From Lamellibrachia columna (taxonomy: Eukaryota; Annelida; Polychaeta; Sabellida; Siboglinidae): DNA of 64,000 nucleotides. The stretch covers positions 67,411,203-67,475,202 of the forward strand of contig OY759262.1 of NCBI GenBank assembly GCA_963662155.1, written 5' to 3'. The notes beneath the pieces are model-generated. The model was not told the origin of the DNA. It saw nothing but the letters and a program-made list of their open reading frames with translations, and did not search any database. Every line of letters begins with the position of its first letter. The first letter of the stretch is position 1. A program made the position numbers and the translations under genes. Positions 1 through 64,000 of this stretch are shown here, piece after piece.

Positions 1-3000
1 ATACACTGACAGTATTAGATACCTTGAGTAGTTCAATGAGCCTGGTGAGGATGTTTGGGGTGCCAACATGGATGTCTGAGACACACTGACAGTATTAGAT
101 ACCTTGAGTAGTTCGATGAGCCTGGTGAGGATGTTTGTCATGCCAACAGGGATGTCTGAGACACACTGACAGTATTAGATACCTTGAGTAGTTCAATGAG
201 CCTGGTGAGGATGTTTGTCATGCCAACAGGGATGTCTGAGACACACTGACAGTATTAGATACCTTGAGTAGTTCGATGAGCCTGGTGAGGATGTTTGTCA
301 TGCCAACAGGGATGTCTGAGACACACTGACAGTATTAGATACCTTGAGTAGTTCAATGAGCCTGGTGAGGATGTTTGGCGTGCCAACAGGGATGTCTGAG
401 ACACACTGACAGTATTAGATACCTTGAGTAGTTCGATGAGCCTGGTGAGGATGTTTGTCATGCCAACAGGGATGTCTGAGACACACTGACAGTATTAGAC
501 ACCTTGAGTAGTTCAATGAGCCTGGTGAGGATGTTTGGCATGCCAACAGGGATGTCCGAGACACACTGACAGTATTAGATACCTTGAGTAGTTCAATGAG
601 CCTGGTGAGGATGTTTGTCATGCCAACAGGGATGTCTGAGACACACTGACAGTATTAGATACCTTGAGTAGTTCAATGAGCCTGGTGAGGATGTTTGGCA
701 TGCCAACAGGGATGTCTGAGACACACTGACAGTATTAGACACCTTAAGTAGTTCAATGAGCCTGGTGAGGACGTTTGTCATGCCAACAGGGATGTCTGAG
801 ATACACTGACAGTATTAGATACCTTGAGTAGTTCAATGAGCCTGGTGAGGATGTTTGGCGTGCCAACAGGGATGTCCGAGACACACTGACAGTATTAGAT
901 ACCTTGAGTAGTTCGATGAGCCTGGTGAGGATGTTTGTCATGCCAACAGGGATGTCCGAGACACACTGACAGTATTAGACACCTTGAGTAGTTCGATGAG
1001 CCTGGTGAGGATGTTTGTCATGCCAACAGGGATGTCTGAGACACACTGACAGTATTAGATACCTTGAGTAGTTCAATGAGCCTGGTGAGGATGTTTGTCA
1101 TGCCAACAGGGATGTCCGAGACACACTGACAGTATTAGATACCTTGAGTAGTTCGATGAGCCTGGTGAGGATGTTTGTCATGCCAACAGGGATGTCTGAG
1201 ACACACTGACAGTATTAGATACCTTGAGTAGTTCGATGAGCCTGGTGAGGATGTTTGGCGTGCCAACAGGGATGTCTGAGACACACTGACAGTATTAGAT
1301 ACCTTGAGTAGTTCGATGAGCCTGGTGAGGATGTCTGAGACACACTGACAGTATTAGATACCTTGAGTAGTTCAATGAGCCTGGTGAGGATGTTTGTCAT
1401 GCCAACAGGGATGTCTGAGACACACTGACAGTATTAGATACATTGAGTAGTTCAATGAGCCTGGTGAGGATGTTTGTCATGCCAACAGGGATGTCTGAGA
1501 CACACTGACAGTATTAGATACCTTGAGTAGTTCGATGAGCCTGGTGAGGATGTTTGTCATGCCAACAGGGATGTCTGAGACACACTGACAGTATTAGATA
1601 CCTTGAGTAGTTCGATGAGCCTGGTGAGGATGTTTGTCGTGCCAACAGGGATGTCTGAGACACACTGACAGTATTAGATACCTTGAGTAGTTCGATGAGC
1701 CTGGTGAGGATGTTTGGCGTGCCAACAGGGATGTCTGAGACACACTGACAGTATTAGATACCTTGAGTAGTTCGATGAGCCTGGTGAGGATGTTTGTCAT
1801 GCCAACAGGGATGTCTGAGACACACTGACAGTATTAGACACCTTGAGTAGTTCAATGAGCCTGGTGAGGATGTTTGTCATGCCAACAGGGATGTCCGAGA
1901 CACACTGACAGTATTAGATACCTTGAGTAGTTCAATGAGCCTGGTGAGGATGTTTGTCATGCCAACAGGGATGTCTGAGACACACTGACAGTATTAGATA
2001 CCTTGAGTAGTTCAATGAGCCTGGTGAGGATGTTTGGCGTGCCAACAGGGATGTCTGAGACACACTGACAGTATTAGATACCTTGAGTAGTTCAATGAGC
2101 CTGGTGAGGATGTTTGTCATGCCAACAGGGATGTCTGAGACACACTGACAGTATTAGATACCTTGAGTAGTTCAATGAGCCTGGTGAGGATGTTTGTCAT
2201 GCCAACAGGGATGTCTGAGACACACTGACAGTATTAGACACCTTGAGTAGTTGTAGTTCGATGAGCCTGGTGAGGATGTTTGTCATGCCAACAGGGATGT
2301 CCGAGACACACTGACAGTATTAGATACATTGAGTAGTTCAATGAGCCTGGTGAGGATGTTTGTCATGCCAACAGGGATGTCTGAGACACACTGACAGTAT
2401 TAGATACCTTGAGTAGTTCGATGAGCCTGGTGAGGATGTTTGTCATGCCAACAGGGATGTCTGAGACACACTGACAGTATTAGATACCTTGAGTAGTTCA
2501 ATGAGCCTGGTGAGGATGTTTGGCGTGCCAACAGGGATGTCTGAGACACACTGACAGTATTAGATACCTTGAGTAGTTCGATGAGCCTGGTGAGGATGTT
2601 TGGCGTGCCAACAGGGATGTCTGAGACACACTGACAGTATTAGACACTGACAGTATTAGACACCTTGAGTAGTTCAATGAGCCTGGTGAGGATGTTTGGC
2701 ATGCCAACAGGGATGTCCGAGACACACTGACAGTATTAGACACCTTGAGTAGTTCAATGAGCCTGGTGAGGATGTTTGTCATGCCAACAGGGATGTCCGA
2801 GACACACTGACAGTATTAGACACCTTGAGTAGTTCAATGAGCCTGGTGAGGATGTTTGGCGTGCCAACAGGGATGTCCGAGACACACTGACAGTATTAGA
2901 TACCTTGAGTAGTTCAATGAGCCTGGTGAGGATGTTTGTCATGCCAACAGGGATGTCTGAGACACACTGACAGTATTAGATACCTTGAGTAGTTCAATGA

Positions 3001-5776
3001 GCCTGGTGAGGATGTTTGTTATGCCAACAGGGATGTCTGAGACACACTGACAGTATTAGACACCTTGAGTAGTTCAATGAGCCTGGTGAGGATGTTTGGC
3101 GTGCCAACAGGGATGTCCGAGACACACTGACAGTATTAGATACCATGAGTAGTTCGATGAGCCTGGTGAGGATGTTTGTCATGCCAACAGGGATGTCTGA
3201 GACACACTGACAGTATTAGATACCTTGAGTAGTTCAATGAGCCTGGTGAGGATGTTTGTCATGCCAACAGGGATGTCTGAGACACACTGACAGTATTAGA
3301 TACCTTGAGTAGTTCGATGAGCCTGGTGAGGATGTTTGTCATGCCAACAGGGATGTCTGAGACACACTGACAGTATTAGATACCTTGAGTAGTTCGATGA
3401 GCCTGGTGAGGATGTTTGTCATGCCAACAGGGATGTCTGAGACACACTGACAGTATTAGATACCTTGAGTAGTTCAATGAGCCTGGTGAGGATGTTTGTC
3501 ATGCCAACAGGGATGTCTGAGACACACTGACAGTATTAGATACCTTGAGTAGTTCGATGAGCCTGGTGAGGATGTTTGGCATGCCAACAGGGATGTCCGA
3601 GACACACTGACAGTATTAGATACCATGAGTAGTTCGATGAGCCTGGTGAGGATGTTTGTCATGCCAACAGGGATGTCCGAGACACACTGACAGTACTAGA
3701 TACCTTGAGTAGTTCGATGAGCCTGGTGAGGATGTTTGTCATGCCAACAGGGATGTCTGAGACACACTGACAGTATTAGATACCTTGAGTAGTTCGATGA
3801 GCCTGGTGAGGATGTTTGTCATGCCAACAGGGATGTCTGAGACACACTGACAGTATTAGATACCTTGAGTAGTTCGATGAGCCTGGTGAGGATGTTTGGC
3901 GTGCCAACAGGGATGTCTGAGACACACTGACAGTATTAGATACCTTGAGTAGTTCGATGAGCCTGGTGAGGATGTTTTGTCATGCCAACAGGGATGTCTG
4001 AGACACACTGACAGTATTAGATACCTTGAGTAGTTCGATGAGCCTGGTGAGGATGTTTGGCGTGCCAACAGGGATGTCTGAGACACACTGACAGTATTAG
4101 ATACCTTGAGTAGTTCAATGAGCCTGGTGAGGATGTTTGTCATGCCAACAGGGATGTCTGAGACACACTGACAGTATTAGATACCTTGAGTAGTTCAATG
4201 AGCCTGGTGAGGATGTTTGGCATGCCAACAGGGATGTCCGAGACACACTGACAGTATTAGATACCTTGAGTAGTTCAATGAGCCTGGTGAGGATGTTTGT
4301 CATGCCAACAGGGATGTCCGAGACACACTGACAGTATTAGATACCTTGAGTAGTTCGATGAGCCTGGTGAGGATGTTTGGCATGCCAACAGGGATGTCCG
4401 AGACACACTGACAGTATTAGATACCTTGAGTAGTTCGATGAGCCTGGTGAGGATGTTTGTCATGCCAACAGGGATGTCTGAGACACACTGACAGTATTAG
4501 ATACCTTGAGTAGTTCAATGAGCCTGGTGAGGATGTTTGTCATGCCAACAGGGATGTCTGAGACACACTGACAGTATTAGATACCTTGAGTAGTTCGATG
4601 AGCCTGGTGAGGATGTTTGGCATGCCAACAGGGATGTCCGAGACACACTGACAGTATTAGATACCATGAGTAGTTCGATGAGCCTGGTGAGGATGTTTGT
4701 CATGCCAACAGGGATGTCCGAGACACACTGACAGTACTAGATACCTTGAGTAGTTCGATGAGCCTGGTGAGGATGTTTGTCATGCCAACAGGGATGTCTG
4801 AGACACACTGACAGTATTAGATACCTTGAGTAGTTCGATGAGCCTGGTGAGGATGTTTGTCATGCCAACAGGGATGTCTGAGACACACTGACAGTATTAG
4901 ATACCTTGAGTAGTTCGATGAGCCTGGTGAGGATGTTTGGCGTGCCAACAGGGATGTCTGAGACACACTGACAGTATTAGATACCTTGAGTAGTTCGATG
5001 AGCCTGGTGAGGATGTTTTGTCATGCCAACAGGGATGTCTGAGACACACTGACAGTATTAGATACCTTGAGTAGTTCGATGAGCCTGGTGAGGATGTTTG
5101 GCGTGCCAACAGGGATGTCTGAGACACACTGACAGTATTAGATACCTTGAGTAGTTCAATGAGCCTGGTGAGGATGTTTGTCATGCCAACAGGGATGTCT
5201 GAGACACACTGACAGTATTAGATACCTTGAGTAGTTCAATGAGCCTGGTGAGGATGTTTGGCATGCCAACAGGGATGTCCGAGACACACTGACAGTATTA
5301 GATACCTTGAGTAGTTCAATGAGCCTGGTGAGGATGTTTGTCATGCCAACAGGGATGTCCGAGACACACTGACAGTATTAGATACCTTGAGTAGTTCGAT
5401 GAGCCTGGTGAGGATGTTTGGCGTGCCAACAGGGATGTCCGAGACACACTGACAGTATTAGATACCTTGAGTAGTTCGATGAGCCTGGTGAGGATGTTTG
5501 TCATGCCAACAGGGATGTCTGAGATACACTGACAGTATTAGACACCTTGAGTAGTTCGATGAGCCTGGTGAGGATGTTTGTCATGCCAACAGGGATGTCT
5601 GAGACACACTGACAGTATTAGATACCTTGAGTAGTTCAATGAGCCTGGTGAGGATGTTTGTCATGCCAAGAGGGATGTCCGAGACACACTGACAGTATTA
5701 GATACCTTGAGTAGTTCAATGAGCCTGGTGAGGATGTTTGGCGTGCCAACAGGGATGTCCGAGACACACTGACAGT
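1..5776. repeat. 80-bp minisatellite derived from a VPS54 exon and its donor site, ~72 copies
   Basis: On the gene strand each unit is the last 71 bases of the 5706-5811 exon followed by nine intronic bases (GTATCTAAT). Copies differ by few substitutions (GTATCT or GTGTCT donors, GGC or GAC changes). One unit near 1333 is shortened and others near 2250 and 2645 carry small insertions. The array runs off the left end of the window. The many short ORFs in it are exon echoes, not genes. Confidence 0.97.
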
Positions 5777-5811
5777 ATTCAACAACCATCTTCAACAGCA
5801 GAAGTGCAGTC
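5706..5811 (-). CDS. VPS54: VPS54 exon between two arrays made from its own edges
   Basis: 106 nt encoding (G)[35 protein letters not shown]. It matches vertebrate GTVLLLIRIILEYCQCV...LTRLSDLLK. The acceptor is TTTGTGTTCAG/G and the donor is CTCAAG/GTATCT. The donor and 71 exon bases make up the 80-bp unit of the array at 1-5776. The acceptor and six exon bases recur in the 29-bp array at 5805-7740. The next exons (starting near FNSR in other animals) must lie below position 1. Confidence 0.95.
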
Positions 5812-8800
5812 CTGAACACAAACAAACACTTGTAGAAGTCCAGAACACAAACACTAGTAGCAGTCCTGAAAAAAATAAACACTGATAGAAGTCCAGAACA
5901 TAAACACACACTAGTAGCAGCCCTGAACACAAACACACACTAGTAGCAGTCCTGAACACAAACAAACACTTGTAACAGTCCTGAACATAAACACACACTA
6001 GTAGCAGACCTGAACACAAACAAACACTTGTACCAGTCCTGAGCACAAACAAATACTTGTACCAGCCCTGAACACAAACACACACTAGTAGCAGCCCTGA
6101 ACACAAACACACACTAGTAGCAGTCCTGAACACAAACAAACACTTGTAACAGTCCTGAACATAAACACACACTAGTAGCAGACCTGAACACAAACAAACA
6201 CTTGTACCAGTCCTGAGCACAAACAAATACTTGTACCAGTCCTGAACACAAACACACACTAGTAGCAGCCCTGAACACAAACACACACTAGTAGCAGTCC
6301 TGAACACAAACAAACACTTGTAACAGTCCTGAACATAAACACACACTAGTAGCAGACCTGAACACAAACAAACACTTGTACCAGTCCTGAGCACAAACAA
6401 ATACTTGTACCAGCCCTGAACACAAACACACACTAGTAGCAGCCCTGAACACAAACACACACTAGTAGCAGTCCTGAACACAAACAAACACTTGTAACAG
6501 TCCTGAACATAAACACACACTAGTAGCAGACCTGAACACAAACAAACACTTGTACCAGTCCTGAGCACAAACAAATACTTGTACCAGTCCTGAACACAAA
6601 CACACACTAGTAGCAGTCCTGAACACAAACAAACACTTGTAACAGTCCTGAACATAAACACACACTAGTAGCAGACCTGAACACAAACAAACACTTGTAC
6701 CAGTCCTGAGCACAAACAAATACTTGTACCAGTCCTGAACACAAACACACACTAGTAGCAGCCCTGAACACAAACACACACTAGTAGCAGTCCTGAACAC
6801 AAACAAACACTTGTAACAGTCCTGAACATAAACACACACTAGTAGCAGACCTGAACACAAACAAACACTTGTACCAGTCCTGAGCACAAACAAATACTTG
6901 TACCAGTCCTGAACACAAACACACACTAGTAGCAGCCCTGAACACAAACACACACTAGTAGCAGTCCTGAACACAAACAAACACTTGTAACAGTCCTGAA
7001 CATAAACACACACTAGTAGCAGACCTGAACACAAACAAACACTTGTACCAGTCCTGAGCACAAACAAATACTTGTACCAGTCCTGAACACAAACACACAC
7101 TAGTAGCAGCCCTGAACACAAACACACACTAGTAGCAGTCCTGAACACAAACAAACACTTGTAACAGTCCTGAACATAAACACACACTAGTAGCAGACCT
7201 GAACACAAACAAACACTTGTAACAGCCCTGAACATAAACACACACTAGTAGCAGTCCTGAACACAAACAAACACTTGTACCAGTCCTGAGCACAAACAAA
7301 TACTTGTACCAGCCCTGAACAAAAACACACACTAGTAGCAGCCCTGAACACAAACACACACTAGTAGCAGTCCTGAACACAAACAAACACTTGTAACAGT
7401 CCTGAACATAAACACACACTAGTAGCAGACCTGAACACAAACAAACACTTGTACCAGTCCTGAGCACAAACAAATACTTGTACCAGTCCTGAACACAAAC
7501 ACACACTAGTAGCAGCCCTGAACACAAACACACACTAGTAGCAGTCCTGAACACAAACAAACACTTGTAACAGTCCTGAACATAAACAAACACTTGAAAA
7601 AGTCCTGAACATAAACACACACTAGTAGCAGACCTGAACACAAACAAACACTAGTAGCAGTCCAGAACACAAATAAACACTTGTACCAGTCCTGAACACA
7701 AACAAACACTAGTAGCAGCCCTGAACACAAATAAACACTTGAAGCAACAACAGGTTATCTGTAGCAAAACACCAGGCTACCTGCAGCAACAAGCCATTTG
7801 CAACAACATGTTACCTGTGGCAACAACATGTTAGCAACAACTGGCCACCTGAAGCAACAATGGGCCACCTGCAGCAACAACAGGTTACTTGTAACAACAA
7901 TAATCAACCTGCAGCAACAACAGCCTACCCGTACCAATAACAGGTTACTCATAGCAACAACAGGTTACTCATAGCAACAACAGGTTACCTGTAGCAACAA
8001 CAGGCAGCGTGATGACCAAATTTACTACTGCATTTTTACTACTGCATGTTGTGATGTGATAACATGGCCACTGGGATGTCTATGAGATTGTGTGTGACAT
8101 GGTACTTTCCAGTCTTCACAAGAGTCAGATTGCTACCATGGATGACATAGGTGGCTGCAATAGGTTTCCGTTTCCTAGTTATTCTGGCCAGTTGTCCTGT
8201 GTTGCAGGGATTCCCAACCGAGTCTGCTGATCATCTGACTGCTACTGCTGGTGGGCCTGTAGTCCCCAGTTGCAAATCTTGCCGCCCGCCTTTGGACAGC
8301 TTCTAACTTCTGGATGTTTGTCTTTGTGTAGGGGTCTGATGATGTGCTGGCGTACTCCAGGATAAGCCTAACCAGGGTCTTGTAATACTGCGCCTTGATG
8401 TTGGTTGGGCAGCGAGGGAGGTTTCTACTGAGGAAAGCAAGGGTGTTGTTGGCCTTGGTGTGGGGGTCTGATGATGTGCTGGCGTACTCCAGGATAGGCC
8501 TAACCAGGGTCTTGTAACACTGTGCCTTGATGTTGGTTGGGCAGCTAGAGAGGTTTTACTGAGGAAAGCAAGGGTGTTGTTGGCCTTCTTTGTGATAGCA
8601 TCGACATGGGAATTCCAGGTCAAGTTCCCTGCTATTGTAACTCCAAGGTACTTTCCTGTCTTCACAAGAGTCAGATTGCTACCATGGATGACATAGGGGG
8701 CTGCAATAGGTTTCCGTTTCCTAGTTATTCTGATGACCTCACATTTGCTTAGGTTGAATGACATCTTCCAGTCTTTCTCCCACTGCTACAGTTTGTCGAG

Positions 8801-11800
8801 GTCATCTTGCAGGGTCTGGCTGTCATGTATTGTCTGCGTTCCTCTACAAGAGGGTATCGTCTGCGAAGAGTCAGGAGATGGAGTCGACCTTCTGTGGCAT
8901 GCCATTTATGTATAGTAAGAACAAGAGGAGTCTGCGTACACTTCCTTGTGGGACATCTGAGGTGACTGGGGCAGGACCGGATGTCTGTCCTTCTACCAGT
9001 ACTCGTGATCCACATGAGGAGGTTGCCCCTGATGCCATAGTGCTGCAGTTTGATGGCCAGCAGCTGGTGGGATAACTTGTTGAATGCCTTGCTGAAGTCA
9101 AGCAGGACCACATTGATCTGCTCTCCCTGGTCTAATGCAGCTGCTACGTCTTGTAGCGTTATGATCAGCTGCTACGTCTTGTAGCGTTATGATCAGCTGC
9201 TAGGTCTTGTAGCGTTATGATCAGCTGCTAGGTCTTGTAGCGTTATGATCAGCTGCTAGGTCTTGTAGCGTTATGATCAGCTGCTAGGTCTTGTAGCGTT
9301 ATGATCAGCTGCTAGGTCTTGTAGCGTTATGGTCAGCTGCTAGGTCTTGTAGCGTTATGATCAGCTGCTAGGTCTTGTAGCGTTATGATCAGCTGCTAGG
9401 TCTTGTAGCGTTGTGGTCAGCTGCTAGGTCTTGTAGCGTTATGATCAGCTGCTAGGTCTTGTAGCGTTGTGATCAGCTGCTAGGTCTTGTAGCGTTGTGA
9501 TCAGCTGCTAGGTCTTGTAGCGTTGTGATCAGCTGCTAGGTCTTGTAGCGTTATGGTCAGCTGCTAGGTCTTGTAGGGTTATGGTCAGCTGCTAGGTCTT
9601 GTAGCGTTATGGTCAGATGCTAGGTCTTGTAGCGTTATGGTCAGCTGCTAGGTCTTGTAGCGTTATGGTCAGCTGCTAGGTCTTGTAGCATTATGGTCAG
9701 CTGCTAGGTCTTGTAGCGTTATGGTCAGCTGCTAGGTCTTGTAGCGTTATGATCAGCTGCTAGGTCTTGTAGCGTTATGATCAGCTGCTAGGTCTTGTAG
9801 CGTTATGATCAGCTGCTAGGTCTTGTAGCGTTATGATCAGCTGCTAGGTCTTGTAGCGTTATGATCAGCTGCTAGGTCTTGTAGCGTTATGATCAGCTGC
9901 TAGGTCTTGTAGCGTTATGGTCAGCTGCTAGGTCTTGTAGCGTTATGATCAGCTGCTAGGTCTTGTAGCGTTATGATCAGCTGCTAGGTCTTGTAGCGTT
10001 ATGGTCAGCTGCTAGGTCTTGTAGCGTTATGGTCAGCTGCTAGGTCTTGTAGCGTTATGGTCAGCTGCTAGGTCTTGTAGCGTTATGGTCAGCTGCTAGG
10101 TCTTGTAGCGTTATGATCAGCTGCTAGGTCTTGTAGCGTTATGGTCAGCTGCTAGGTCTTGTAGCGTTATGATCAGCTGCTAGGTCTTGTAGCGTTATGA
10201 TCAGCTGCTAGGTCTTGTAGCGTTATGATCAGCTGCTAGGTCTTGTAGCGTTATGATCAGCTGCTAGGTCTTGTAGCGTTATGATCAGCTGCTAGGTCTT
10301 GTAGCGTTATGATCAGCTGCTAGGTCTTGTAGCGTTATGGTCAGCTGCTAGGTCTTGTAGCGTTATGATCAGCTGCTAGGTCTTGTAGCGTTATGGTCAG
10401 CTGCTAGGTCTTGTAGCGTTATGGTCAGCTGCTAGGTCTTGTAGCGTTATGATCAGCTGCTAGGTCTTGTAGCGTTATGGTCAGCTGCTAGGTCTTGTAA
10501 CGTTATGATCAGCTGCTAGGTCTTGTAGCGTTATGGTCAGCTGCTAGGTCTTGTAGCGTTATGATCAGCTGCTAGGTCTTGTAGCGTTATGATCAGCTGC
10601 TAGGTCTTGTAGCGTTATGATCAGCTGCTAGGTCTTGTAGCGTTATGATCAGCTGCTAGGTCTTGTAGCGTTATGGTCAGCTGCTAGGTCTTGTAGCGTT
10701 ATGGTCAGCTGCTAGGTCTTGTAGCGTTATGGTCAGCTGCTAGGTCTTGTAGCGTTATGGTCAGCTGCTAGGTCTTGTAGCGTTATGATCAGCTGCTAGG
10801 TGTTGTAGCGTTATGGTCAGCTGCTAGGTCTTGTAGCGTTATGATCAGCTCCTAGGTCTTGTAGCGTTATGATCAGCTGCTAGGTCTTGTAGCGTTATGG
10901 TCAGCTGCTAGGTCTTGTAGCGTTATGGTCAGCTGCTAGGTCTTGTAGCTTTATGATCAGCTGCTAGGTCTTGTAGCGTTATGATCAGCTGCTAGGTCTT
11001 GTAGCGTTATGGTCAGCTGCTAGGTCTTGTAGCGTTATGATCAGCTGCTAGGTCTTGTAGCGTTATGATCAGCTGCTAGGTCTTGTAGCGTTATGGTCAG
11101 CTGCTAGGTCTTGTAGCGTTATGGTCAGCTGCTAGGTCTTGTAGCGTTATGATCAGCTGCTAGGTCTTGTAGCGTTATGATCAGCTGCTAGGTCTTGTAG
11201 CGTTATGATCAGCTGCTAGGTCTTGTAGCATTATGATCAGCTGGCTTTCGCATAATCTCCTCTTTCTAAAGCCATGTTGGTGGTCAGAGAGGATCTTATG
11301 TGTGTCAAGGTGTTGCATAATCTGGCTATGGATGATGTGTTCCATTACCTTGCTGAATACTGATGTTAGTGATATGGGCTGGTAGTTTGTCAGACTGCTG
11401 CTGTCGCCCTTCTTGAATATTGGGGTAATATTAGCTTTCTTCCAGTCATCTGGTGTTATGCCCTGGTGCAGTGATGCTCGGAAGATTAAAGTAAGTGCTG
11501 GGCTGATTTCTGGTGCGAAATCTTCAGAACTCAGGTCGGGATGTTGTCTGGGCCAGCAGCTTTGTGAGGGTTAAGGCCTTGGGGGATCTTCTGGATGCCA
11601 GCTTGTTCTATTGTGAACTGGTGCAAGTCTGGGGATGGCTCTCCACTCATGGATGCTATTGAACTGCTCAGTCAGTAAAGTGGCTTTCTTCTGTTGGTCA
11701 TTGTACATCATCTATCTGCAGGGGGCAACACCACTGCTGTCACATCTGTTCCCTTTGATGAAGGTGTTTAGCTTCTTTGGTTTTCCATCGCTGATGACAA

Positions 11801-14800
11801 TGTCCTTGACGTAGCTGTTGTAGGCATTCCTGCATTCATATCTGAAATCCTTCTTCAGCCTTTCGTATCGGTGAAAATCATCTGGATCACCAGTCAAGCG
11901 AGCCTTGTGGAAGGCTCTATTCATCTGCTTGGGTATTCTCTTCACTTGCCTGGTGACCCAGGTTTGGCTGTATCTTCGGGTAGACATCTTTGATGGAACT
12001 CTGGCTTCTATCAACTCCAGACACGAGTCTCTGAAGAGGTTCCATAAGTCACTGATGTTAGTTTGGTTTGTGTTGTTTTGGGTAAAGGAGCTAGTAAAGA
12101 TCTTTATATCAGCCCTCAATGTATCTGTGTCAGCGTTCTTCCATAGGAAGATCGTAATTCGTGGTGGTCTGTTTCTCTTGGCACAAATGCTGGTCTCAAC
12201 AAACACACTGTCATGATCACTAATTCCAGGAATGGTTTTACATTCCTGAATTAGGCTCGGCCGGTTTGTGATGAAGACATCTAGTATGTTGTTGCCTCTA
12301 GTAGGGAGTCTGACAATCTGTTCAGAGCCTATGTCATGCATAGTATCGAGGAAGCACCGGTTAATTTGCAAGGGGTTGCTGTTCCCACTGATAACACCAG
12401 TCTCCCAGCCAACGTCGGGAAGGGTGGCATCTCCGGTAATCCATATAGTGGAACAGGAATTGTCGTTGTGCAGTTCTCTGATATTGAGGCTCAGTTCTTC
12501 CATGTACAACTGGTCAGTGTTGGGCGGGCGGTACAGTGCTTCAATGATAAGTGGAGAATTCCCAGGGCATTCATACAGCGCAGATGTGAACTCAGTTTGG
12601 TTTTCATGTTGATATCTGTTCCTGTGATGCTGTCCTTGGTGATCGTGGCAACACCTCCATGGTGGTCTCTGCGATCCTTTCACGCAATGAAACTGTAGCC
12701 CTCTGGGAGTACTTCCCTCTCATGGATCCCTTCGTACTGCCAAAAGGCAGATGTGATGCAAATTCACGCAGAACCTATTGGTGAAGGTAATGATTAATTT
12801 CTCTAGTTAAATTAACTTCTTCCCTTATGTCCTTATGTCCTGGCCATGTAATAAATAATGTATGAACAGTGAAAGTAATCGCAGACACAGTCACCGTTGG
12901 TGACAGTCAGTGTCAGTGAAGACTGCATGACCACATGAGTCTGAGGTAACTGATATCTGTGGCATTTGTTTAAATTTTAATAAGCTTGATAAAAAGGAGT
13001 TGTAACTCTGGTGGAATGAATACAAGAATAGTCAATAGGATCATAATGCAGACTCCTGGTAAAATTGGTTTAACAGAATAATACTCCCTGTTTATCTGTT
13101 AATCAATGAAGAGATTTTATTACCAAAAAGCAAAACTTTAATCTAAATGTTCTATGTCACAGGGGGACCAGGGTGCATTACCAACATCCAGGGATTTGCC
13201 CTACTGTGTTTGGAGCAGCTGGTGCTACGGAACATTCTGGTTGCTACAAACCGAACACATGTTTTGACAGCTGCTAACTTAGATCCTCCAACAAAAACTC
13301 AGTATCAGTTATGACAAAAGTAAAATATGTTTCTAATATCTTTATTGACATATATCAACAATGGAGATGCAGTAAAACCTATCTTAGCAGACTCCTGTCC
13401 ATAACGAACACCTGTCTATAATGGACAGTTTTGAAAGTCCCAAATGACTTGCTATTAGTTTGTACTGTCCGCTAACTGTCCACAGCAGCCACCTGGCCAT
13501 TGTGGACAACGGACAGGGAATTTGGACCCAACCATTCATAATCACCCTGCCGCTTGCGGACAGGTCAAAGTACACTGATAATCCCGCGAATGAAGCCAAC
13601 TGAGCCACTTGGCTTCTCTCGGACATCAAAGCCATTTCAGGTCGGCTTTCCCTAACCACGACTACGCCAAAACTAACCTGGGTTATGCTGAACGCCTGAA
13701 AGAGATGAGGAGGTTAAGAGGAGGGCAAGTGGACAAGGATGCCTTGGGTGGCAACCTTGTTAAATCTTGTTACATCTTAAATCTTTGTTTTTAAGTCTCA
13801 GAAGCCAAGCTCCAAACTAAGTAAATGAACAGGAAGAAGACATTTTAGTAGAACTAACCAGAAACAATATGGAACAAAATTAAGAGAAGTAATAACAACA
13901 ACTAGCATCATGAACACTACATCATCTACTACATCATGAACACTACTACATCATATACTACATTATGAACACTACTACATCATCTACTACATCATGAACA
14001 CTACTACATCATCTACTACATCATGAACACTACTACATCATCTACTACATCACGAACACTACTACATCATCTACTACATCACGAACACTACTACATCATC
14101 TACTACATCATGAACACTACTAATGCTAACAAACTACATACTGACTTGTCTCCAAGAAGATGCCAACTATTCATATTTATTCAACTGCTACAAATGTATA
14201 TTACAACATCAATAAATACTTACCCAACAACTGCAAATTGTTGATGGTCAATGAACAGACATTCGGCTTTCTTGTCTGGAACAGAGCAGATGGCAACTAT
14301 GTCAATGTCAACTCAAATCATCTGACCGTATTCAATCTATTTAGATTAAACATGCCCTAATAAACATACACCTCATTTTTTAATCAGCAGGATGCATAAA
14401 TTACTATTGTAATTTTGTCTCTACCAATGTCACGGTTCAGCAATGAAAGACGATCGAAAGTTGCACTTATGTGAGTAGACTGCAATGCTGTGGTATTAGA
14501 GTGGGAGCCCAGAGCTTTTATGTATGTACATGATGCCAAAAGGTTTGGCCCATGGTCTGATGGACCACCCCTAACTTCCCAAACATGTGTTGCTGCCGGA
14601 GAGCATAGAAAAGTGACTCCATAGAAAAGTAACCGCCAGGTCACTTTTCTACATAGAATTAATAATAATAATAATGTTTTATTTCAGGCAAGAGTCCATA
14701 ATATTATAAATACATACAGGTTAAACAAAAATAAAAACATACATATACACACATGATGAACAATAGAGGTACATGTAGTGAGAAAAATATATATATATAA

Positions 14801-17800
14801 ATATACATACATGATATGTAGTAAAATATATATAAGATAAGTCAGGATAAAAAAATATATTTGTATAAAAGTACAAACATCATGAATTAAAAGCATACAA
14901 ATGATCAATCCAATGTTTAATCAATGGACTTCGATAATAAATAAAAGTGTGAAGATAATTCACAAAAAGTATATTGTCGGATTTTTCCAACCATGGTCAC
15001 TTTTCTATATAGAATTGTGACCGTGGTAACTTTTCTATATAGAATTGTGACCCTGTGGTCACTTTTTTATAGCAATATGCCCATTGAAATGTGACCACCA
15101 CTATAGAATTGTGACACCAACCTAAAAATTGAAGGTTGAGACATTGTAAGTGGTTAGGAGTTTGGTGACACATTTAGTTTGATTAGTGGCATATATATAA
15201 CTACATAATACATAAATGGGGATAATCAGATAATAATTCTTATAACTTCATAATGTATAACAAACTTACATACATACCTTTTATTTTTAAACTGCAGTTT
15301 AAACAATAAGTAATTATCAACAAGGGTCAAAATTCTATGAGGGCATTTTTTATTTTAGAAAATGACCTGGGTGTCACTTTTTATAGGGGACACTTTACTA
15401 TTTCACACAGGGTCTGGGGGGGTTGCCCCCCAAATCACTCATCGAAGGTGGCAATAAAGTGCATTTATTTATTGGAAAGACGCCATGGCCAAAAACATTG
15501 CCAACTGTTCCTTTGGGGCTTCCTGAGTCTGATGCCAGCAATTTTAGGTGGGGGACTCCCACTGCAAGCAACCCCCAAATGGAAGATGTGACACGGTTAT
15601 TTATCCTTGGGGCCATTCCTTTAAATAAATATCCTTTTCTAACCCTTTAGGGGTTGTTGGCAGGGGGAAGGCCCCACCTACAATTGCTGGCATTGGTTAT
15701 TCCGTACTCAGGGAACCCAAAGAAAAGAACTGACACTATTTTTAGCGTTGGCGTCATTCCCATAAATAAATTACCCATTTTTCGCACCCTTTGAGAGTTG
15801 CTGGCGGGGGAATCCCCCACCTAAAATTGTGGGCATTGGTCATTCCATACTCAGGGAAAGCCAAGGGAATATTTGGCACTATCTTTAGCCTTGGCGCCAT
15901 TCCCATAAGTAAATTTACTTTTTTGCCCCCTTCGATGGATGATTTGGGGAGCAACCCCCACCCCAGACCTGGCAGCAACACATTTTTGAGATGTTGTGGG
16001 GTCCCTTCTGTCCATGGAGTTCAAACCTTTTGCCGTCATTTACATAAATAAAAGCTCTGGGTTTTTTTGTGGTTTCTGGTACTTTAGGGTGCACTGATCC
16101 AGAAACCGCATGATGCCACAATTTTTACAACCATCTTAAAATCATCTCATCATCTAATTTTAGTAAATAATCTTGCATCGTAAAAGAACCTTCGTTTTGC
16201 TAGTCCATCTTGCAATGCATTGTCCATGTTTCGTTCAACAAAAAAGACAGCAGTCTTCAGAAATATATTTATACATTATAATTAATGAAATATCTATTCA
16301 TCCAGGCATGTAAACACCACTGTCTAAGGCATGTAAACACCACTGTCTAAGGCATGTAAACACCACTGTCTAAAACATGTAAACACCACTGTCTAAGGCA
16401 TGTAAACACCAATGTCTAAGACATGTAAACACCACTGTCTAAGGCATGTCAACACTACTGTCTAAGGCATGTAAACACCACTATCTAAGGCATGTAAACA
16501 CCACTGTCTAAGGCATGTAAACACCAATGTCTAAGACATGTAAACACCACTGTCTAAGGCATGTCAACACCACTGTCTAAGGCATGTAAACACCACTGTC
16601 TAAGGCATGTAAACACCACTGTCTAAGGCATGTAAACACCACTGTCTAAAACATGTAAACACCACTGTCTAAGGCATGTAAACACCACTGTCTAAGGCAT
16701 GTCAACACCACTATCTAAGGCATGTAAACACCACTGTCTAAGGCATGTAAACACCACTGTCTAAGACATGTAAACATCACCGTCCAAGACATGTAAACAC
16801 CACTGTCCAAGTTCTTTTATGATGCATTTAACAAGATTTGCCATCCAAGCCAAAGGCCGAGATGGCAAGTGGAATAGGATTCCATTGGCTTATCGAGAGT
16901 CCATCAGTGTTCGTCTCCTGAGATATGTGTCAAACTTGTTTTTAAACATATTCACGCTGCTAGCGGTTATACAATCCGTAGATAATTTGTTCCATTCATT
17001 TACTGTCCTCTATGAGAATGAGTACTTCCTGATATCCAATCTACACTGATCCTTTACTAACTTTACATCATGTCCTCTAGTTCTGCTATTTTTCTTGAGG
17101 GAGAAAAACATACTTCTATCAATATTTTCATAACCATTCAATATCTTAAAAACTTCAATCTGATCTCCTCTTAACCTCCTTGTCTCTAGAGTTGTTAAAC
17201 CACATTCTGTCAGGTGTTCTTCATAACTAAGGTCTCTCAGTTCTGGAATAATTTAAGTTGCTCTCCTCTGTATGTGTTCAACCATATCTATATCCTTCTT
17301 ACAATATTGTCTCCAAGCTTGTATACAGTATTCTAAATGAGGTATAACTATTGCTTTATACAGAGGTATAATTAGCTTTGTTCCTTGTAAGTTATGTTTC
17401 TCCTAATCAACACCAAGAATTTGATTACTCTTTGAAGCTGCAATACCACACTGCTCTGAAACTTTCATATCAGTACTTATTGTAACTCCTAAGTCCTTTT
17501 CTTTTACAGTAGTACCCAGAACAGTATCTCCTATTTTATAGTTTACATTCAAGTTCCCATGTCCTATATGTAGGCATTTGCATTTCCCAAAATTGAACAA
17601 CATCTGCCATTTCTCAGACCATTTCACTAATCTGTCTAGATCGTTTTGTAAATGTTTTTTATCACCATCAGTGTTAACCTTTCTAAACACTTCTGTGTCA
17701 TCTGCAAATTTGAGTACATTACTTGTTATATTGTTGTCCAAATCACTGATATATATTAAGAATAATAAAGGTCCTAATACTGATCCTTGTGATAACCCAC

Positions 17801-20800
17801 TCAAAACTGATTTCCAGTTTGAAACTTCTCCATCAACTACAACACGGTGACTTCTGTCAGTCAGCCAATGTTCTATCCAGTCAATTAAGCCATCCCAGAT
17901 ACCATGGGATTTAAGTAGTAATCTTTGATGTGGCACTTTGTCAAAAGCTTTCTGAAAATCTAGGTAGATAATATCTACTGGCGATCCCCATTCAAAAGGA
18001 ACAACTCCCTTTTTTAATGATAAGTTGAACACTCTTGCAAGTGGTATACTGATTTGTTCTACTGTTCCCGTTAGGTCTAATGCAAGTTGCCAGCCCCAAA
18101 TGTTTACTGTAAACAGAGATTTGCTGAAGCCAAGATTAGCCATCAACTTATCACCCTACCATAAGACATTCTAGGCCTTCCTTCCATTTCACGGGTACCT
18201 GAATGACGAGCCCACCCAGTTGGTACAGTGCATTTGTGCTCTGTGATATTCTCCCTCCCATTCACACATGCCTGAACACCATCTCTTTCAGGCTAGTGAC
18301 TGCAGGCCTATTGGAAACATCTAAATAACATGGCTGTGAACTATCCAGTAGTATCAACTGTTAAATGAGAACTTAAATGAGAGCTAATTTGACATTTTTT
18401 ATTAAATCAAATTAACCCCTTTTGGTAAAGACTTTAGTTAATTAAAATAAATTAGGCTTTCTGGAAATGTTAATTAATTAAATTAAATTAACTTGAATTA
18501 ATTTAATCAACAAATTAATAATTGAAATTAACCTATGCCTGATACTGGTCCAGGTCACATCCCCATGGACAAGTATATTAACCCGGGTCATGTCAGAAAT
18601 TCAACCTACCAATAAACAAACATTTGCTGCCATGATTTTTGATTTGTTTCATTAATATTCTACTAATTCATACCAATACTGTACTTTGAAATGAATGCAC
18701 AATTATACATCAATGTCATATCAAAGATATACTACTGCACAAAGTTGGGTGTGCTAATGAATAGTTGTGTAATTATACAAGTTAAACTCCTAAAATAGGT
18801 TTAAATTATCTTATGTGTTCTTGATGTACATACCCTTCTCTGAAAGAGTAAGAGTTAATTTTTATATATTAAAATAATGTAAACACATTGTTTGGAAAAT
18901 GTTTAATTCTAACAAGGAGCAATCAATTTAAATCACAAATCCTAAAAAAATCAGATTGGAGAATGTATTACTTTCATCTGAAATGATTACAGTTGACCTG
19001 TTTCATCACCTTGCAACATGAAAACTAAAATAATCTACACCTGATGTCATTATTTTAAAACAATTACCTCATCTTCTAGAGAAACAAATATAAGAATATA
19101 TTTCTTGATATTTTTGCACTCCTAATTTTTGGTCAAGCATTCTGTACACTTAATAGGTGAAATACAGTATATTTCTATCTATCACCAGAGAGAACATCCA
19201 TGTCTGAGAGCAGCTCTGTATATGAGAAATGAGAGCAGCATTCTGTATATGAGAAATGAGAGCAGCTCTGTATATGAGAAATGAGAGCAGCTCTGTATAT
19301 GAGAAATGAGAGCAGCTCTGTATATGAGAAATGCCTCAGTAACACACCTGAAATAAAATTATATATCCATATTGCTAGAATAGATATCTGCAGAAGGCAG
19401 TGCAGACACAAAGACAGCTTTTACCTCTTTCTGACTTGTTGTCTGGTAAACAAAGACAGCTCTTACCTCTTTCTGACTTGTTGTCTGGTAAACAAAGACA
19501 GCTCTTACCTCTTTCTGATTTGTTGTCTGGTAAACATAGACAGCTCTTACCTCTTTCTGACTTGTTGTCTGGTAAACAAAGACAGCTCTTACCTCTTTCT
19601 GACTTGTTGTCTGGTAAACAAAGACAGCTCTGACCTCTTTCTGACTTGTTGTCTGGTAAACAAAGACAGCTCTTACCTCTTTCTGATTTGTTGTCTGGTA
19701 AACATAGACAGCTCTTACCTCTTTCTGACTTGTTATCTGGTAAACAAAGACAGCTCTTACCTCTTTCTGACTTGTTGTCTGGTAAACAAAGACAGCTCTT
19801 ACCTCTTTCTGACTTGTTGTCTGGTAAACAAAGACAGCTCTTACCTCTTTCTGACTTGTCTGGTAAAGAAAGACAGGTCTTACCTCTTTCTGACTTGTTG
19901 TCTGGTAAACAAAGATGACCTGAAACAGGAAGCAAAGGCTGCAGAAATTATGAGGCTGCACATTAACACAGAACAAACTTAACCAGGGGTGGAGAGATGG
20001 TGAGAGGGCACAGTGGATGAGTTAATAGACCATGGATGGAAAGACAGTGAGAGGGACCAATGGATGAGTTAGTAGACCAGGGATGGAAAGACAGTGAGAG
20101 GGAACGAAGGATGAGTTAGTAGACCAGGGATGGAGAGACAGTGAGAGGGAACGAAGGATGAGTTAGTAGACCAGGGATGGAGAGACAATGAGAGAGAATG
20201 AAAGATGAATTAGTAGACCAGGGAAGGGGAGACAGTGAAAGAGAATGAAGGATGAGTTAGTAGACCAGGGAAGGGGAGACAGTGAGACGAATGATGGATG
20301 AGTTAGCAGACCAGGGATGGAGAGACAGTGAGAGTGAACGAAGGATGAGTTAGTAGACCAAGGATGGAGAGACAGTGAGAGAGAATGAAGGATGAGTTAG
20401 TATTCCAGGGATGGAGAGACAGTGAGATGAACGATGGATGAGTTAGTAGACCAGGGATGGAGAGACAGTTAGAGGGAATTAAGGATGAGTTAGTAGACAA
20501 GGGATGGAGAGACAGTGAGAGGGAATTAAGGATGAGTTAGTAGACAAGGGATGGAGAGACAGTAAGAGGGAACGAAGGATGAGTTAGTAGACCAGGGATG
20601 GAGAGACAGTGAGAGAGAACGAAGGATGAGTTAGTAGACCAGGGAAGGGGAGACAGTGAGAGGGAACAAAGGATGAGTTAGTATTCCAGGGATGGAGAGA
20701 CAGTGAGACGAATGATGGATGAGTTAGTAGACCAGGGATGGAGAGACGGTGAGAGGAAACGATGGATGAGTTAGTAGACCAGGGATGGAGAGACAGTGAG

Positions 20801-23800
20801 AAGGAACGATGGATGAGTTAGTAGACCAGGGATGGAGAGACAGTGAAAAGGAACGATGGATGAGTTAGTAGACCAGGGATGGAGAGACAGTGAGAGGGAC
20901 CAGTGGATGAGTTAGTAGACCAGTGATGGAGAGACAGTGAGAGAGAACGATGGGTGAGTTAGTAGACGATGGATGGAGAGGCAGTGAGAAGGAACGATGG
21001 ATGAGTTAGTAGGCCAGGTATGAAGAGACGGTGAGAGGGACCAGTGGATAAGTTAGTAGACCAGGTATGAAGAGACAGTGAGAGGGAACGATGGATGAGT
21101 TAGTAGACCAGGGACGGAGAGACAGTGAGATGAACGATGGATGAGTAAATAGACAAGGGATGGAGAGACAGTGAGAGGGAACGTAGGATGAGTTAGTAGA
21201 CCAGGGATGGAGAGACAGTGAGATGAACGATGGATGAGTAAATAGACAAGGGATGGAGAGACAGTGAGAGGGAACGTAGGATGAGTTAGTAGACCAGGGA
21301 TGGAGAGACAATGAGAGAGAACGAAGGATGAGTTAGTAGACCAGGAAAGGGGAGACATTGAGAGGGAACGAAGGATGAGTTAGTATACCAGGGATGGAGA
21401 GACAGTGAGACGAACGATGGATGAGTTAGTAGACCAGGGATGGAGAGACAGTGAGATGAACGATGGATGAGTAAATAGACAAGGGATGGAGAGACAGTGA
21501 GAGGGAACGTAGGATGAGTTAGTAGACCAGGGATGGAGAGACAGTGAGATGAACGATGGATGAGTAAATAGACAAGGGATGGAGAGACAGTGAGAGAGAA
21601 CGAAGGATGAGTTAGTAGACCAGGGAAGGGGAGACAGTGAGAGTGAACAAAGGATGAGTTAGTATACCAGGGATGGAGAGACAGTGAGACGAACGATGGA
21701 TGAGTTAGTAGACCAGGGATGGAGAGACAGTGAGAGGGAACGATGGATGAGTTAGTAGACCAGGGATGGAGAGACAGTGAGATGAACGATGGATGAGTAA
21801 ATAGACAAGGGATGGAGAGACAGTGAGAGGGAACATAGGATGAGTTAGTAGACCAGGGATGGAGAGACAGTGAGAGAGAACGAAGGATGAGTTAGTAGAC
21901 CAGGAAAGGGGAGACATTGAGAGGGAACGAAGGATGAGTTAGTATACCAGGGATGGAGAGACAGTGAGACGAACAATGGATAAGTTAGTAGGCCAGGGAT
22001 GGAGAGACAGTGATGCTCGATTTGTGAGGGACCATCCACAAATTACAGACAAAAAAAGCGATTAATTATCGGCATTTTCGGTTTTGTTTAATGGAAGTCA
22101 AGTGGAACACAATGAACAGCTCTTCAAAGATAACACTAAAATAGACTAAACATAACTAAATATACAGTGTACAGTAGAAACTATGGTAATCATTAAAATA
22201 AATACTAAGGAAGCATTTTCAGGGAAAATCTCAAAATCGGTGGATTAGCCAGTGTTTGATAAAACAGCATTTGCGAAGTTTCATGTTTACTGACATCCGA
22301 CTCATTTTGTTACGGTGGGTCACATATTTATGTGTGGATATTTGCAAGACAAACACACAATTAAATATATCTGGTAGCATACCCCTATTATGTTTGAACA
22401 TTAGGAACCAACATAAATATTTATTTATCTCATAAATATTCATTATCTGATAAGAGATAAATAAGGGCTGCATATGTTTAGTAAATCCTACATGAGTAAA
22501 TATACGCCAAACTTTTTTGGAGTATATAAATTTTAGATAGGCATATATTCATGGCCCTTCCCCAAACAATATTACAGTAAATAATATATGGGTAAATAAA
22601 CATCAAATAGATTTAACAATAATGTTTTATGTAATTTGTTGGTCACCTTTTTATAATACCAATATTCTTGGAAATTGTATTTGATACATATTTAATGTGG
22701 TTGCTCCAGTTCAATTTATTATTTATAAGTAGACCCAAAAACTTTATCTTGTTTACAATGTAAATGTTGTTATTCCTCTCTCTTATGCTGTACATATTAC
22801 TAAAGGTCATCGTATTATAGTGTAAATGTTGTTATTCCTCTCTCTTATGCTGTACATATTACTAAAGGTCATCGTATTACAGTGTAAATGTTGTTATTCC
22901 TCTCTCTTATGCTGTACATATTACTAAAGGTCATCGTATTCTCTATATTCAAAGAAAGCTTATTCATTTTAAGCCATAGAGATAGTTTTTTATTTCAGAG
23001 TTCAGTTCCGATTTTGTTCCATTAAATTTGACTAGTTGTTCTCTGCTACTTAAATAGTTATGAATCCACTGGAGCATGTTTTCTCTGATTCCATAATGTG
23101 ATAATTTTCTTAATAAGATATTATGATTAACTGTGTCAAAGGCTTTGGTAAAATCCAAAAATAGCCCAATTACATGTTCTTTATTATCAATGGCCTTACT
23201 AATTTTATCAATTATCCATATCAGTGGAATATCCTTTCCTAAATCTAAATTGAGAATTAGACAGGATGTTATGTTTCATTATATAATTTATTAATCTATT
23301 GTATATTAATCTTTAAAAATCTTTGAAAAGACAGAAATAGGTCTGTAGTTGTTAACTAATGTGGCACCATTTTAAAAACGGGAACTATATCAGCTACTTT
23401 TAGCTGATCAGGAACACATCCTTGATCAAATGATAAGTTAACAATGTAGCATAAAGGTTCAAGTATATTGGAGAAGGCCCGTTTGATAAAATAGGTTTTA
23501 TGCCATCCCATCCAGGACTAGAAAATTCTGAATGATTCTCTTTATCTCATTTGGTGTAGTTGGAGACAGAAACATTGAATTTCTATAGACTCCTTGAAGG
23601 TAATCATCAGGATTCCCTCATACAAGTTGTATCTTATCTTGAAGGTAATCATCAGGATTCCCTCAAACAAGTGGCATCTTATCTTGAAGGTAATCATCAG
23701 GATTCCCTCATACAAGTGGCATTTTATCTTGAAGGTAATCATCAGGATTCCCTCATACAAGTTGTATCTTATCTTGAAGGTAATCATCAGGATTCCCTCA

Positions 23801-25044
23801 TACAAGTCGTATCTTATCTTGAAGGTAATCATCAGGATTCCCTCATACAAGTCGTATCTTATCTTGAAGGTAATCATAAGGATTCCCTCAAACAAGTGGC
23901 ATTTTATATTGAAGGTAATCATCAGGATTCCCTCATACAAGTGGCATCTTATCTTGAAGGTAATCATCAGGATTCCCTCATACAAGTTGTATCTTATCTT
24001 GAAGGTAATCATCAGGATTCCCTCATACAAGTTGTATCTTATCTTGAAGGTAACCATCAGGATTCCCTCATACAAGTTGTATCTTATCTTGAAGGTAATC
24101 ATCAGGATTCCCTCATACAAGTCGTATCTTATCTTGAAGGTAATCATCAGGATTCCCTCAAACAAGTGGTATCTTATCTTGAAGGTAATCATCAGGATTC
24201 CCTCATACAAGTCGTATCTTATCTTGAAGGTAATCATCAGGATTCCCTCAAACAAGTGGTATCTTATCTTGAAGGTAATCATCAGGATTCCCTCATACAA
24301 GTCGTATCTTATCTTGAAGGTAATCATCAGGATTCCCTCAAACAAGTGGTATCTTATCTTGAAGGTAATCATCAGGATTCCCTCATACAAGTGGTATCTT
24401 ATCTTGAAGGTAATCATCAGGATTCCCTCATACAAGTGTATCTTATCAGCCAGCTCTGGACCTATACTTGAAAAAATATTCGTTAAATTTATCAGCTATG
24501 CACTTTTTATTTTTTGTTAATTTACCATCAATTAGTAATTCGTCATTAGATAAAAATATTTCCTTCCTTCCAATAATACTCTGATCTCTTTCTGCTACGG
24601 TAATAGGATAATTTAATTGATTTCTATATCTTTTATAATTGATTTCATTGTAAACAGTAGCTTTTTTCAAGTAATACATGTACAATTTGTGTTTAGTTCT
24701 AATGGAATTTCTAAATCCTGTAGTAATCCATGGTTTATGTTTTCTTGTCCTGATATGTTTATTACCTAAGAGAAATGAGTTATTATGTGAAAAGTAAAAT
24801 TTCATTAAGGAATATAGAATAACTTTTTTGAGTATCTCTGGATGCATCAACTTCATCCCAGCATATTTGATCTATACTGTCATTAACTGTAGCCATAGTC
24901 TGCACATTATATAATCTAGTTTCTATGGTCGTATCTACCTTTGTGATATTAGTAGATTTAGTAACTAAAAATATTGGTAAGTGATCGGAAATATCTGTAT
25001 ATATTATTCCATGCACTTGATAATTTGCATCAAGTATACCATTG

Positions 25045-25119
<75 letters not shown>

Positions 25120-28100
25120 CTATGACAGTGACAGTAGTTGGTGTTATTCTAGTAGGTTTACTGATAAGGGGTATGAATGCATGTTGAAACACTTGCATCT
25201 ATGTGATCTTGGGTTTCCGTATAACTACCATAATTAAGTAAATTAATATTAAAATCACCTATTATGACTGTAACATTGTTTATTTTCAACTTTAAGAGTT
25301 TGTATAATATTGATAACACGTTCTGTAAAAGCAGTAAAGCTTGTGTTAGGTGGTTGATAGACAACACTAACTATTGTATTAGGTGGTCGATAGACAACAC
25401 CAACTATTGTATTAGGTGGTTGATAGACAACACTAACTATTGTATTAGGTGGTGGATAGACAACACCAACTATTGTATTAGGTGGTTGATAGACAACACT
25501 AACTATTGTATTAGGTGGTCGATAGACAACACCAACTATTGCATTAGGTGGTTGATAGACAACACTAACTATTGTATTAGGTGGTTGATAGACAACACCA
25601 ACTATTGTATTAGGTGGTTGATAGACAACACCAACTATTGTATTAGGTGGTTGATAGACAACACTAACTATTGTATTAGGTGGTTGATAGACAACACTAA
25701 CTATTGTATTAGGTGGTCGATAGACAACACCAAATATTGTATTAGGTGGTCGATAGACAATACCAACTATTGTATTAGGTGGTCGATAGACAACACTAAC
25801 TATTGTATTAGGTGGTGGATAGACAACACCAACTATTGTATTAGGTGGTTGATAGACAACACTAACTATTGTATTAGGTGGTCGATAGACAACACCAACT
25901 ATTGCATTAGGTGGTTGATAGACAACACTAACTATTGTATTAGGTGGTTGATAGACAACACCAACTATTGTATTAGGTGGTTGATAGACAACACCAACTA
26001 TTGTATTAGGTGGTGGATAGACAACACCAACTATTGTATTAGGTGGTTGATAGACAACACTAACTATTGTATTAGGTGGTCGATAGACAACACCAACTAT
26101 TGCATTAGGTGGTTGATAGACAACACTAACTATTGTATTAGGTGGTTGATAGACAACACCAACTATTGTATTAGGTGGTCGATAGACAACACCAACTATT
26201 GTATTAGGTGGTTGATAGACAACACCAACTATTGTATTAGGTGGTTGATAGACAACACCAACTATTGTATTAGGTGGTCGATAGACAACACCAACTATTG
26301 TATTAGGTGGTCGATAGAAAACACTAACTATTGTATTAGGTGGTCGATAGACAACACCAACTATTGTATTAGGTGGTCGATAGAAAACACTAACTATTGT
26401 ATTAAGTGGTCGATAGACAACACCAACTATTGTATTAGGTGGTTGATAGACAACACTAACTATTGTATTAGGTGGTCGATAGACAACACCAACTATTGTA
26501 TTAGGTGGTCGATAGACAACACCAAATATTGTATTAGGTGGTTGATAGACAACACCAATTATTGTATTAGGTGGTTGATAGACAACACCAAATATTGTAT
26601 TAGGTGGTCGATAGACAACACCAACTATTGCATTAGGTGGTTGATAGACAACACCAACTATTGTATTAGGTGGTTGATAGACAACACCAACTATTGTATT
26701 AGGTGGTTGATAGACAACACCAAATATTGTATTAGGTGGTTGATAGACAACACCAACTATTGTATTAAGTGGTTGATAGACAACACTAACTATTGCATTA
26801 GGTGGTCGATAGACAACACCAACTATTGTATTAGGTGGTCAATAGACAACACCAAATATTGTATTAGGTGGTTGATAGACAACACCAACTATTGTATTAG
26901 GTGGTTGATAGACAACACCAACTATTGTATTAGGTGGTTGATAGACAACACTAACTATTGTATTAGGTGGTTGATAGACAACACCAACTATTGTATTAGG
27001 TGGTCGATAGACAACACCAAATATTGTATTAGGTGGTTGATAGACAACACCAACTATTGTATTAGGTGGTCGATAGACAACACCAACTATTGTATTAGGT
27101 GGTCGATAGACAACACCAACTATTGTATTAGGTGGTTGATAGACAACACCAACTATTGTATTAGGTGGTCGATAGACAACACCAACTATTGTATTAAGTG
27201 GTCGATAGACAACACTAACTATTGTATTAGGTGGTTGATAGACAACACCAACTATTGTATTAGGTGGTTGATAGACAACACCAACTATTGTTTTCTTGTT
27301 ACATGTCTTAGACTGAGCCTTGACGTCAGTAAAAAACATTCCAAATATTCATTTTATATTCATTTCTGGTAATTCTATATAATCATGGGATCTATGAACA
27401 TACAAAGATACCCCACCTCCCTTCTTGGAAGGTCTAGTCAAATGTACACTTTTGTACTCTGGCAATTCATATAGGTCAAGATTGTCATTATTTAACCAGG
27501 TTTCACTTAAACCAATGACTGAGAACCTGTTATAAATGAATGATAAGAAATCACTCAATTTGCCAATGTTCTTTGGTAAGCTTCTAATATTTAAATGCAT
27601 GAGAGAGAACTCTTCCACACTGAGATTATTTCTTTTTATAACATCATTAATGTCGTTCTCAAGATAATATTTAGTATTTGCAAAGTTATCTGTTGTAAGC
27701 AAATTACAATCTGGATCTATATTCCATATTGCAGCGTTACAATTTCCATAATCATGTTCATCACCTGCATATGTTAAAGTGGTATTAGATAACAGGCTCA
27801 TGGGAAAGATATGCAATACATACACATTTGTTGTATGAAAAGACTTGATTCATAACATTTGTTTTATTTACTCTAGAGATCCAAATCTTTTTTCTTTCTA
27901 CACAGTATGTATGTGTCCGCAAATTATTGGTGAAATTTAAAAACAATTATTGAAAATTTTTTCATCATTTAAACTTTTTCAAACTTTGACAAAACATAAT
28001 ATTTTGTTATTAAATTCACGTAATTCTTATTTTGGTTAATTACTGCAGGAATTGGTTTTTCAAATAGTGCAAATTTTATTTTAATCAGATGAAAAGTAAA

Positions 28101-31100
28101 ATATTTATTTGCATTCATGAAACCTGAACCAATTACATGATTCATTCACATCATCATCAGTTTGCATTCAGTACTTGCAAATTGTTACGTTTTGGTAACT
28201 GTTATAGGTGCACAGACCCAAAACCATTACTTTAGTTTCCCTTTACTTTGCCAACTGACCAGTTGTAGCAATGTGATCCACGAGATCTTGGAACTCTGCA
28301 GGAACGTCCGCTTGCTTCCACCGCTCGTTGTCCAAGATCAGACTGGCCAAGAGGATACAAGAAAGTAAACACAACTGACCATTACTTCTGACTACAACTG
28401 ACCATGCACTACTTGACCACTACTTGTGAGTGACCATAACTGACAACTACTTGTGAGTGACTACAACTAACAACTACTTGTGAGTGACCACAACTGACAA
28501 CTAATTGTGAGTGACCACAACTGAACACTACTTGTGAGTGACCACAACTGAACACTACTTGTGAGTGACCATAACTGAACACTACTTGTGAGTGACCATA
28601 ACTGAACACTACTTGTGAGTGACCATAACTGAACACTACTTGTGAGTGACTACAACTGAACACTACTTGTGAGTGACTACAACTGAACAATACTTGTGAG
28701 TGATTACAACTGACCACTACTTGTGAATAACTACTGACCACTACTTGAGTGACTACAACTGACCACTACTTATGAGTGACTACAACTTACCACTACTTGT
28801 GGGTGACTACAACTGACCACTACTTGTGTGAGTGACTACAACTGACCATTACATGCAAATGACTACAACTGAGCACTTCTTGTGAGACTATATCTGACCG
28901 TGACTACAACTTGCTTGTGAGTGACCACAACTGACAACTACTTGTGAATGACCACAACTGAACACTACTTGTGAGTGACCATAACTGAACACTACTTGTG
29001 AGTGACTACAACTGAGAACTACTTGTGAGTGACTACAACTGAGCACTACTTGTGAGTGACCATAACTGAACACTATTTGTGAGTGACTACAACTGAGCAC
29101 TACTTGTGAGTGACTACAACTGAGCACTACTTGTGTGTGACTACAACTGAGCACTACTTGTGTGTGACCACAACTGAACACTACTTGTGAGTGACCATAA
29201 CTGAACACTAATTTTGAGTGACTACAACTGAGCACTACTTGTGAGTGACTACAACCGAGCACTACTTGTGTGTGACCACAACTGAACACTACTTGTGAGT
29301 GACCACAACTGAACACTACTTGTAAGTGACCATAACTGAACACTACTTGTGAGTGACTACAACTGAACACTACTTGTGAGTGATTACAACTGACCACTAC
29401 TTATGAGTGACTACAACTTACCACTACTTGTGGGTGACTACAACTGACCACTACATGCAAATGACTACAACTGAGCACTTCTTGTGAGTGATTACAACTG
29501 ACCACTACTTATGAGTGACTACAACTGACCACTACTTATGAGTGACTACAACTGACCACTGCTTGTGAGTGACTACAACTGACTACTACTTGTGTGACTA
29601 TATCTGATTGTGACTACAGTGACTACAACTTGCTGTCAGAGAATGGTCACCAGTTAACATGTCATTGCTGTCATAGAACAGTCTGTGTCACCAGGCGACA
29701 TGTCCTTGGTGTCAGAGAATGGTCTGTGTCACCAGTCGACATGTCCTTGCTGTCAGAGAATGGTCCGTGTCACCAGTCAACATGTCCTTGCTGTCAGAGA
29801 ATGGTCCCTGTCACCAGTCGACATGTCCTTGGTGTCAGAGAATGGTCCCCATCACCAGTCCACATGTCCTTGCTGTCAGAGAATAGTCTGTGTCACCAGT
29901 CGACATGTCCTTGCTGTCAGAGAATGGTCCCTGTCACCAGTCGACATGTCCTTGCTGTCAGAGAATGGTCCATGTCACCAGTCAACATGTCCTTGCTGTC
30001 AGAGAATGGTCCCTGTCACCAGTCCACATGTACTTGACAGGTAAAGATCCTCACCAGGTTGTGCGATGTTTGAGGATGTGAACAGATATGTCCAACAGAG
30101 ACATGTGCTACTAGAACAAACTCCACACCAGGCACTTTCTCAGTAATATATAATATTAACAATCCACTATATCTTATTTTTACAAATACAAAATTATTTC
30201 ATTTAATTAGAAAATTACTAAACCAATGTTTTGGTAGAATAAGTTTATTATAATGTTAGTTTGTGTAATTTCTGAGGTATCACTTTCAATGAGTGTGTTT
30301 ATCAAGATTCACCAGATAACATAAACACAAAATAAAAAACAAACTTGTATCATTGACATTCACATTTTCAATATTAAATATTAACGGATACAGCAGAAGC
30401 TATGCCATACCTGAGCTTGATTTTTCTTTCTTCATGAAATCTGTTCACAAATTTGTTGACCTGAGAAGTAGAAAATTTCAGTATGAAAGTATTAGTGGCT
30501 AATCTCTTGCAACATAAATGCTTAGTAAAAAATGTAGAAAAGAAGCTCTGTTATCCAGTTATTTTAGCAAAGTTTAAGATCATGATCCCATCATGCCAAA
30601 TCAATCAATCCATTCATGCCAAAATCCATTTATGCCATGATCCAATCATATCATGATCCATTCATGCCAAGATCCATTTATGCTGATCCCTTCATAGGCT
30701 ACCTGGCTCTGTAGACTGGTCCGTAGTGACATGCTCCTGTGACCACAGAGTGCCTGGGTGTCTGTCACAAAGCCCTCAATGACACGAGACAACTGCACAA
30801 ACTCACAGGCCGCCAACTTCTCCAGAGAGCCGTCCTACAATATACAATCAACTACAACCAACCACTACATCAGTGCCACTGATAAATTTACAACCGTTTT
30901 GGCTAAAAGAAGTAAATAATAGTTGTTGGATCACAGTAAACAAGTTATTGTGTTAGCTTGTAAGTTGATACCAGACTTGGTGACATTCGTATTGAAGAGT
31001 GTTATTGAAGAGCTATAACTGTAGAATCTGTACAAATGTGTTGCAAGTTTGTATTGCACAGAACCATTACATAGGAAAATGAAAAGCCTGGAGATAGTTG

Positions 31101-34100
31101 TCATTCTAACATAGTTGTCATTCTAACATAGTTGTCATTCTAACATAATGGTAGTTGCTGTGTTTGAATGACAACCTACCTTGCCCCGAGCAAGCATCAG
31201 TTTGACACATCTGTCGTGTGCGTAGTCACACAAGTAACAGAGCATGTCCCTCACTTTGCTGCACACTTTCAGACGGTCATCTGTTGACATTAACATGTCC
31301 ACATCGCCACCACTGGCAACAGTAACATGCAACATTCACACAATCAGCCAACATTACAAGAACAACTGATAAGACATGTCCATTTTGTTAACACTGGTAA
31401 CAGTGACCCGCAACAGTCACAAAGATGGCCAACATTACAAGAACAACTGACATTATTATAAGACTCAAATTCCAAAGAGAAAGAGAGCACTGGGGCAAGT
31501 CTGGAGAAAGCCAAGAGTTAGAGAGAGAGCACTGGGACAAGTACGAATAAAGCCTTGTGTCAGAGAGAGCACTGGGACAAGTATGGATAAAGCCTTGTGT
31601 TAGAGACAGCACTGGGGCAAGTCTGGAGATTTTTGGCATTTACGTTGCCGGTAGTACAACCTATTACAAGTTTTAATACATATCTACAATCTAGTAATTC
31701 TGAAATGGATACAAAGACTGTGTGAACTGAAATAGAGATGGACCAGACCGTCATTAGTGATGACAGGCTAGCCTCCTGAACTCAATGTAGTTTCACAATG
31801 TACATGTGTCTACAAATATGATGCTCCAGCTTGCAATCACTAGTAGTAGGTATAATTACTTGTCAGCAGAGCTGTGAAAACATTTATTGAATAGCAATTT
31901 GGAAATAATTGAACACACAATGTTTCACTACAAACTTACGTGGTTAAGTGATAAGTGTTTTCTTGTGTTGAATCTCCACCACAAGTTGTGTGGCTTAACA
32001 CAGTCTCAACATCCTCATCTTCCTCTTCCATCATCTCATCTTGAAGCTGACCACCAACATCATGTGATGTCTGCAATTGTTCACCCAATGAAGGCAGGTC
32101 TAACAAGGCACTGATGCTCCAAGACATCACCTGAAACAACCAGGTCTAACAAGGTACTGATGCTCCAAGACATCACCTGAAACAACCAGGTCTAACAAGG
32201 TAATGATGCTCCAAGACATCACCTGAAACAACCAGGTCTAACAAGGCACTGATGCTCCAAGACATCACCTGAAACAACCAGGTCTAACAAGGCACTGATG
32301 CTCCAAGACATCACCTGAAACAACCAGGTCTAACAAGGCACTGATGCTCCAAGACATCACCTGAAACAACCAGGTCTAACAAGGTAATGATGCTCCAAGA
32401 CATCACCTGAAACAACCAGGTCTAACAAGGCACTGATGCTCCAAGACATCACCTGAAACAACCAGGTCTAACAAGGCACTGATGCTCCAAGACATCACCT
32501 GAAACAACCAGGTCTAACAAGGTAATGATGCTCCAAGACATCACCTGAAACAACGAGGTCTAACAAGGCACTGATGCTCCAAGACATCACCTGAAACAAC
32601 GAGGTCTAACAAGGCACTGATGCTCCAAGACATCACCTGAAACAACCAGGTCTAACAAGGTAATGATGCTCCAAGACATCACCTGAAACAACCAGGTCTA
32701 ACAAATATATGTTGTTACATAGCACGGTATCCAGTCCTTGGGGTGTATGAGGTGACAGGGTGGGGTAGTACCTCTGGCTGGGGGGTTGCCATGTCCTTTT
32801 CAGGAGAGCTCGTCCACCTTTGGTCTCCACCCTGCACTCAGCTCTCACCTGTGGCTCCCCGTAGCTGTTTGCATGCGACAGAGGCCACAGCCCGGGCAAC
32901 GGCTTTGGCAGGCCGGCTAAACCAGGTGAGGGTAGCCGACGGGTCTCAAATCCTCGGTGAGCTAGGGCTTGTCTACCTAAGCATGTGTCATCCACCCATC
33001 CCATCCCAATCATCATCTTCCAGTCCAGCGATGAAGCGGTAGGTGTGGGTACACTGGCAGCCGTAGCTGCAAACCTGCACACAGGTCGCTCAGGCCATAT
33101 GGTCGCTCTTCACTGACATGGAGCAGCAGTGGAGTTCGGCAGCCACCTGAGCGACTGAGCAGCCCTATTCAGGAATGCACTGCTCACCTCCTGGCATGAG
33201 GAAGGGGCTAGAAAATCCTACTTCAGCGGTTAAAACTCAAAGAAAAAGACGAGGATTTTTCCTCTCACCCTTGGCACATGGAACGTGCGCACACTCCTGG
33301 ACAGAGACAATGTGGACAGACCTCAAAGAAAAACCGTTCTGGTTGGAAAGGAACTCGCCAGATACAACATCGACATCGCAGCCTTGAGTGAGACCCGGCT
33401 TGCAGGAAAAGGCGAGCTTTATGAAAGGGGCTCTGTCTACACCTTCTTTTGGAGTGGCCGAGGAAGTGAAGAGTGACGTGAGGCTGGTGTTGGCTTTGCA
33501 GTGAAGACAGCTCTTGTTGGCAAGCTGGCTGGACCTCCCAATGGATTGAACGACAGGCTGATGACCATGAAACTCCCCCTCTCGTTTGGAAGGAATGAAG
33601 TGAAGTTCAAATTCTATGAGGAACTTCACTCTGCCATTGCTGCAGTTCCGAAAGCGGACAAGCTCATCATTCTTGGTGACTTCAATGCTAGAGTCGGCTC
33701 TGACAACGTCTCCTGGGTTGGGGTCATTGGAGAGTATGGAGTGGGCCACTGCAATAGCAACGGTCTCCTACTGCTCCAGACCTGTGCAGAGCATGAACTA
33801 CTGATCACCAACACAGTCTTCTGCCTCCCTACCCAAAACAGGACGTCATGGATGCACCCTCGATCTAAGCACTGGCATCTAATTGAGGAAGAGGGACAGG
33901 CAGGATGTGCGGGTGACGAAGTCTATGTGCAGCGCTGATTGCTGGACAGACCACCGCCTCATCATCACCAAGCTCAACATCCGAGTCCAACCTAAAAGAC
34001 GCCCGCAAGGCAAGAAGGCTCCAAAAAGGCTTAACATCACCTAACTGAAGAACACCAACACCAAACAGTGTTTTGTGGACAACTTGGAAGTACGTCTGGA

Positions 34101-37100
34101 ATCCACCCCTCTGGACAGCCAGAATGTGAAGGCCGACTGGGCGACCCTCAGAGAGCTGGTCTACAACACAGCTACTGAGATCCTGGGGCCCTGACCAGAA
34201 AGCACAAGGACTGGTTTGACGAAAACTGCGACGAGATCAAGCAGCAACTGGATGAGAAACACTGTCTCCATCAAGTAGCCCCAAGTCCACGTCAAAGAAA
34301 GATGCATACAACACCATACGCAAAACTGTACAGCAGAAACTCCTTCAGATGCAAGACACTTGGCTGAGAAACAAAGCTGATGTGATCCAAAGCTACGAAA
34401 TGGCCAAAGCTTCTAAATGACAGCCAGAGGATTCGTACCTGGGTTCTCTCGATTAAGAGAGAGAGACGTTCTAACTGCTAGGCCCCGTGCCCCATATAAG
34501 AATGCAATGAAGACGTTCTAACTGCTAGGCTACCATGCCCCATGCCCCACATAACAAGGCACTGATGACGTTCTAACTGCTAGGCTACCATGCCCCATGC
34601 CCCACATAACAAGGCACTGATGACATTCTAACTGCTAGGCTACCATGCCCCATATAACAAGGCACTGATGACGTTCTAACTGCTAGGCTACCATGCCCCA
34701 TGCCCCACATAACAAGGCACTGATGACGTTCTAACTGCTAGGTTACCGTGCCCCTTACCCCACATAACAAGGCACTGATGACATTCTAACTGCTAGGCTA
34801 CCATGCCCCATGCCCCACATAACAAGGCACTGATGACGTTCTAACTGCTAGGCTACCATGCCCCATGCCCCACATAACAAGGCACTGATGACATTCTAAC
34901 TGCTAGGTTACCGTGCTCCATGCCCCACATAACAAGGCACTGATGACATTCTAACTGCTAGGCTACCATGCCCCATGCCCCACATAACAAGGCACTGATG
35001 ACGTTCTAACTGCTAGGCTACCATGCTCCATGCCCCACATAACAAGGCACTGATGACGTTCTAACTGCTAGGCTACCGTGCCCCATGCCCCACATAACAA
35101 GGCACTGATGACATTCTAACTGCTAGGCTACCGTGCCCCTTACCCCACATAACAAGGCACTGATGACGTTCTAACTGCTAGGCTACCATGCCCCATGCCC
35201 CACATAACAAGGCACTGATGACGTTCTAACTGCTAGGCTACCATGCCCCATGCCCCACATAACAAGGCACTGATGACATTCTAACTGCTAGGCTACCGTG
35301 CTCCATGCCCCACATAACAAGGCACTGATGACGTTCTAACTGCTAGGCTACCATGCCCCATGCCCCACATAACAAGGCACTGATGACATTCTAACTGCTA
35401 GGCTACCGTGCTCCATGCCCCACATAACAAGGCACTGATGACGTTCTAACTGCTAGGCTACCATGCCCCATGCCCCACATAACAAGGCACTGATGACATT
35501 CTAACTGCTAGGTTACCGTGCCCCATGCCCCACATAACAAGGCACTGATGACATTCTAACTGCTAGGCTACCGTGCCCCTTACCCCACATAACAAGGCAC
35601 TGATGACGTTCTAACTGCTAGGCTACCGTGCTCCATGCCCCACATAACAAGGCACTGATGACGTTCTAACTGCTAGGCTACCATGCCCCATGCCCCACAT
35701 AACAATGCACTGATGACGTTCTAACTGCTAGGCTACCATGCCCCATGCCCCACATAACAAGGCACTGATGACATTCTAACTGCTAGGTTACCGTGCCCCA
35801 TGCCCCACATAACAAGGCACTGATGACATTCTAACTGCTAGGCTACCGTGCCCCTTACCCCACATAACAAGGCACTGATGACGTTCTAACTGCTAGGCTA
35901 CCATGCCCCATGCCCCACATAACAAGGCACTGATGACGTTCTAACTGCTAGGCTACCGTGCTCCATGCCCCACATAACAAGGCACTGATGACATTCTAAC
36001 TGCTAGGCTACCGTGCTCCATGCCCCACATAACAAGGCACTGATGACGTTCTAACTGCTAGGCTACCATGCCCCATATAACAAGGCACTGATGACGTTCT
36101 AACTGCTAGGTTACCGTGCCCCTTACCCCACATAACAAGGCACTGATGACGTTCTAACTGCTAGGCTACCATGCCCCATGCCCCACATAACAAGGCACTG
36201 ATGACGTTCTAACTGCTAGGCTACCATGCCCCATGTCCCACATAACAAGGCACTGATGACATTCTAACTGCTAGGTTACCGTGCCCCATGCCCCACATAA
36301 CAAGGCACTGATGACGTTCTAACTGCTAGGCTACCATGCCCCATATAACAAGGCACTGATGACGTTCTAACTGCTAGGTTACCGTGCCCCTTACCCCACA
36401 TAACAAGGCACTGATGACGTTCTAACTGCTAGGCTACCATGCCCCATGCCCCACATAACAAGGCACTGATGACGTTCTAACTGCTAGGCTACCATGCCCC
36501 ATGCCCCACATAACAAGGCACTGATGACGTTCTAACTGCTAGGTTACCGTGCCCCTTACCCCACATAACAAGGCACTGATGACATTCTAACTGCTAGGCT
36601 ACCATGCCCCACATAACAAGGCACTGATGACGTTCTAACTGCTAGGCTACCATGCCCCATGCCCCACATAACAAGGCACTGATGACATTCTAACTGCTAG
36701 GCTACCATGCTCCATGCCCCACATAACAAGGCACTGATGACATTCTAACTGCTAGGCTACCATGCTCCATGCCCCACATAACAAGGCACTGGTGACATTC
36801 TAACTGCTAGGCTACCATGCCCCATGCCCCACATAACAAGGCACTGATGACATTCTAACTGCTACGCTACCATGCCCCACATAACAAGGCACTGATGACA
36901 TTCTAACTGCTAGGCTACCATGCCCCATGCCCCACATAACAAGGCACTGATGACATTCTAACTGCTAGGCTACCGTGCCCCATGCCCCACATAACAAGGC
37001 ACTGATGACATTCTAACTGCTAGGCTACCGTGCCCCATGCCCCACATAACAAGGCACTGATGACGTTCTAACTGCTAGGTTACCGTGCCCCTTACCCCAC

Positions 37101-40100
37101 ATAACAAGGCACTGATGCTCATATCACCTGAACCGGCCCAGTCAGTGTTAATGTGTTCACTGCCACTGTGCAGTATGACAACATCCATTTATACTCACAT
37201 CAATGAACTGGTAAACTGTTGACACACAGGTAGTCTGTGTCTCGTGTACCCCCATGTCTAATGTGCTCCCTAAGTCTCATGTACCCCCTGTGTATCATGT
37301 ATCCCTGTGTCTCCTATACACCCATATGCCTCTTGTGCCCAGTGGCTCTTGCACCCCTGTGACTCCTGTACACTCTGCACCTTTGTCTCCTGTACCCCCT
37401 GCACCCTTGTGTCTCCTGTGCCTCCTGCACCTTTGTCTCCTGTACTCCACTGCACCCTTGTGTCTCCTGTACCCCCTGCACCCTTGTGTCTCCTGTATCC
37501 CCTGCACCCTTGTGTCTCCTGTATCCCCTGCACCCTTGTGTCTCCTGTACCCCCATTCACCTTTGTCTCCTGTATCCCCTGCACCCTTGTGTCTCCTGTA
37601 CCCCCTGCAACCTTGTATCTCCTTTACCCCCTGCAACCTTGTATCTCCTGTACCCCCTGCAACCTTGTATCTCCTGTATCCCCTGCAACCTTGTATCTCC
37701 TGTACCCCCTGCAACCTTGTATCTCCTGTACCCCCTGCACCCTTGTCTCCTGTATCCCCTGGAACCTTGTATCTCCTGTACCCCCTGCACCCTTGTCTCC
37801 TGTATCCCCTGCAACCTTGTATCTCCTGTACCCCCTGCACCCTTGTCTCCTGTATCCCCTGCAACCTTTTATCTCCTGTACCCCCTGCACCCTTGTCTCC
37901 TGTATCCCCTGCAACCTTGTATCTCCTGTACCCCCTGCACCCTTGTCTCCTGTATCCCCTGCACCCTTGTATCTCCTGTACCCCCTGCACCCTTGTCTCC
38001 TGTATCCCCTGGAACCTTGTATCTCCTGTACCCCCTGCACCCTTGTCTCCTGTACCCCCTGCACCCTTGTCTCCTGTACCCCCTGCACCCTTGTATCTCC
38101 TGTACCCCCTGCACCCTTGTATCTCCTGTACCCCCTGCACCCTTGTATCTCCTGTACCCCCATTAAGTGAATGTTTGGCTGGTTTTGGAAGCATTCAGCT
38201 GTATTTACTTGATTCAGTCATAATTCACATCATATCAACATAAGTGATATGATGTGAATTATGGACACTGTGACATGTATAAATGGCAATGACCTCATGA
38301 TGGAAAGTCACATACGTAAATGACAATAATCTCACATTTGACACACTGACACAAGTAAATGATAGTGTCCTCACCTTGGACACAGTGACTCAGGTAAATG
38401 ACAGTGATCTCACCTTGGTTCTCCGAAGGACAGTAAGCAAGTTGGAAAAGACTTGACCAAGAAGCTGCAGCCATTGTGTGTAGTCAAGGAGTCGCATCTG
38501 GTCTGCCAGCCTTCACATACAACACAAACATCTGGTCTGCCAGCCTTCACATACAACACAAACATCTGGTCTGCCAGCCTTCACATACAACACAAACATC
38601 TGGTCTGCCAGCCTTCACATACAACACAAACATCTGGTCTGCCAGCCTTCACATACAACACAAACATCTGGTCTGCCAGCCTTCACATACAACACAAACA
38701 CACTTGTTATAATAACAATATTAATACAGCATTTTTAAAAGCGCTAATTCCCACTATATGGATCAATGCGCTGTATAAGGTAAAAAATACTATACACATG
38801 GTATAAAATACTATTTAAATATAAACACACATGTGTAAACACTGAATAAATAAATAAAATTATTTTAGAAAAGAAATAAATAAATCAAAATAATTTAGAA
38901 AACCTTAAAATCTGGTGAGAATCCTAAGGCAAAATTAATGTATATCACAAATAGTCCATCCACAGTGTCCATCACATAATGTTCTCATCATTTACATATA
39001 TTTGAAGTGACTAATAAAAAGGTGAGTCTTTAAAAACTTCCTAAAACAAAAAAACAATTGTTAGCGTCTTGGAATTACGAATGTCTGCGGGCAATGAATT
39101 CCAAAGTTGAGGCGCTGTTGTTCCAAATGCAACACAAACACACTTGTTAGGCTTCACATACAACACCAACACACTTGTTAGGCTTCACTTACAACACAAA
39201 CACACTTGTTAGGCTTCACATGCAACACAAACACACTTTAGGCTTCACAATCTTGTTGCATTCATAAATATGTACATCTATTTCTTGTTAGGCTTCACAT
39301 ACAACACAAACACATTTGTTAGGCTTCACGCATGACACAAACGCACTTGTTAGGTTTCTCATACAACACAATGACATTTGTTAGACTTCACATACAACAC
39401 ACACATTTGTTAGGCTTCACATGACACAAACACACTTGTTAGGCTTCACATACAACACAAACACACTTGTTAGACTTCACCTTCAACACAAACACACTTT
39501 AGGCTTCACAATCTTGTCACATTCATAAATATGTACATCTATTTCTGTCAAGTTATGAATACCATGAAATTGCACTGAATTCTTACAATTACCAACATCA
39601 TAGCTGGCTAGGATTAATAATGAATATATGCTAATAATATGCTAATATATGCTAATGTAAATGATAGATGATGAATACAAACATGTAAATCGACAATTAT
39701 TGATCAGTGGATAGTCATCGCATTTGTAAGAAAATAACCCCAAGAAATAATAAAAGCTTCCAAATACAGTGGATGGCCTCATTTTTAAATGAAAACTCAT
39801 GAATATATGTGAGAAATGAAACCTAACTGTAACATGCTACCTTATTTGTGCAACTTTTGTATGTAGTTTTTTTCAAATCATCAGACAAACTATTAAGTTA
39901 GCTAATTTTGGTCAAACATTACAAACATTAATTGAAGTCAAAATGGAAATGCTGAAAACTTATAAATTTCAACCTTGGAGAAATGTTGTAACTGAGGATG
40001 GAAGTTATGTCCACGATCGGCATTCACCCGCAAAGTGTTTATAATTTTGGATATCCACTATTTTGAACCTTACCAGATTTAACGCCTCATGTCAATTCTT

Positions 40101-40672
40101 TCAAAGATTTGAAAAAAAATATGAATTTTTCATTACACTGCCTGCAATTGTTACTTAAGCTGTTCACACACTCCATATCTGGACATCAGTGAACAGGATT
40201 TGCGATAGGCTAAATCAGTTGAGGATGGAGTTCTAAAAACACATAAAAACAACATTTGTGGCAAGGAAAACTATCTTAACTATCCCTATCAGTTTAGTTT
40301 TAGTCATCATTAATGCCAATGAAAAAACAACAGGCACTTTTAAAAGAAATATAGAAACTACGAGTTTAATGATGAACTGAGCTTTTTATTTTAGTGAAGT
40401 GGCCCAAGACATATACGAATAAAGACACATGATTTGGTAGGATATTGATAAATGTTGGAGTCACAGAATTGAACTAAAGGGCTTTAATAGAGAGAAAAGG
40501 CCTACGTGGTTGTGTTGGTTTCGACCTCCTCCACAGCCGCCACAGACTCGATCACAGTCTACAAACAAACACTAGCTCTCTCAAATAGGTGCAGTAAACA
40601 CCTTTGCAATGCTGTTGCCTATTTGAAAACAGTTCTAACAGAAAATCTATGTCGACGTTTTGTGAGTAGTTA

Positions 40673-40736
<64 letters not shown>

Positions 40737-43700
40737 GGTAACTTCTCACAAAACATCGACATAGATATATACACATATATTATATATATGCACATATGAT
40801 AATATATATATATATGCTAGCAGTCGTAAGAGTGTACCTGTTTGATGACAACTTTCAGTGTGGTATATTAAAGGTGGGAACTAGCAGTGTACCTGTTTAA
40901 TGACAGTCTTCAGTGTATTAATTAAATTAATTAAAGGTGTATTAATTGAAGGAACTAGCAGTGGTAAGAGTATACCTGTTTGATGACAGCCTTCAGTGTG
41001 GTGTATTAATTGAAGGAACTAGCAGTGGTAAGAGTGTACCTGTTTAATGACAGCCTTCAGTGTGGTGTATTAATTGAAGGAACTAGCAGTGGTAAGAGTG
41101 TACCTGTTTGATGACAGTCTTCAGTGTGGTGTATTAATTGAAGGAACTAGCAGTGGTAAGAGTATACCTGTTTGATGACAGCCTTCAGTGTGGTGTATTA
41201 ATTGAAGGAACTAGCAGTGGTAAGAGTATACCTGTTTGATGACAGCCTTCAGTGTGGTGTATTAATTGAAGGAACTAGCAGTGGTAAGAGTGTACCTGTT
41301 TGATGACAGTCTTCAGTGTGGTGTATTAATTGAAGGAACTAGCAGTGGTAAGAGTGTACCTGTTTAATGACAGCCTTCAGTGTGGTGTATTAATTGAAGG
41401 AACTAGCAGTGGTAAGAGTGTACCTGTTTAATGACAGTCTTCATTGTGGTGTATTAATTGAAGGAACTAGCAGTGGTAAGAGTGTACCTGTTTGATGACA
41501 GTCTTCAGTGTGGTGTATTAATTGAAGGAACTAGCAGTGGTAAGAGTGTACCTGTTTAATGACAGCCTTCAGTGTGGTGTATTAATTGAAGGAACTAGCA
41601 GTGGTAAGAGTGTACCTGTTTGATGACAGCCTTCAGTGTGGTGTATTAATTGAAGGAACTAGCAGTGGTAAGAGTGTACCTGTTTGATGACAGCCTTCAG
41701 TGTGGTGTATTAATTGAAGGAACTAGCAGTGGTAAGAGTATACCTGTTTGATGACAGCCTTCAGTGTGGTGTATTAATTGAAGGAACTAGCAGTGGTAAG
41801 AGTATACCTGTTTGATGACAGCCTTCAGTGTGGTGTATTAATTGAAGGAACTAGCAGTGGTAAGAGTATACCTGTTTAATGACAGTCTTCAGTGTGGTGT
41901 ATTAATTGAAGGAACTAGCAGTGGTAAGAGTATACCTGTTTGATGACAGCCTTCAGTGTGGTGTATTAATTGAAGGAACTAGCAGTGGTAAGAGTATACC
42001 TGTTTGATGACAGCCTTCAGTGTGGTGTATTAATTGAAGGAACTAGCAGTGGTAAGAGTATACCTGTTTAATGACAGTCTTCAGTGTGGTGTATTAATTG
42101 AAGGAACTAGCAGTGGTAAGAGTATACCTGTTTGATGACAGCCTTCAGTGTGGTGTATTAATTGAAGGAACTAGCAGTGGTAAGAGTATACCTGTTTGAT
42201 GACAGTCTTCAGTGTGGTGTATTAATTGAAGGAACTAGCAGTGGTAAGAGTGTACCTGTTTGATGACAGTCTTCAGTGTGGTGTATTAATTGAAGGAACT
42301 AGCAGTGGTAAGAGTATACCTGTTTGATGACAGCCTTCAGTGTGGTGTATTAATTGAAGGAACTAGCAGTGGTAAGAGTATACCTGTTTAATGACAGTCT
42401 TCAGTGTGGTGTATTAATTGAAGGAACTAGCAGTGGTAAGAGTATACCTGTTTGATGACAGTCTTCAGTGTGGTGTATTAATTGAAGGAACTAGCAGTGG
42501 TAAGAGTGTACCTGTTTGATGACAGCCTTCAGTGTGGTGTATTAATTGAAGGAACTAGCAGTGGTAAGAGTATACCTGTTTAATGACAGCCTTCAGTGTG
42601 GTGTATTAATTGAAGGAACTAGCAGTGGTAAGAGTGTACCTGTTTGATGACAGTCTTCAGTGTGGTGTATTAATTGAAGGAACTAGCAGTGGTAAGAGTG
42701 TACCTGTTTGATGACAGCCTTCAGTGTGGTGTATTAATTGAAGGAACTAGCAGTGGTAAGAGTGTACCTGTTTAATGACAGCCTTCAGTGTGGTGTATTA
42801 ATTGAAGGAACTAGCAGTGGTAAGAGTGTACCTGTTTGATGACAGTCTTCAGTGTGGTGTATTAATTGAAGGAACTAGCAGTGGTAAGAGTGTACCTGTT
42901 TAATGACAGCCTTCAGTGTGGTGTATTAATTGAAGGAACTAGCAGTGGTAAGAGTGTACCTGTTTGATGACAGTCTTCAGTGTGGTGTATTAATTGAAGG
43001 AACTAGCAGTGGTAAGAGTGTACCTGTTTGATGACAGCCTTCAGTGTGGTGTATTAATTGAAGGAACTAGCAGTGGTAAGAGTATACCTGTTTGATGACA
43101 GCCTTCAGTGTGGTGTATTAATTGAAGGAACTAGCAGTGGTAAGAGTGTACCTGTTTGATGACAGTCTTCAGTGTGGTGTATTAATTGAAGGAACTAGCA
43201 GTGGTAAGAGTATACCTGTTTGATGACAGCCTTCAGTGTGGTGTATTAATTGAAGGAACTAGCAGTGGTAAGAGTATACCTGTTTAATGACAGCCTTCAG
43301 TGTGGTGTATTAATTGAAGGAACTAGCAGTGGTAAGAGTATACCTGTTTGATGACAGCCTTCAGTGTGGTGTATTAATTGAAGGAACTAGCAGTGGTAAG
43401 AGTGTACCTGTTTGATGACAGTCTTCAGTGTGGTGTATTAATTGAAGGAACTAGCAGTGGTAAGAGTGTACCTGTTTAATGACAGTCTTCAGTGTGGTGT
43501 ATTAATTGAAGGAACTAGCAGTGGTAAGAGTATACCTGTTTGATGACAGCCTTCAGTGTGGTGTATTAATTGAAGGAACTAGCAGTGGTAAGAGTATACC
43601 TGTTTGATGACAGTCTTCAGTGTAGTGCAGGCTTCCTGTTTGTAGACGTTGATAAACTCAAGTTTGCCTTGACGTAGCATACCCAGCACAATGGCCACAA

Positions 43701-46700
43701 GTTTTTCCTGCACACACATTGAAATAATCAGTTCCAGTGCATTGGGCAGTCATAAAAAATGTTTGGCATAAATCATCTTCATAAAAATTCCACAGTGAAC
43801 AGCTGATCATAACATGTTCATGTTGCATCAGTAACATTCATTTGTGAACATTGATTCCACTGACAACTGGTCATAACATGTTCATGTTGCATCAGTAACA
43901 TTAATTTGTGAACATTGATTCCACTGACAACTGAGTGAAAGTGTACGCGCGGTGCCCACCCATGAGGTACCCATACGTGCAGTACCCATACATACAGTAC
44001 CCATACGTTCACACCCATACATGCGGTACCAGTATGTGCGGTACCCATACATGCAGTAGTCACACATGTGGAACTCATGTAGGTGGTAAAATAAAATTGA
44101 CAGATATCTGATAAGGGCTAACTGTAAGTAAGGGCTAACTGTAAGTAAGGGCGTACTGTAAGTAAGGGCGTACTGTAAGTAAGGGCGTACTGTAAGTAAG
44201 GGCGTACTGTAAGTAAGGGCGTACTGTAAGTAAGGGCGTACTGTAAGTAAGGGCGTACTGTAAGTAAGGGCGTACTGTAAGTAAGGGCGTACTGTAAGTA
44301 AGGGCGTACTGTAAGTAGATGAAACAAACTTGGGACTCTTGATAAGCCATTGGCTTCCTTGTCCACTTGCCACCCCGAACTTAATGCTTTGGATTGCAAT
44401 CTTGTTCAATTTTGTTAAATCTACCTATACATGTGGTACCCGTATGTAGGGTACCCATACATGCAGTACCCATATATGTGATAGCAGTACATGTGGTACC
44501 CGTATGTAGGGTACCCATACATGTGGTAGCAGTACATGTGGTACCCATATGTAGGGTACCCATACATGTGGTAGCAGTACATGTGGTACCCCTACATCTG
44601 GGTACCCATACATGCATGGATATGTGTTGGAGTGTTTGTAAGAAGCATCATATTCACTTGCAAATCTTCAACATTTCAGTATATAATTTTTTTTGGAAAA
44701 ACTGGAATGAGATACAACAATGTCACAAAGTATGCCACAAGTTCACTAAATATACAACAATGTCACAAAGTATGCTACAAGTTCACTAAATATACAACAA
44801 TGTCACAAAGTATGCCACAAGTTCACTAAATATACAGCAATGTCACAAAGTATGCCACAAGTTCACTAAATATACAACAATGTCACAAAGTATGCCACAA
44901 GTTCACTAAATATACAACAATGTCACAAAGTATGCCACAAGTTCACTAAATATACAACAGTGTCACAAAGTATGCCACAAGTTCACTAAATATACAACAA
45001 TATCACAAAGTATGCCACAAGTTCACAAAGTATACAACAGTGTCACAAAATATGCCACATGGTCATCAAATGTAACAATGCATGCCTCAAGATCACATAG
45101 TATGTCAAAACGTATGCCACAAGGTCACAATAAAAATAATATTCCATTTGGTAACAATATATATTTCATGTGGTAACAATATACTACAAAAGCAGAGACA
45201 GGTTCTGTTACAGACATTCTATTATTTCTCACTACTATAAGAAATCTGTTGAGTTTGAATGTTAGAATAACCATTCTGTCACAAGAGGAGTTCAGCTGTA
45301 GCAAGCACAAAGTAGCATGGCAATTTGTATCTCCCAGAGATGGAGAGTTATACATGACAAGGTTTGTATCTTTCAGAAGTGGAGAGTTAGATATGACAGG
45401 TTTTGTACCTTACAGTGGTGGAAAGTTAGACATGACAAGGTTTGTACCTCCCAGTGGTGGAAAGTTAGATATGACAAGTTTTGTACCTCTCAGTGGTGGA
45501 AAGTTAGATATGACAAGTTTTGTACCTCTCAGTGGTGGAAAGTTGGACCTCCCAGTGGCGGAAAGTTAGATATTACAAGGTTTGTAACTCCCAGTGTGGA
45601 GAGGTAGACATGACATGTTTTGGACCTCCCAGTGGTGGAAAGTTAGACATGACAAGGTTTGTACCTCCCAGTGGTGGAAAGTTAGATATGACAAGATTTG
45701 TACCTCCCAGTGGTGGAAAGTTAGACATGACAAGGTTTGTACCTCCCAGTGGTGGAAAGTTAGATATGACAAGGTTTGTACCTCCCAGTGGTGGAAAGTT
45801 AGATATGACAAGGTTTGTACCTCTCAGTGGTGGAAAGTTAGATATGACAAGGTTTGTACCTCCCAGTGGTGGAAAGTTAGATATGACAAGGTTTGTACCT
45901 TGTAGTGGTGGAAAGTTAGATATGACAAGGTTTGTACCTCCCAGTGGTGGAAAGTTAGATATGACAAGGTTTGTACCTCATAGTGGTGGAAAGTTAGACA
46001 TGACAAGGTTTGTACCTCCCAGTGGTGGAAAGTTAGATATGACAAGGTTTGTACCTCCCAGTGTGGAGAGGTAGACATGACAAGGTTTGTACCTCTCAGT
46101 GGTGGAAAGTTAGATATGACAAGGTTTGTACCTCGTAGTGGTGGAAAGTTAGATATGACAAGGTTTGTACCTCTCAGTGGTGGAAAGTTAGATATGACAA
46201 GGTTTGTACCTCTCAGTGGTGGAAAGTTAGACATGACAAGGTTTGTACCTCTCAGTGGTGGAAAGTTTGATATGACAAGGTTTGCACCTCGTAGTGGTGG
46301 AAAGTTAGACATGACAAGGTTTGTACCTCCCAGTGATGGAGAGTTAGACATGACAAGTTGTGCACCAACTAGTGATGGAGAGTTAGACATGACAAGTTGT
46401 GCACCAACCAGTGGTGGAGAGTTAGACACGACAAGTTATGCACCAACCAGTGGTGGAGAGTTAGACATGACAAGTTATGCACCAACCAGTGATGGAGAGT
46501 TAGACATGACAAGTTGTGCACCAACCAGTGGTGGAGAGTTAGACATGACAAGTTGTGCACCAACCAGTGGTGGAGAGTTAGACATGACAAGTTGTGCACC
46601 AACCAGTGACGGAGAGTTAGACATGACAAGTTGTGCACCAACCAGTGATGGAGAGTTAGACATGACAAGTTGTGCACCAACCAGTGGTGGAGAGTTAGAC

Positions 46701-49700
46701 ATGACAAGTTGTGCACCAACCAGTGGTGGAGAGTTAGACATGACAAGTTGTGCACCAACCAGTGATGGAGAGTTAGACATGACAAGTTGTGCACCAACCA
46801 GTGGTGGAGAATTAGACATGACAAGTTGTGTACCAACCAGTGATGGAGAGTTAGACATGACAAGTTGTGCACCAACCAGTGATGGAGAGTTAGACATGAC
46901 AAGTTGTGCACCAACCAGTGATGGAGAGTTAGACATGACAAGTTGTGCACCAACCAGTGGTGGAGAGTTAGACATGACAAGTTGTGCACCAACCAGTGGT
47001 GGAGAGTTAGACATGACAAGTTGTGCACCAACCAGTGATGGAGAGTTAGACATGACAAGTTGTGCACCAACCAGTGGTGGAGAATTAGACATGACAAGTT
47101 GTGTACCAACCAGTGATGGAGAGTTAGACATGACAAGTTGTGCACCAACCAGTGATGGAGAGTTAGACATGACAAGTTGTGCACCAACCAGTGATGGCGA
47201 GTTAGACATGACAAGTTGTGCACCAACCAGTGGTGGAGAGTTAGACATGACAAGTTGTGCACCAACCAGTGATGGAGAGTTAGACATGACAAGTTGTGCA
47301 CCAACCAGTGGTGGAGAGAGTTAGACATGACAAGTTGTGCACCAACCAGTGATGGAGAGTTAGACATGACAAGTTGTGCACCAACCAGTGGTGGAGAGTT
47401 AGACATGACAAGTTGTGCACCAACCAGTGATGGAGAGTTAGACATGACAAGTTGTGCACCAACCAGTGATGGAGAGTTAGACATGACAAGTTGTGCACCA
47501 ACCAGTGGTGGAGAGAGAGAGACATGACAAGTTTTGTATCTCTCAGAGGCAAACATGTTAAGTTTCAGAAATGCAAATGCAGGAGATTTATGCACAAATT
47601 GGAGGGTTTCGGGGTCTCAGAGATTTGTGCGTAAATTGGAGGGTCTCAGTGTATAAGAGAATTGTGCATAAATCTGAGTATTTCACATCTTCCGCCACGC
47701 ATAAAAATTACACTAGATCATCTTTAGTTCCCAATACATTGTACATGTACTGTTAAATGATACACTGACATGTTAATATAGACATTGTGGCAGTAGAACA
47801 TTTCTGTGTGAACTAGTAATTATAAACTAACATGTTTACTACTGAGATGGTCTACTAATAATTTGTTCTACTGCTGAAATATATTACCGTACAACAAAAA
47901 TCCCTTATCTGACTAGAAGTAACCTTCATATTTTATTACACATGCAACTAACATAATATTTAGTGGCAGGGCTAGAACTGAAGCATTTTCGTTTCTTAAA
48001 AGTTTGTGATTCTGGGTGAAGAAGGCATTTGAGACCCTAGGTGATGGAGGCATTTTTTTTATTTGAGACACCTATTTTAAAAAAATAAAAATTTGCATTC
48101 ATTATGTGCTCTGATTGTGACAATTAGCAAACATATATGAATTAAATAGAACATGTATAAAGTGGAAATGTATTGATTGGTATTATTTAAGTGGATAATT
48201 AACGATGAGCAATAATGGGGGATCGTCCATTTAACACATATTTTAGACAATGGAACATGAAAGGCTACTGTTTAGCCAAGCCTCCGTTGTCCAGTCGGCA
48301 CAAAACTTAATTGAAATAACCCCTGCTGTTGTCGTTGGCTGGAGTATAAGGAGGGATTGACGACCTTTTGGTAACTGAGGCCACAAAAAAGTATTTTTTG
48401 TTTCATTAGAAATCCGGGAGATTTGTTCTCCCATGCGAGAGATTTGACAGATTTCCGAGATTCTCCCAGTGATTCCAGGAAACTTAACATGTATGCTCAG
48501 AGATGGAGAGTTAGACATGACAAGGTTTTTATCTGTTAGAGGTGGACAGTTAGATATGACAAGTTTTGTACCTCCCAGTGGTGGAGAGTTAGACATGACA
48601 TATTGTGTATCCCCTGCAGCAGAGAGGGGGTCACAGCACTACTCTAGCAGTTAATGCCTCTGTCACCCAGTGTTCTTATAGGGACACTGTCACAAGTACT
48701 ACTCCAGCAGTTAGTATCTCTGTCACCCAGTGTTCTTGTGGGGACACTGTCACAAGTACTACTCCAGCTGTTAGTATCTCTGTCACCCAGTGTTCTTGTG
48801 GGGACACTGTCACAAGTACTACTCTAACAGTTAGTGTGTCTGTCACCCAGTGTTCTTGTGGGGACACTGTCACAAGTACTACTCCAGCAGTTAGTATCTC
48901 TGTCACCCAGTGTTCTTGTGGGGACACTGTCACAAGTACTACTCTAGCAGTTAATGTCTCTGTCACCCAGTGTTCTTGTGGGGACACTGTCACAAGTACT
49001 ACTCTAGCAGTTAGTGTCTCTGTCACCCAGTGTTCTTGTGGGGACTCTGTCACAAGTACTACTCTAGCAGTTAGTGTCTCTGTCACCCAGTGTTCTTGTG
49101 GGGACACTGTCACAAGTACTACTCTAGCTGTTAGTGTCTCTGTCACCCAGTGTTCTTATAGGGACACTGTCACAAGTACTACTCTAGCAGTTAGTGTCTC
49201 TGTCACCCAGTGTTCTTGTGGGGACACTGTCACAAGTACTACTCTAGCAGTTAGTGTCTCTGTCACCCAGTGTTCTTGTGGGGACACTGTCACAAGTACT
49301 ACTCTAACAGTTAGTGTCTCTGTCACCCAGTGTTCTTGTGGGGTACTACTCTAGCTGTTAGTGTGTCTGTCACCCAGTGTTCTTGTGGGGTACTACTCTA
49401 GCTGTTAGTGTGTCTGTCACCCAGTGTTCTTGTGGGGTACTACTCTAGCTGTTAGTGTATCTGTCACCCAGTGTTCTTGTGGGGTACTACTCTAGCTGTT
49501 AGTGTCTCTGTCACCCAGTGTTCTTGTGGGGTACTACTCTAGCTGTTAGTGTGTCTGTCATCCAGTGTTCTTGTGGGGTGCTACTCTAGCTGTTAGTGTC
49601 TCTGTCACCCAGTGTACTTGTTGGGACACTGTCACAAGTACTACTCTAGCAGTTAGTGTCTCTGTCACCCAGTGTCCTTTTGGGAACACTGTCACAAGTA

Positions 49701-52700
49701 CTACTCTAGCAGTTAGTGTATGTGTCACCCAGTGTTCTTGTGGGGTACTACTCTAGCTGTTAGTGTCTCTGTCACCCAGTGTTCTTGTTGGGACACTGTC
49801 ATAAGTACTACTCTAGCAGTTAGTGTCTCTGTCACCCAGTGTTCTTGTGGGAACACTGTCACAAGTACTACTCTAGCAGTTAGTGTCTCTGTCACCCAGT
49901 GTTCTTGTGGGGTACTACTCTAGCTGTTAGTGTGTCTGTCACCCAGTGTTCTTGTGGGGTACTACTCTAGCTGTTAGTGTGTCTGTCACCCAGTGTTCTT
50001 GTGGGGTACTACTCTAGCTGTTAGTGTGTCTGTCACCCAGTGTTCTTGTGGGGTACTACTCTAGCTGTTAGTGTCTCTGTCACCCAGTGTTCTTGTGGGG
50101 TACTACTCTAGCTGTTAGTGTGTCTGTCATCCAGTGTTCTTGTGGGGTGCTACTCTAGCTGTTAGTGTCTCTGTCACCCAGTGTACTTGTTGGGACACTG
50201 TCACAAGTACTACTCTAGCAGTTAGTGTCTCTGTCACCCAGTGTCCTTTTGGGAACACTGTCACAAGTACTACTCTAGCAGTTAGTGTATGTGTCACCCA
50301 GTGTTCTTGTGGGGTACTACTCTAGCTGTTAGTGTCTCTGTCACCCAGTGTTCTTGTTGGGACACTGTCATAAGTACTACTCTAGCAGTTAGTGTCTCTG
50401 TCACCCAGTGTTCTTGTGGGAACACTGTCACAAGTACTACTCTAGCAGTTAGTGTCTCTGTCACCCAGTGTTCTTGTGGGGACACTGTCACAAGTACTAC
50501 TCTAACAGTTAGTGTCTCTGTCACCCAGTGTTCTTGTGGGGACACTGTCACAAGTACTACTCTAGCAGTTAGTGTCTCTGTCACCCAGTGTTCTTGTGGG
50601 GACACTGTCACAAGTACTACTCTAGCAGTTAGTGTCTCTGTCACCCAGTGTTCTTGTGGGGACACTGTCACAAGTACTACTCTAACAGTTAGTGCGACTA
50701 TCACCCAGTGTCCTTGTGGGGACACTGTCACAAGTACTACTCTAACAGTTAGTGTCTCTGTCACCCAGTGTTCTTGTGGGGACACTGTCACAAGTACTAC
50801 TCTAGCTGTTAGTGTCTCTGTCACCCAGTGTTCTTGTGGGGACACTGTCACAAGTACAACTCTAGCAGTTAGTGTCTCTGTCACCCAGTGTTCTTGTGGG
50901 GACACTGTCACAAGTACTACTCTAACAGTTAGTGCGACTATCACCCAGTGTCCTTGTGGGGACACTGTCACAAGTACTACTCTAACAGTTAGTGTCTCTG
51001 TCACCCAGTGTTCTTATGGGGACACTGTCACAAGTACTACTCTAGATGTTAGTGTCTCTGTCACCTGGAGTGCGTGCACAAGGCAGCATGCATGCATGAG
51101 TATGTAACAACTACCTGTGTCTCACTCAGTGTACATGACATCTCCTCCTAGAATGACACAACTAGTTAGTCATTATGGCCACAGCCTCAATCACCAGCAA
51201 CCTACAGGTTGTGACGTGTGTGCATGTGCGTACGAAGGCACACACACACACACACATGCACACACACACACATGCACACACATGCACACGCACACACGCA
51301 CACATGCACGCACACACATACACACGCACACACATGCACGCACACACACACACACGCACACACACACACACACATATGTGACCTACCAACTGAAAATTAG
51401 ACTCTTCGGAGTAAATTGCCAAATCAATGTCTTTAACTTGAAATGTCAATAATTTACTCATCTGACATCAGATAACTGACTTTTGATAAAACAATATACA
51501 TCTATATATGTTATAAATTTTTATTACTAACCATAGCATAACATTCGTAACTGGAATACCCATCATATCTTGAAGTGTGTCCCCAGTCACTGAACAATAT
51601 CATTGAGTTAAGCTAGAATTCCATATGTACGGAAACAGCATGCGGATGCAGTATGTGACAAAAAATGGCTAACGTGGAAATGAATAGAGTGATTCCATAT
51701 GTACGGATGAATACCGTAAGTTTCCTGTATAATACACATTTTTTCCCTTAATTTTTTACTTAAAAGTCTGGGTGCATATTATACATGGTGATAGGGCTAA
51801 ACAATTCTCAGACCGGATATGGATAACGCTACAGGTACACAATTGTCTAGCAGCAAGAAAAATAAAATGCATTGCATTCCTTATCTATGGAATCACACAA
51901 AATGCATTCTACATATTGCTAACCCTAACCGCAATCACATCTGCATGCCGTTTCTGTACATATGGAATCCTAGCTTTAAAGAATTTGCACTGTATATATA
52001 TTCTATTCCTTAACTAATTAATTTGCACACTAAACATTATATAACTACAGTAGTGAACTAATAAAAATACCATCTTGGGACAGTGCCATAGCTACATTAC
52101 TTGGGACAGTCCCATAGATACATTACTTGGGACAGTTCCACAGCTACATTACTTGGGACAGTGCCATAGCTACATTACTTGGGACAGTCCCATAGCTACA
52201 TCACTTGGGACAGTCACATAGCTACATTACTTGGGACAGTCACATAGCTACATTACTTGGGACAGTTCCATAGCTACATTACTTGGGACAGTCCCATAGC
52301 TACATTACTTGGGACAGTCACATAGCTACATTACTTGGGACAGTGCCATAGCTACATTACTTGGGACAGTCCCATAGCTACATTACTTGGGACAGTCACA
52401 TAGCTACATTACTTTGGACAGTTCCACAGCTACATTACTTGGGACAGTCCCATAGCTACATCACTTGGGACAGTCACATAGCTACATTACTTGGGACAGT
52501 TCCACAGCTACATTACTTGGGACAGTCCCATAGCTACATTACTTGGGACTATCCCATAGCTACTCTACTCGGACACACAGTTGTGTGCATCAATGCAGTT
52601 ACCCTGAAACTGCCATACCACATTTTCTACCTTTGAAAATTAGTTACCCCATGGCTTAACCCTAACCCTATGATACTCACCTCATCCATAGCAGTGGCAC

Positions 52701-55700
52701 CCTCTGTCAGGGGTCGGTTGAGGTCAGCTGTGGCATATCGTACAAAGTCCTCCTGCATCATCTTGTCTATGAGTATCTCCATCTCTGCCAACTGAGACCC
52801 CAAATGTCTACAAAACAAACATCTCATGTCTGAAGTTTATCTTACCCTTTACAAATGTCTACAAAACAAACATCTCATGTCTGAAGTTTATCTTAACCTT
52901 TACAAATGTCTACAAAACAAACATCTCATGTATGAATAGTTTATCTTAACCTTTACAAATGTCTACAAAACAAACATCTCATGTCTGAAGTTTATCTTAC
53001 CCTTTACAAATGTCTACAAAACAAACATCTCATGTATGAATAGTTTATCTTAACTTTTACAAATGTCTACAAAACAAACATCTCATGTCTGAATAGTTTA
53101 TCTTAACCTTTACAAATGTCTACAAAACAAACATCTCATGTATGAATAGTTTATCTTCACCTTTACAAATGTCTACAAAACAAACATCTCATGTCTGAAG
53201 TTTATCTTAACCTTTACAAATGTCTGCAAAACAAACATCTCATGTATGAATAGTTTATCTTAACCTTTACAAATGTCTACAAAACAAACATCTCATGTCT
53301 AAATAGTTATCTTAACTTTTACAAATGTCTACAAAACAAACATTTCATGTCTCAATAGTTTATCTTAACTTTTACAGACCCGGATGTTTTTTGAAATGTT
53401 TTTTTTTATATCTTAAAACACATGTGATTTCATTATTACCAAGCCTTTCCCTACACATATATACATTTGTGGAAATGTAACATCCTCACAAATCCATTGA
53501 TAAAGAGAAAGAAGTAATTTTGAAGTTATGTGACATAATAATTAATTTTAAATGCCCACAAAATATTAGGAGCACTAGCGTTCTATCGAACATCGCATAC
53601 AATAACAATATAATTAATAGTCACAGATGACTAATGATGGCATGGTTAGAAAGAACACTAATATTTATACAAAGTGGCAAAATATGAAGGCAATCAGTAC
53701 ATTATTTGACATTGTATACAGACATCATTGGCAATGCAGATGACACAAAAGTATTCAGAAAGGTTACTAATGATACAGATAAACAAAGTTTACAGGATGA
53801 TCTAGATAAACTAGATAAATGGTCAGAAAAATGGCAAATGTTATTCAATTTTGGGAAGTGTAAATGCATACACTTAGGACATGGAAACATGGATGAAGAA
53901 TATAAAATGGGGGATGCTGTACTAGGTAGAACCACACAAGAAAAGGACTTAGGAGTAACATTTAGTGCTGACATGAAAGTTTCAGAGCAATGTGGGATTG
54001 CTGCTTCAAAAGGAAATAAAATTCTAGGGCTAATTAGGAGAACTATCACATATAAGGAGAAACAGCTAATTGTACCCCTGTACAAAGCAATAGTTAGACT
54101 ACATTTGGAATATTGTATTCAAGCATGGAGGCCATGTCGTAATGGACATAGACAAGCTAGAAAGAATACAATGAAGAGCAACTAAAATTATTCCAGAATT
54201 GAGAGACCTTAGTTACGAAAGCCGCTTATTACAATCTGGTTTGACAACACTAGAGACCAGGAGACTAAGAGGAGACCAAATAGAAGTATTTAAAATAGTG
54301 AACAGTTATGAGGATGTTGATAGGAATATGTTCTTCAAACTTAAAGAAGGCAGTAGAACCAGAGGACACAAAGCAGCATTAGTTAAGGAGCAGTGTAGGT
54401 TGGACATGAGAAAGTACTCTTTCTCACAGAGGGTGATAAATGAATGGAACAAACTGCCAAATGATTGTGTTAATGTTTTAAAATAGAATTGACAGATATC
54501 TGATAAGGGCGGGCTACACATAGATGAGAAAATTGTTGGACTCTTGATAAGCCAATGGCTTCCTTGTCCACTTGCCATCTGGAACTTGTTGTTTGGGATG
54601 GCAATCTTGTTAAATCTTGTTAAAAGTGTAAAAATCCAGACGATTTCTATATGTACAGGCTTGCCAACTTATCTATCAAAATAAAACTACTAGTACTAGA
54701 TGAATAATGATTGCATATTTAGAAAGAACACTAATATTTACACAAAGTGGCAAACTATGAAGGTCATCACTACATTATTTGACATTTTGGACAGATGCCA
54801 GACGCCAAGTGTAAAAATCCAGACAACTTCTATACATATCATCGTCAGAAACAGTTGCTTCACTGTCACTCATCGAGTGTTCAGACATGGGCGATATTAT
54901 ACACCGTCGTCACTGGCACTGTTGTCTTCACCAGAATATCTATCACTATCACTCATATTGTTGATAATCCGGAGTACTTCATTTGGATCCGTGATCAACC
55001 AGATATCTGATAAGGTGCCATTGTTGTTTTATCTGGACAAATTACATTTACAGGCCTCAAACTAAACATTTTGTGACGCCATTACAACCAGGCAATGCCT
55101 ACACTACACCTCTATCGATCAATACCAATACCCCCCTCTGCACAGCAATAGAAAAGTCACAACTGACCGTATATGACCACCCCATGCCATCGCGCAATAT
55201 ACTGCATGACCAGTCTTGACAAACATACATGAAGAGTTAATGAGACAAACAGACCTGAAGAACTAATGAGACAAACAGACAGGAAAACTTTATGAGACAA
55301 ACAAACCTGAAGATTTTATGAGACAAACAGACCAGAAGACCTAATGAGACAAATAGACCTGAAGATCTAATGATACATACAAATGTGAAGACCTAAAGAG
55401 ACAAACATACCTGAAGACTTAATGAGACATACATACCTGAAGACTTAATGAGACAAACAGACATGAAGATCTAATGAGACAAACATACCTGAGGACTTAA
55501 TGAGACAAACAGATCTAAAGACTTAACGAGACAAACAGACCTGAAGATCTAATGAGACAAACAGATCTGAAAACCTAATGAGACAAACAGACATGAATAC
55601 TTAAGGAGACAAACAGATCTGAATAACTAATGAGACAAACAGACCTGATTAACTAATGAGACAAACAGACCTGAAGCTGTGCAGACCAATGAGCTCCTGA

Positions 55701-58025
55701 GACAAGACCTCCTGGGTCGTCGCAATCAGGTCAAGTGCGCCAACAAACTCGTTGGTTGCCAGTAGCAACTGCAGAGTGGGCTGCGTCTGGTGAACAGTGG
55801 CCATGAGTCGCAACTGCAAAATACACATTATCCAGCTACCTCAATCTTAACTATATTTACAATATCTTTGAGCACAGCAAAAACCTGAAATTGTCACAAT
55901 CAGTGTTCAATGTAAGACGAATATCCAATAGTAATGTATAGTAATCACATAGGACAATTCTTCTAGACATGCGGTTATAATTTATTATACAACCTTTCAT
56001 CTTGTGACAAATCTATGGTGAAAATGACTTGAAAGCTTGTCGTTGGCACTTGAGAATACCTGTCAAAAATGTTCCTTCCTACTGCAGGTCAACAGGTTTC
56101 TTCTGCCCCATCAGTGTAGCCACAGACAGACTGCAGAAATGAGAATGAGTTCAGGATGAGATGACAACCTGCACATTGCTGCCTCTACTGACCCACCTTG
56201 TTGAAGAGTTCAGGATGAGATGACAACCTGCACATTGCTGCTTCTACTGACCCACCTTGTTGAAGAGTTCAGGATGAGACGACAACCTGCACACTGCTGC
56301 CTCTACTGACCCACCTTGTTGAAGAGTTCAGGATGAGATGACAACCTGCACATTGCTGCCTCTACTGACCCACCTTGTTGAAGAGTTCACGATGAGATGA
56401 CAACCTGGACATTGCTGCCTCTACTGACCCACCTTGTTGAAGAGTTCAGGATGAGATGACAACCTGCACATTGCTGCCTCTACTGACCCACCTTGTTGAA
56501 GAGTTCACGATGAGATGACAACATGCACATTGCTGCCTCTACTGACCCACCTTGTTGAAGAGTTCAGGATGAGATGACAACCTGCATATTGCTGCCTCTA
56601 CTGACCCACCTTGTTGAAGAGTTCAGGATGAGATGACAACCTGCACATTGCTGCCTCTACTGACCCACCTTGTTGAAGAGTTCACGATGAGATGACAACC
56701 TGGACATTGCTGCCTCTACTGACCCACCTTGTTGAAGAGTTCAGGATGAGATGACAACCTGCACATTGCTGCCTCTACTGACCCACCTTGTTGAAGAGTT
56801 CAGGATGAGATGACAACCTGCACATTGCTGCCTCTACTGACCCACCTTGTTGAAGAGTTCACGATGAGATGACAACCTGCACATTGCTGCCTCTACTGAC
56901 CCACCTTGTTGAAGAGTTTGACGAGGTTCGCACGAGACTGGCTGAATTTCATCAGTTTGAGTGGGACCGCAACCAACACTTCCTCCAAACGATGTACTTT
57001 CTCTCTGCCAACACCAATCAAAAAGTTTGGACATGTTAGTCTTAACAGTAACAGTCATAAGCAAATTTTGAACACATTTGACGATAACTTTACAAATTAT
57101 TTTATAAATATAATTCAGTAAGTTAATCATATTGGACACTATCACAAATTGCTTGGCATCTGTGCTATCAGCTTTTGTGATAACTGCATGGCTTCCATCA
57201 CTATGCCAAGTCAGGATTAATATTTTCCATAGATTATGTCTTGTGATTATGAGAATTACTTTATGAGAATACCACTGCTTAAAATTTCATATTTCTCACA
57301 TTGGCAGTTTCTTTGTAGCACTTGTTTAGGCAAACCAATAAAATAACATTTATATCAGATAACGTACAACAGTTTCTTTGTAGCACTTGTTTAGGCAAAC
57401 CAATAAAATAACATTTATATGAGATAACGTACAACAGTTTCTTTGTAGCACTTGTTTAGGCAAACCAATAAAATAACATTTATATGAGATAACGTACAAC
57501 AGTTTCTTTGTAGCACTTGTTTAGGCAAACCAATAAAATAACATTTATATGAGATAACGTACAACAGTTTCTTTGTAGCACTTGTTTAGGCAAACCAATA
57601 AAATAACATTTATATCAGATAACGTACAACAGTTTCTTTGTAGCACTTGTTTAGGCAAACCAATAAAATAACATTTATATGAGATAACGTACAACAGTTT
57701 CTTTGTAGCACTTGTTTAGGCAAACCAATAAAATAACATTTATATGAGATAACGTACAACAGTTTCTTTGTAGCACTTGTTTAGGCAAACCAATAAAATA
57801 ACATTTATATGAGATAACGTACAACAGTTTCTTTGTAGCACTTGTTTAGGCAAACCAATAAAATAACATTTATATCAGATAACGTACAACAGTTTCTTTG
57901 TAGCACTTGTTTAGGCAAACCAATAAAATAACATTTATATGAGATAACGTACAACAGTTTCCTTCACCTGCACATACCAACACATACTGTAGAACAAATA
58001 TACACACACATATATATATATGTAC

Positions 58026-58059
<34 letters not shown>

Positions 58060-58227
58060 ATTATTTGCATGACCTAAACCATACCTCAGTTGTTTGATAG
58101 CAGAGCAGGTTTTGAGCATGTTTTCTTGCAGCTTGTCTTGAGATGACATTGCGAGAAAGAAGGACTCGGACCGCAGAGAAATCTGCTTTGCAATCTGCAC
58201 CTCAACCATGTCCAAGTAGTGGTGTAG
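5706..58227 (-). CDS. VPS54: VPS54 (GARP complex subunit), partial gene, 16 exons
   Basis: VPS54 joins VPS51, VPS52 and VPS53 in the GARP tethering complex at the trans-Golgi network, which receives retrograde vesicles from endosomes. Sixteen minus-strand segments match successive parts of animal VPS54 in the right order: 58227-58085, 57004-56905, 55813-55671, 52807-52681, 43707-43600, 40558-40506, 38510-38414, 37240-37199, 32130-31940, 31312-31180, 30834-30703, 30460-30411, 28342-28260, 19919-19884, 14275-14224 and 5811-5706. Lengths sum to 1596 nt and every junction keeps the frame. Landmarks are [41 protein letters not shown] and VEYCQCV. The part present runs from the coiled-coil N-terminal region into the start of the C-terminal Vps54 domain. 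First and last exons lie outside. Introns are almost wholly minisatellites and transposon remains. No frameshift or stop was seen, so it looks functional. About 35-40 residues of the variable linker between 37199 and 32130 may be missing or diverged. Confidence 0.93.
5805..7740. repeat. 29-bp minisatellite from the acceptor of the same exon, with 174-bp higher-order period
   Basis: On the gene strand units read like GTTTGTGTTCAG/GACTGC, i.e. the intron end and first exon bases of the 5706-5811 exon. Six variant units form a 174-bp higher-order repeat: the GAGCAC variant recurs at about 6041, 6215, 6389 and 6563, then after 145 (5x29). Long ORFs across it arise because the unit lacks stops. 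Confidence 0.93.
7741..8015. repeat. Degenerate ~20-30 bp CAACAACAGGTTAC repeat
   Basis: Intronic run of imperfect GCAACAACAGGTTACCTGTA-like units; no gene seen. Confidence 0.8.
8090..12785 (-). mobile_element. Non-LTR retrotransposon (Jockey/CR1-like), degraded, interrupted by an array
   Basis: Read on the minus strand. The endonuclease region at about 12750-11712 shows [17 protein letters not shown], a [11 protein letters not shown] box (usually GDFN) and a GISDHDSVF box. Reverse transcriptase follows: HGFRKRR near 11260, [20 protein letters not shown] near 9100-9050, a degenerate QGSV motif, the catalytic LFADDTLL near 8840-8870 and C-terminal GYLGV/LGWESL-like segments to ~8225. Several frameshifts and a 28-bp array (9137-11243) break it. 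Segments 8105-8190 and 8645-8733 are copies of each other, as are ~8330-8445 and ~8455-8565. It is a dead copy in a VPS54 intron. Confidence 0.85.
9137..11243. repeat. 28-bp minisatellite inside LINE reverse transcriptase, ~75 copies
   Basis: Unit GCTGCTAGGTCTTGTAGCGT plus eight bases. It is amplified from the LINE codons for LQDVAA-type residues between the HGFRKRR and DFSKAF motifs. Because 28 is not a multiple of three it destroys the LINE frame. Variation is mostly ATGATCA versus ATGGTCA. Confidence 0.95.
12786..13365. other. Unique intronic sequence
   Basis: AT-rich, no exon or repeat recognised. A short plus-strand open stretch at about 13160-13260 has no recognisable family. Confidence 0.6.
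13369..13635. mobile_element. Possible Tigger/pogo-like DNA transposon end
   Basis: It starts CAGTAAAACCTATCTTAGCA, followed by repeated TGTCCATAACGAACACC/TGGACA motifs typical of Tigger-type ends. No transposase is seen. The other end was not located. Confidence 0.4.
13636..13785 (+). mobile_element. LINE 3'-end fragment
   Basis: It encodes [15 protein letters not shown], resembling the [12 protein letters not shown] region of the LINE at 53716, then jumps to the shared 3' tail with CTTGTTAAATCTTGTTA. It is an internally deleted fragment. Confidence 0.55.
13880..14122. repeat. ~29-bp CATGAACACTACTACATCAT repeat, ~8 copies
   Basis: Tandem units of ATCATGAACACTACTACATC lie about 100 bases from the 14224 exon donor, on its intron side. 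Confidence 0.9.
14224..14275 (-). CDS. VPS54: VPS54 exon, start of C-terminal domain
   Basis: 52 nt encoding (D)[16 protein letters not shown](G), matching vertebrate RKPAEVLIVEGQQYAVVG. The acceptor is TCTGCTCTGTTCCAG and the donor GTTGG/GTAAGT, both strong. The split codons G/AC and GG/G agree with the exons on either side. Confidence 0.9.
14276..15400. other. Intronic AT-rich region with short GTCACTTTTCTAT repeats
   Basis: Contains GGTCACTTTTCTATATAGAA-type repeats near 14590-14660 and 14995-15115 flanking an AT-rich stretch (14660-14990). No gene is recognised. Confidence 0.6.
15411..15972. mobile_element. Element with long imperfect inverted arms (MITE-like)
   Basis: The arm from 15411 (GGTCTGGGGGGGTTGCCCCC...) matches the reverse complement of the segment ending at 15970 over about 165 bases. 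A further direct copy of the right arm lies at about 15650-15795. No protein is seen. It is probably a non-autonomous DNA element or a palindromic rearrangement of one. Confidence 0.5.
15973..16304. other. Unique intronic sequence
   Basis: No gene, array or element recognised. Confidence 0.5.
16305..16812. repeat. 23-bp minisatellite, ~22 copies
   Basis: Unit AGGCATGTAAACACCACTGT plus CTA. It ends at the 3' end of the LINE that begins at 16815. Confidence 0.95.
16815..18150 (-). mobile_element. 5'-truncated LINE, reverse transcriptase and 3' end
   Basis: Minus strand. It shows [19 protein letters not shown], then [19 protein letters not shown], catalytic [24 protein letters not shown] and [10 protein letters not shown] frameshift near 17403 leads into LYKAIV...[21 protein letters not shown] and INEWNKL-like segments to about 16970. 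The 3' tail is the one also seen at 13700, 44330 and 54500. The family is CR1-like and the copy is inactive. Confidence 0.88.
18151..19190. other. Unique AT-rich intronic sequence
   Basis: Includes a TTAATTAAATTAA-rich stretch at about 18415-18530. No exon, gene or element is recognised. Confidence 0.6.
19195..19345. repeat. 25-bp minisatellite, ~5 copies
   Basis: Unit GTATATGAGAAATGAGAGCA plus GCTCT. On the minus strand it contains an acceptor-like TTTCTCATATACAG, but no VPS54 exon is adjacent. Confidence 0.85.
19400..19918. repeat. 42-bp minisatellite copying almost the whole 36-nt VPS54 exon and its donor, ~12 copies
   Basis: On the gene strand each unit encodes [14 protein letters not shown] in the exon frame and contains AAAGAG/GTAAGA. 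One unit next to the exon is 39 bp. All are multiples of three and no stop occurs through the array. See the exon at 19884-19919. Confidence 0.95.
19884..19919 (-). CDS. VPS54: VPS54 36-nt microexon with tandem donors
   Basis: 36 nt encoding (G)[11 protein letters not shown](G), in the place of the vertebrate KIALPEKKSG linker. The strong acceptor (CTTCCTGTTTCAG) and donor (AAAGAG/GTAAGA) fit. The split glycine codons on both sides fit the neighbouring exons (G/GT before, G/AC after). About 33 of its 36 bases plus the donor are repeated in the 42-bp array that follows. The exon frame stays open through the whole array, so further donors could be used in frame. Confidence 0.82.
19985..22015. 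repeat. 47-bp (some ~43-bp) minisatellite, ~44 copies
   Basis: Unit GATGAGTTAGTAGACCAGGG ATGGAGAGACAGTGAGAGGG plus seven bases. Shorter units lack a few bases around GATGAACGATGG. It lies upstream of the 36-nt exon on the gene strand and has no visible exon sequence. Confidence 0.95.
22756..22941. repeat. 62-bp tandem triplication within the LINE
   Basis: Three near-identical copies starting TGTAAATGTTGTTATTCCTC. They duplicate LINE codons for [14 protein letters not shown] residues. Confidence 0.93.
23590..24440. repeat. 45-bp minisatellite in LINE coding sequence, ~19 copies
   Basis: Unit TATCTTATCTTGAAGGTAAT plus 25 bases. In the LINE frame it repeats [15 protein letters not shown], derived from the single [15 protein letters not shown] at 24440-24400. 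Being a multiple of three it leaves frames open, giving ORFs of about 300 codons that are not genes. Confidence 0.95.
25044..25115. repeat. (TA)n microsatellite, ~35 units
   Basis: Pure TA run placed inside the LINE endonuclease, between the TVIDNI and ISDHLPIF motifs. Confidence 0.97.
25345..27295. repeat. 33-bp minisatellite built from an endonuclease motif, ~59 copies
   Basis: On the minus strand it repeats [11 protein letters not shown] in frame, the conserved YRPPN motif of LINE endonucleases. On the plus strand it gives a 700-codon open frame by chance. Substitutions (TGG/CGA/GTG, CACC/CACT) are shuffled between units. Confidence 0.96.
27831..28259. other. Unique AT-rich intronic sequence
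   Basis: No repeat or gene; it leads into the donor side of the 28260 exon. Confidence 0.6.
28260..28342 (-). CDS. VPS54: VPS54 exon
   Basis: 83 nt encoding (S)[27 protein letters not shown], ending with one base of a glycine codon. [20 protein letters not shown] is the hallmark of VPS54. The acceptor is CCTCTTGGCCAG and the donor is ACTG/GTCAGT. Confidence 0.95.
28385..29630. repeat. ~30-bp CTACTTGTGAGTGACCACAA minisatellite, ~41 copies in two blocks
   Basis: Units CTACTTGTGAGTGACYAYAA plus CTGAACA. Irregular units at 28735-28920 separate two more regular blocks. It begins about 45 bases upstream of the 28342 acceptor and does not contain exon bases. Confidence 0.93.
29631..30045. repeat. 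41-bp minisatellite, ~10 copies
   Basis: Unit ACCAGTCGACATGTCCTTGC TGTCAGAGAATGGTCCCTGT C. Open in several frames by chance. Confidence 0.93.
30046..30410. other. Unique AT-rich intronic sequence
   Basis: No gene or array seen before the donor of the 30411 exon. Confidence 0.6.
30411..30460 (-). CDS. VPS54: VPS54 short exon
   Basis: 50 nt encoding [16 protein letters not shown] plus AG of a split serine codon. The [13 protein letters not shown] motif is diagnostic of VPS54. The acceptor is CTACTTCTCAG and the donor is CTCAG/GTATGG. Confidence 0.95.
30703..30834 (-). CDS. VPS54: VPS54 exon
   Basis: 132 nt, phase 0 at both ends, encoding [29 protein letters not shown] and ending SLQSQ. It matches DGFLEKL...LSR...F..DTE..CG...ALQSQ of VPS54. 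The acceptor ends TTGTAG and the donor is AGCCAG/GTAGCC. Confidence 0.95.
31080..31145. repeat. 17-bp short repeat, 3-4 copies
   Basis: Repeated AGTTGTCATTCTAACAT about 35 bases from the donor of the 31180 exon. Confidence 0.85.
31180..31312 (-). CDS. VPS54: VPS54 exon
   Basis: 133 nt encoding (T)[31 protein letters not shown] and ending LMLARGK. It corresponds to vertebrate PGGVDIM...CHDRAVKFLMSRAK. The acceptor is ACTGTTGCCAG and the donor GGCAAG/GTAGGT. A second diverged copy of the acceptor region lies ~82 bp upstream (31393-31451). Confidence 0.93.
31470..31640. repeat. ~40-46 bp repeat, 4 copies
   Basis: Units GAGAGAGCACTGGGACAAGT plus ATGGATAAAGCCTTGTGTTA within the intron upstream of the 31312 exon. 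Confidence 0.8.
31641..31939. other. Unique intronic sequence
   Basis: No repeat or gene recognised between the 40-46 bp repeat and the donor of the 31940 exon. Confidence 0.5.
31940..32130 (-). CDS. VPS54: VPS54 exon, acidic linker
   Basis: 191 nt encoding [20 protein letters not shown] and later an acidic run [12 protein letters not shown], ending in HLT with a split T codon (AC/T). It precedes the GGDVDM exon and corresponds to the low-complexity serine/acidic linker of vertebrate VPS54, so sequence similarity is low. The phase and strong borders (TTGTTTCAG acceptor, CCAC/GTAAGT donor) support it. Its first 36 bases are repeated with the acceptor in the 46-bp array upstream. Confidence 0.78.
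32090..32705. repeat. 46-bp minisatellite from the acceptor and first 36 bases of a VPS54 exon, ~13 copies
   Basis: On the gene strand every unit has GTTGTTTCAG/GTGATGTCTT and continues to TTAGACCTG, the start of the 31940-32130 exon. The period is 46, so upstream acceptors would shift the frame. Confidence 0.95.
32730..34415 (+). mobile_element. LINE fragment with AP-endonuclease domain
   Basis: Plus strand. After a GC-richer leader (32730-33240), the endonuclease runs from about 33270: [43 protein letters not shown], then an in-frame TGA near 33474, [15 protein letters not shown] at about 33662, and [11 protein letters not shown] near 33848. A frameshift near 33880 leads into [17 protein letters not shown] sequence and a linker to 34410. 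The reverse transcriptase is missing. Proteins of this type are often mis-named craniofacial development protein 2-like in invertebrate genomes. It is inactive. Confidence 0.85.
34416..34500 (-). mobile_element. tRNA-derived SINE head
   Basis: On the minus strand it shows an A-box-like GGCCTAGCAGTTAGAACGT and a B-box-like GGTACGAATCC at tRNA spacing, with a CTCTCTTAATCGAGAG stem between them. It is diverged (B box normally GGTTCGAATCC). Its first ~28 bases recur in the 55-bp array next to it. Confidence 0.55.
34500..37118. repeat. 55-bp minisatellite: SINE head fused to a VPS54 exon fragment, ~47 copies
   Basis: On the minus strand each unit joins GGGGCATGGTAGCCTAGCAG TTAGAACGT (SINE 5' end) to CATCAGTGCCTTGTTA, a 16-base match to the start region of the 31940-32130 exon. 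The right end (37100-37136) still shows TTCAG/GTGATATGAGCATCAG, a diverged copy of that exon's acceptor with an in-frame TGA. Variants are CATGCC/CGTGCC and CATTC/CGTTC. Confidence 0.9.
37199..37240 (-). CDS. VPS54: Probable VPS54 small exon
   Basis: 42 nt, phase 0, encoding [14 protein letters not shown] and ending at a strong donor (GTGAGTAT). It sits where VPS54 has a moderately conserved helix after the LQRVK block; similarity is weak (a pattern of hydrophobic residues ending in a D). The acceptor GTACACGAG has a poor pyrimidine tract. The neighbouring 24/26-bp array carries variants of the same acceptor (GGGTACAGGAG/ACACA), which supports the border. An alternative start is the ACACAG six bases in. 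Confidence 0.55.
37285..38162. repeat. 24/26-bp CCTGTACCCCCTGCACCCTT minisatellite, ~34 copies
   Basis: Strongly strand-asymmetric: C/T-rich on plus, G/A-rich on the gene strand. Gene-strand units GGGGGTACAGGAGACACAAG resemble the acceptor region of the 37199-37240 exon (GGGGGTACACGAGACACAG). All six frames are open and none is a gene. Confidence 0.93.
38219..38263. other. Perfect 19-bp inverted repeat with 7-nt loop
   Basis: CATAATTCACATCATATCA, loop ACATAAG, then its exact reverse complement. It sits in the intron 3' of the 38414 exon on the gene strand. Confidence 0.9.
38414..38510 (-). CDS. VPS54: VPS54 exon
   Basis: 97 nt encoding (T)[23 protein letters not shown] and ending VLRRTK. 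It matches the KLADQMRML...QWFDLL segment of VPS54. The acceptor is TATGTGAAG/G, chosen over a CAG eight bases further in because only this choice restores LADQMR and the frame. The donor is ACCAAG/GTGAGA. The acceptor plus about 14 exon bases is repeated in the 34-bp array upstream. Confidence 0.9.
38495..38705. repeat. 34-bp minisatellite from a VPS54 acceptor, 6 copies
   Basis: Gene-strand unit contains TATGTGAAG/GCTGGCAGACC, the acceptor and first ~14 bases of the 38414-38510 exon. Copies are identical or nearly so, which suggests recent amplification. Confidence 0.95.
39110..39500. repeat. ~31-bp TTGTTAGGCTTCACATACAA repeat, ~11 copies
   Basis: Shares CTTCACATACAACACAAACA with the 34-bp array at 38495, so it is probably an older, diverged expansion of the same acceptor region. 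Confidence 0.85.
39501..40505. other. Unique AT-rich intronic sequence
   Basis: No gene or element recognised between the 31-bp repeat and the donor of the 40506 exon. Confidence 0.6.
40506..40558 (-). CDS. VPS54: VPS54 short exon
   Basis: 53 nt encoding [17 protein letters not shown], with the next T codon split AC/G. It lies between the KTVIKQ exon and the LADQMR exon, and replaces the vertebrate VxxKVSQTEEID segment at the same place. The acceptor is GTTTGTTTGTAG and the donor CCAC/GTAGGC. Phase fits on both sides. No array crosses its borders. Confidence 0.82.
40645..40766. other. (TA)n tract enclosed by ~32-bp inverted arms
   Basis: ATCTATGTCGACGTTTTGTG at 40645 is mirrored by the reverse-complement arm ending at 40766 with two mismatches; the centre is a TA run with one TACATA interruption. 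It may be a small hairpin element or MITE. Confidence 0.8.
40855..43612. repeat. 64-bp minisatellite from a VPS54 donor, ~42 copies
   Basis: Gene-strand unit contains GACTGTCATCAAACAG/GTAT (or TTAAACAG, GTACAC), the end of the 43600-43707 exon with its donor. Left-edge units (40820-40980) are irregular. Variants TGATGA/TAATGA, CCTTC/TCTTC and GTGTA/GTATA are mixed along the array. Confidence 0.96.
43600..43707 (-). CDS. VPS54: VPS54 exon
   Basis: 108 nt, 36 codons, phase 0 at both ends. It encodes [24 protein letters not shown] and ends KTVIKQ. This corresponds to the vertebrate block ending IIKQ. The acceptor is GTGTGTGCAG and the donor is AAACAG/GTATAC. The last ~24 exon bases plus the donor form part of every unit of the 64-bp array at 40855-43610. 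Confidence 0.94.
43808..43935. repeat. 64-bp direct duplication
   Basis: CATAACATGTTCATGTTGCA with following bases occurs twice, 64 bases apart. It does not match the 64-bp array. Confidence 0.85.
43960..44070. repeat. ~15-17 bp ACCCATACATGCAGT repeat
   Basis: Short imperfect tandem repeat related to the GTACCCATACATG units at 44425-44615. Confidence 0.75.
44090..44425 (+). mobile_element. LINE 3' tail with internal 17-bp array
   Basis: AAAATTGACAGATATCTGAT and later GACTCTTGATAAGCC, CTTCCTTGTCCACTTGCC, ending in AATTTTGTTAAAT, are the same 3' tail as the LINE at 53716-54625. Between them about 13 copies of AGTAAGGGCGTACTGTA (17 bp) are inserted, made from the AAGGGC part of the tail. Confidence 0.75.
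44425..44615. repeat. ~45-bp TACCCATACATGTGGTAGCA repeat, ~4 copies
   Basis: Alternating GGTACCCGTATGTAGGGTAC and CATACATGTGGTAGCAGTAC blocks. Confidence 0.85.
44715..45060. repeat. 40-bp minisatellite, ~9 copies
   Basis: Unit ATACAACAATGTCACAAAGT ATGCCACAAGTTCACTAAAT; decays on the right side. Confidence 0.95.
45330..47528. repeat. 39-bp minisatellite in two subfamilies, ~56 copies
   Basis: The left block (to ~46345) has ATGACAAGGTTTGTACCTCC CAGTGGTGGAAAGTTAGAT. The right block has GACAAGTTGTGCACCAACCA with GTGATGGAGAGTTAGACAT. The switch is abrupt near 46345. A 273-bp (7-unit) internal duplication is marked by GAGAATTAGA at about 46809 and 47082. The 415-codon open frame reflects the period being a multiple of three. 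Confidence 0.95.
47529..48490. other. Mostly unique intronic sequence
   Basis: A few decayed GGAGGGTCTCAG units to 47680, then AT-rich sequence. No gene is recognised. Confidence 0.6.
48495..48605. repeat. Three outlying copies of the 39-bp repeat
   Basis: CAGAGATGGAGAGTTAGACA and TGGTGGAGAGTTAGACATGA match the 45330-47528 array, so the spacer at 47529-48490 probably split it. Confidence 0.9.
48630..51065. repeat. 60-bp minisatellite with shortened ~46-bp units and a 569-bp block duplication
   Basis: Unit GTTAGTGTCTCTGTCACCCA GTGTTCTTGTGGGGACACTG TCACAAGTACTACTCTAGCA. Between ~49340 and ~50330 many units lack GACACTGTCACAA-type bases and are ~46 bp. A block around 49340-49900 is repeated 569 bp further on. 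Confidence 0.95.
51236..51375. repeat. (CA)n-rich microsatellite with CACACG/CATGCA interruptions
   Basis: Imperfect CA repeat of about 140 bases. Confidence 0.97.
51376..52077. other. Unique AT-rich intronic sequence
   Basis: The pair ATTCCATATGTACGGA occurs twice (51620, 51690). No gene is recognised. Confidence 0.6.
52078..52565. repeat. 26-bp minisatellite, ~18 copies
   Basis: Unit GGACAGTCCCATAGCTACAT TACTTG. It ends about 115 bases from the donor of the 52681 exon and has no exon bases. Confidence 0.95.
52681..52807 (-). CDS. VPS54: VPS54 exon
   Basis: 127 nt encoding (R)[17 protein letters not shown], then DLNRPL and AMDE. It continues the HSFRHLGSQL...LIDKMM...DLNRPL block of VPS54. 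The codon for R is split AG/A over the previous intron. The acceptor is TTTTGTAG and the donor is GATGAG/GTGAGT. The 51/54-bp array at 52800-53375 copies the acceptor with the first seven exon bases. Confidence 0.95.
52800..53375. repeat. 51/54-bp minisatellite from a VPS54 acceptor, ~11 copies
   Basis: Gene-strand units carry TTTGTTTTGTAG/ACATTTG, the acceptor and first seven bases of the 52681-52807 exon. Units with GAAGTT are 51 bp and those with GAATAGTT 54 bp. A stop in the exon frame lies in each unit. Confidence 0.93.
53636..54840. repeat. Two copies of a ~130-bp sequence, the first split by a LINE
   Basis: GAAAGAACACTAATATTTA...TTATTTGACATT occurs at 53650-53712 and 54720-54785. The following AAGTGTAAAAATCCAGAC occurs after the LINE (54627) and uninterrupted at 54808. 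The second copy therefore looks like the empty site. Confidence 0.75.
53716..54626 (+). mobile_element. 5'-truncated CR1-like LINE, C-terminal reverse transcriptase and 3' tail
   Basis: Plus strand. It begins at [15 protein letters not shown] (catalytic FADD changed to NADD), then [54 protein letters not shown], a frameshift near 54180, [18 protein letters not shown] and [17 protein letters not shown]. The 3' tail ends CTTGTTAAATCTTGTTAAAA. Same family as 16815-18150. Inactive. Confidence 0.88.
54841..55219. other. Unique intronic sequence
   Basis: The minus strand has a short [23 protein letters not shown] open stretch near 54880-54980, too short to assign. Confidence 0.5.
55220..55670. repeat. 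26-bp minisatellite from a VPS54 donor, ~17 copies
   Basis: Gene-strand unit contains CTTCAG/GTCTGTTTGTCTCA, the donor of the 55671-55813 exon with six exon bases. Several copies have lost the GT. Confidence 0.93.
55671..55813 (-). CDS. VPS54: VPS54 exon, highly conserved core
   Basis: 143 nt encoding [15 protein letters not shown], then [16 protein letters not shown] and ELIGLHSF. This is the most conserved stretch of the protein and is nearly identical to vertebrate VPS54 as I remember it. The acceptor is TTTTGCAG and the donor CTTCAG/GTCTGT. The donor with six exon bases is repeated in the 26-bp array at 55220-55670. Confidence 0.96.
56130..56910. repeat. 59-bp minisatellite from a VPS54 donor, ~13 copies
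   Basis: Gene-strand unit contains AACTCTTCAACAAG/GTGGGT followed by CAGTAGAGGCAGCAATGTGC. It copies the last ~14 bases and the donor of the 56905-57004 exon. Every copy keeps a consensus donor. Confidence 0.95.
56905..57004 (-). CDS. VPS54: VPS54 exon
   Basis: 100 nt. With the preceding exon it gives 34 residues that align without gap to the segment before KLMATVHQ in animal VPS54. It starts with R(split)[10 protein letters not shown] and ends [11 protein letters not shown]. The acceptor is GGTGTTGGCAG and the donor is AACAAG/GTGGGT. The last ~14 exon bases and the donor are copied in the 59-bp array that follows downstream on the gene strand (56130-56904). Confidence 0.92.
57305..57962. 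repeat. 65-bp minisatellite, ~10 near-identical copies
   Basis: Unit ACAGTTTCTTTGTAGCACTT GTTTAGGCAAACCAATAAAA plus 25 bases. Almost no divergence (TATGAG/TATCAG), so recent. No exon bases. Confidence 0.96.
58085..58227 (-). CDS. VPS54: VPS54 exon, start of coiled-coil region
   Basis: 143 nt, phase 0 at its start, two bases left over at its end. It encodes [17 protein letters not shown], later [14 protein letters not shown] and AIKQL, matching the LSHYLD...VEV...QIS block that I know from animal VPS54. The acceptor is CCGACTGCAG and the donor is GAG/GTATGG. The 43-bp array upstream stops at the acceptor; only the true copy carries the CAG. This is the most 5' exon seen in the window. Confidence 0.93.
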
Positions 58228-58230
58228 CTG

Positions 58231-58578
58231 CAGTCGGAGTAGACAGCTGGTCAGAATCATACAGTAGTACAAACAGTCGGAGTAGACAGCTGGTCAGAAT
58301 CATACAGTAGTACAAACAGTCGGAGTAGACAGCTGGTCAGAATCATACAGTAGTACAAACAGTCGGAGTAGACAGCTGGTCAGAATCATACAGTAGTACA
58401 AACAGTCGGAGTAGACAGCTGGTCAGAATCATACAGTAGTACAAACAGTCGGAGTAGACAGCTGGTCAGAATCATACAGTAGTACAAACAGTCGGAGTAG
58501 ACAGCTGGTCAGAATCATACAGTAGTACAAACAGTCGGAGTAGACAGCTGGTCAGAATCATACAGTAGTACAAACAGG
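58231..58578. repeat. 43-bp minisatellite abutting a VPS54 acceptor, 8 copies
   Basis: Gene-strand units carry the pyrimidine tract GTCTACTCCGACTG of the 58227 exon's acceptor but continue TTTGTAC instead of CAG, so the AG exists only in the last copy. Copies are nearly identical. Confidence 0.95.
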
Positions 58579-58849
58579 TCATTTCTGCTCAACTTGTAGT
58601 TGATGCATCTATACCGACATTTACTATTATTAAATATGTTACAATTCACGCCCTTGAAAAAGTATGTAGACTGACTGAACTGAAGATTGTCAAGACGATG
58701 GTCACACCAATCCTGGGCCCGAGGTTATAAACCGTACTCAAGCTCAACCGAGCATGGTTTCGTGCTCAAGCCTCGCATTTCACACTGTGCGCAAACTCAG
58801 GCGAGTTGAGCACGAAATGCTGAAATCCTGAGTATGCTCAAGACCGTGC

Positions 58850-58955
58850 TCAATGCCGTGCTCAATGCCGTGCTCAAGACCGTGCTCAATGCCGTGCTCA
58901 ATGCCGTGCTCAAGACCGTGCTCAATGCCGTGCTCAATGCCGTGCTCAAGCATAA
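58850..58955. repeat. 12-bp GTGCTCAATGCC/GTGCTCAAGACC repeat, ~9 copies
   Basis: Tandem repeat inside the left terminal region of the Harbinger-like element, built from its GTGCTCAAG motif. Confidence 0.93.
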
Positions 58956-59279
58956 ATTAAAATAGCAGCTCACGAATAAATGTATTGAAGTCGTTGCAAG
59001 TTCGTAATTTTCGAGAAGATACGTCATCTGATTTGAGCATCCAAGTCACCTACTTCCAAGATTTATCCATACGAAGAACTGATGGAATACGACATTTGTG
59101 AACAATTTCGTTTTATGCCTCAAACTGCACTATTTCATGAACATTTGTCAATTGTAACCACAGCAGTGACAGACACCACAAAACAAGTGCTAGTTTACTT
59201 TTGGTGGCGGCTTTTTCGGCAATGGGGGACCATTTCTTTACAGCTGCCGCAGGACGACACCATTTCAAGATAAACTGCA

Positions 59280-60060
59280 GAAGCGTGATTCACACAAAAC
59301 GTGTCTACAAAAGTTAAAACTATGTGGTTTAGCTGGACGAATTATAAAATGCCATACTTGACATTAAGCCATACCAATACTATATATGCGAAGTGTATGT
59401 GTGCTGCAAAATTAAAATATTCCTTGAACTGTCAATACAGCAAACATTTGCAAACATTTGAGTTTAGGCATTAATGTTGTTTAAGTTATTCAAGCATTTC
59501 GCCAGTTTTCAGTTGGGAGTATTGGAATATAGCAAATAATATATAGTTATGTCTTTATATCATAATATAGTTAATATAAATATTATATCAACTGGATGAA
59601 GTTTACATATCATGTCATATTTATATTATTCATGCAGCCCAAGGATGCCTGTATATGAAATATAAAAACATTGCTATCACACGCCAAGGCAGCTATTGGG
59701 TTAGGACTTCACACAGTGGGTGCCCTTAGGAAGTAGAATATATATACAAATTATGCAATACACATACATACACCCAGGATAATTTAACACTAGCGTTGTT
59801 GAGTTTTTTAGAGATTGTTCAAAGTGTACACTAGGAAAACATATCTAAAAAAACTTCCATATTTTCCAAATAATAGATACAAAGATATCACAACTGTCCT
59901 AAGACAAAGAACAACATACTTTGGGAATAGTATGTGACTGGAATATAATGTACTGATGAAGATAGCTATACAATGATTAAGAGGCCACACATAACTTAAC
60001 GTCACAACCGTGTTTGTCTTATGAGCCTAAACCCAGCAAGGTGTTAGTGAAGACAGTGAC
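59280..60060. other. Unique AT-rich interior of the Harbinger-like element
   Basis: No coding sequence recognised. Confidence 0.5.
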
Positions 60061-60069
60061 ACATGTAAT

Positions 60070-61203
60070 GCATATGCCAAAGGGGTATGTAATATAATAC
60101 TAATACATCTGTAGTAACATATGCCAAAGGGGTATGTAATATAATACTAATACATATGTAGTAACATATGCCAAAGGGGTATGTAATATAATACTAATAT
60201 ATCTGTAGTAACATATGCCAAAGGGGTATGTAATATAATACTAATACATCTGTAGTAACATATGCCAAAGGGGTATGTAATATAATACTAATACATCTGT
60301 AGTAACATATGCCAAAGGGGTATGTAATATAATACTAATACATATGTAGTAACATATGCCAAAGAGGTATGTAATATAATACTAATATATATGTAGTAAC
60401 ATATGCCAAAGGGGTATGTAATATAATACTAATACATATGTAGTAACATATGCCAAAGGGGTATGTAATATAATACTAATACATCTGTAGTAACATATGC
60501 CAAAGGGGTATGTAATATAATACTAATACATATGTAGTAACATATGCCAAAGGGGTATGTAATATAATACTAATACATCTGTAGTAACATATGCCAAAGG
60601 GGTATGTAATATAATACTAATACATCTGTAGTAACATATGGCAAAGGGGTATGTAATATAATACTAATACATATGTAGTAACATATGCCAAAGAGGTATG
60701 TAATATAACACTAATATATCTGTAGTAACATATGCCAAAGGGGTATGTAATATAATACTAATACATCTGTAGTAACATATGCCAAAGGGGTATGTAATAT
60801 AATACTAATACATATGTAGTAACATATGCCAAAGGGGTATGTAATATAATACTAATACATCTGTAGTAACATATGCCAAAGGGGTATGTAATATAATACT
60901 AATACATCTGTAGTAAAATATGCCAAAGGGGTATGTAATATAATACTAATACATATGTAGTAACATATGCCAAAGGGGTATGTAATATAATACTAATACA
61001 TCTGTAGTAACATATGCCAAAGGGGTATGTAATATAATACCAATACATCTGTAGTAACATATGCCAAAGGGGTATGTAATATAATACTAATATATCTGTA
61101 GTAACATATGCCAAAGGGGTATGTAATATAATACTAATACATCTGTAGTAACATATGCCAAAGGGGTATGTAATATAATACTAATACATCTGTAGTAACA
61201 TAT
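60070..61203. repeat. 47-bp minisatellite, ~24 copies
   Basis: Unit ACATATGCCAAAGGGGTATG TAATATAATACTAATACATC TGTAGTA, with CATCTG/CATATG/TATCTG variants. Confidence 0.96.
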
Positions 61204-62410
61204 GCTGCATATTTTGTCTTGTGCAGTAACCTATTTCAGATAAAATTATGATAAATAAAATAATATATGCTATGGAAATAATGATTCCATGTAGTAAATA
61301 GTGTGCATGATTCCATGTAGTAAATAGTGTGCACTCTAAAATGCTCAGGCATTCCCATCATAATTATTATTAAGAATTACCACTATAAATCAATGATAAC
61401 ATAGTTTACTCTTTCAATTTACACTTTACTGTTTGAGAATGTATTAGTACTATATTTGTTTTATTATCTATCAAAATATTAATTATTAAGGAATAATACA
61501 AACTTATCTATGCTATTCAATGAAATCCATTTTAGCATATCATTTATTCAAATCAATCACTTTACTCCGGAATATTACACCCATATAAAATATAGGCTAG
61601 ACTAAAAAGTGTGACAGTGGGTAATCCCCGTGACACAAACATATGTGACACCCCACATCAAAACCAACCACAAGGGAACAAAAAATGAGTTGTTAACAGA
61701 AGCAGCTATTTCTTAGTTTTGACAAACACTGCAGTTTATAGGTTCAATGCACACCAATATGAATACAATATGTACCACACAGAGTCTTCTAAGTGACTCT
61801 CACGTATCGTTCCACCATAATAGACAAGTGAATTGTTCAAGTGTATAGGTACAATATGATTTAAACAGAGTAATTTTTACTTATTCAGTACACATAGAAT
61901 GATTAAAACTATGAAACTGAACCTTTGTCTCATGCAATGTTTATTGTTCTACTCCTCTTTCCAGTATGTATTCTTACACACATTTATATATTATTATTAT
62001 CAAAATCACACATTATAACATACCACGGATTTAGGTAATGTCATTATTTTTTAACTTTGACAACATCAATATAATATATTTTAGCAAAAAAATTTTTTAT
62101 ATTAACACTTGTATTCATTGAAAAAGTACAACTTGTCGTGTTCCTAGGTACATTTCCAGAAGTTCTAGTTATCACGCCGTAAATGAACATGGCACACATT
62201 ATAAGGTTGCCGAGTTTCAAATCGCTTAGTTAGGGCTTAGCCTTAGGCTTAAGCCTCAGGATTAGCCTAATGCATGTGTATTTAAAAACTGATAACAAAC
62301 TAACATCAATGACCAAGTCGATGACTTCGCAGTCAGAGTCAGTGTCAGTGTCTGCAATACTGAATACTGAATACACGGTGTTACTTTTTACTAGTTTTAT
62401 TTTTTAGACA
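61204..62410. other. Unique AT-rich sequence
   Basis: A 27-bp ATGATTCCATGTAGTAAATA duplication at 61283-61332. No gene is recognised. Confidence 0.6.
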
Positions 62411-62756
62411 GTTTTATCTTGTGACTTGTCTCGTTCTGTCTGTTAAATCGTTCACCGTGTGCCCTACTTTCCACATAGCGTCTGATATTGGTGATGGGTT
62501 GATTTTTCGCTTTTTCGCACAAAAGAGGCGCTTGGAGGTGAAATTTTTCATCCACCACAATTTATATATGGAAGTGTCTTTGTTATCTTTTTCAAAAAGA
62601 GAGTTCCATTTGGTCGCTTGTGCATTTGAAAAAAACTGCGTCGTTTCGTACTCAGCTGAGTACATACTCAAGACGTTTTATAACCACTGTTGAGCACGGA
62701 AACTCTGGTGAGCATGAAATATCAGACTTGAGCACAGACGAGCTTGATTATGGTTT

Positions 62757-64000
62757 ACAACCTGTACATATGGAGTATTTCAACAAGACACTGTACATCT
62801 GGAGGAGTTCAACAAGACACTGTACATCTGAAGGAGTTCAACAAGACACTGTACATCTGGAGGAGTTCAACAAGACACTGTACATCTGGAGGAGTTCAAC
62901 AAGACACTGTACATCTGAAGGAGTTCAACAAGACACTGTACATCTGGAGGAGTTCAACAAGACACTGTACATCTGGAGGAGTTCAACAAGACACTGTACA
63001 TCTGGAGGAGTTCAACAAGACACTGTACATCTGGAGGAGTTCAACAAGACACTGTACATATGGAGGAGCTCAACAAGACACTGTACATCTGGAGGAGTTC
63101 AACAAGACACTGTACATCTGGAGGAGTTCAACAAGACACTGTACATCTGGAGGAGTTCAACAAGACACTGTACATCTGGAGGAGTTCAACAAGACACTGT
63201 ACATCTGAAGGAGTTCAACAAGACACTGTACATATGGAGGAGTTCAACAAGACACTGTACATCTGAAGGAGTTCAACAAGACACTGTACATATGGAGGAG
63301 TTCAACAAGACACTGTACATATGGAGGAGTTCAACAAGACACTGTACATCTGGAGGAGTTCAACAAGACACTGTACATCTGGAGGAGTTCAACAAGACAC
63401 TGTACATATGGAGTATTTCAACAAGACACTGTACATCTGGAGTATTTCAACAAGACACTGTACATCTGGAGTATTTCAACAAGACACTGTACATATGGAG
63501 TATTTCAACAAGACACTGTACATATGGAGGAGTTCAACAAGACACTGTACATATGGAGGAGTTCAACAAGACACTGTACATATGGAGTATTTCAACAAGA
63601 CACTGTACATCTGGAGTATTTCAACAAGACACTGTACATCTGGAGTATTTCAACAAGACACTGTACATATGGAGGAGTTCAACAAGACACTGTACATATG
63701 GAGTATTTCAACAATACACTATACATATGGAGGAGTTCAACAAGACACTGTACATCTGGAGGAGTTCAACAAGACACTGTACATCTGGAGTATTTCAACA
63801 ATACACTATACATCTGGAGGAGTTCAACAAGACACTGTACATATGGAGGAGTTCAACAAGACACTGTACATATGGAGGAGTTCAACAAGACACTGTACAT
63901 CTGGAGGAGTTCAACAAGACACTGTACATCTGGAGGAGTTCAACAAGACACTGTACATCTGGAGGAGTTCAACAAGACACTGTACATCTGGAGGAGTTCA
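62757..64000. repeat. 29-bp minisatellite, ~43 copies, running off the window
   Basis: Unit AGGAGTTCAACAAGACACTG TACATCTGG with GGAGTATTT and CATATGG variants. On the gene strand it reads GTTGAACTCCTCCAG/ATGTAC, which looks like an acceptor, but no exon is in view. ORFs across it are chance. Confidence 0.95.

What the first reader, a model, noticed from the sequence alone, without database searches (positions are those of the whole stretch)
1..58578. VPS54 introns are filled with minisatellites made from the gene's own exon-intron borders
At least eight of the 16 exons (5706, 19884, 31940, 38414, 43600, 52681, 55671, 56905), with the 37199 exon a weaker ninth, have a neighbouring array whose unit contains the exon edge plus its real splice site. 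Five are donors (80, 42, 64, 26, 59 bp), and the rest acceptors (29, 46, 34, 51/54, weakly 24/26 bp). Units all differ in length and sequence, so these are independent events, not spread of one satellite. I know of no description of a gene whose splice borders are repeatedly amplified in this way. It may be neutral slippage in a hyper-amplifying genome, or the borders (R-loops, bound spliceosome, replication conflicts) may seed it.
Basis: partly seen in the sequence, partly recalled or inferred. Interest (0 to 1): 0.92.

Follow-up and report, generated by a model that had tools for sequence, protein, structure and literature searches.

The report
Splice-border minisatellites in worm VPS54
In about half of a VPS54 gene from a likely annelid worm, ten of thirty exon borders lie inside arrays that repeat the border along the adjoining intron (up to 72 copies), an oddity described in lancelets as "mirages", and the hundreds of intact spare splice sites this leaves are predicted to be ignored by the cell.

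Summary
I rebuilt 15 VPS54 exons on the minus strand, all GT-AG, one open frame of 518 codons; the closest named protein is from the tubeworm Ridgeia (327 of 423 identical). Minisatellites cover 59.9% of the window (55 arrays); 10 of 30 exon edges, on 8 exons, lie inside one. Intronic copies keep GT in 146 of 149 donor copies and AG in 89 of 91 acceptor copies. The kind is not new: tandem repeats of intron-exon boundaries are described in amphioxus genes as "mirages" (PMC3087553, PMC3902484). Against uniform founding in today's collapsed introns ten edges is far too many (1.83 expected, 0 of 20000 runs), but with once-short introns of 250-350 bp it is not (P 0.42-0.14). A residual excess exactly at edges remains (P 0.009). 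Best reading: general minisatellite birth in once-short introns, tolerated where whole splice borders are copied. The genome-wide rate could not be measured. New member of a known kind, at unusual density.

The parts
3..5779 (-). E15 donor array: 80-bp unit (74 exon + 6 intron bases), about 72 copies, reaches the window's left end
   Evidence: 71 intronic copies, GT kept in 71
5706..5811 (-). VPS54 exon E15
5806..7746 (-). E15 acceptor array: 29-bp unit, 67 copies, 6 exon bases
   Evidence: AG kept in 62 of 64 copies
14224..14275 (-). VPS54 exon E14; no edge array at the main TRF setting
19408..19915 (-). E13 donor array: 42-bp unit, 12.1 copies, 32 of the 36 exon bases in the array; open in the coding frame throughout
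19884..19919 (-). VPS54 exon E13, a 36-nt micro-exon
28260..28342 (-). VPS54 exon E12
30411..30460 (-). VPS54 exon E11
30703..30834 (-). VPS54 exon E10
31180..31312 (-). VPS54 exon E9; decayed copy of its acceptor border at 31374-31450
31940..32130 (-). VPS54 exon E8
32095..32704 (-). E8 acceptor array: 46-bp unit, 13.3 copies, 36 exon bases
34482..37117 (-). second-generation array: 55-bp unit, about 48 copies, carrying a 19-nt piece of exon E8; a 46-column E8 border copy (78%) sits at 37102-37143
38316..38418 (-). E7 donor array: 39-bp unit, 2.6 copies, 5 exon bases (weak)
   Evidence: no copy passed the 24-base test
38414..38510 (-). VPS54 exon E7, flanked by border arrays on both sides
38495..38700 (-). 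E7 acceptor array: 34-bp unit, 6.1 copies, 16 exon bases
39130..39510 (-). diverged array related to the E7 acceptor array (79% over 58 columns)
40506..40558 (-). VPS54 exon E6
40936..43627 (-). E5 donor array: 64-bp unit, 42.1 copies, 28 exon bases
43600..43707 (-). VPS54 exon E5
52681..52807 (-). VPS54 exon E4
52801..53376 (-). E4 acceptor array: 53-bp unit, 10.9 copies, 7 exon bases
55218..55676 (-). E3 donor array: 26-bp unit, 17.7 copies, 6 exon bases
55671..55813 (-). VPS54 exon E3
56147..56918 (-). E2 donor array: 59-bp unit, 13.1 copies, 14 exon bases
56905..57004 (-). VPS54 exon E2
58085..58227 (-). VPS54 exon E1 (first exon in the window; the N-terminal exons were not found up to 64000)
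58231..58577 (-). 43-bp array, 8.1 copies, 4 bases from the E1 acceptor; does not contain the border

Best explanation
Ten tandem arrays in this VPS54 gene each repeat one of the gene's own exon borders together with its splice site (the structure called a 'mirage' in amphioxus); they likely arose by ordinary tandem duplication at random places in once-short introns, were likely expanded by slippage or unequal exchange, and are predicted to be tolerated because only the outermost copy adjoins a whole exon. Shown: the ten arrays, their copy numbers and the intact splice signals in the copies. Inferred: that the founding duplications fell at random. The border sits at a position inside the unit that cannot be told from uniform, arrays also arose inside a LINE, and they crowd towards exons in general. 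Inferred: that the true junctions are still used, because the spliced protein aligns with relatives across the junctions. Predicted: a copy inside the intron lacks the rest of the exon and its enhancers, so exon definition picks the outermost site, and the intron grows without harm. A duplication that takes the whole border leaves each copy with its own signals, whereas one wedged between branch point and acceptor would not, which may be why few arrays survive in the first 50 intron bases.
For: 15-exon frame, all GT-AG, no stop and alignment with Ridgeia and Owenia across junctions. 10 of 30 edges in arrays, stable to TRF settings. Exon share of the unit from 0.13 to 0.93, KS p 0.42 against uniform. 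28 of 55 arrays within 200 bp of an edge in the collapsed gene, 13.1 expected; 7 of 14 introns collapse to 182-564 bp. With 250-350 bp introns ten edges has P 0.42-0.14. Array 9138-11243 repeats codons of the LINE reading frames that flank it (weak Pfam matches), so array birth is general. Edge arrays are no more alike within than other arrays of five or more copies (p 0.35). Introns at E1, E2/E3, E3/E4, E4/E5 and E5/E6 look shared with other animals, so the arrays came after the introns.
Against: Among the 28 arrays within 200 bp of an edge, 10 sit on it where 16% (4.5) is expected (P 0.009), a residual excess the short-intron model does not remove. The former shortness of the long introns is not shown: no relative's introns could be fetched, and needs a mean near 350 bp or less (450 bp gives P 0.03). 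Edge arrays are longer than the others (median 593 against 206 bp, p 0.02). No RNA was available, so correct splicing is an inference.
Confidence: 0.6

Rival explanations
1. Splice borders themselves seed the arrays: R-loops, paused polymerase, bound spliceosome or a sequence property of borders would make tandem duplication more likely exactly there.
For: 10 edges against 1.83 expected with today's collapsed length (0 of 20000 runs); 6 against 1.32 when at least 14 exon bases are asked for (P 0.0014); 10 of 28 near-exon arrays lie on the edge (P 0.009).
Against: The border's place in the unit is compatible with uniform (KS p 0.42, ten values only), so nothing is anchored at the splice site; donors and acceptors do not differ (6 and 4 of 15, p 0.70); arrays also cluster up to 200 bp from edges without touching them (18 of 45, P 0.003); the window was picked because it shows the pattern.
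Confidence: 0.22
2. The arrays are kept by selection because repeated splice sites are useful, for example as a splicing regulator or as a source of in-frame repeat isoforms at E13.
For: Splice dinucleotides are kept in 235 of 240 intronic copies. The E13 array is open in the coding frame to its end, so each of its 11 spare donors would add 13 or 14 codons without a stop.
Against: High identity alone explains the intact sites: most columns of the units do not vary. The other five donor arrays meet an in-frame stop 3 to 14 codons past the exon. A unit that is a multiple of three without a stop is expected in roughly one array of six.
Confidence: 0.08
3. The arrays are assembly artefacts.
For: Long tandem arrays are often mis-assembled; no reads were available.
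Against: Units differ from each other in most arrays, ten unrelated units are affected, and the exon frame is intact across all of them. PMC3902484 argues the same for lancelet.
Confidence: 0.05
4. The introns themselves were made by tandem duplication of AGGT-containing exon pieces (intron gain), and the arrays are the remains.
For: Units carry exon ends with AG/GT, as that model needs; PMC3087553 proposes it for amphioxus globins.
Against: Predicted proteins from other animals break at the same places E1, E2/E3, E3/E4, E4/E5 and E5/E6 with what read like retained introns, so these introns, four of which carry border arrays, are old. The other introns were not tested.
Confidence: 0.04

Closest known systems
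Amphioxus 'mirages' (Adh3; globins BflGb6 and BflGb9; troponin C; PGBD5)
   Same: [quoted passage not shown] PMC3902484).
   Different: Likely annelid, not a lancelet; 10 of 30 edges in one gene; up to 72 copies and 5.8 kb, against 3-6 units in BflGb6. Splicing and length instability were checked there and could not be checked here.
Human IFI6 (6-16) minisatellite with multiple splice donor sites (Turri 1995)
   Same: By its title, a minisatellite that supplies repeated splice donors (seen only as a reference in PMC4526556).
   Different: One array at one border; details were not read, the paper is not held.
Human internal tandem repeats at exon-intron boundaries in segmental duplications (PMC2812944, passages)
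   Same: Minisatellites of about 30-bp units at exon-intron boundaries that can change splicing.
   Different: Scattered over many recent paralogues, about four units each; here many large arrays in one conserved gene.
Intronic minisatellites of earthworm metallothionein genes (PMC12783039, passages)
   Same: Annelid gene whose first intron is filled with minisatellites.
   Different: The passages seen do not describe units that contain exon borders.
Tandem arrays of dual-specific AGGT splice sites in polyubiquitin (PMC10809524, abstract and outline)
   Same: Repeated units each with a usable AG/GT.
   Different: There the repeats are coding and the sites are used; here the repeats are intronic and use is unknown.

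Membership tests
mirage (tandem repeat of an intron-exon boundary) | array unit spans an exon-intron boundary of the host gene | tested here: met
   10 of 30 edges
mirage (tandem repeat of an intron-exon boundary) | both 5' and 3' boundaries can be affected | tested here: met
   6 donors, 4 acceptors
mirage (tandem repeat of an intron-exon boundary) | many units carry AG/GT splice signals | tested here: met
   GT in 146 of 149, AG in 89 of 91 intronic copies found; the E7 donor array gave no copy by that test
mirage (tandem repeat of an intron-exon boundary) | regular splicing is not disturbed | not testable with these tools
   no RNA; indirect support only: open frame and protein alignment across junctions
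mirage (tandem repeat of an intron-exon boundary) | length instability between haplotypes and in soma | not testable with these tools
   one assembly only
mirage (tandem repeat of an intron-exon boundary) | reported lineage is cephalochordate | tested here: not met
   VPS54 is 77.3% identical to Ridgeia and 49.4% to Branchiostoma on the same columns; lineage is where it was found, not part of the definition
intron gain by AGGT tandem duplication | the intron is new in this lineage | tested here: not met
   intron positions E1, E2/E3, E3/E4, E4/E5 and E5/E6 look shared with other animals; the remaining positions were not tested
dispersed satellite family | arrays share one unit sequence | tested here: not met
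   borders match their own arrays; cross-matches are weak apart from 34482-37117 (E8) and 39130-39510 (E7)

The most novel reading that the evidence does not exclude
In this worm lineage splice borders are themselves preferred birth places of minisatellites, so that a conserved housekeeping gene carries hundreds of full-strength decoy splice sites that the spliceosome must pass over, and at the E13 micro-exon a ready-made in-frame repeat cassette waits to become coding.
Probability: 0.2. Interest if true: 0.75.

Novelty: new member of a known kind. Interest (0 to 1): 0.5.

Why it matters
If correct, mirages are not a lancelet peculiarity but appear where intronic minisatellites run wild, here probably in an annelid. 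The gene is then a natural stress test of splice-site choice: at least 235 intact copies of real splice sites lie in its introns, and how the cell finds the right one bears directly on exon definition. Border arrays also offer raw material for new introns and, as at E13, for coding repeats.

Tried and rejected
The 37199 exon: dropped, since E7 joins E8 in frame and in relatives. An N-terminal exon between 58600 and 64000: none found. PDB search with provisional exons: no match. Strict coverage null: arrays cover 59.9% of the window, so random points would hit arrays about as often or more often than edges do (10 of 30); this counts expansion, not founding, so I used founder placement instead, and I state it because it is the simplest null and shows no enrichment. 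In one search I replaced TRF's representative period by the basic unit for four arrays (80, 27, 60, 41) and dropped TRF rows with a period under 10 before merging to 55 arrays. Polarity of unit divergence along seven arrays: no consistent trend (rho from -0.28 to 0.22; alignment without gaps, poor for E4). Papers: ten searches, all used, of an open-licence library only. PMC4974935 and PMC4039745 were seen in listings only.
Full report
What is there. The minus strand of the window carries the middle part of VPS54, a subunit of the GARP tethering complex (Pfam Vps54_N and Vps54, both above cut-off). I located the exons by tblastn with relatives fetched, set the borders by GT/AG and phase and obtained 15 exons, 1554 nt, all GT-AG, one open frame of 518 codons. 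The gene runs off both ends of the window. On the same columns the protein is 77.3% identical to Ridgeia piscesae (327 of 423), 62.6% to Paralvinella, 58.9% to Owenia and 49.4% to Branchiostoma. An annelid, perhaps a siboglinid or near relative, is therefore the likely source; the window itself is not named. The Ridgeia protein covers E1 to E11 only and has extra residues at the E4/E5 junction.

Arrays. Tandem Repeats Finder gives 55 arrays (period 10 or more, overlapping rows merged) covering 38329 of 64000 bases. Ten of the 30 exon edges, on eight exons, lie inside an array: donors of E2, E3, E5, E7, E13, E15 and acceptors of E4, E7, E8, E15. The count is 9 to 12 of 30 under four other settings. 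The unit holds 5 to 74 exon bases. Copies in the introns keep the splice signal: GT in 146 of 149 donor copies found (71 of 71, 11 of 11, 41 of 41, 11 of 14, 12 of 12) and AG in 89 of 91 acceptor copies (62 of 64, 12 of 12, 5 of 5, 10 of 10); the small E7 donor array gave no copy by that 24-base test. By a recalled donor matrix, the spare donors score as high as the true one in 56 of 71, 9 of 11, 20 of 41, 6 of 14 and 12 of 12 copies.

Independence and second generation. Each border matches its own array; other matches are weak. Two exceptions are informative. The 55-bp array at 34482-37117 carries a 19-nt piece of exon E8, and a 46-column copy of the E8 border sits at its 5' end (37102-37143). 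The array at 39130-39510 is a diverged relative of the E7 acceptor array. A decayed copy of the E9 acceptor border lies at 31374-31450. So border copies can be carried into the intron and amplified again.

Is it more than expected? Three answers, all from this one window, which was chosen because it shows the pattern. (a) Arrays cover 60% of the window and 10 of 30 edges: by coverage alone there is no enrichment. (b) If each array began as one unit placed at random in the collapsed gene (27659 bp), 1.83 edges are expected and none of 20000 runs reached ten; with at least 14 exon bases, 6 against 1.32, P 0.0014. (c) The collapsed length overstates the founding space if introns were short before the arrays and the LINE insertions. 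Seven of 14 introns collapse to 182-564 bp. With introns of 250, 350 or 450 bp the chance of ten edges or more is 0.42, 0.14 or 0.03 (53 arrays, two in LINE-like sequence left out). Arrays crowd near exons generally: 28 of 55 within 200 bp of an edge, 13.1 expected, and 18 of the 45 non-edge arrays do so (P 0.003). Against this reading, 10 of those 28 sit exactly on an edge where 4.5 are expected (P 0.009). The border's place inside the unit is compatible with uniform (KS p 0.42), which speaks against anchoring at the splice site, on ten values only.

Mechanism. Array birth is general here: the 28-bp array at 9138-11243 (97% matches) repeats codons (IITLQDLAA, read from the sequence) found in the reverse-transcriptase-like frames on both sides of it (Pfam RVT_1 for 11181-11570 at E 6.8e-06, below its cut-off), so it arose after that LINE inserted. 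I take the border arrays as the same process hitting borders of once-short introns. The introns are older than the arrays at five places: predicted proteins of other animals break at E1, E2/E3, E3/E4, E4/E5 and E5/E6 with what read like retained introns. A homologous reading frame from an unnamed source, P0051, crosses E15 with no repeat in that frame on either side, so the E15 arrays are not ancestral to both. Use of a spare donor would bring an in-frame stop within 3 to 14 codons in five of six donor arrays; at E13 the frame stays open to the end of the array and each spare donor would add 13 or 14 codons. That the true sites are used is inferred from the protein alignment; exon definition is the mechanism I predict.

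What is known. [quoted passage not shown] PMC3902484 (one passage) adds troponin C and PGBD5. PMC2812944 (passages) treats human repeats at exon-intron boundaries; Turri 1995 is known to me only as a reference. Ten searches of an open-licence library showed no report of such border arrays outside chordates; subscription papers are mostly absent from it. The Ridgeia genome paper passages speak of intron and repeat sizes, not of border arrays.

Verdict. A real, dense set of mirages, probably in an annelid: a new member of a known kind. Whether borders are preferred cannot be settled without the genome.

Noticed in passing
19408-19919: The 36-nt micro-exon E13 and its 42-bp array stay open in the coding frame, so spare donors would give in-frame 13- or 14-residue repeats.
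   Followed up: partly
34482-37143: A 55-bp array of about 48 copies that carries exon E8 sequence 2 to 5 kb from the exon; its unit also holds a tRNA-like stretch (recalled resemblance, untested).
   Followed up: partly
9138-11243: A 28-bp array inside a LINE reading frame, repeating its reverse-transcriptase codons.
   Followed up: partly
25341-27291: A 33-bp array, 59 copies, open in both strands over long stretches, reading VVYRPPNTIVG on the minus strand, which recalls a LINE endonuclease motif; the flanking frames gave no Pfam match.
   Followed up: partly
31374-31450: Decayed 79% copy of the E9 acceptor border, about 81 bp upstream of the true one.
   Followed up: partly
58231-58577: Near-perfect 43-bp array (8.1 copies) that starts 4 bases from the E1 exon and leaves the acceptor CAG outside.
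   Followed up: no
62762-64000: 29-bp array with 42.7 copies that runs off the right end of the window.
   Followed up: no
P0054 (Ridgeia protein): The Ridgeia gene model has extra residues at E4/E5 and an odd stretch in place of the start of E1, perhaps wrong borders chosen in prediction.
   Followed up: no
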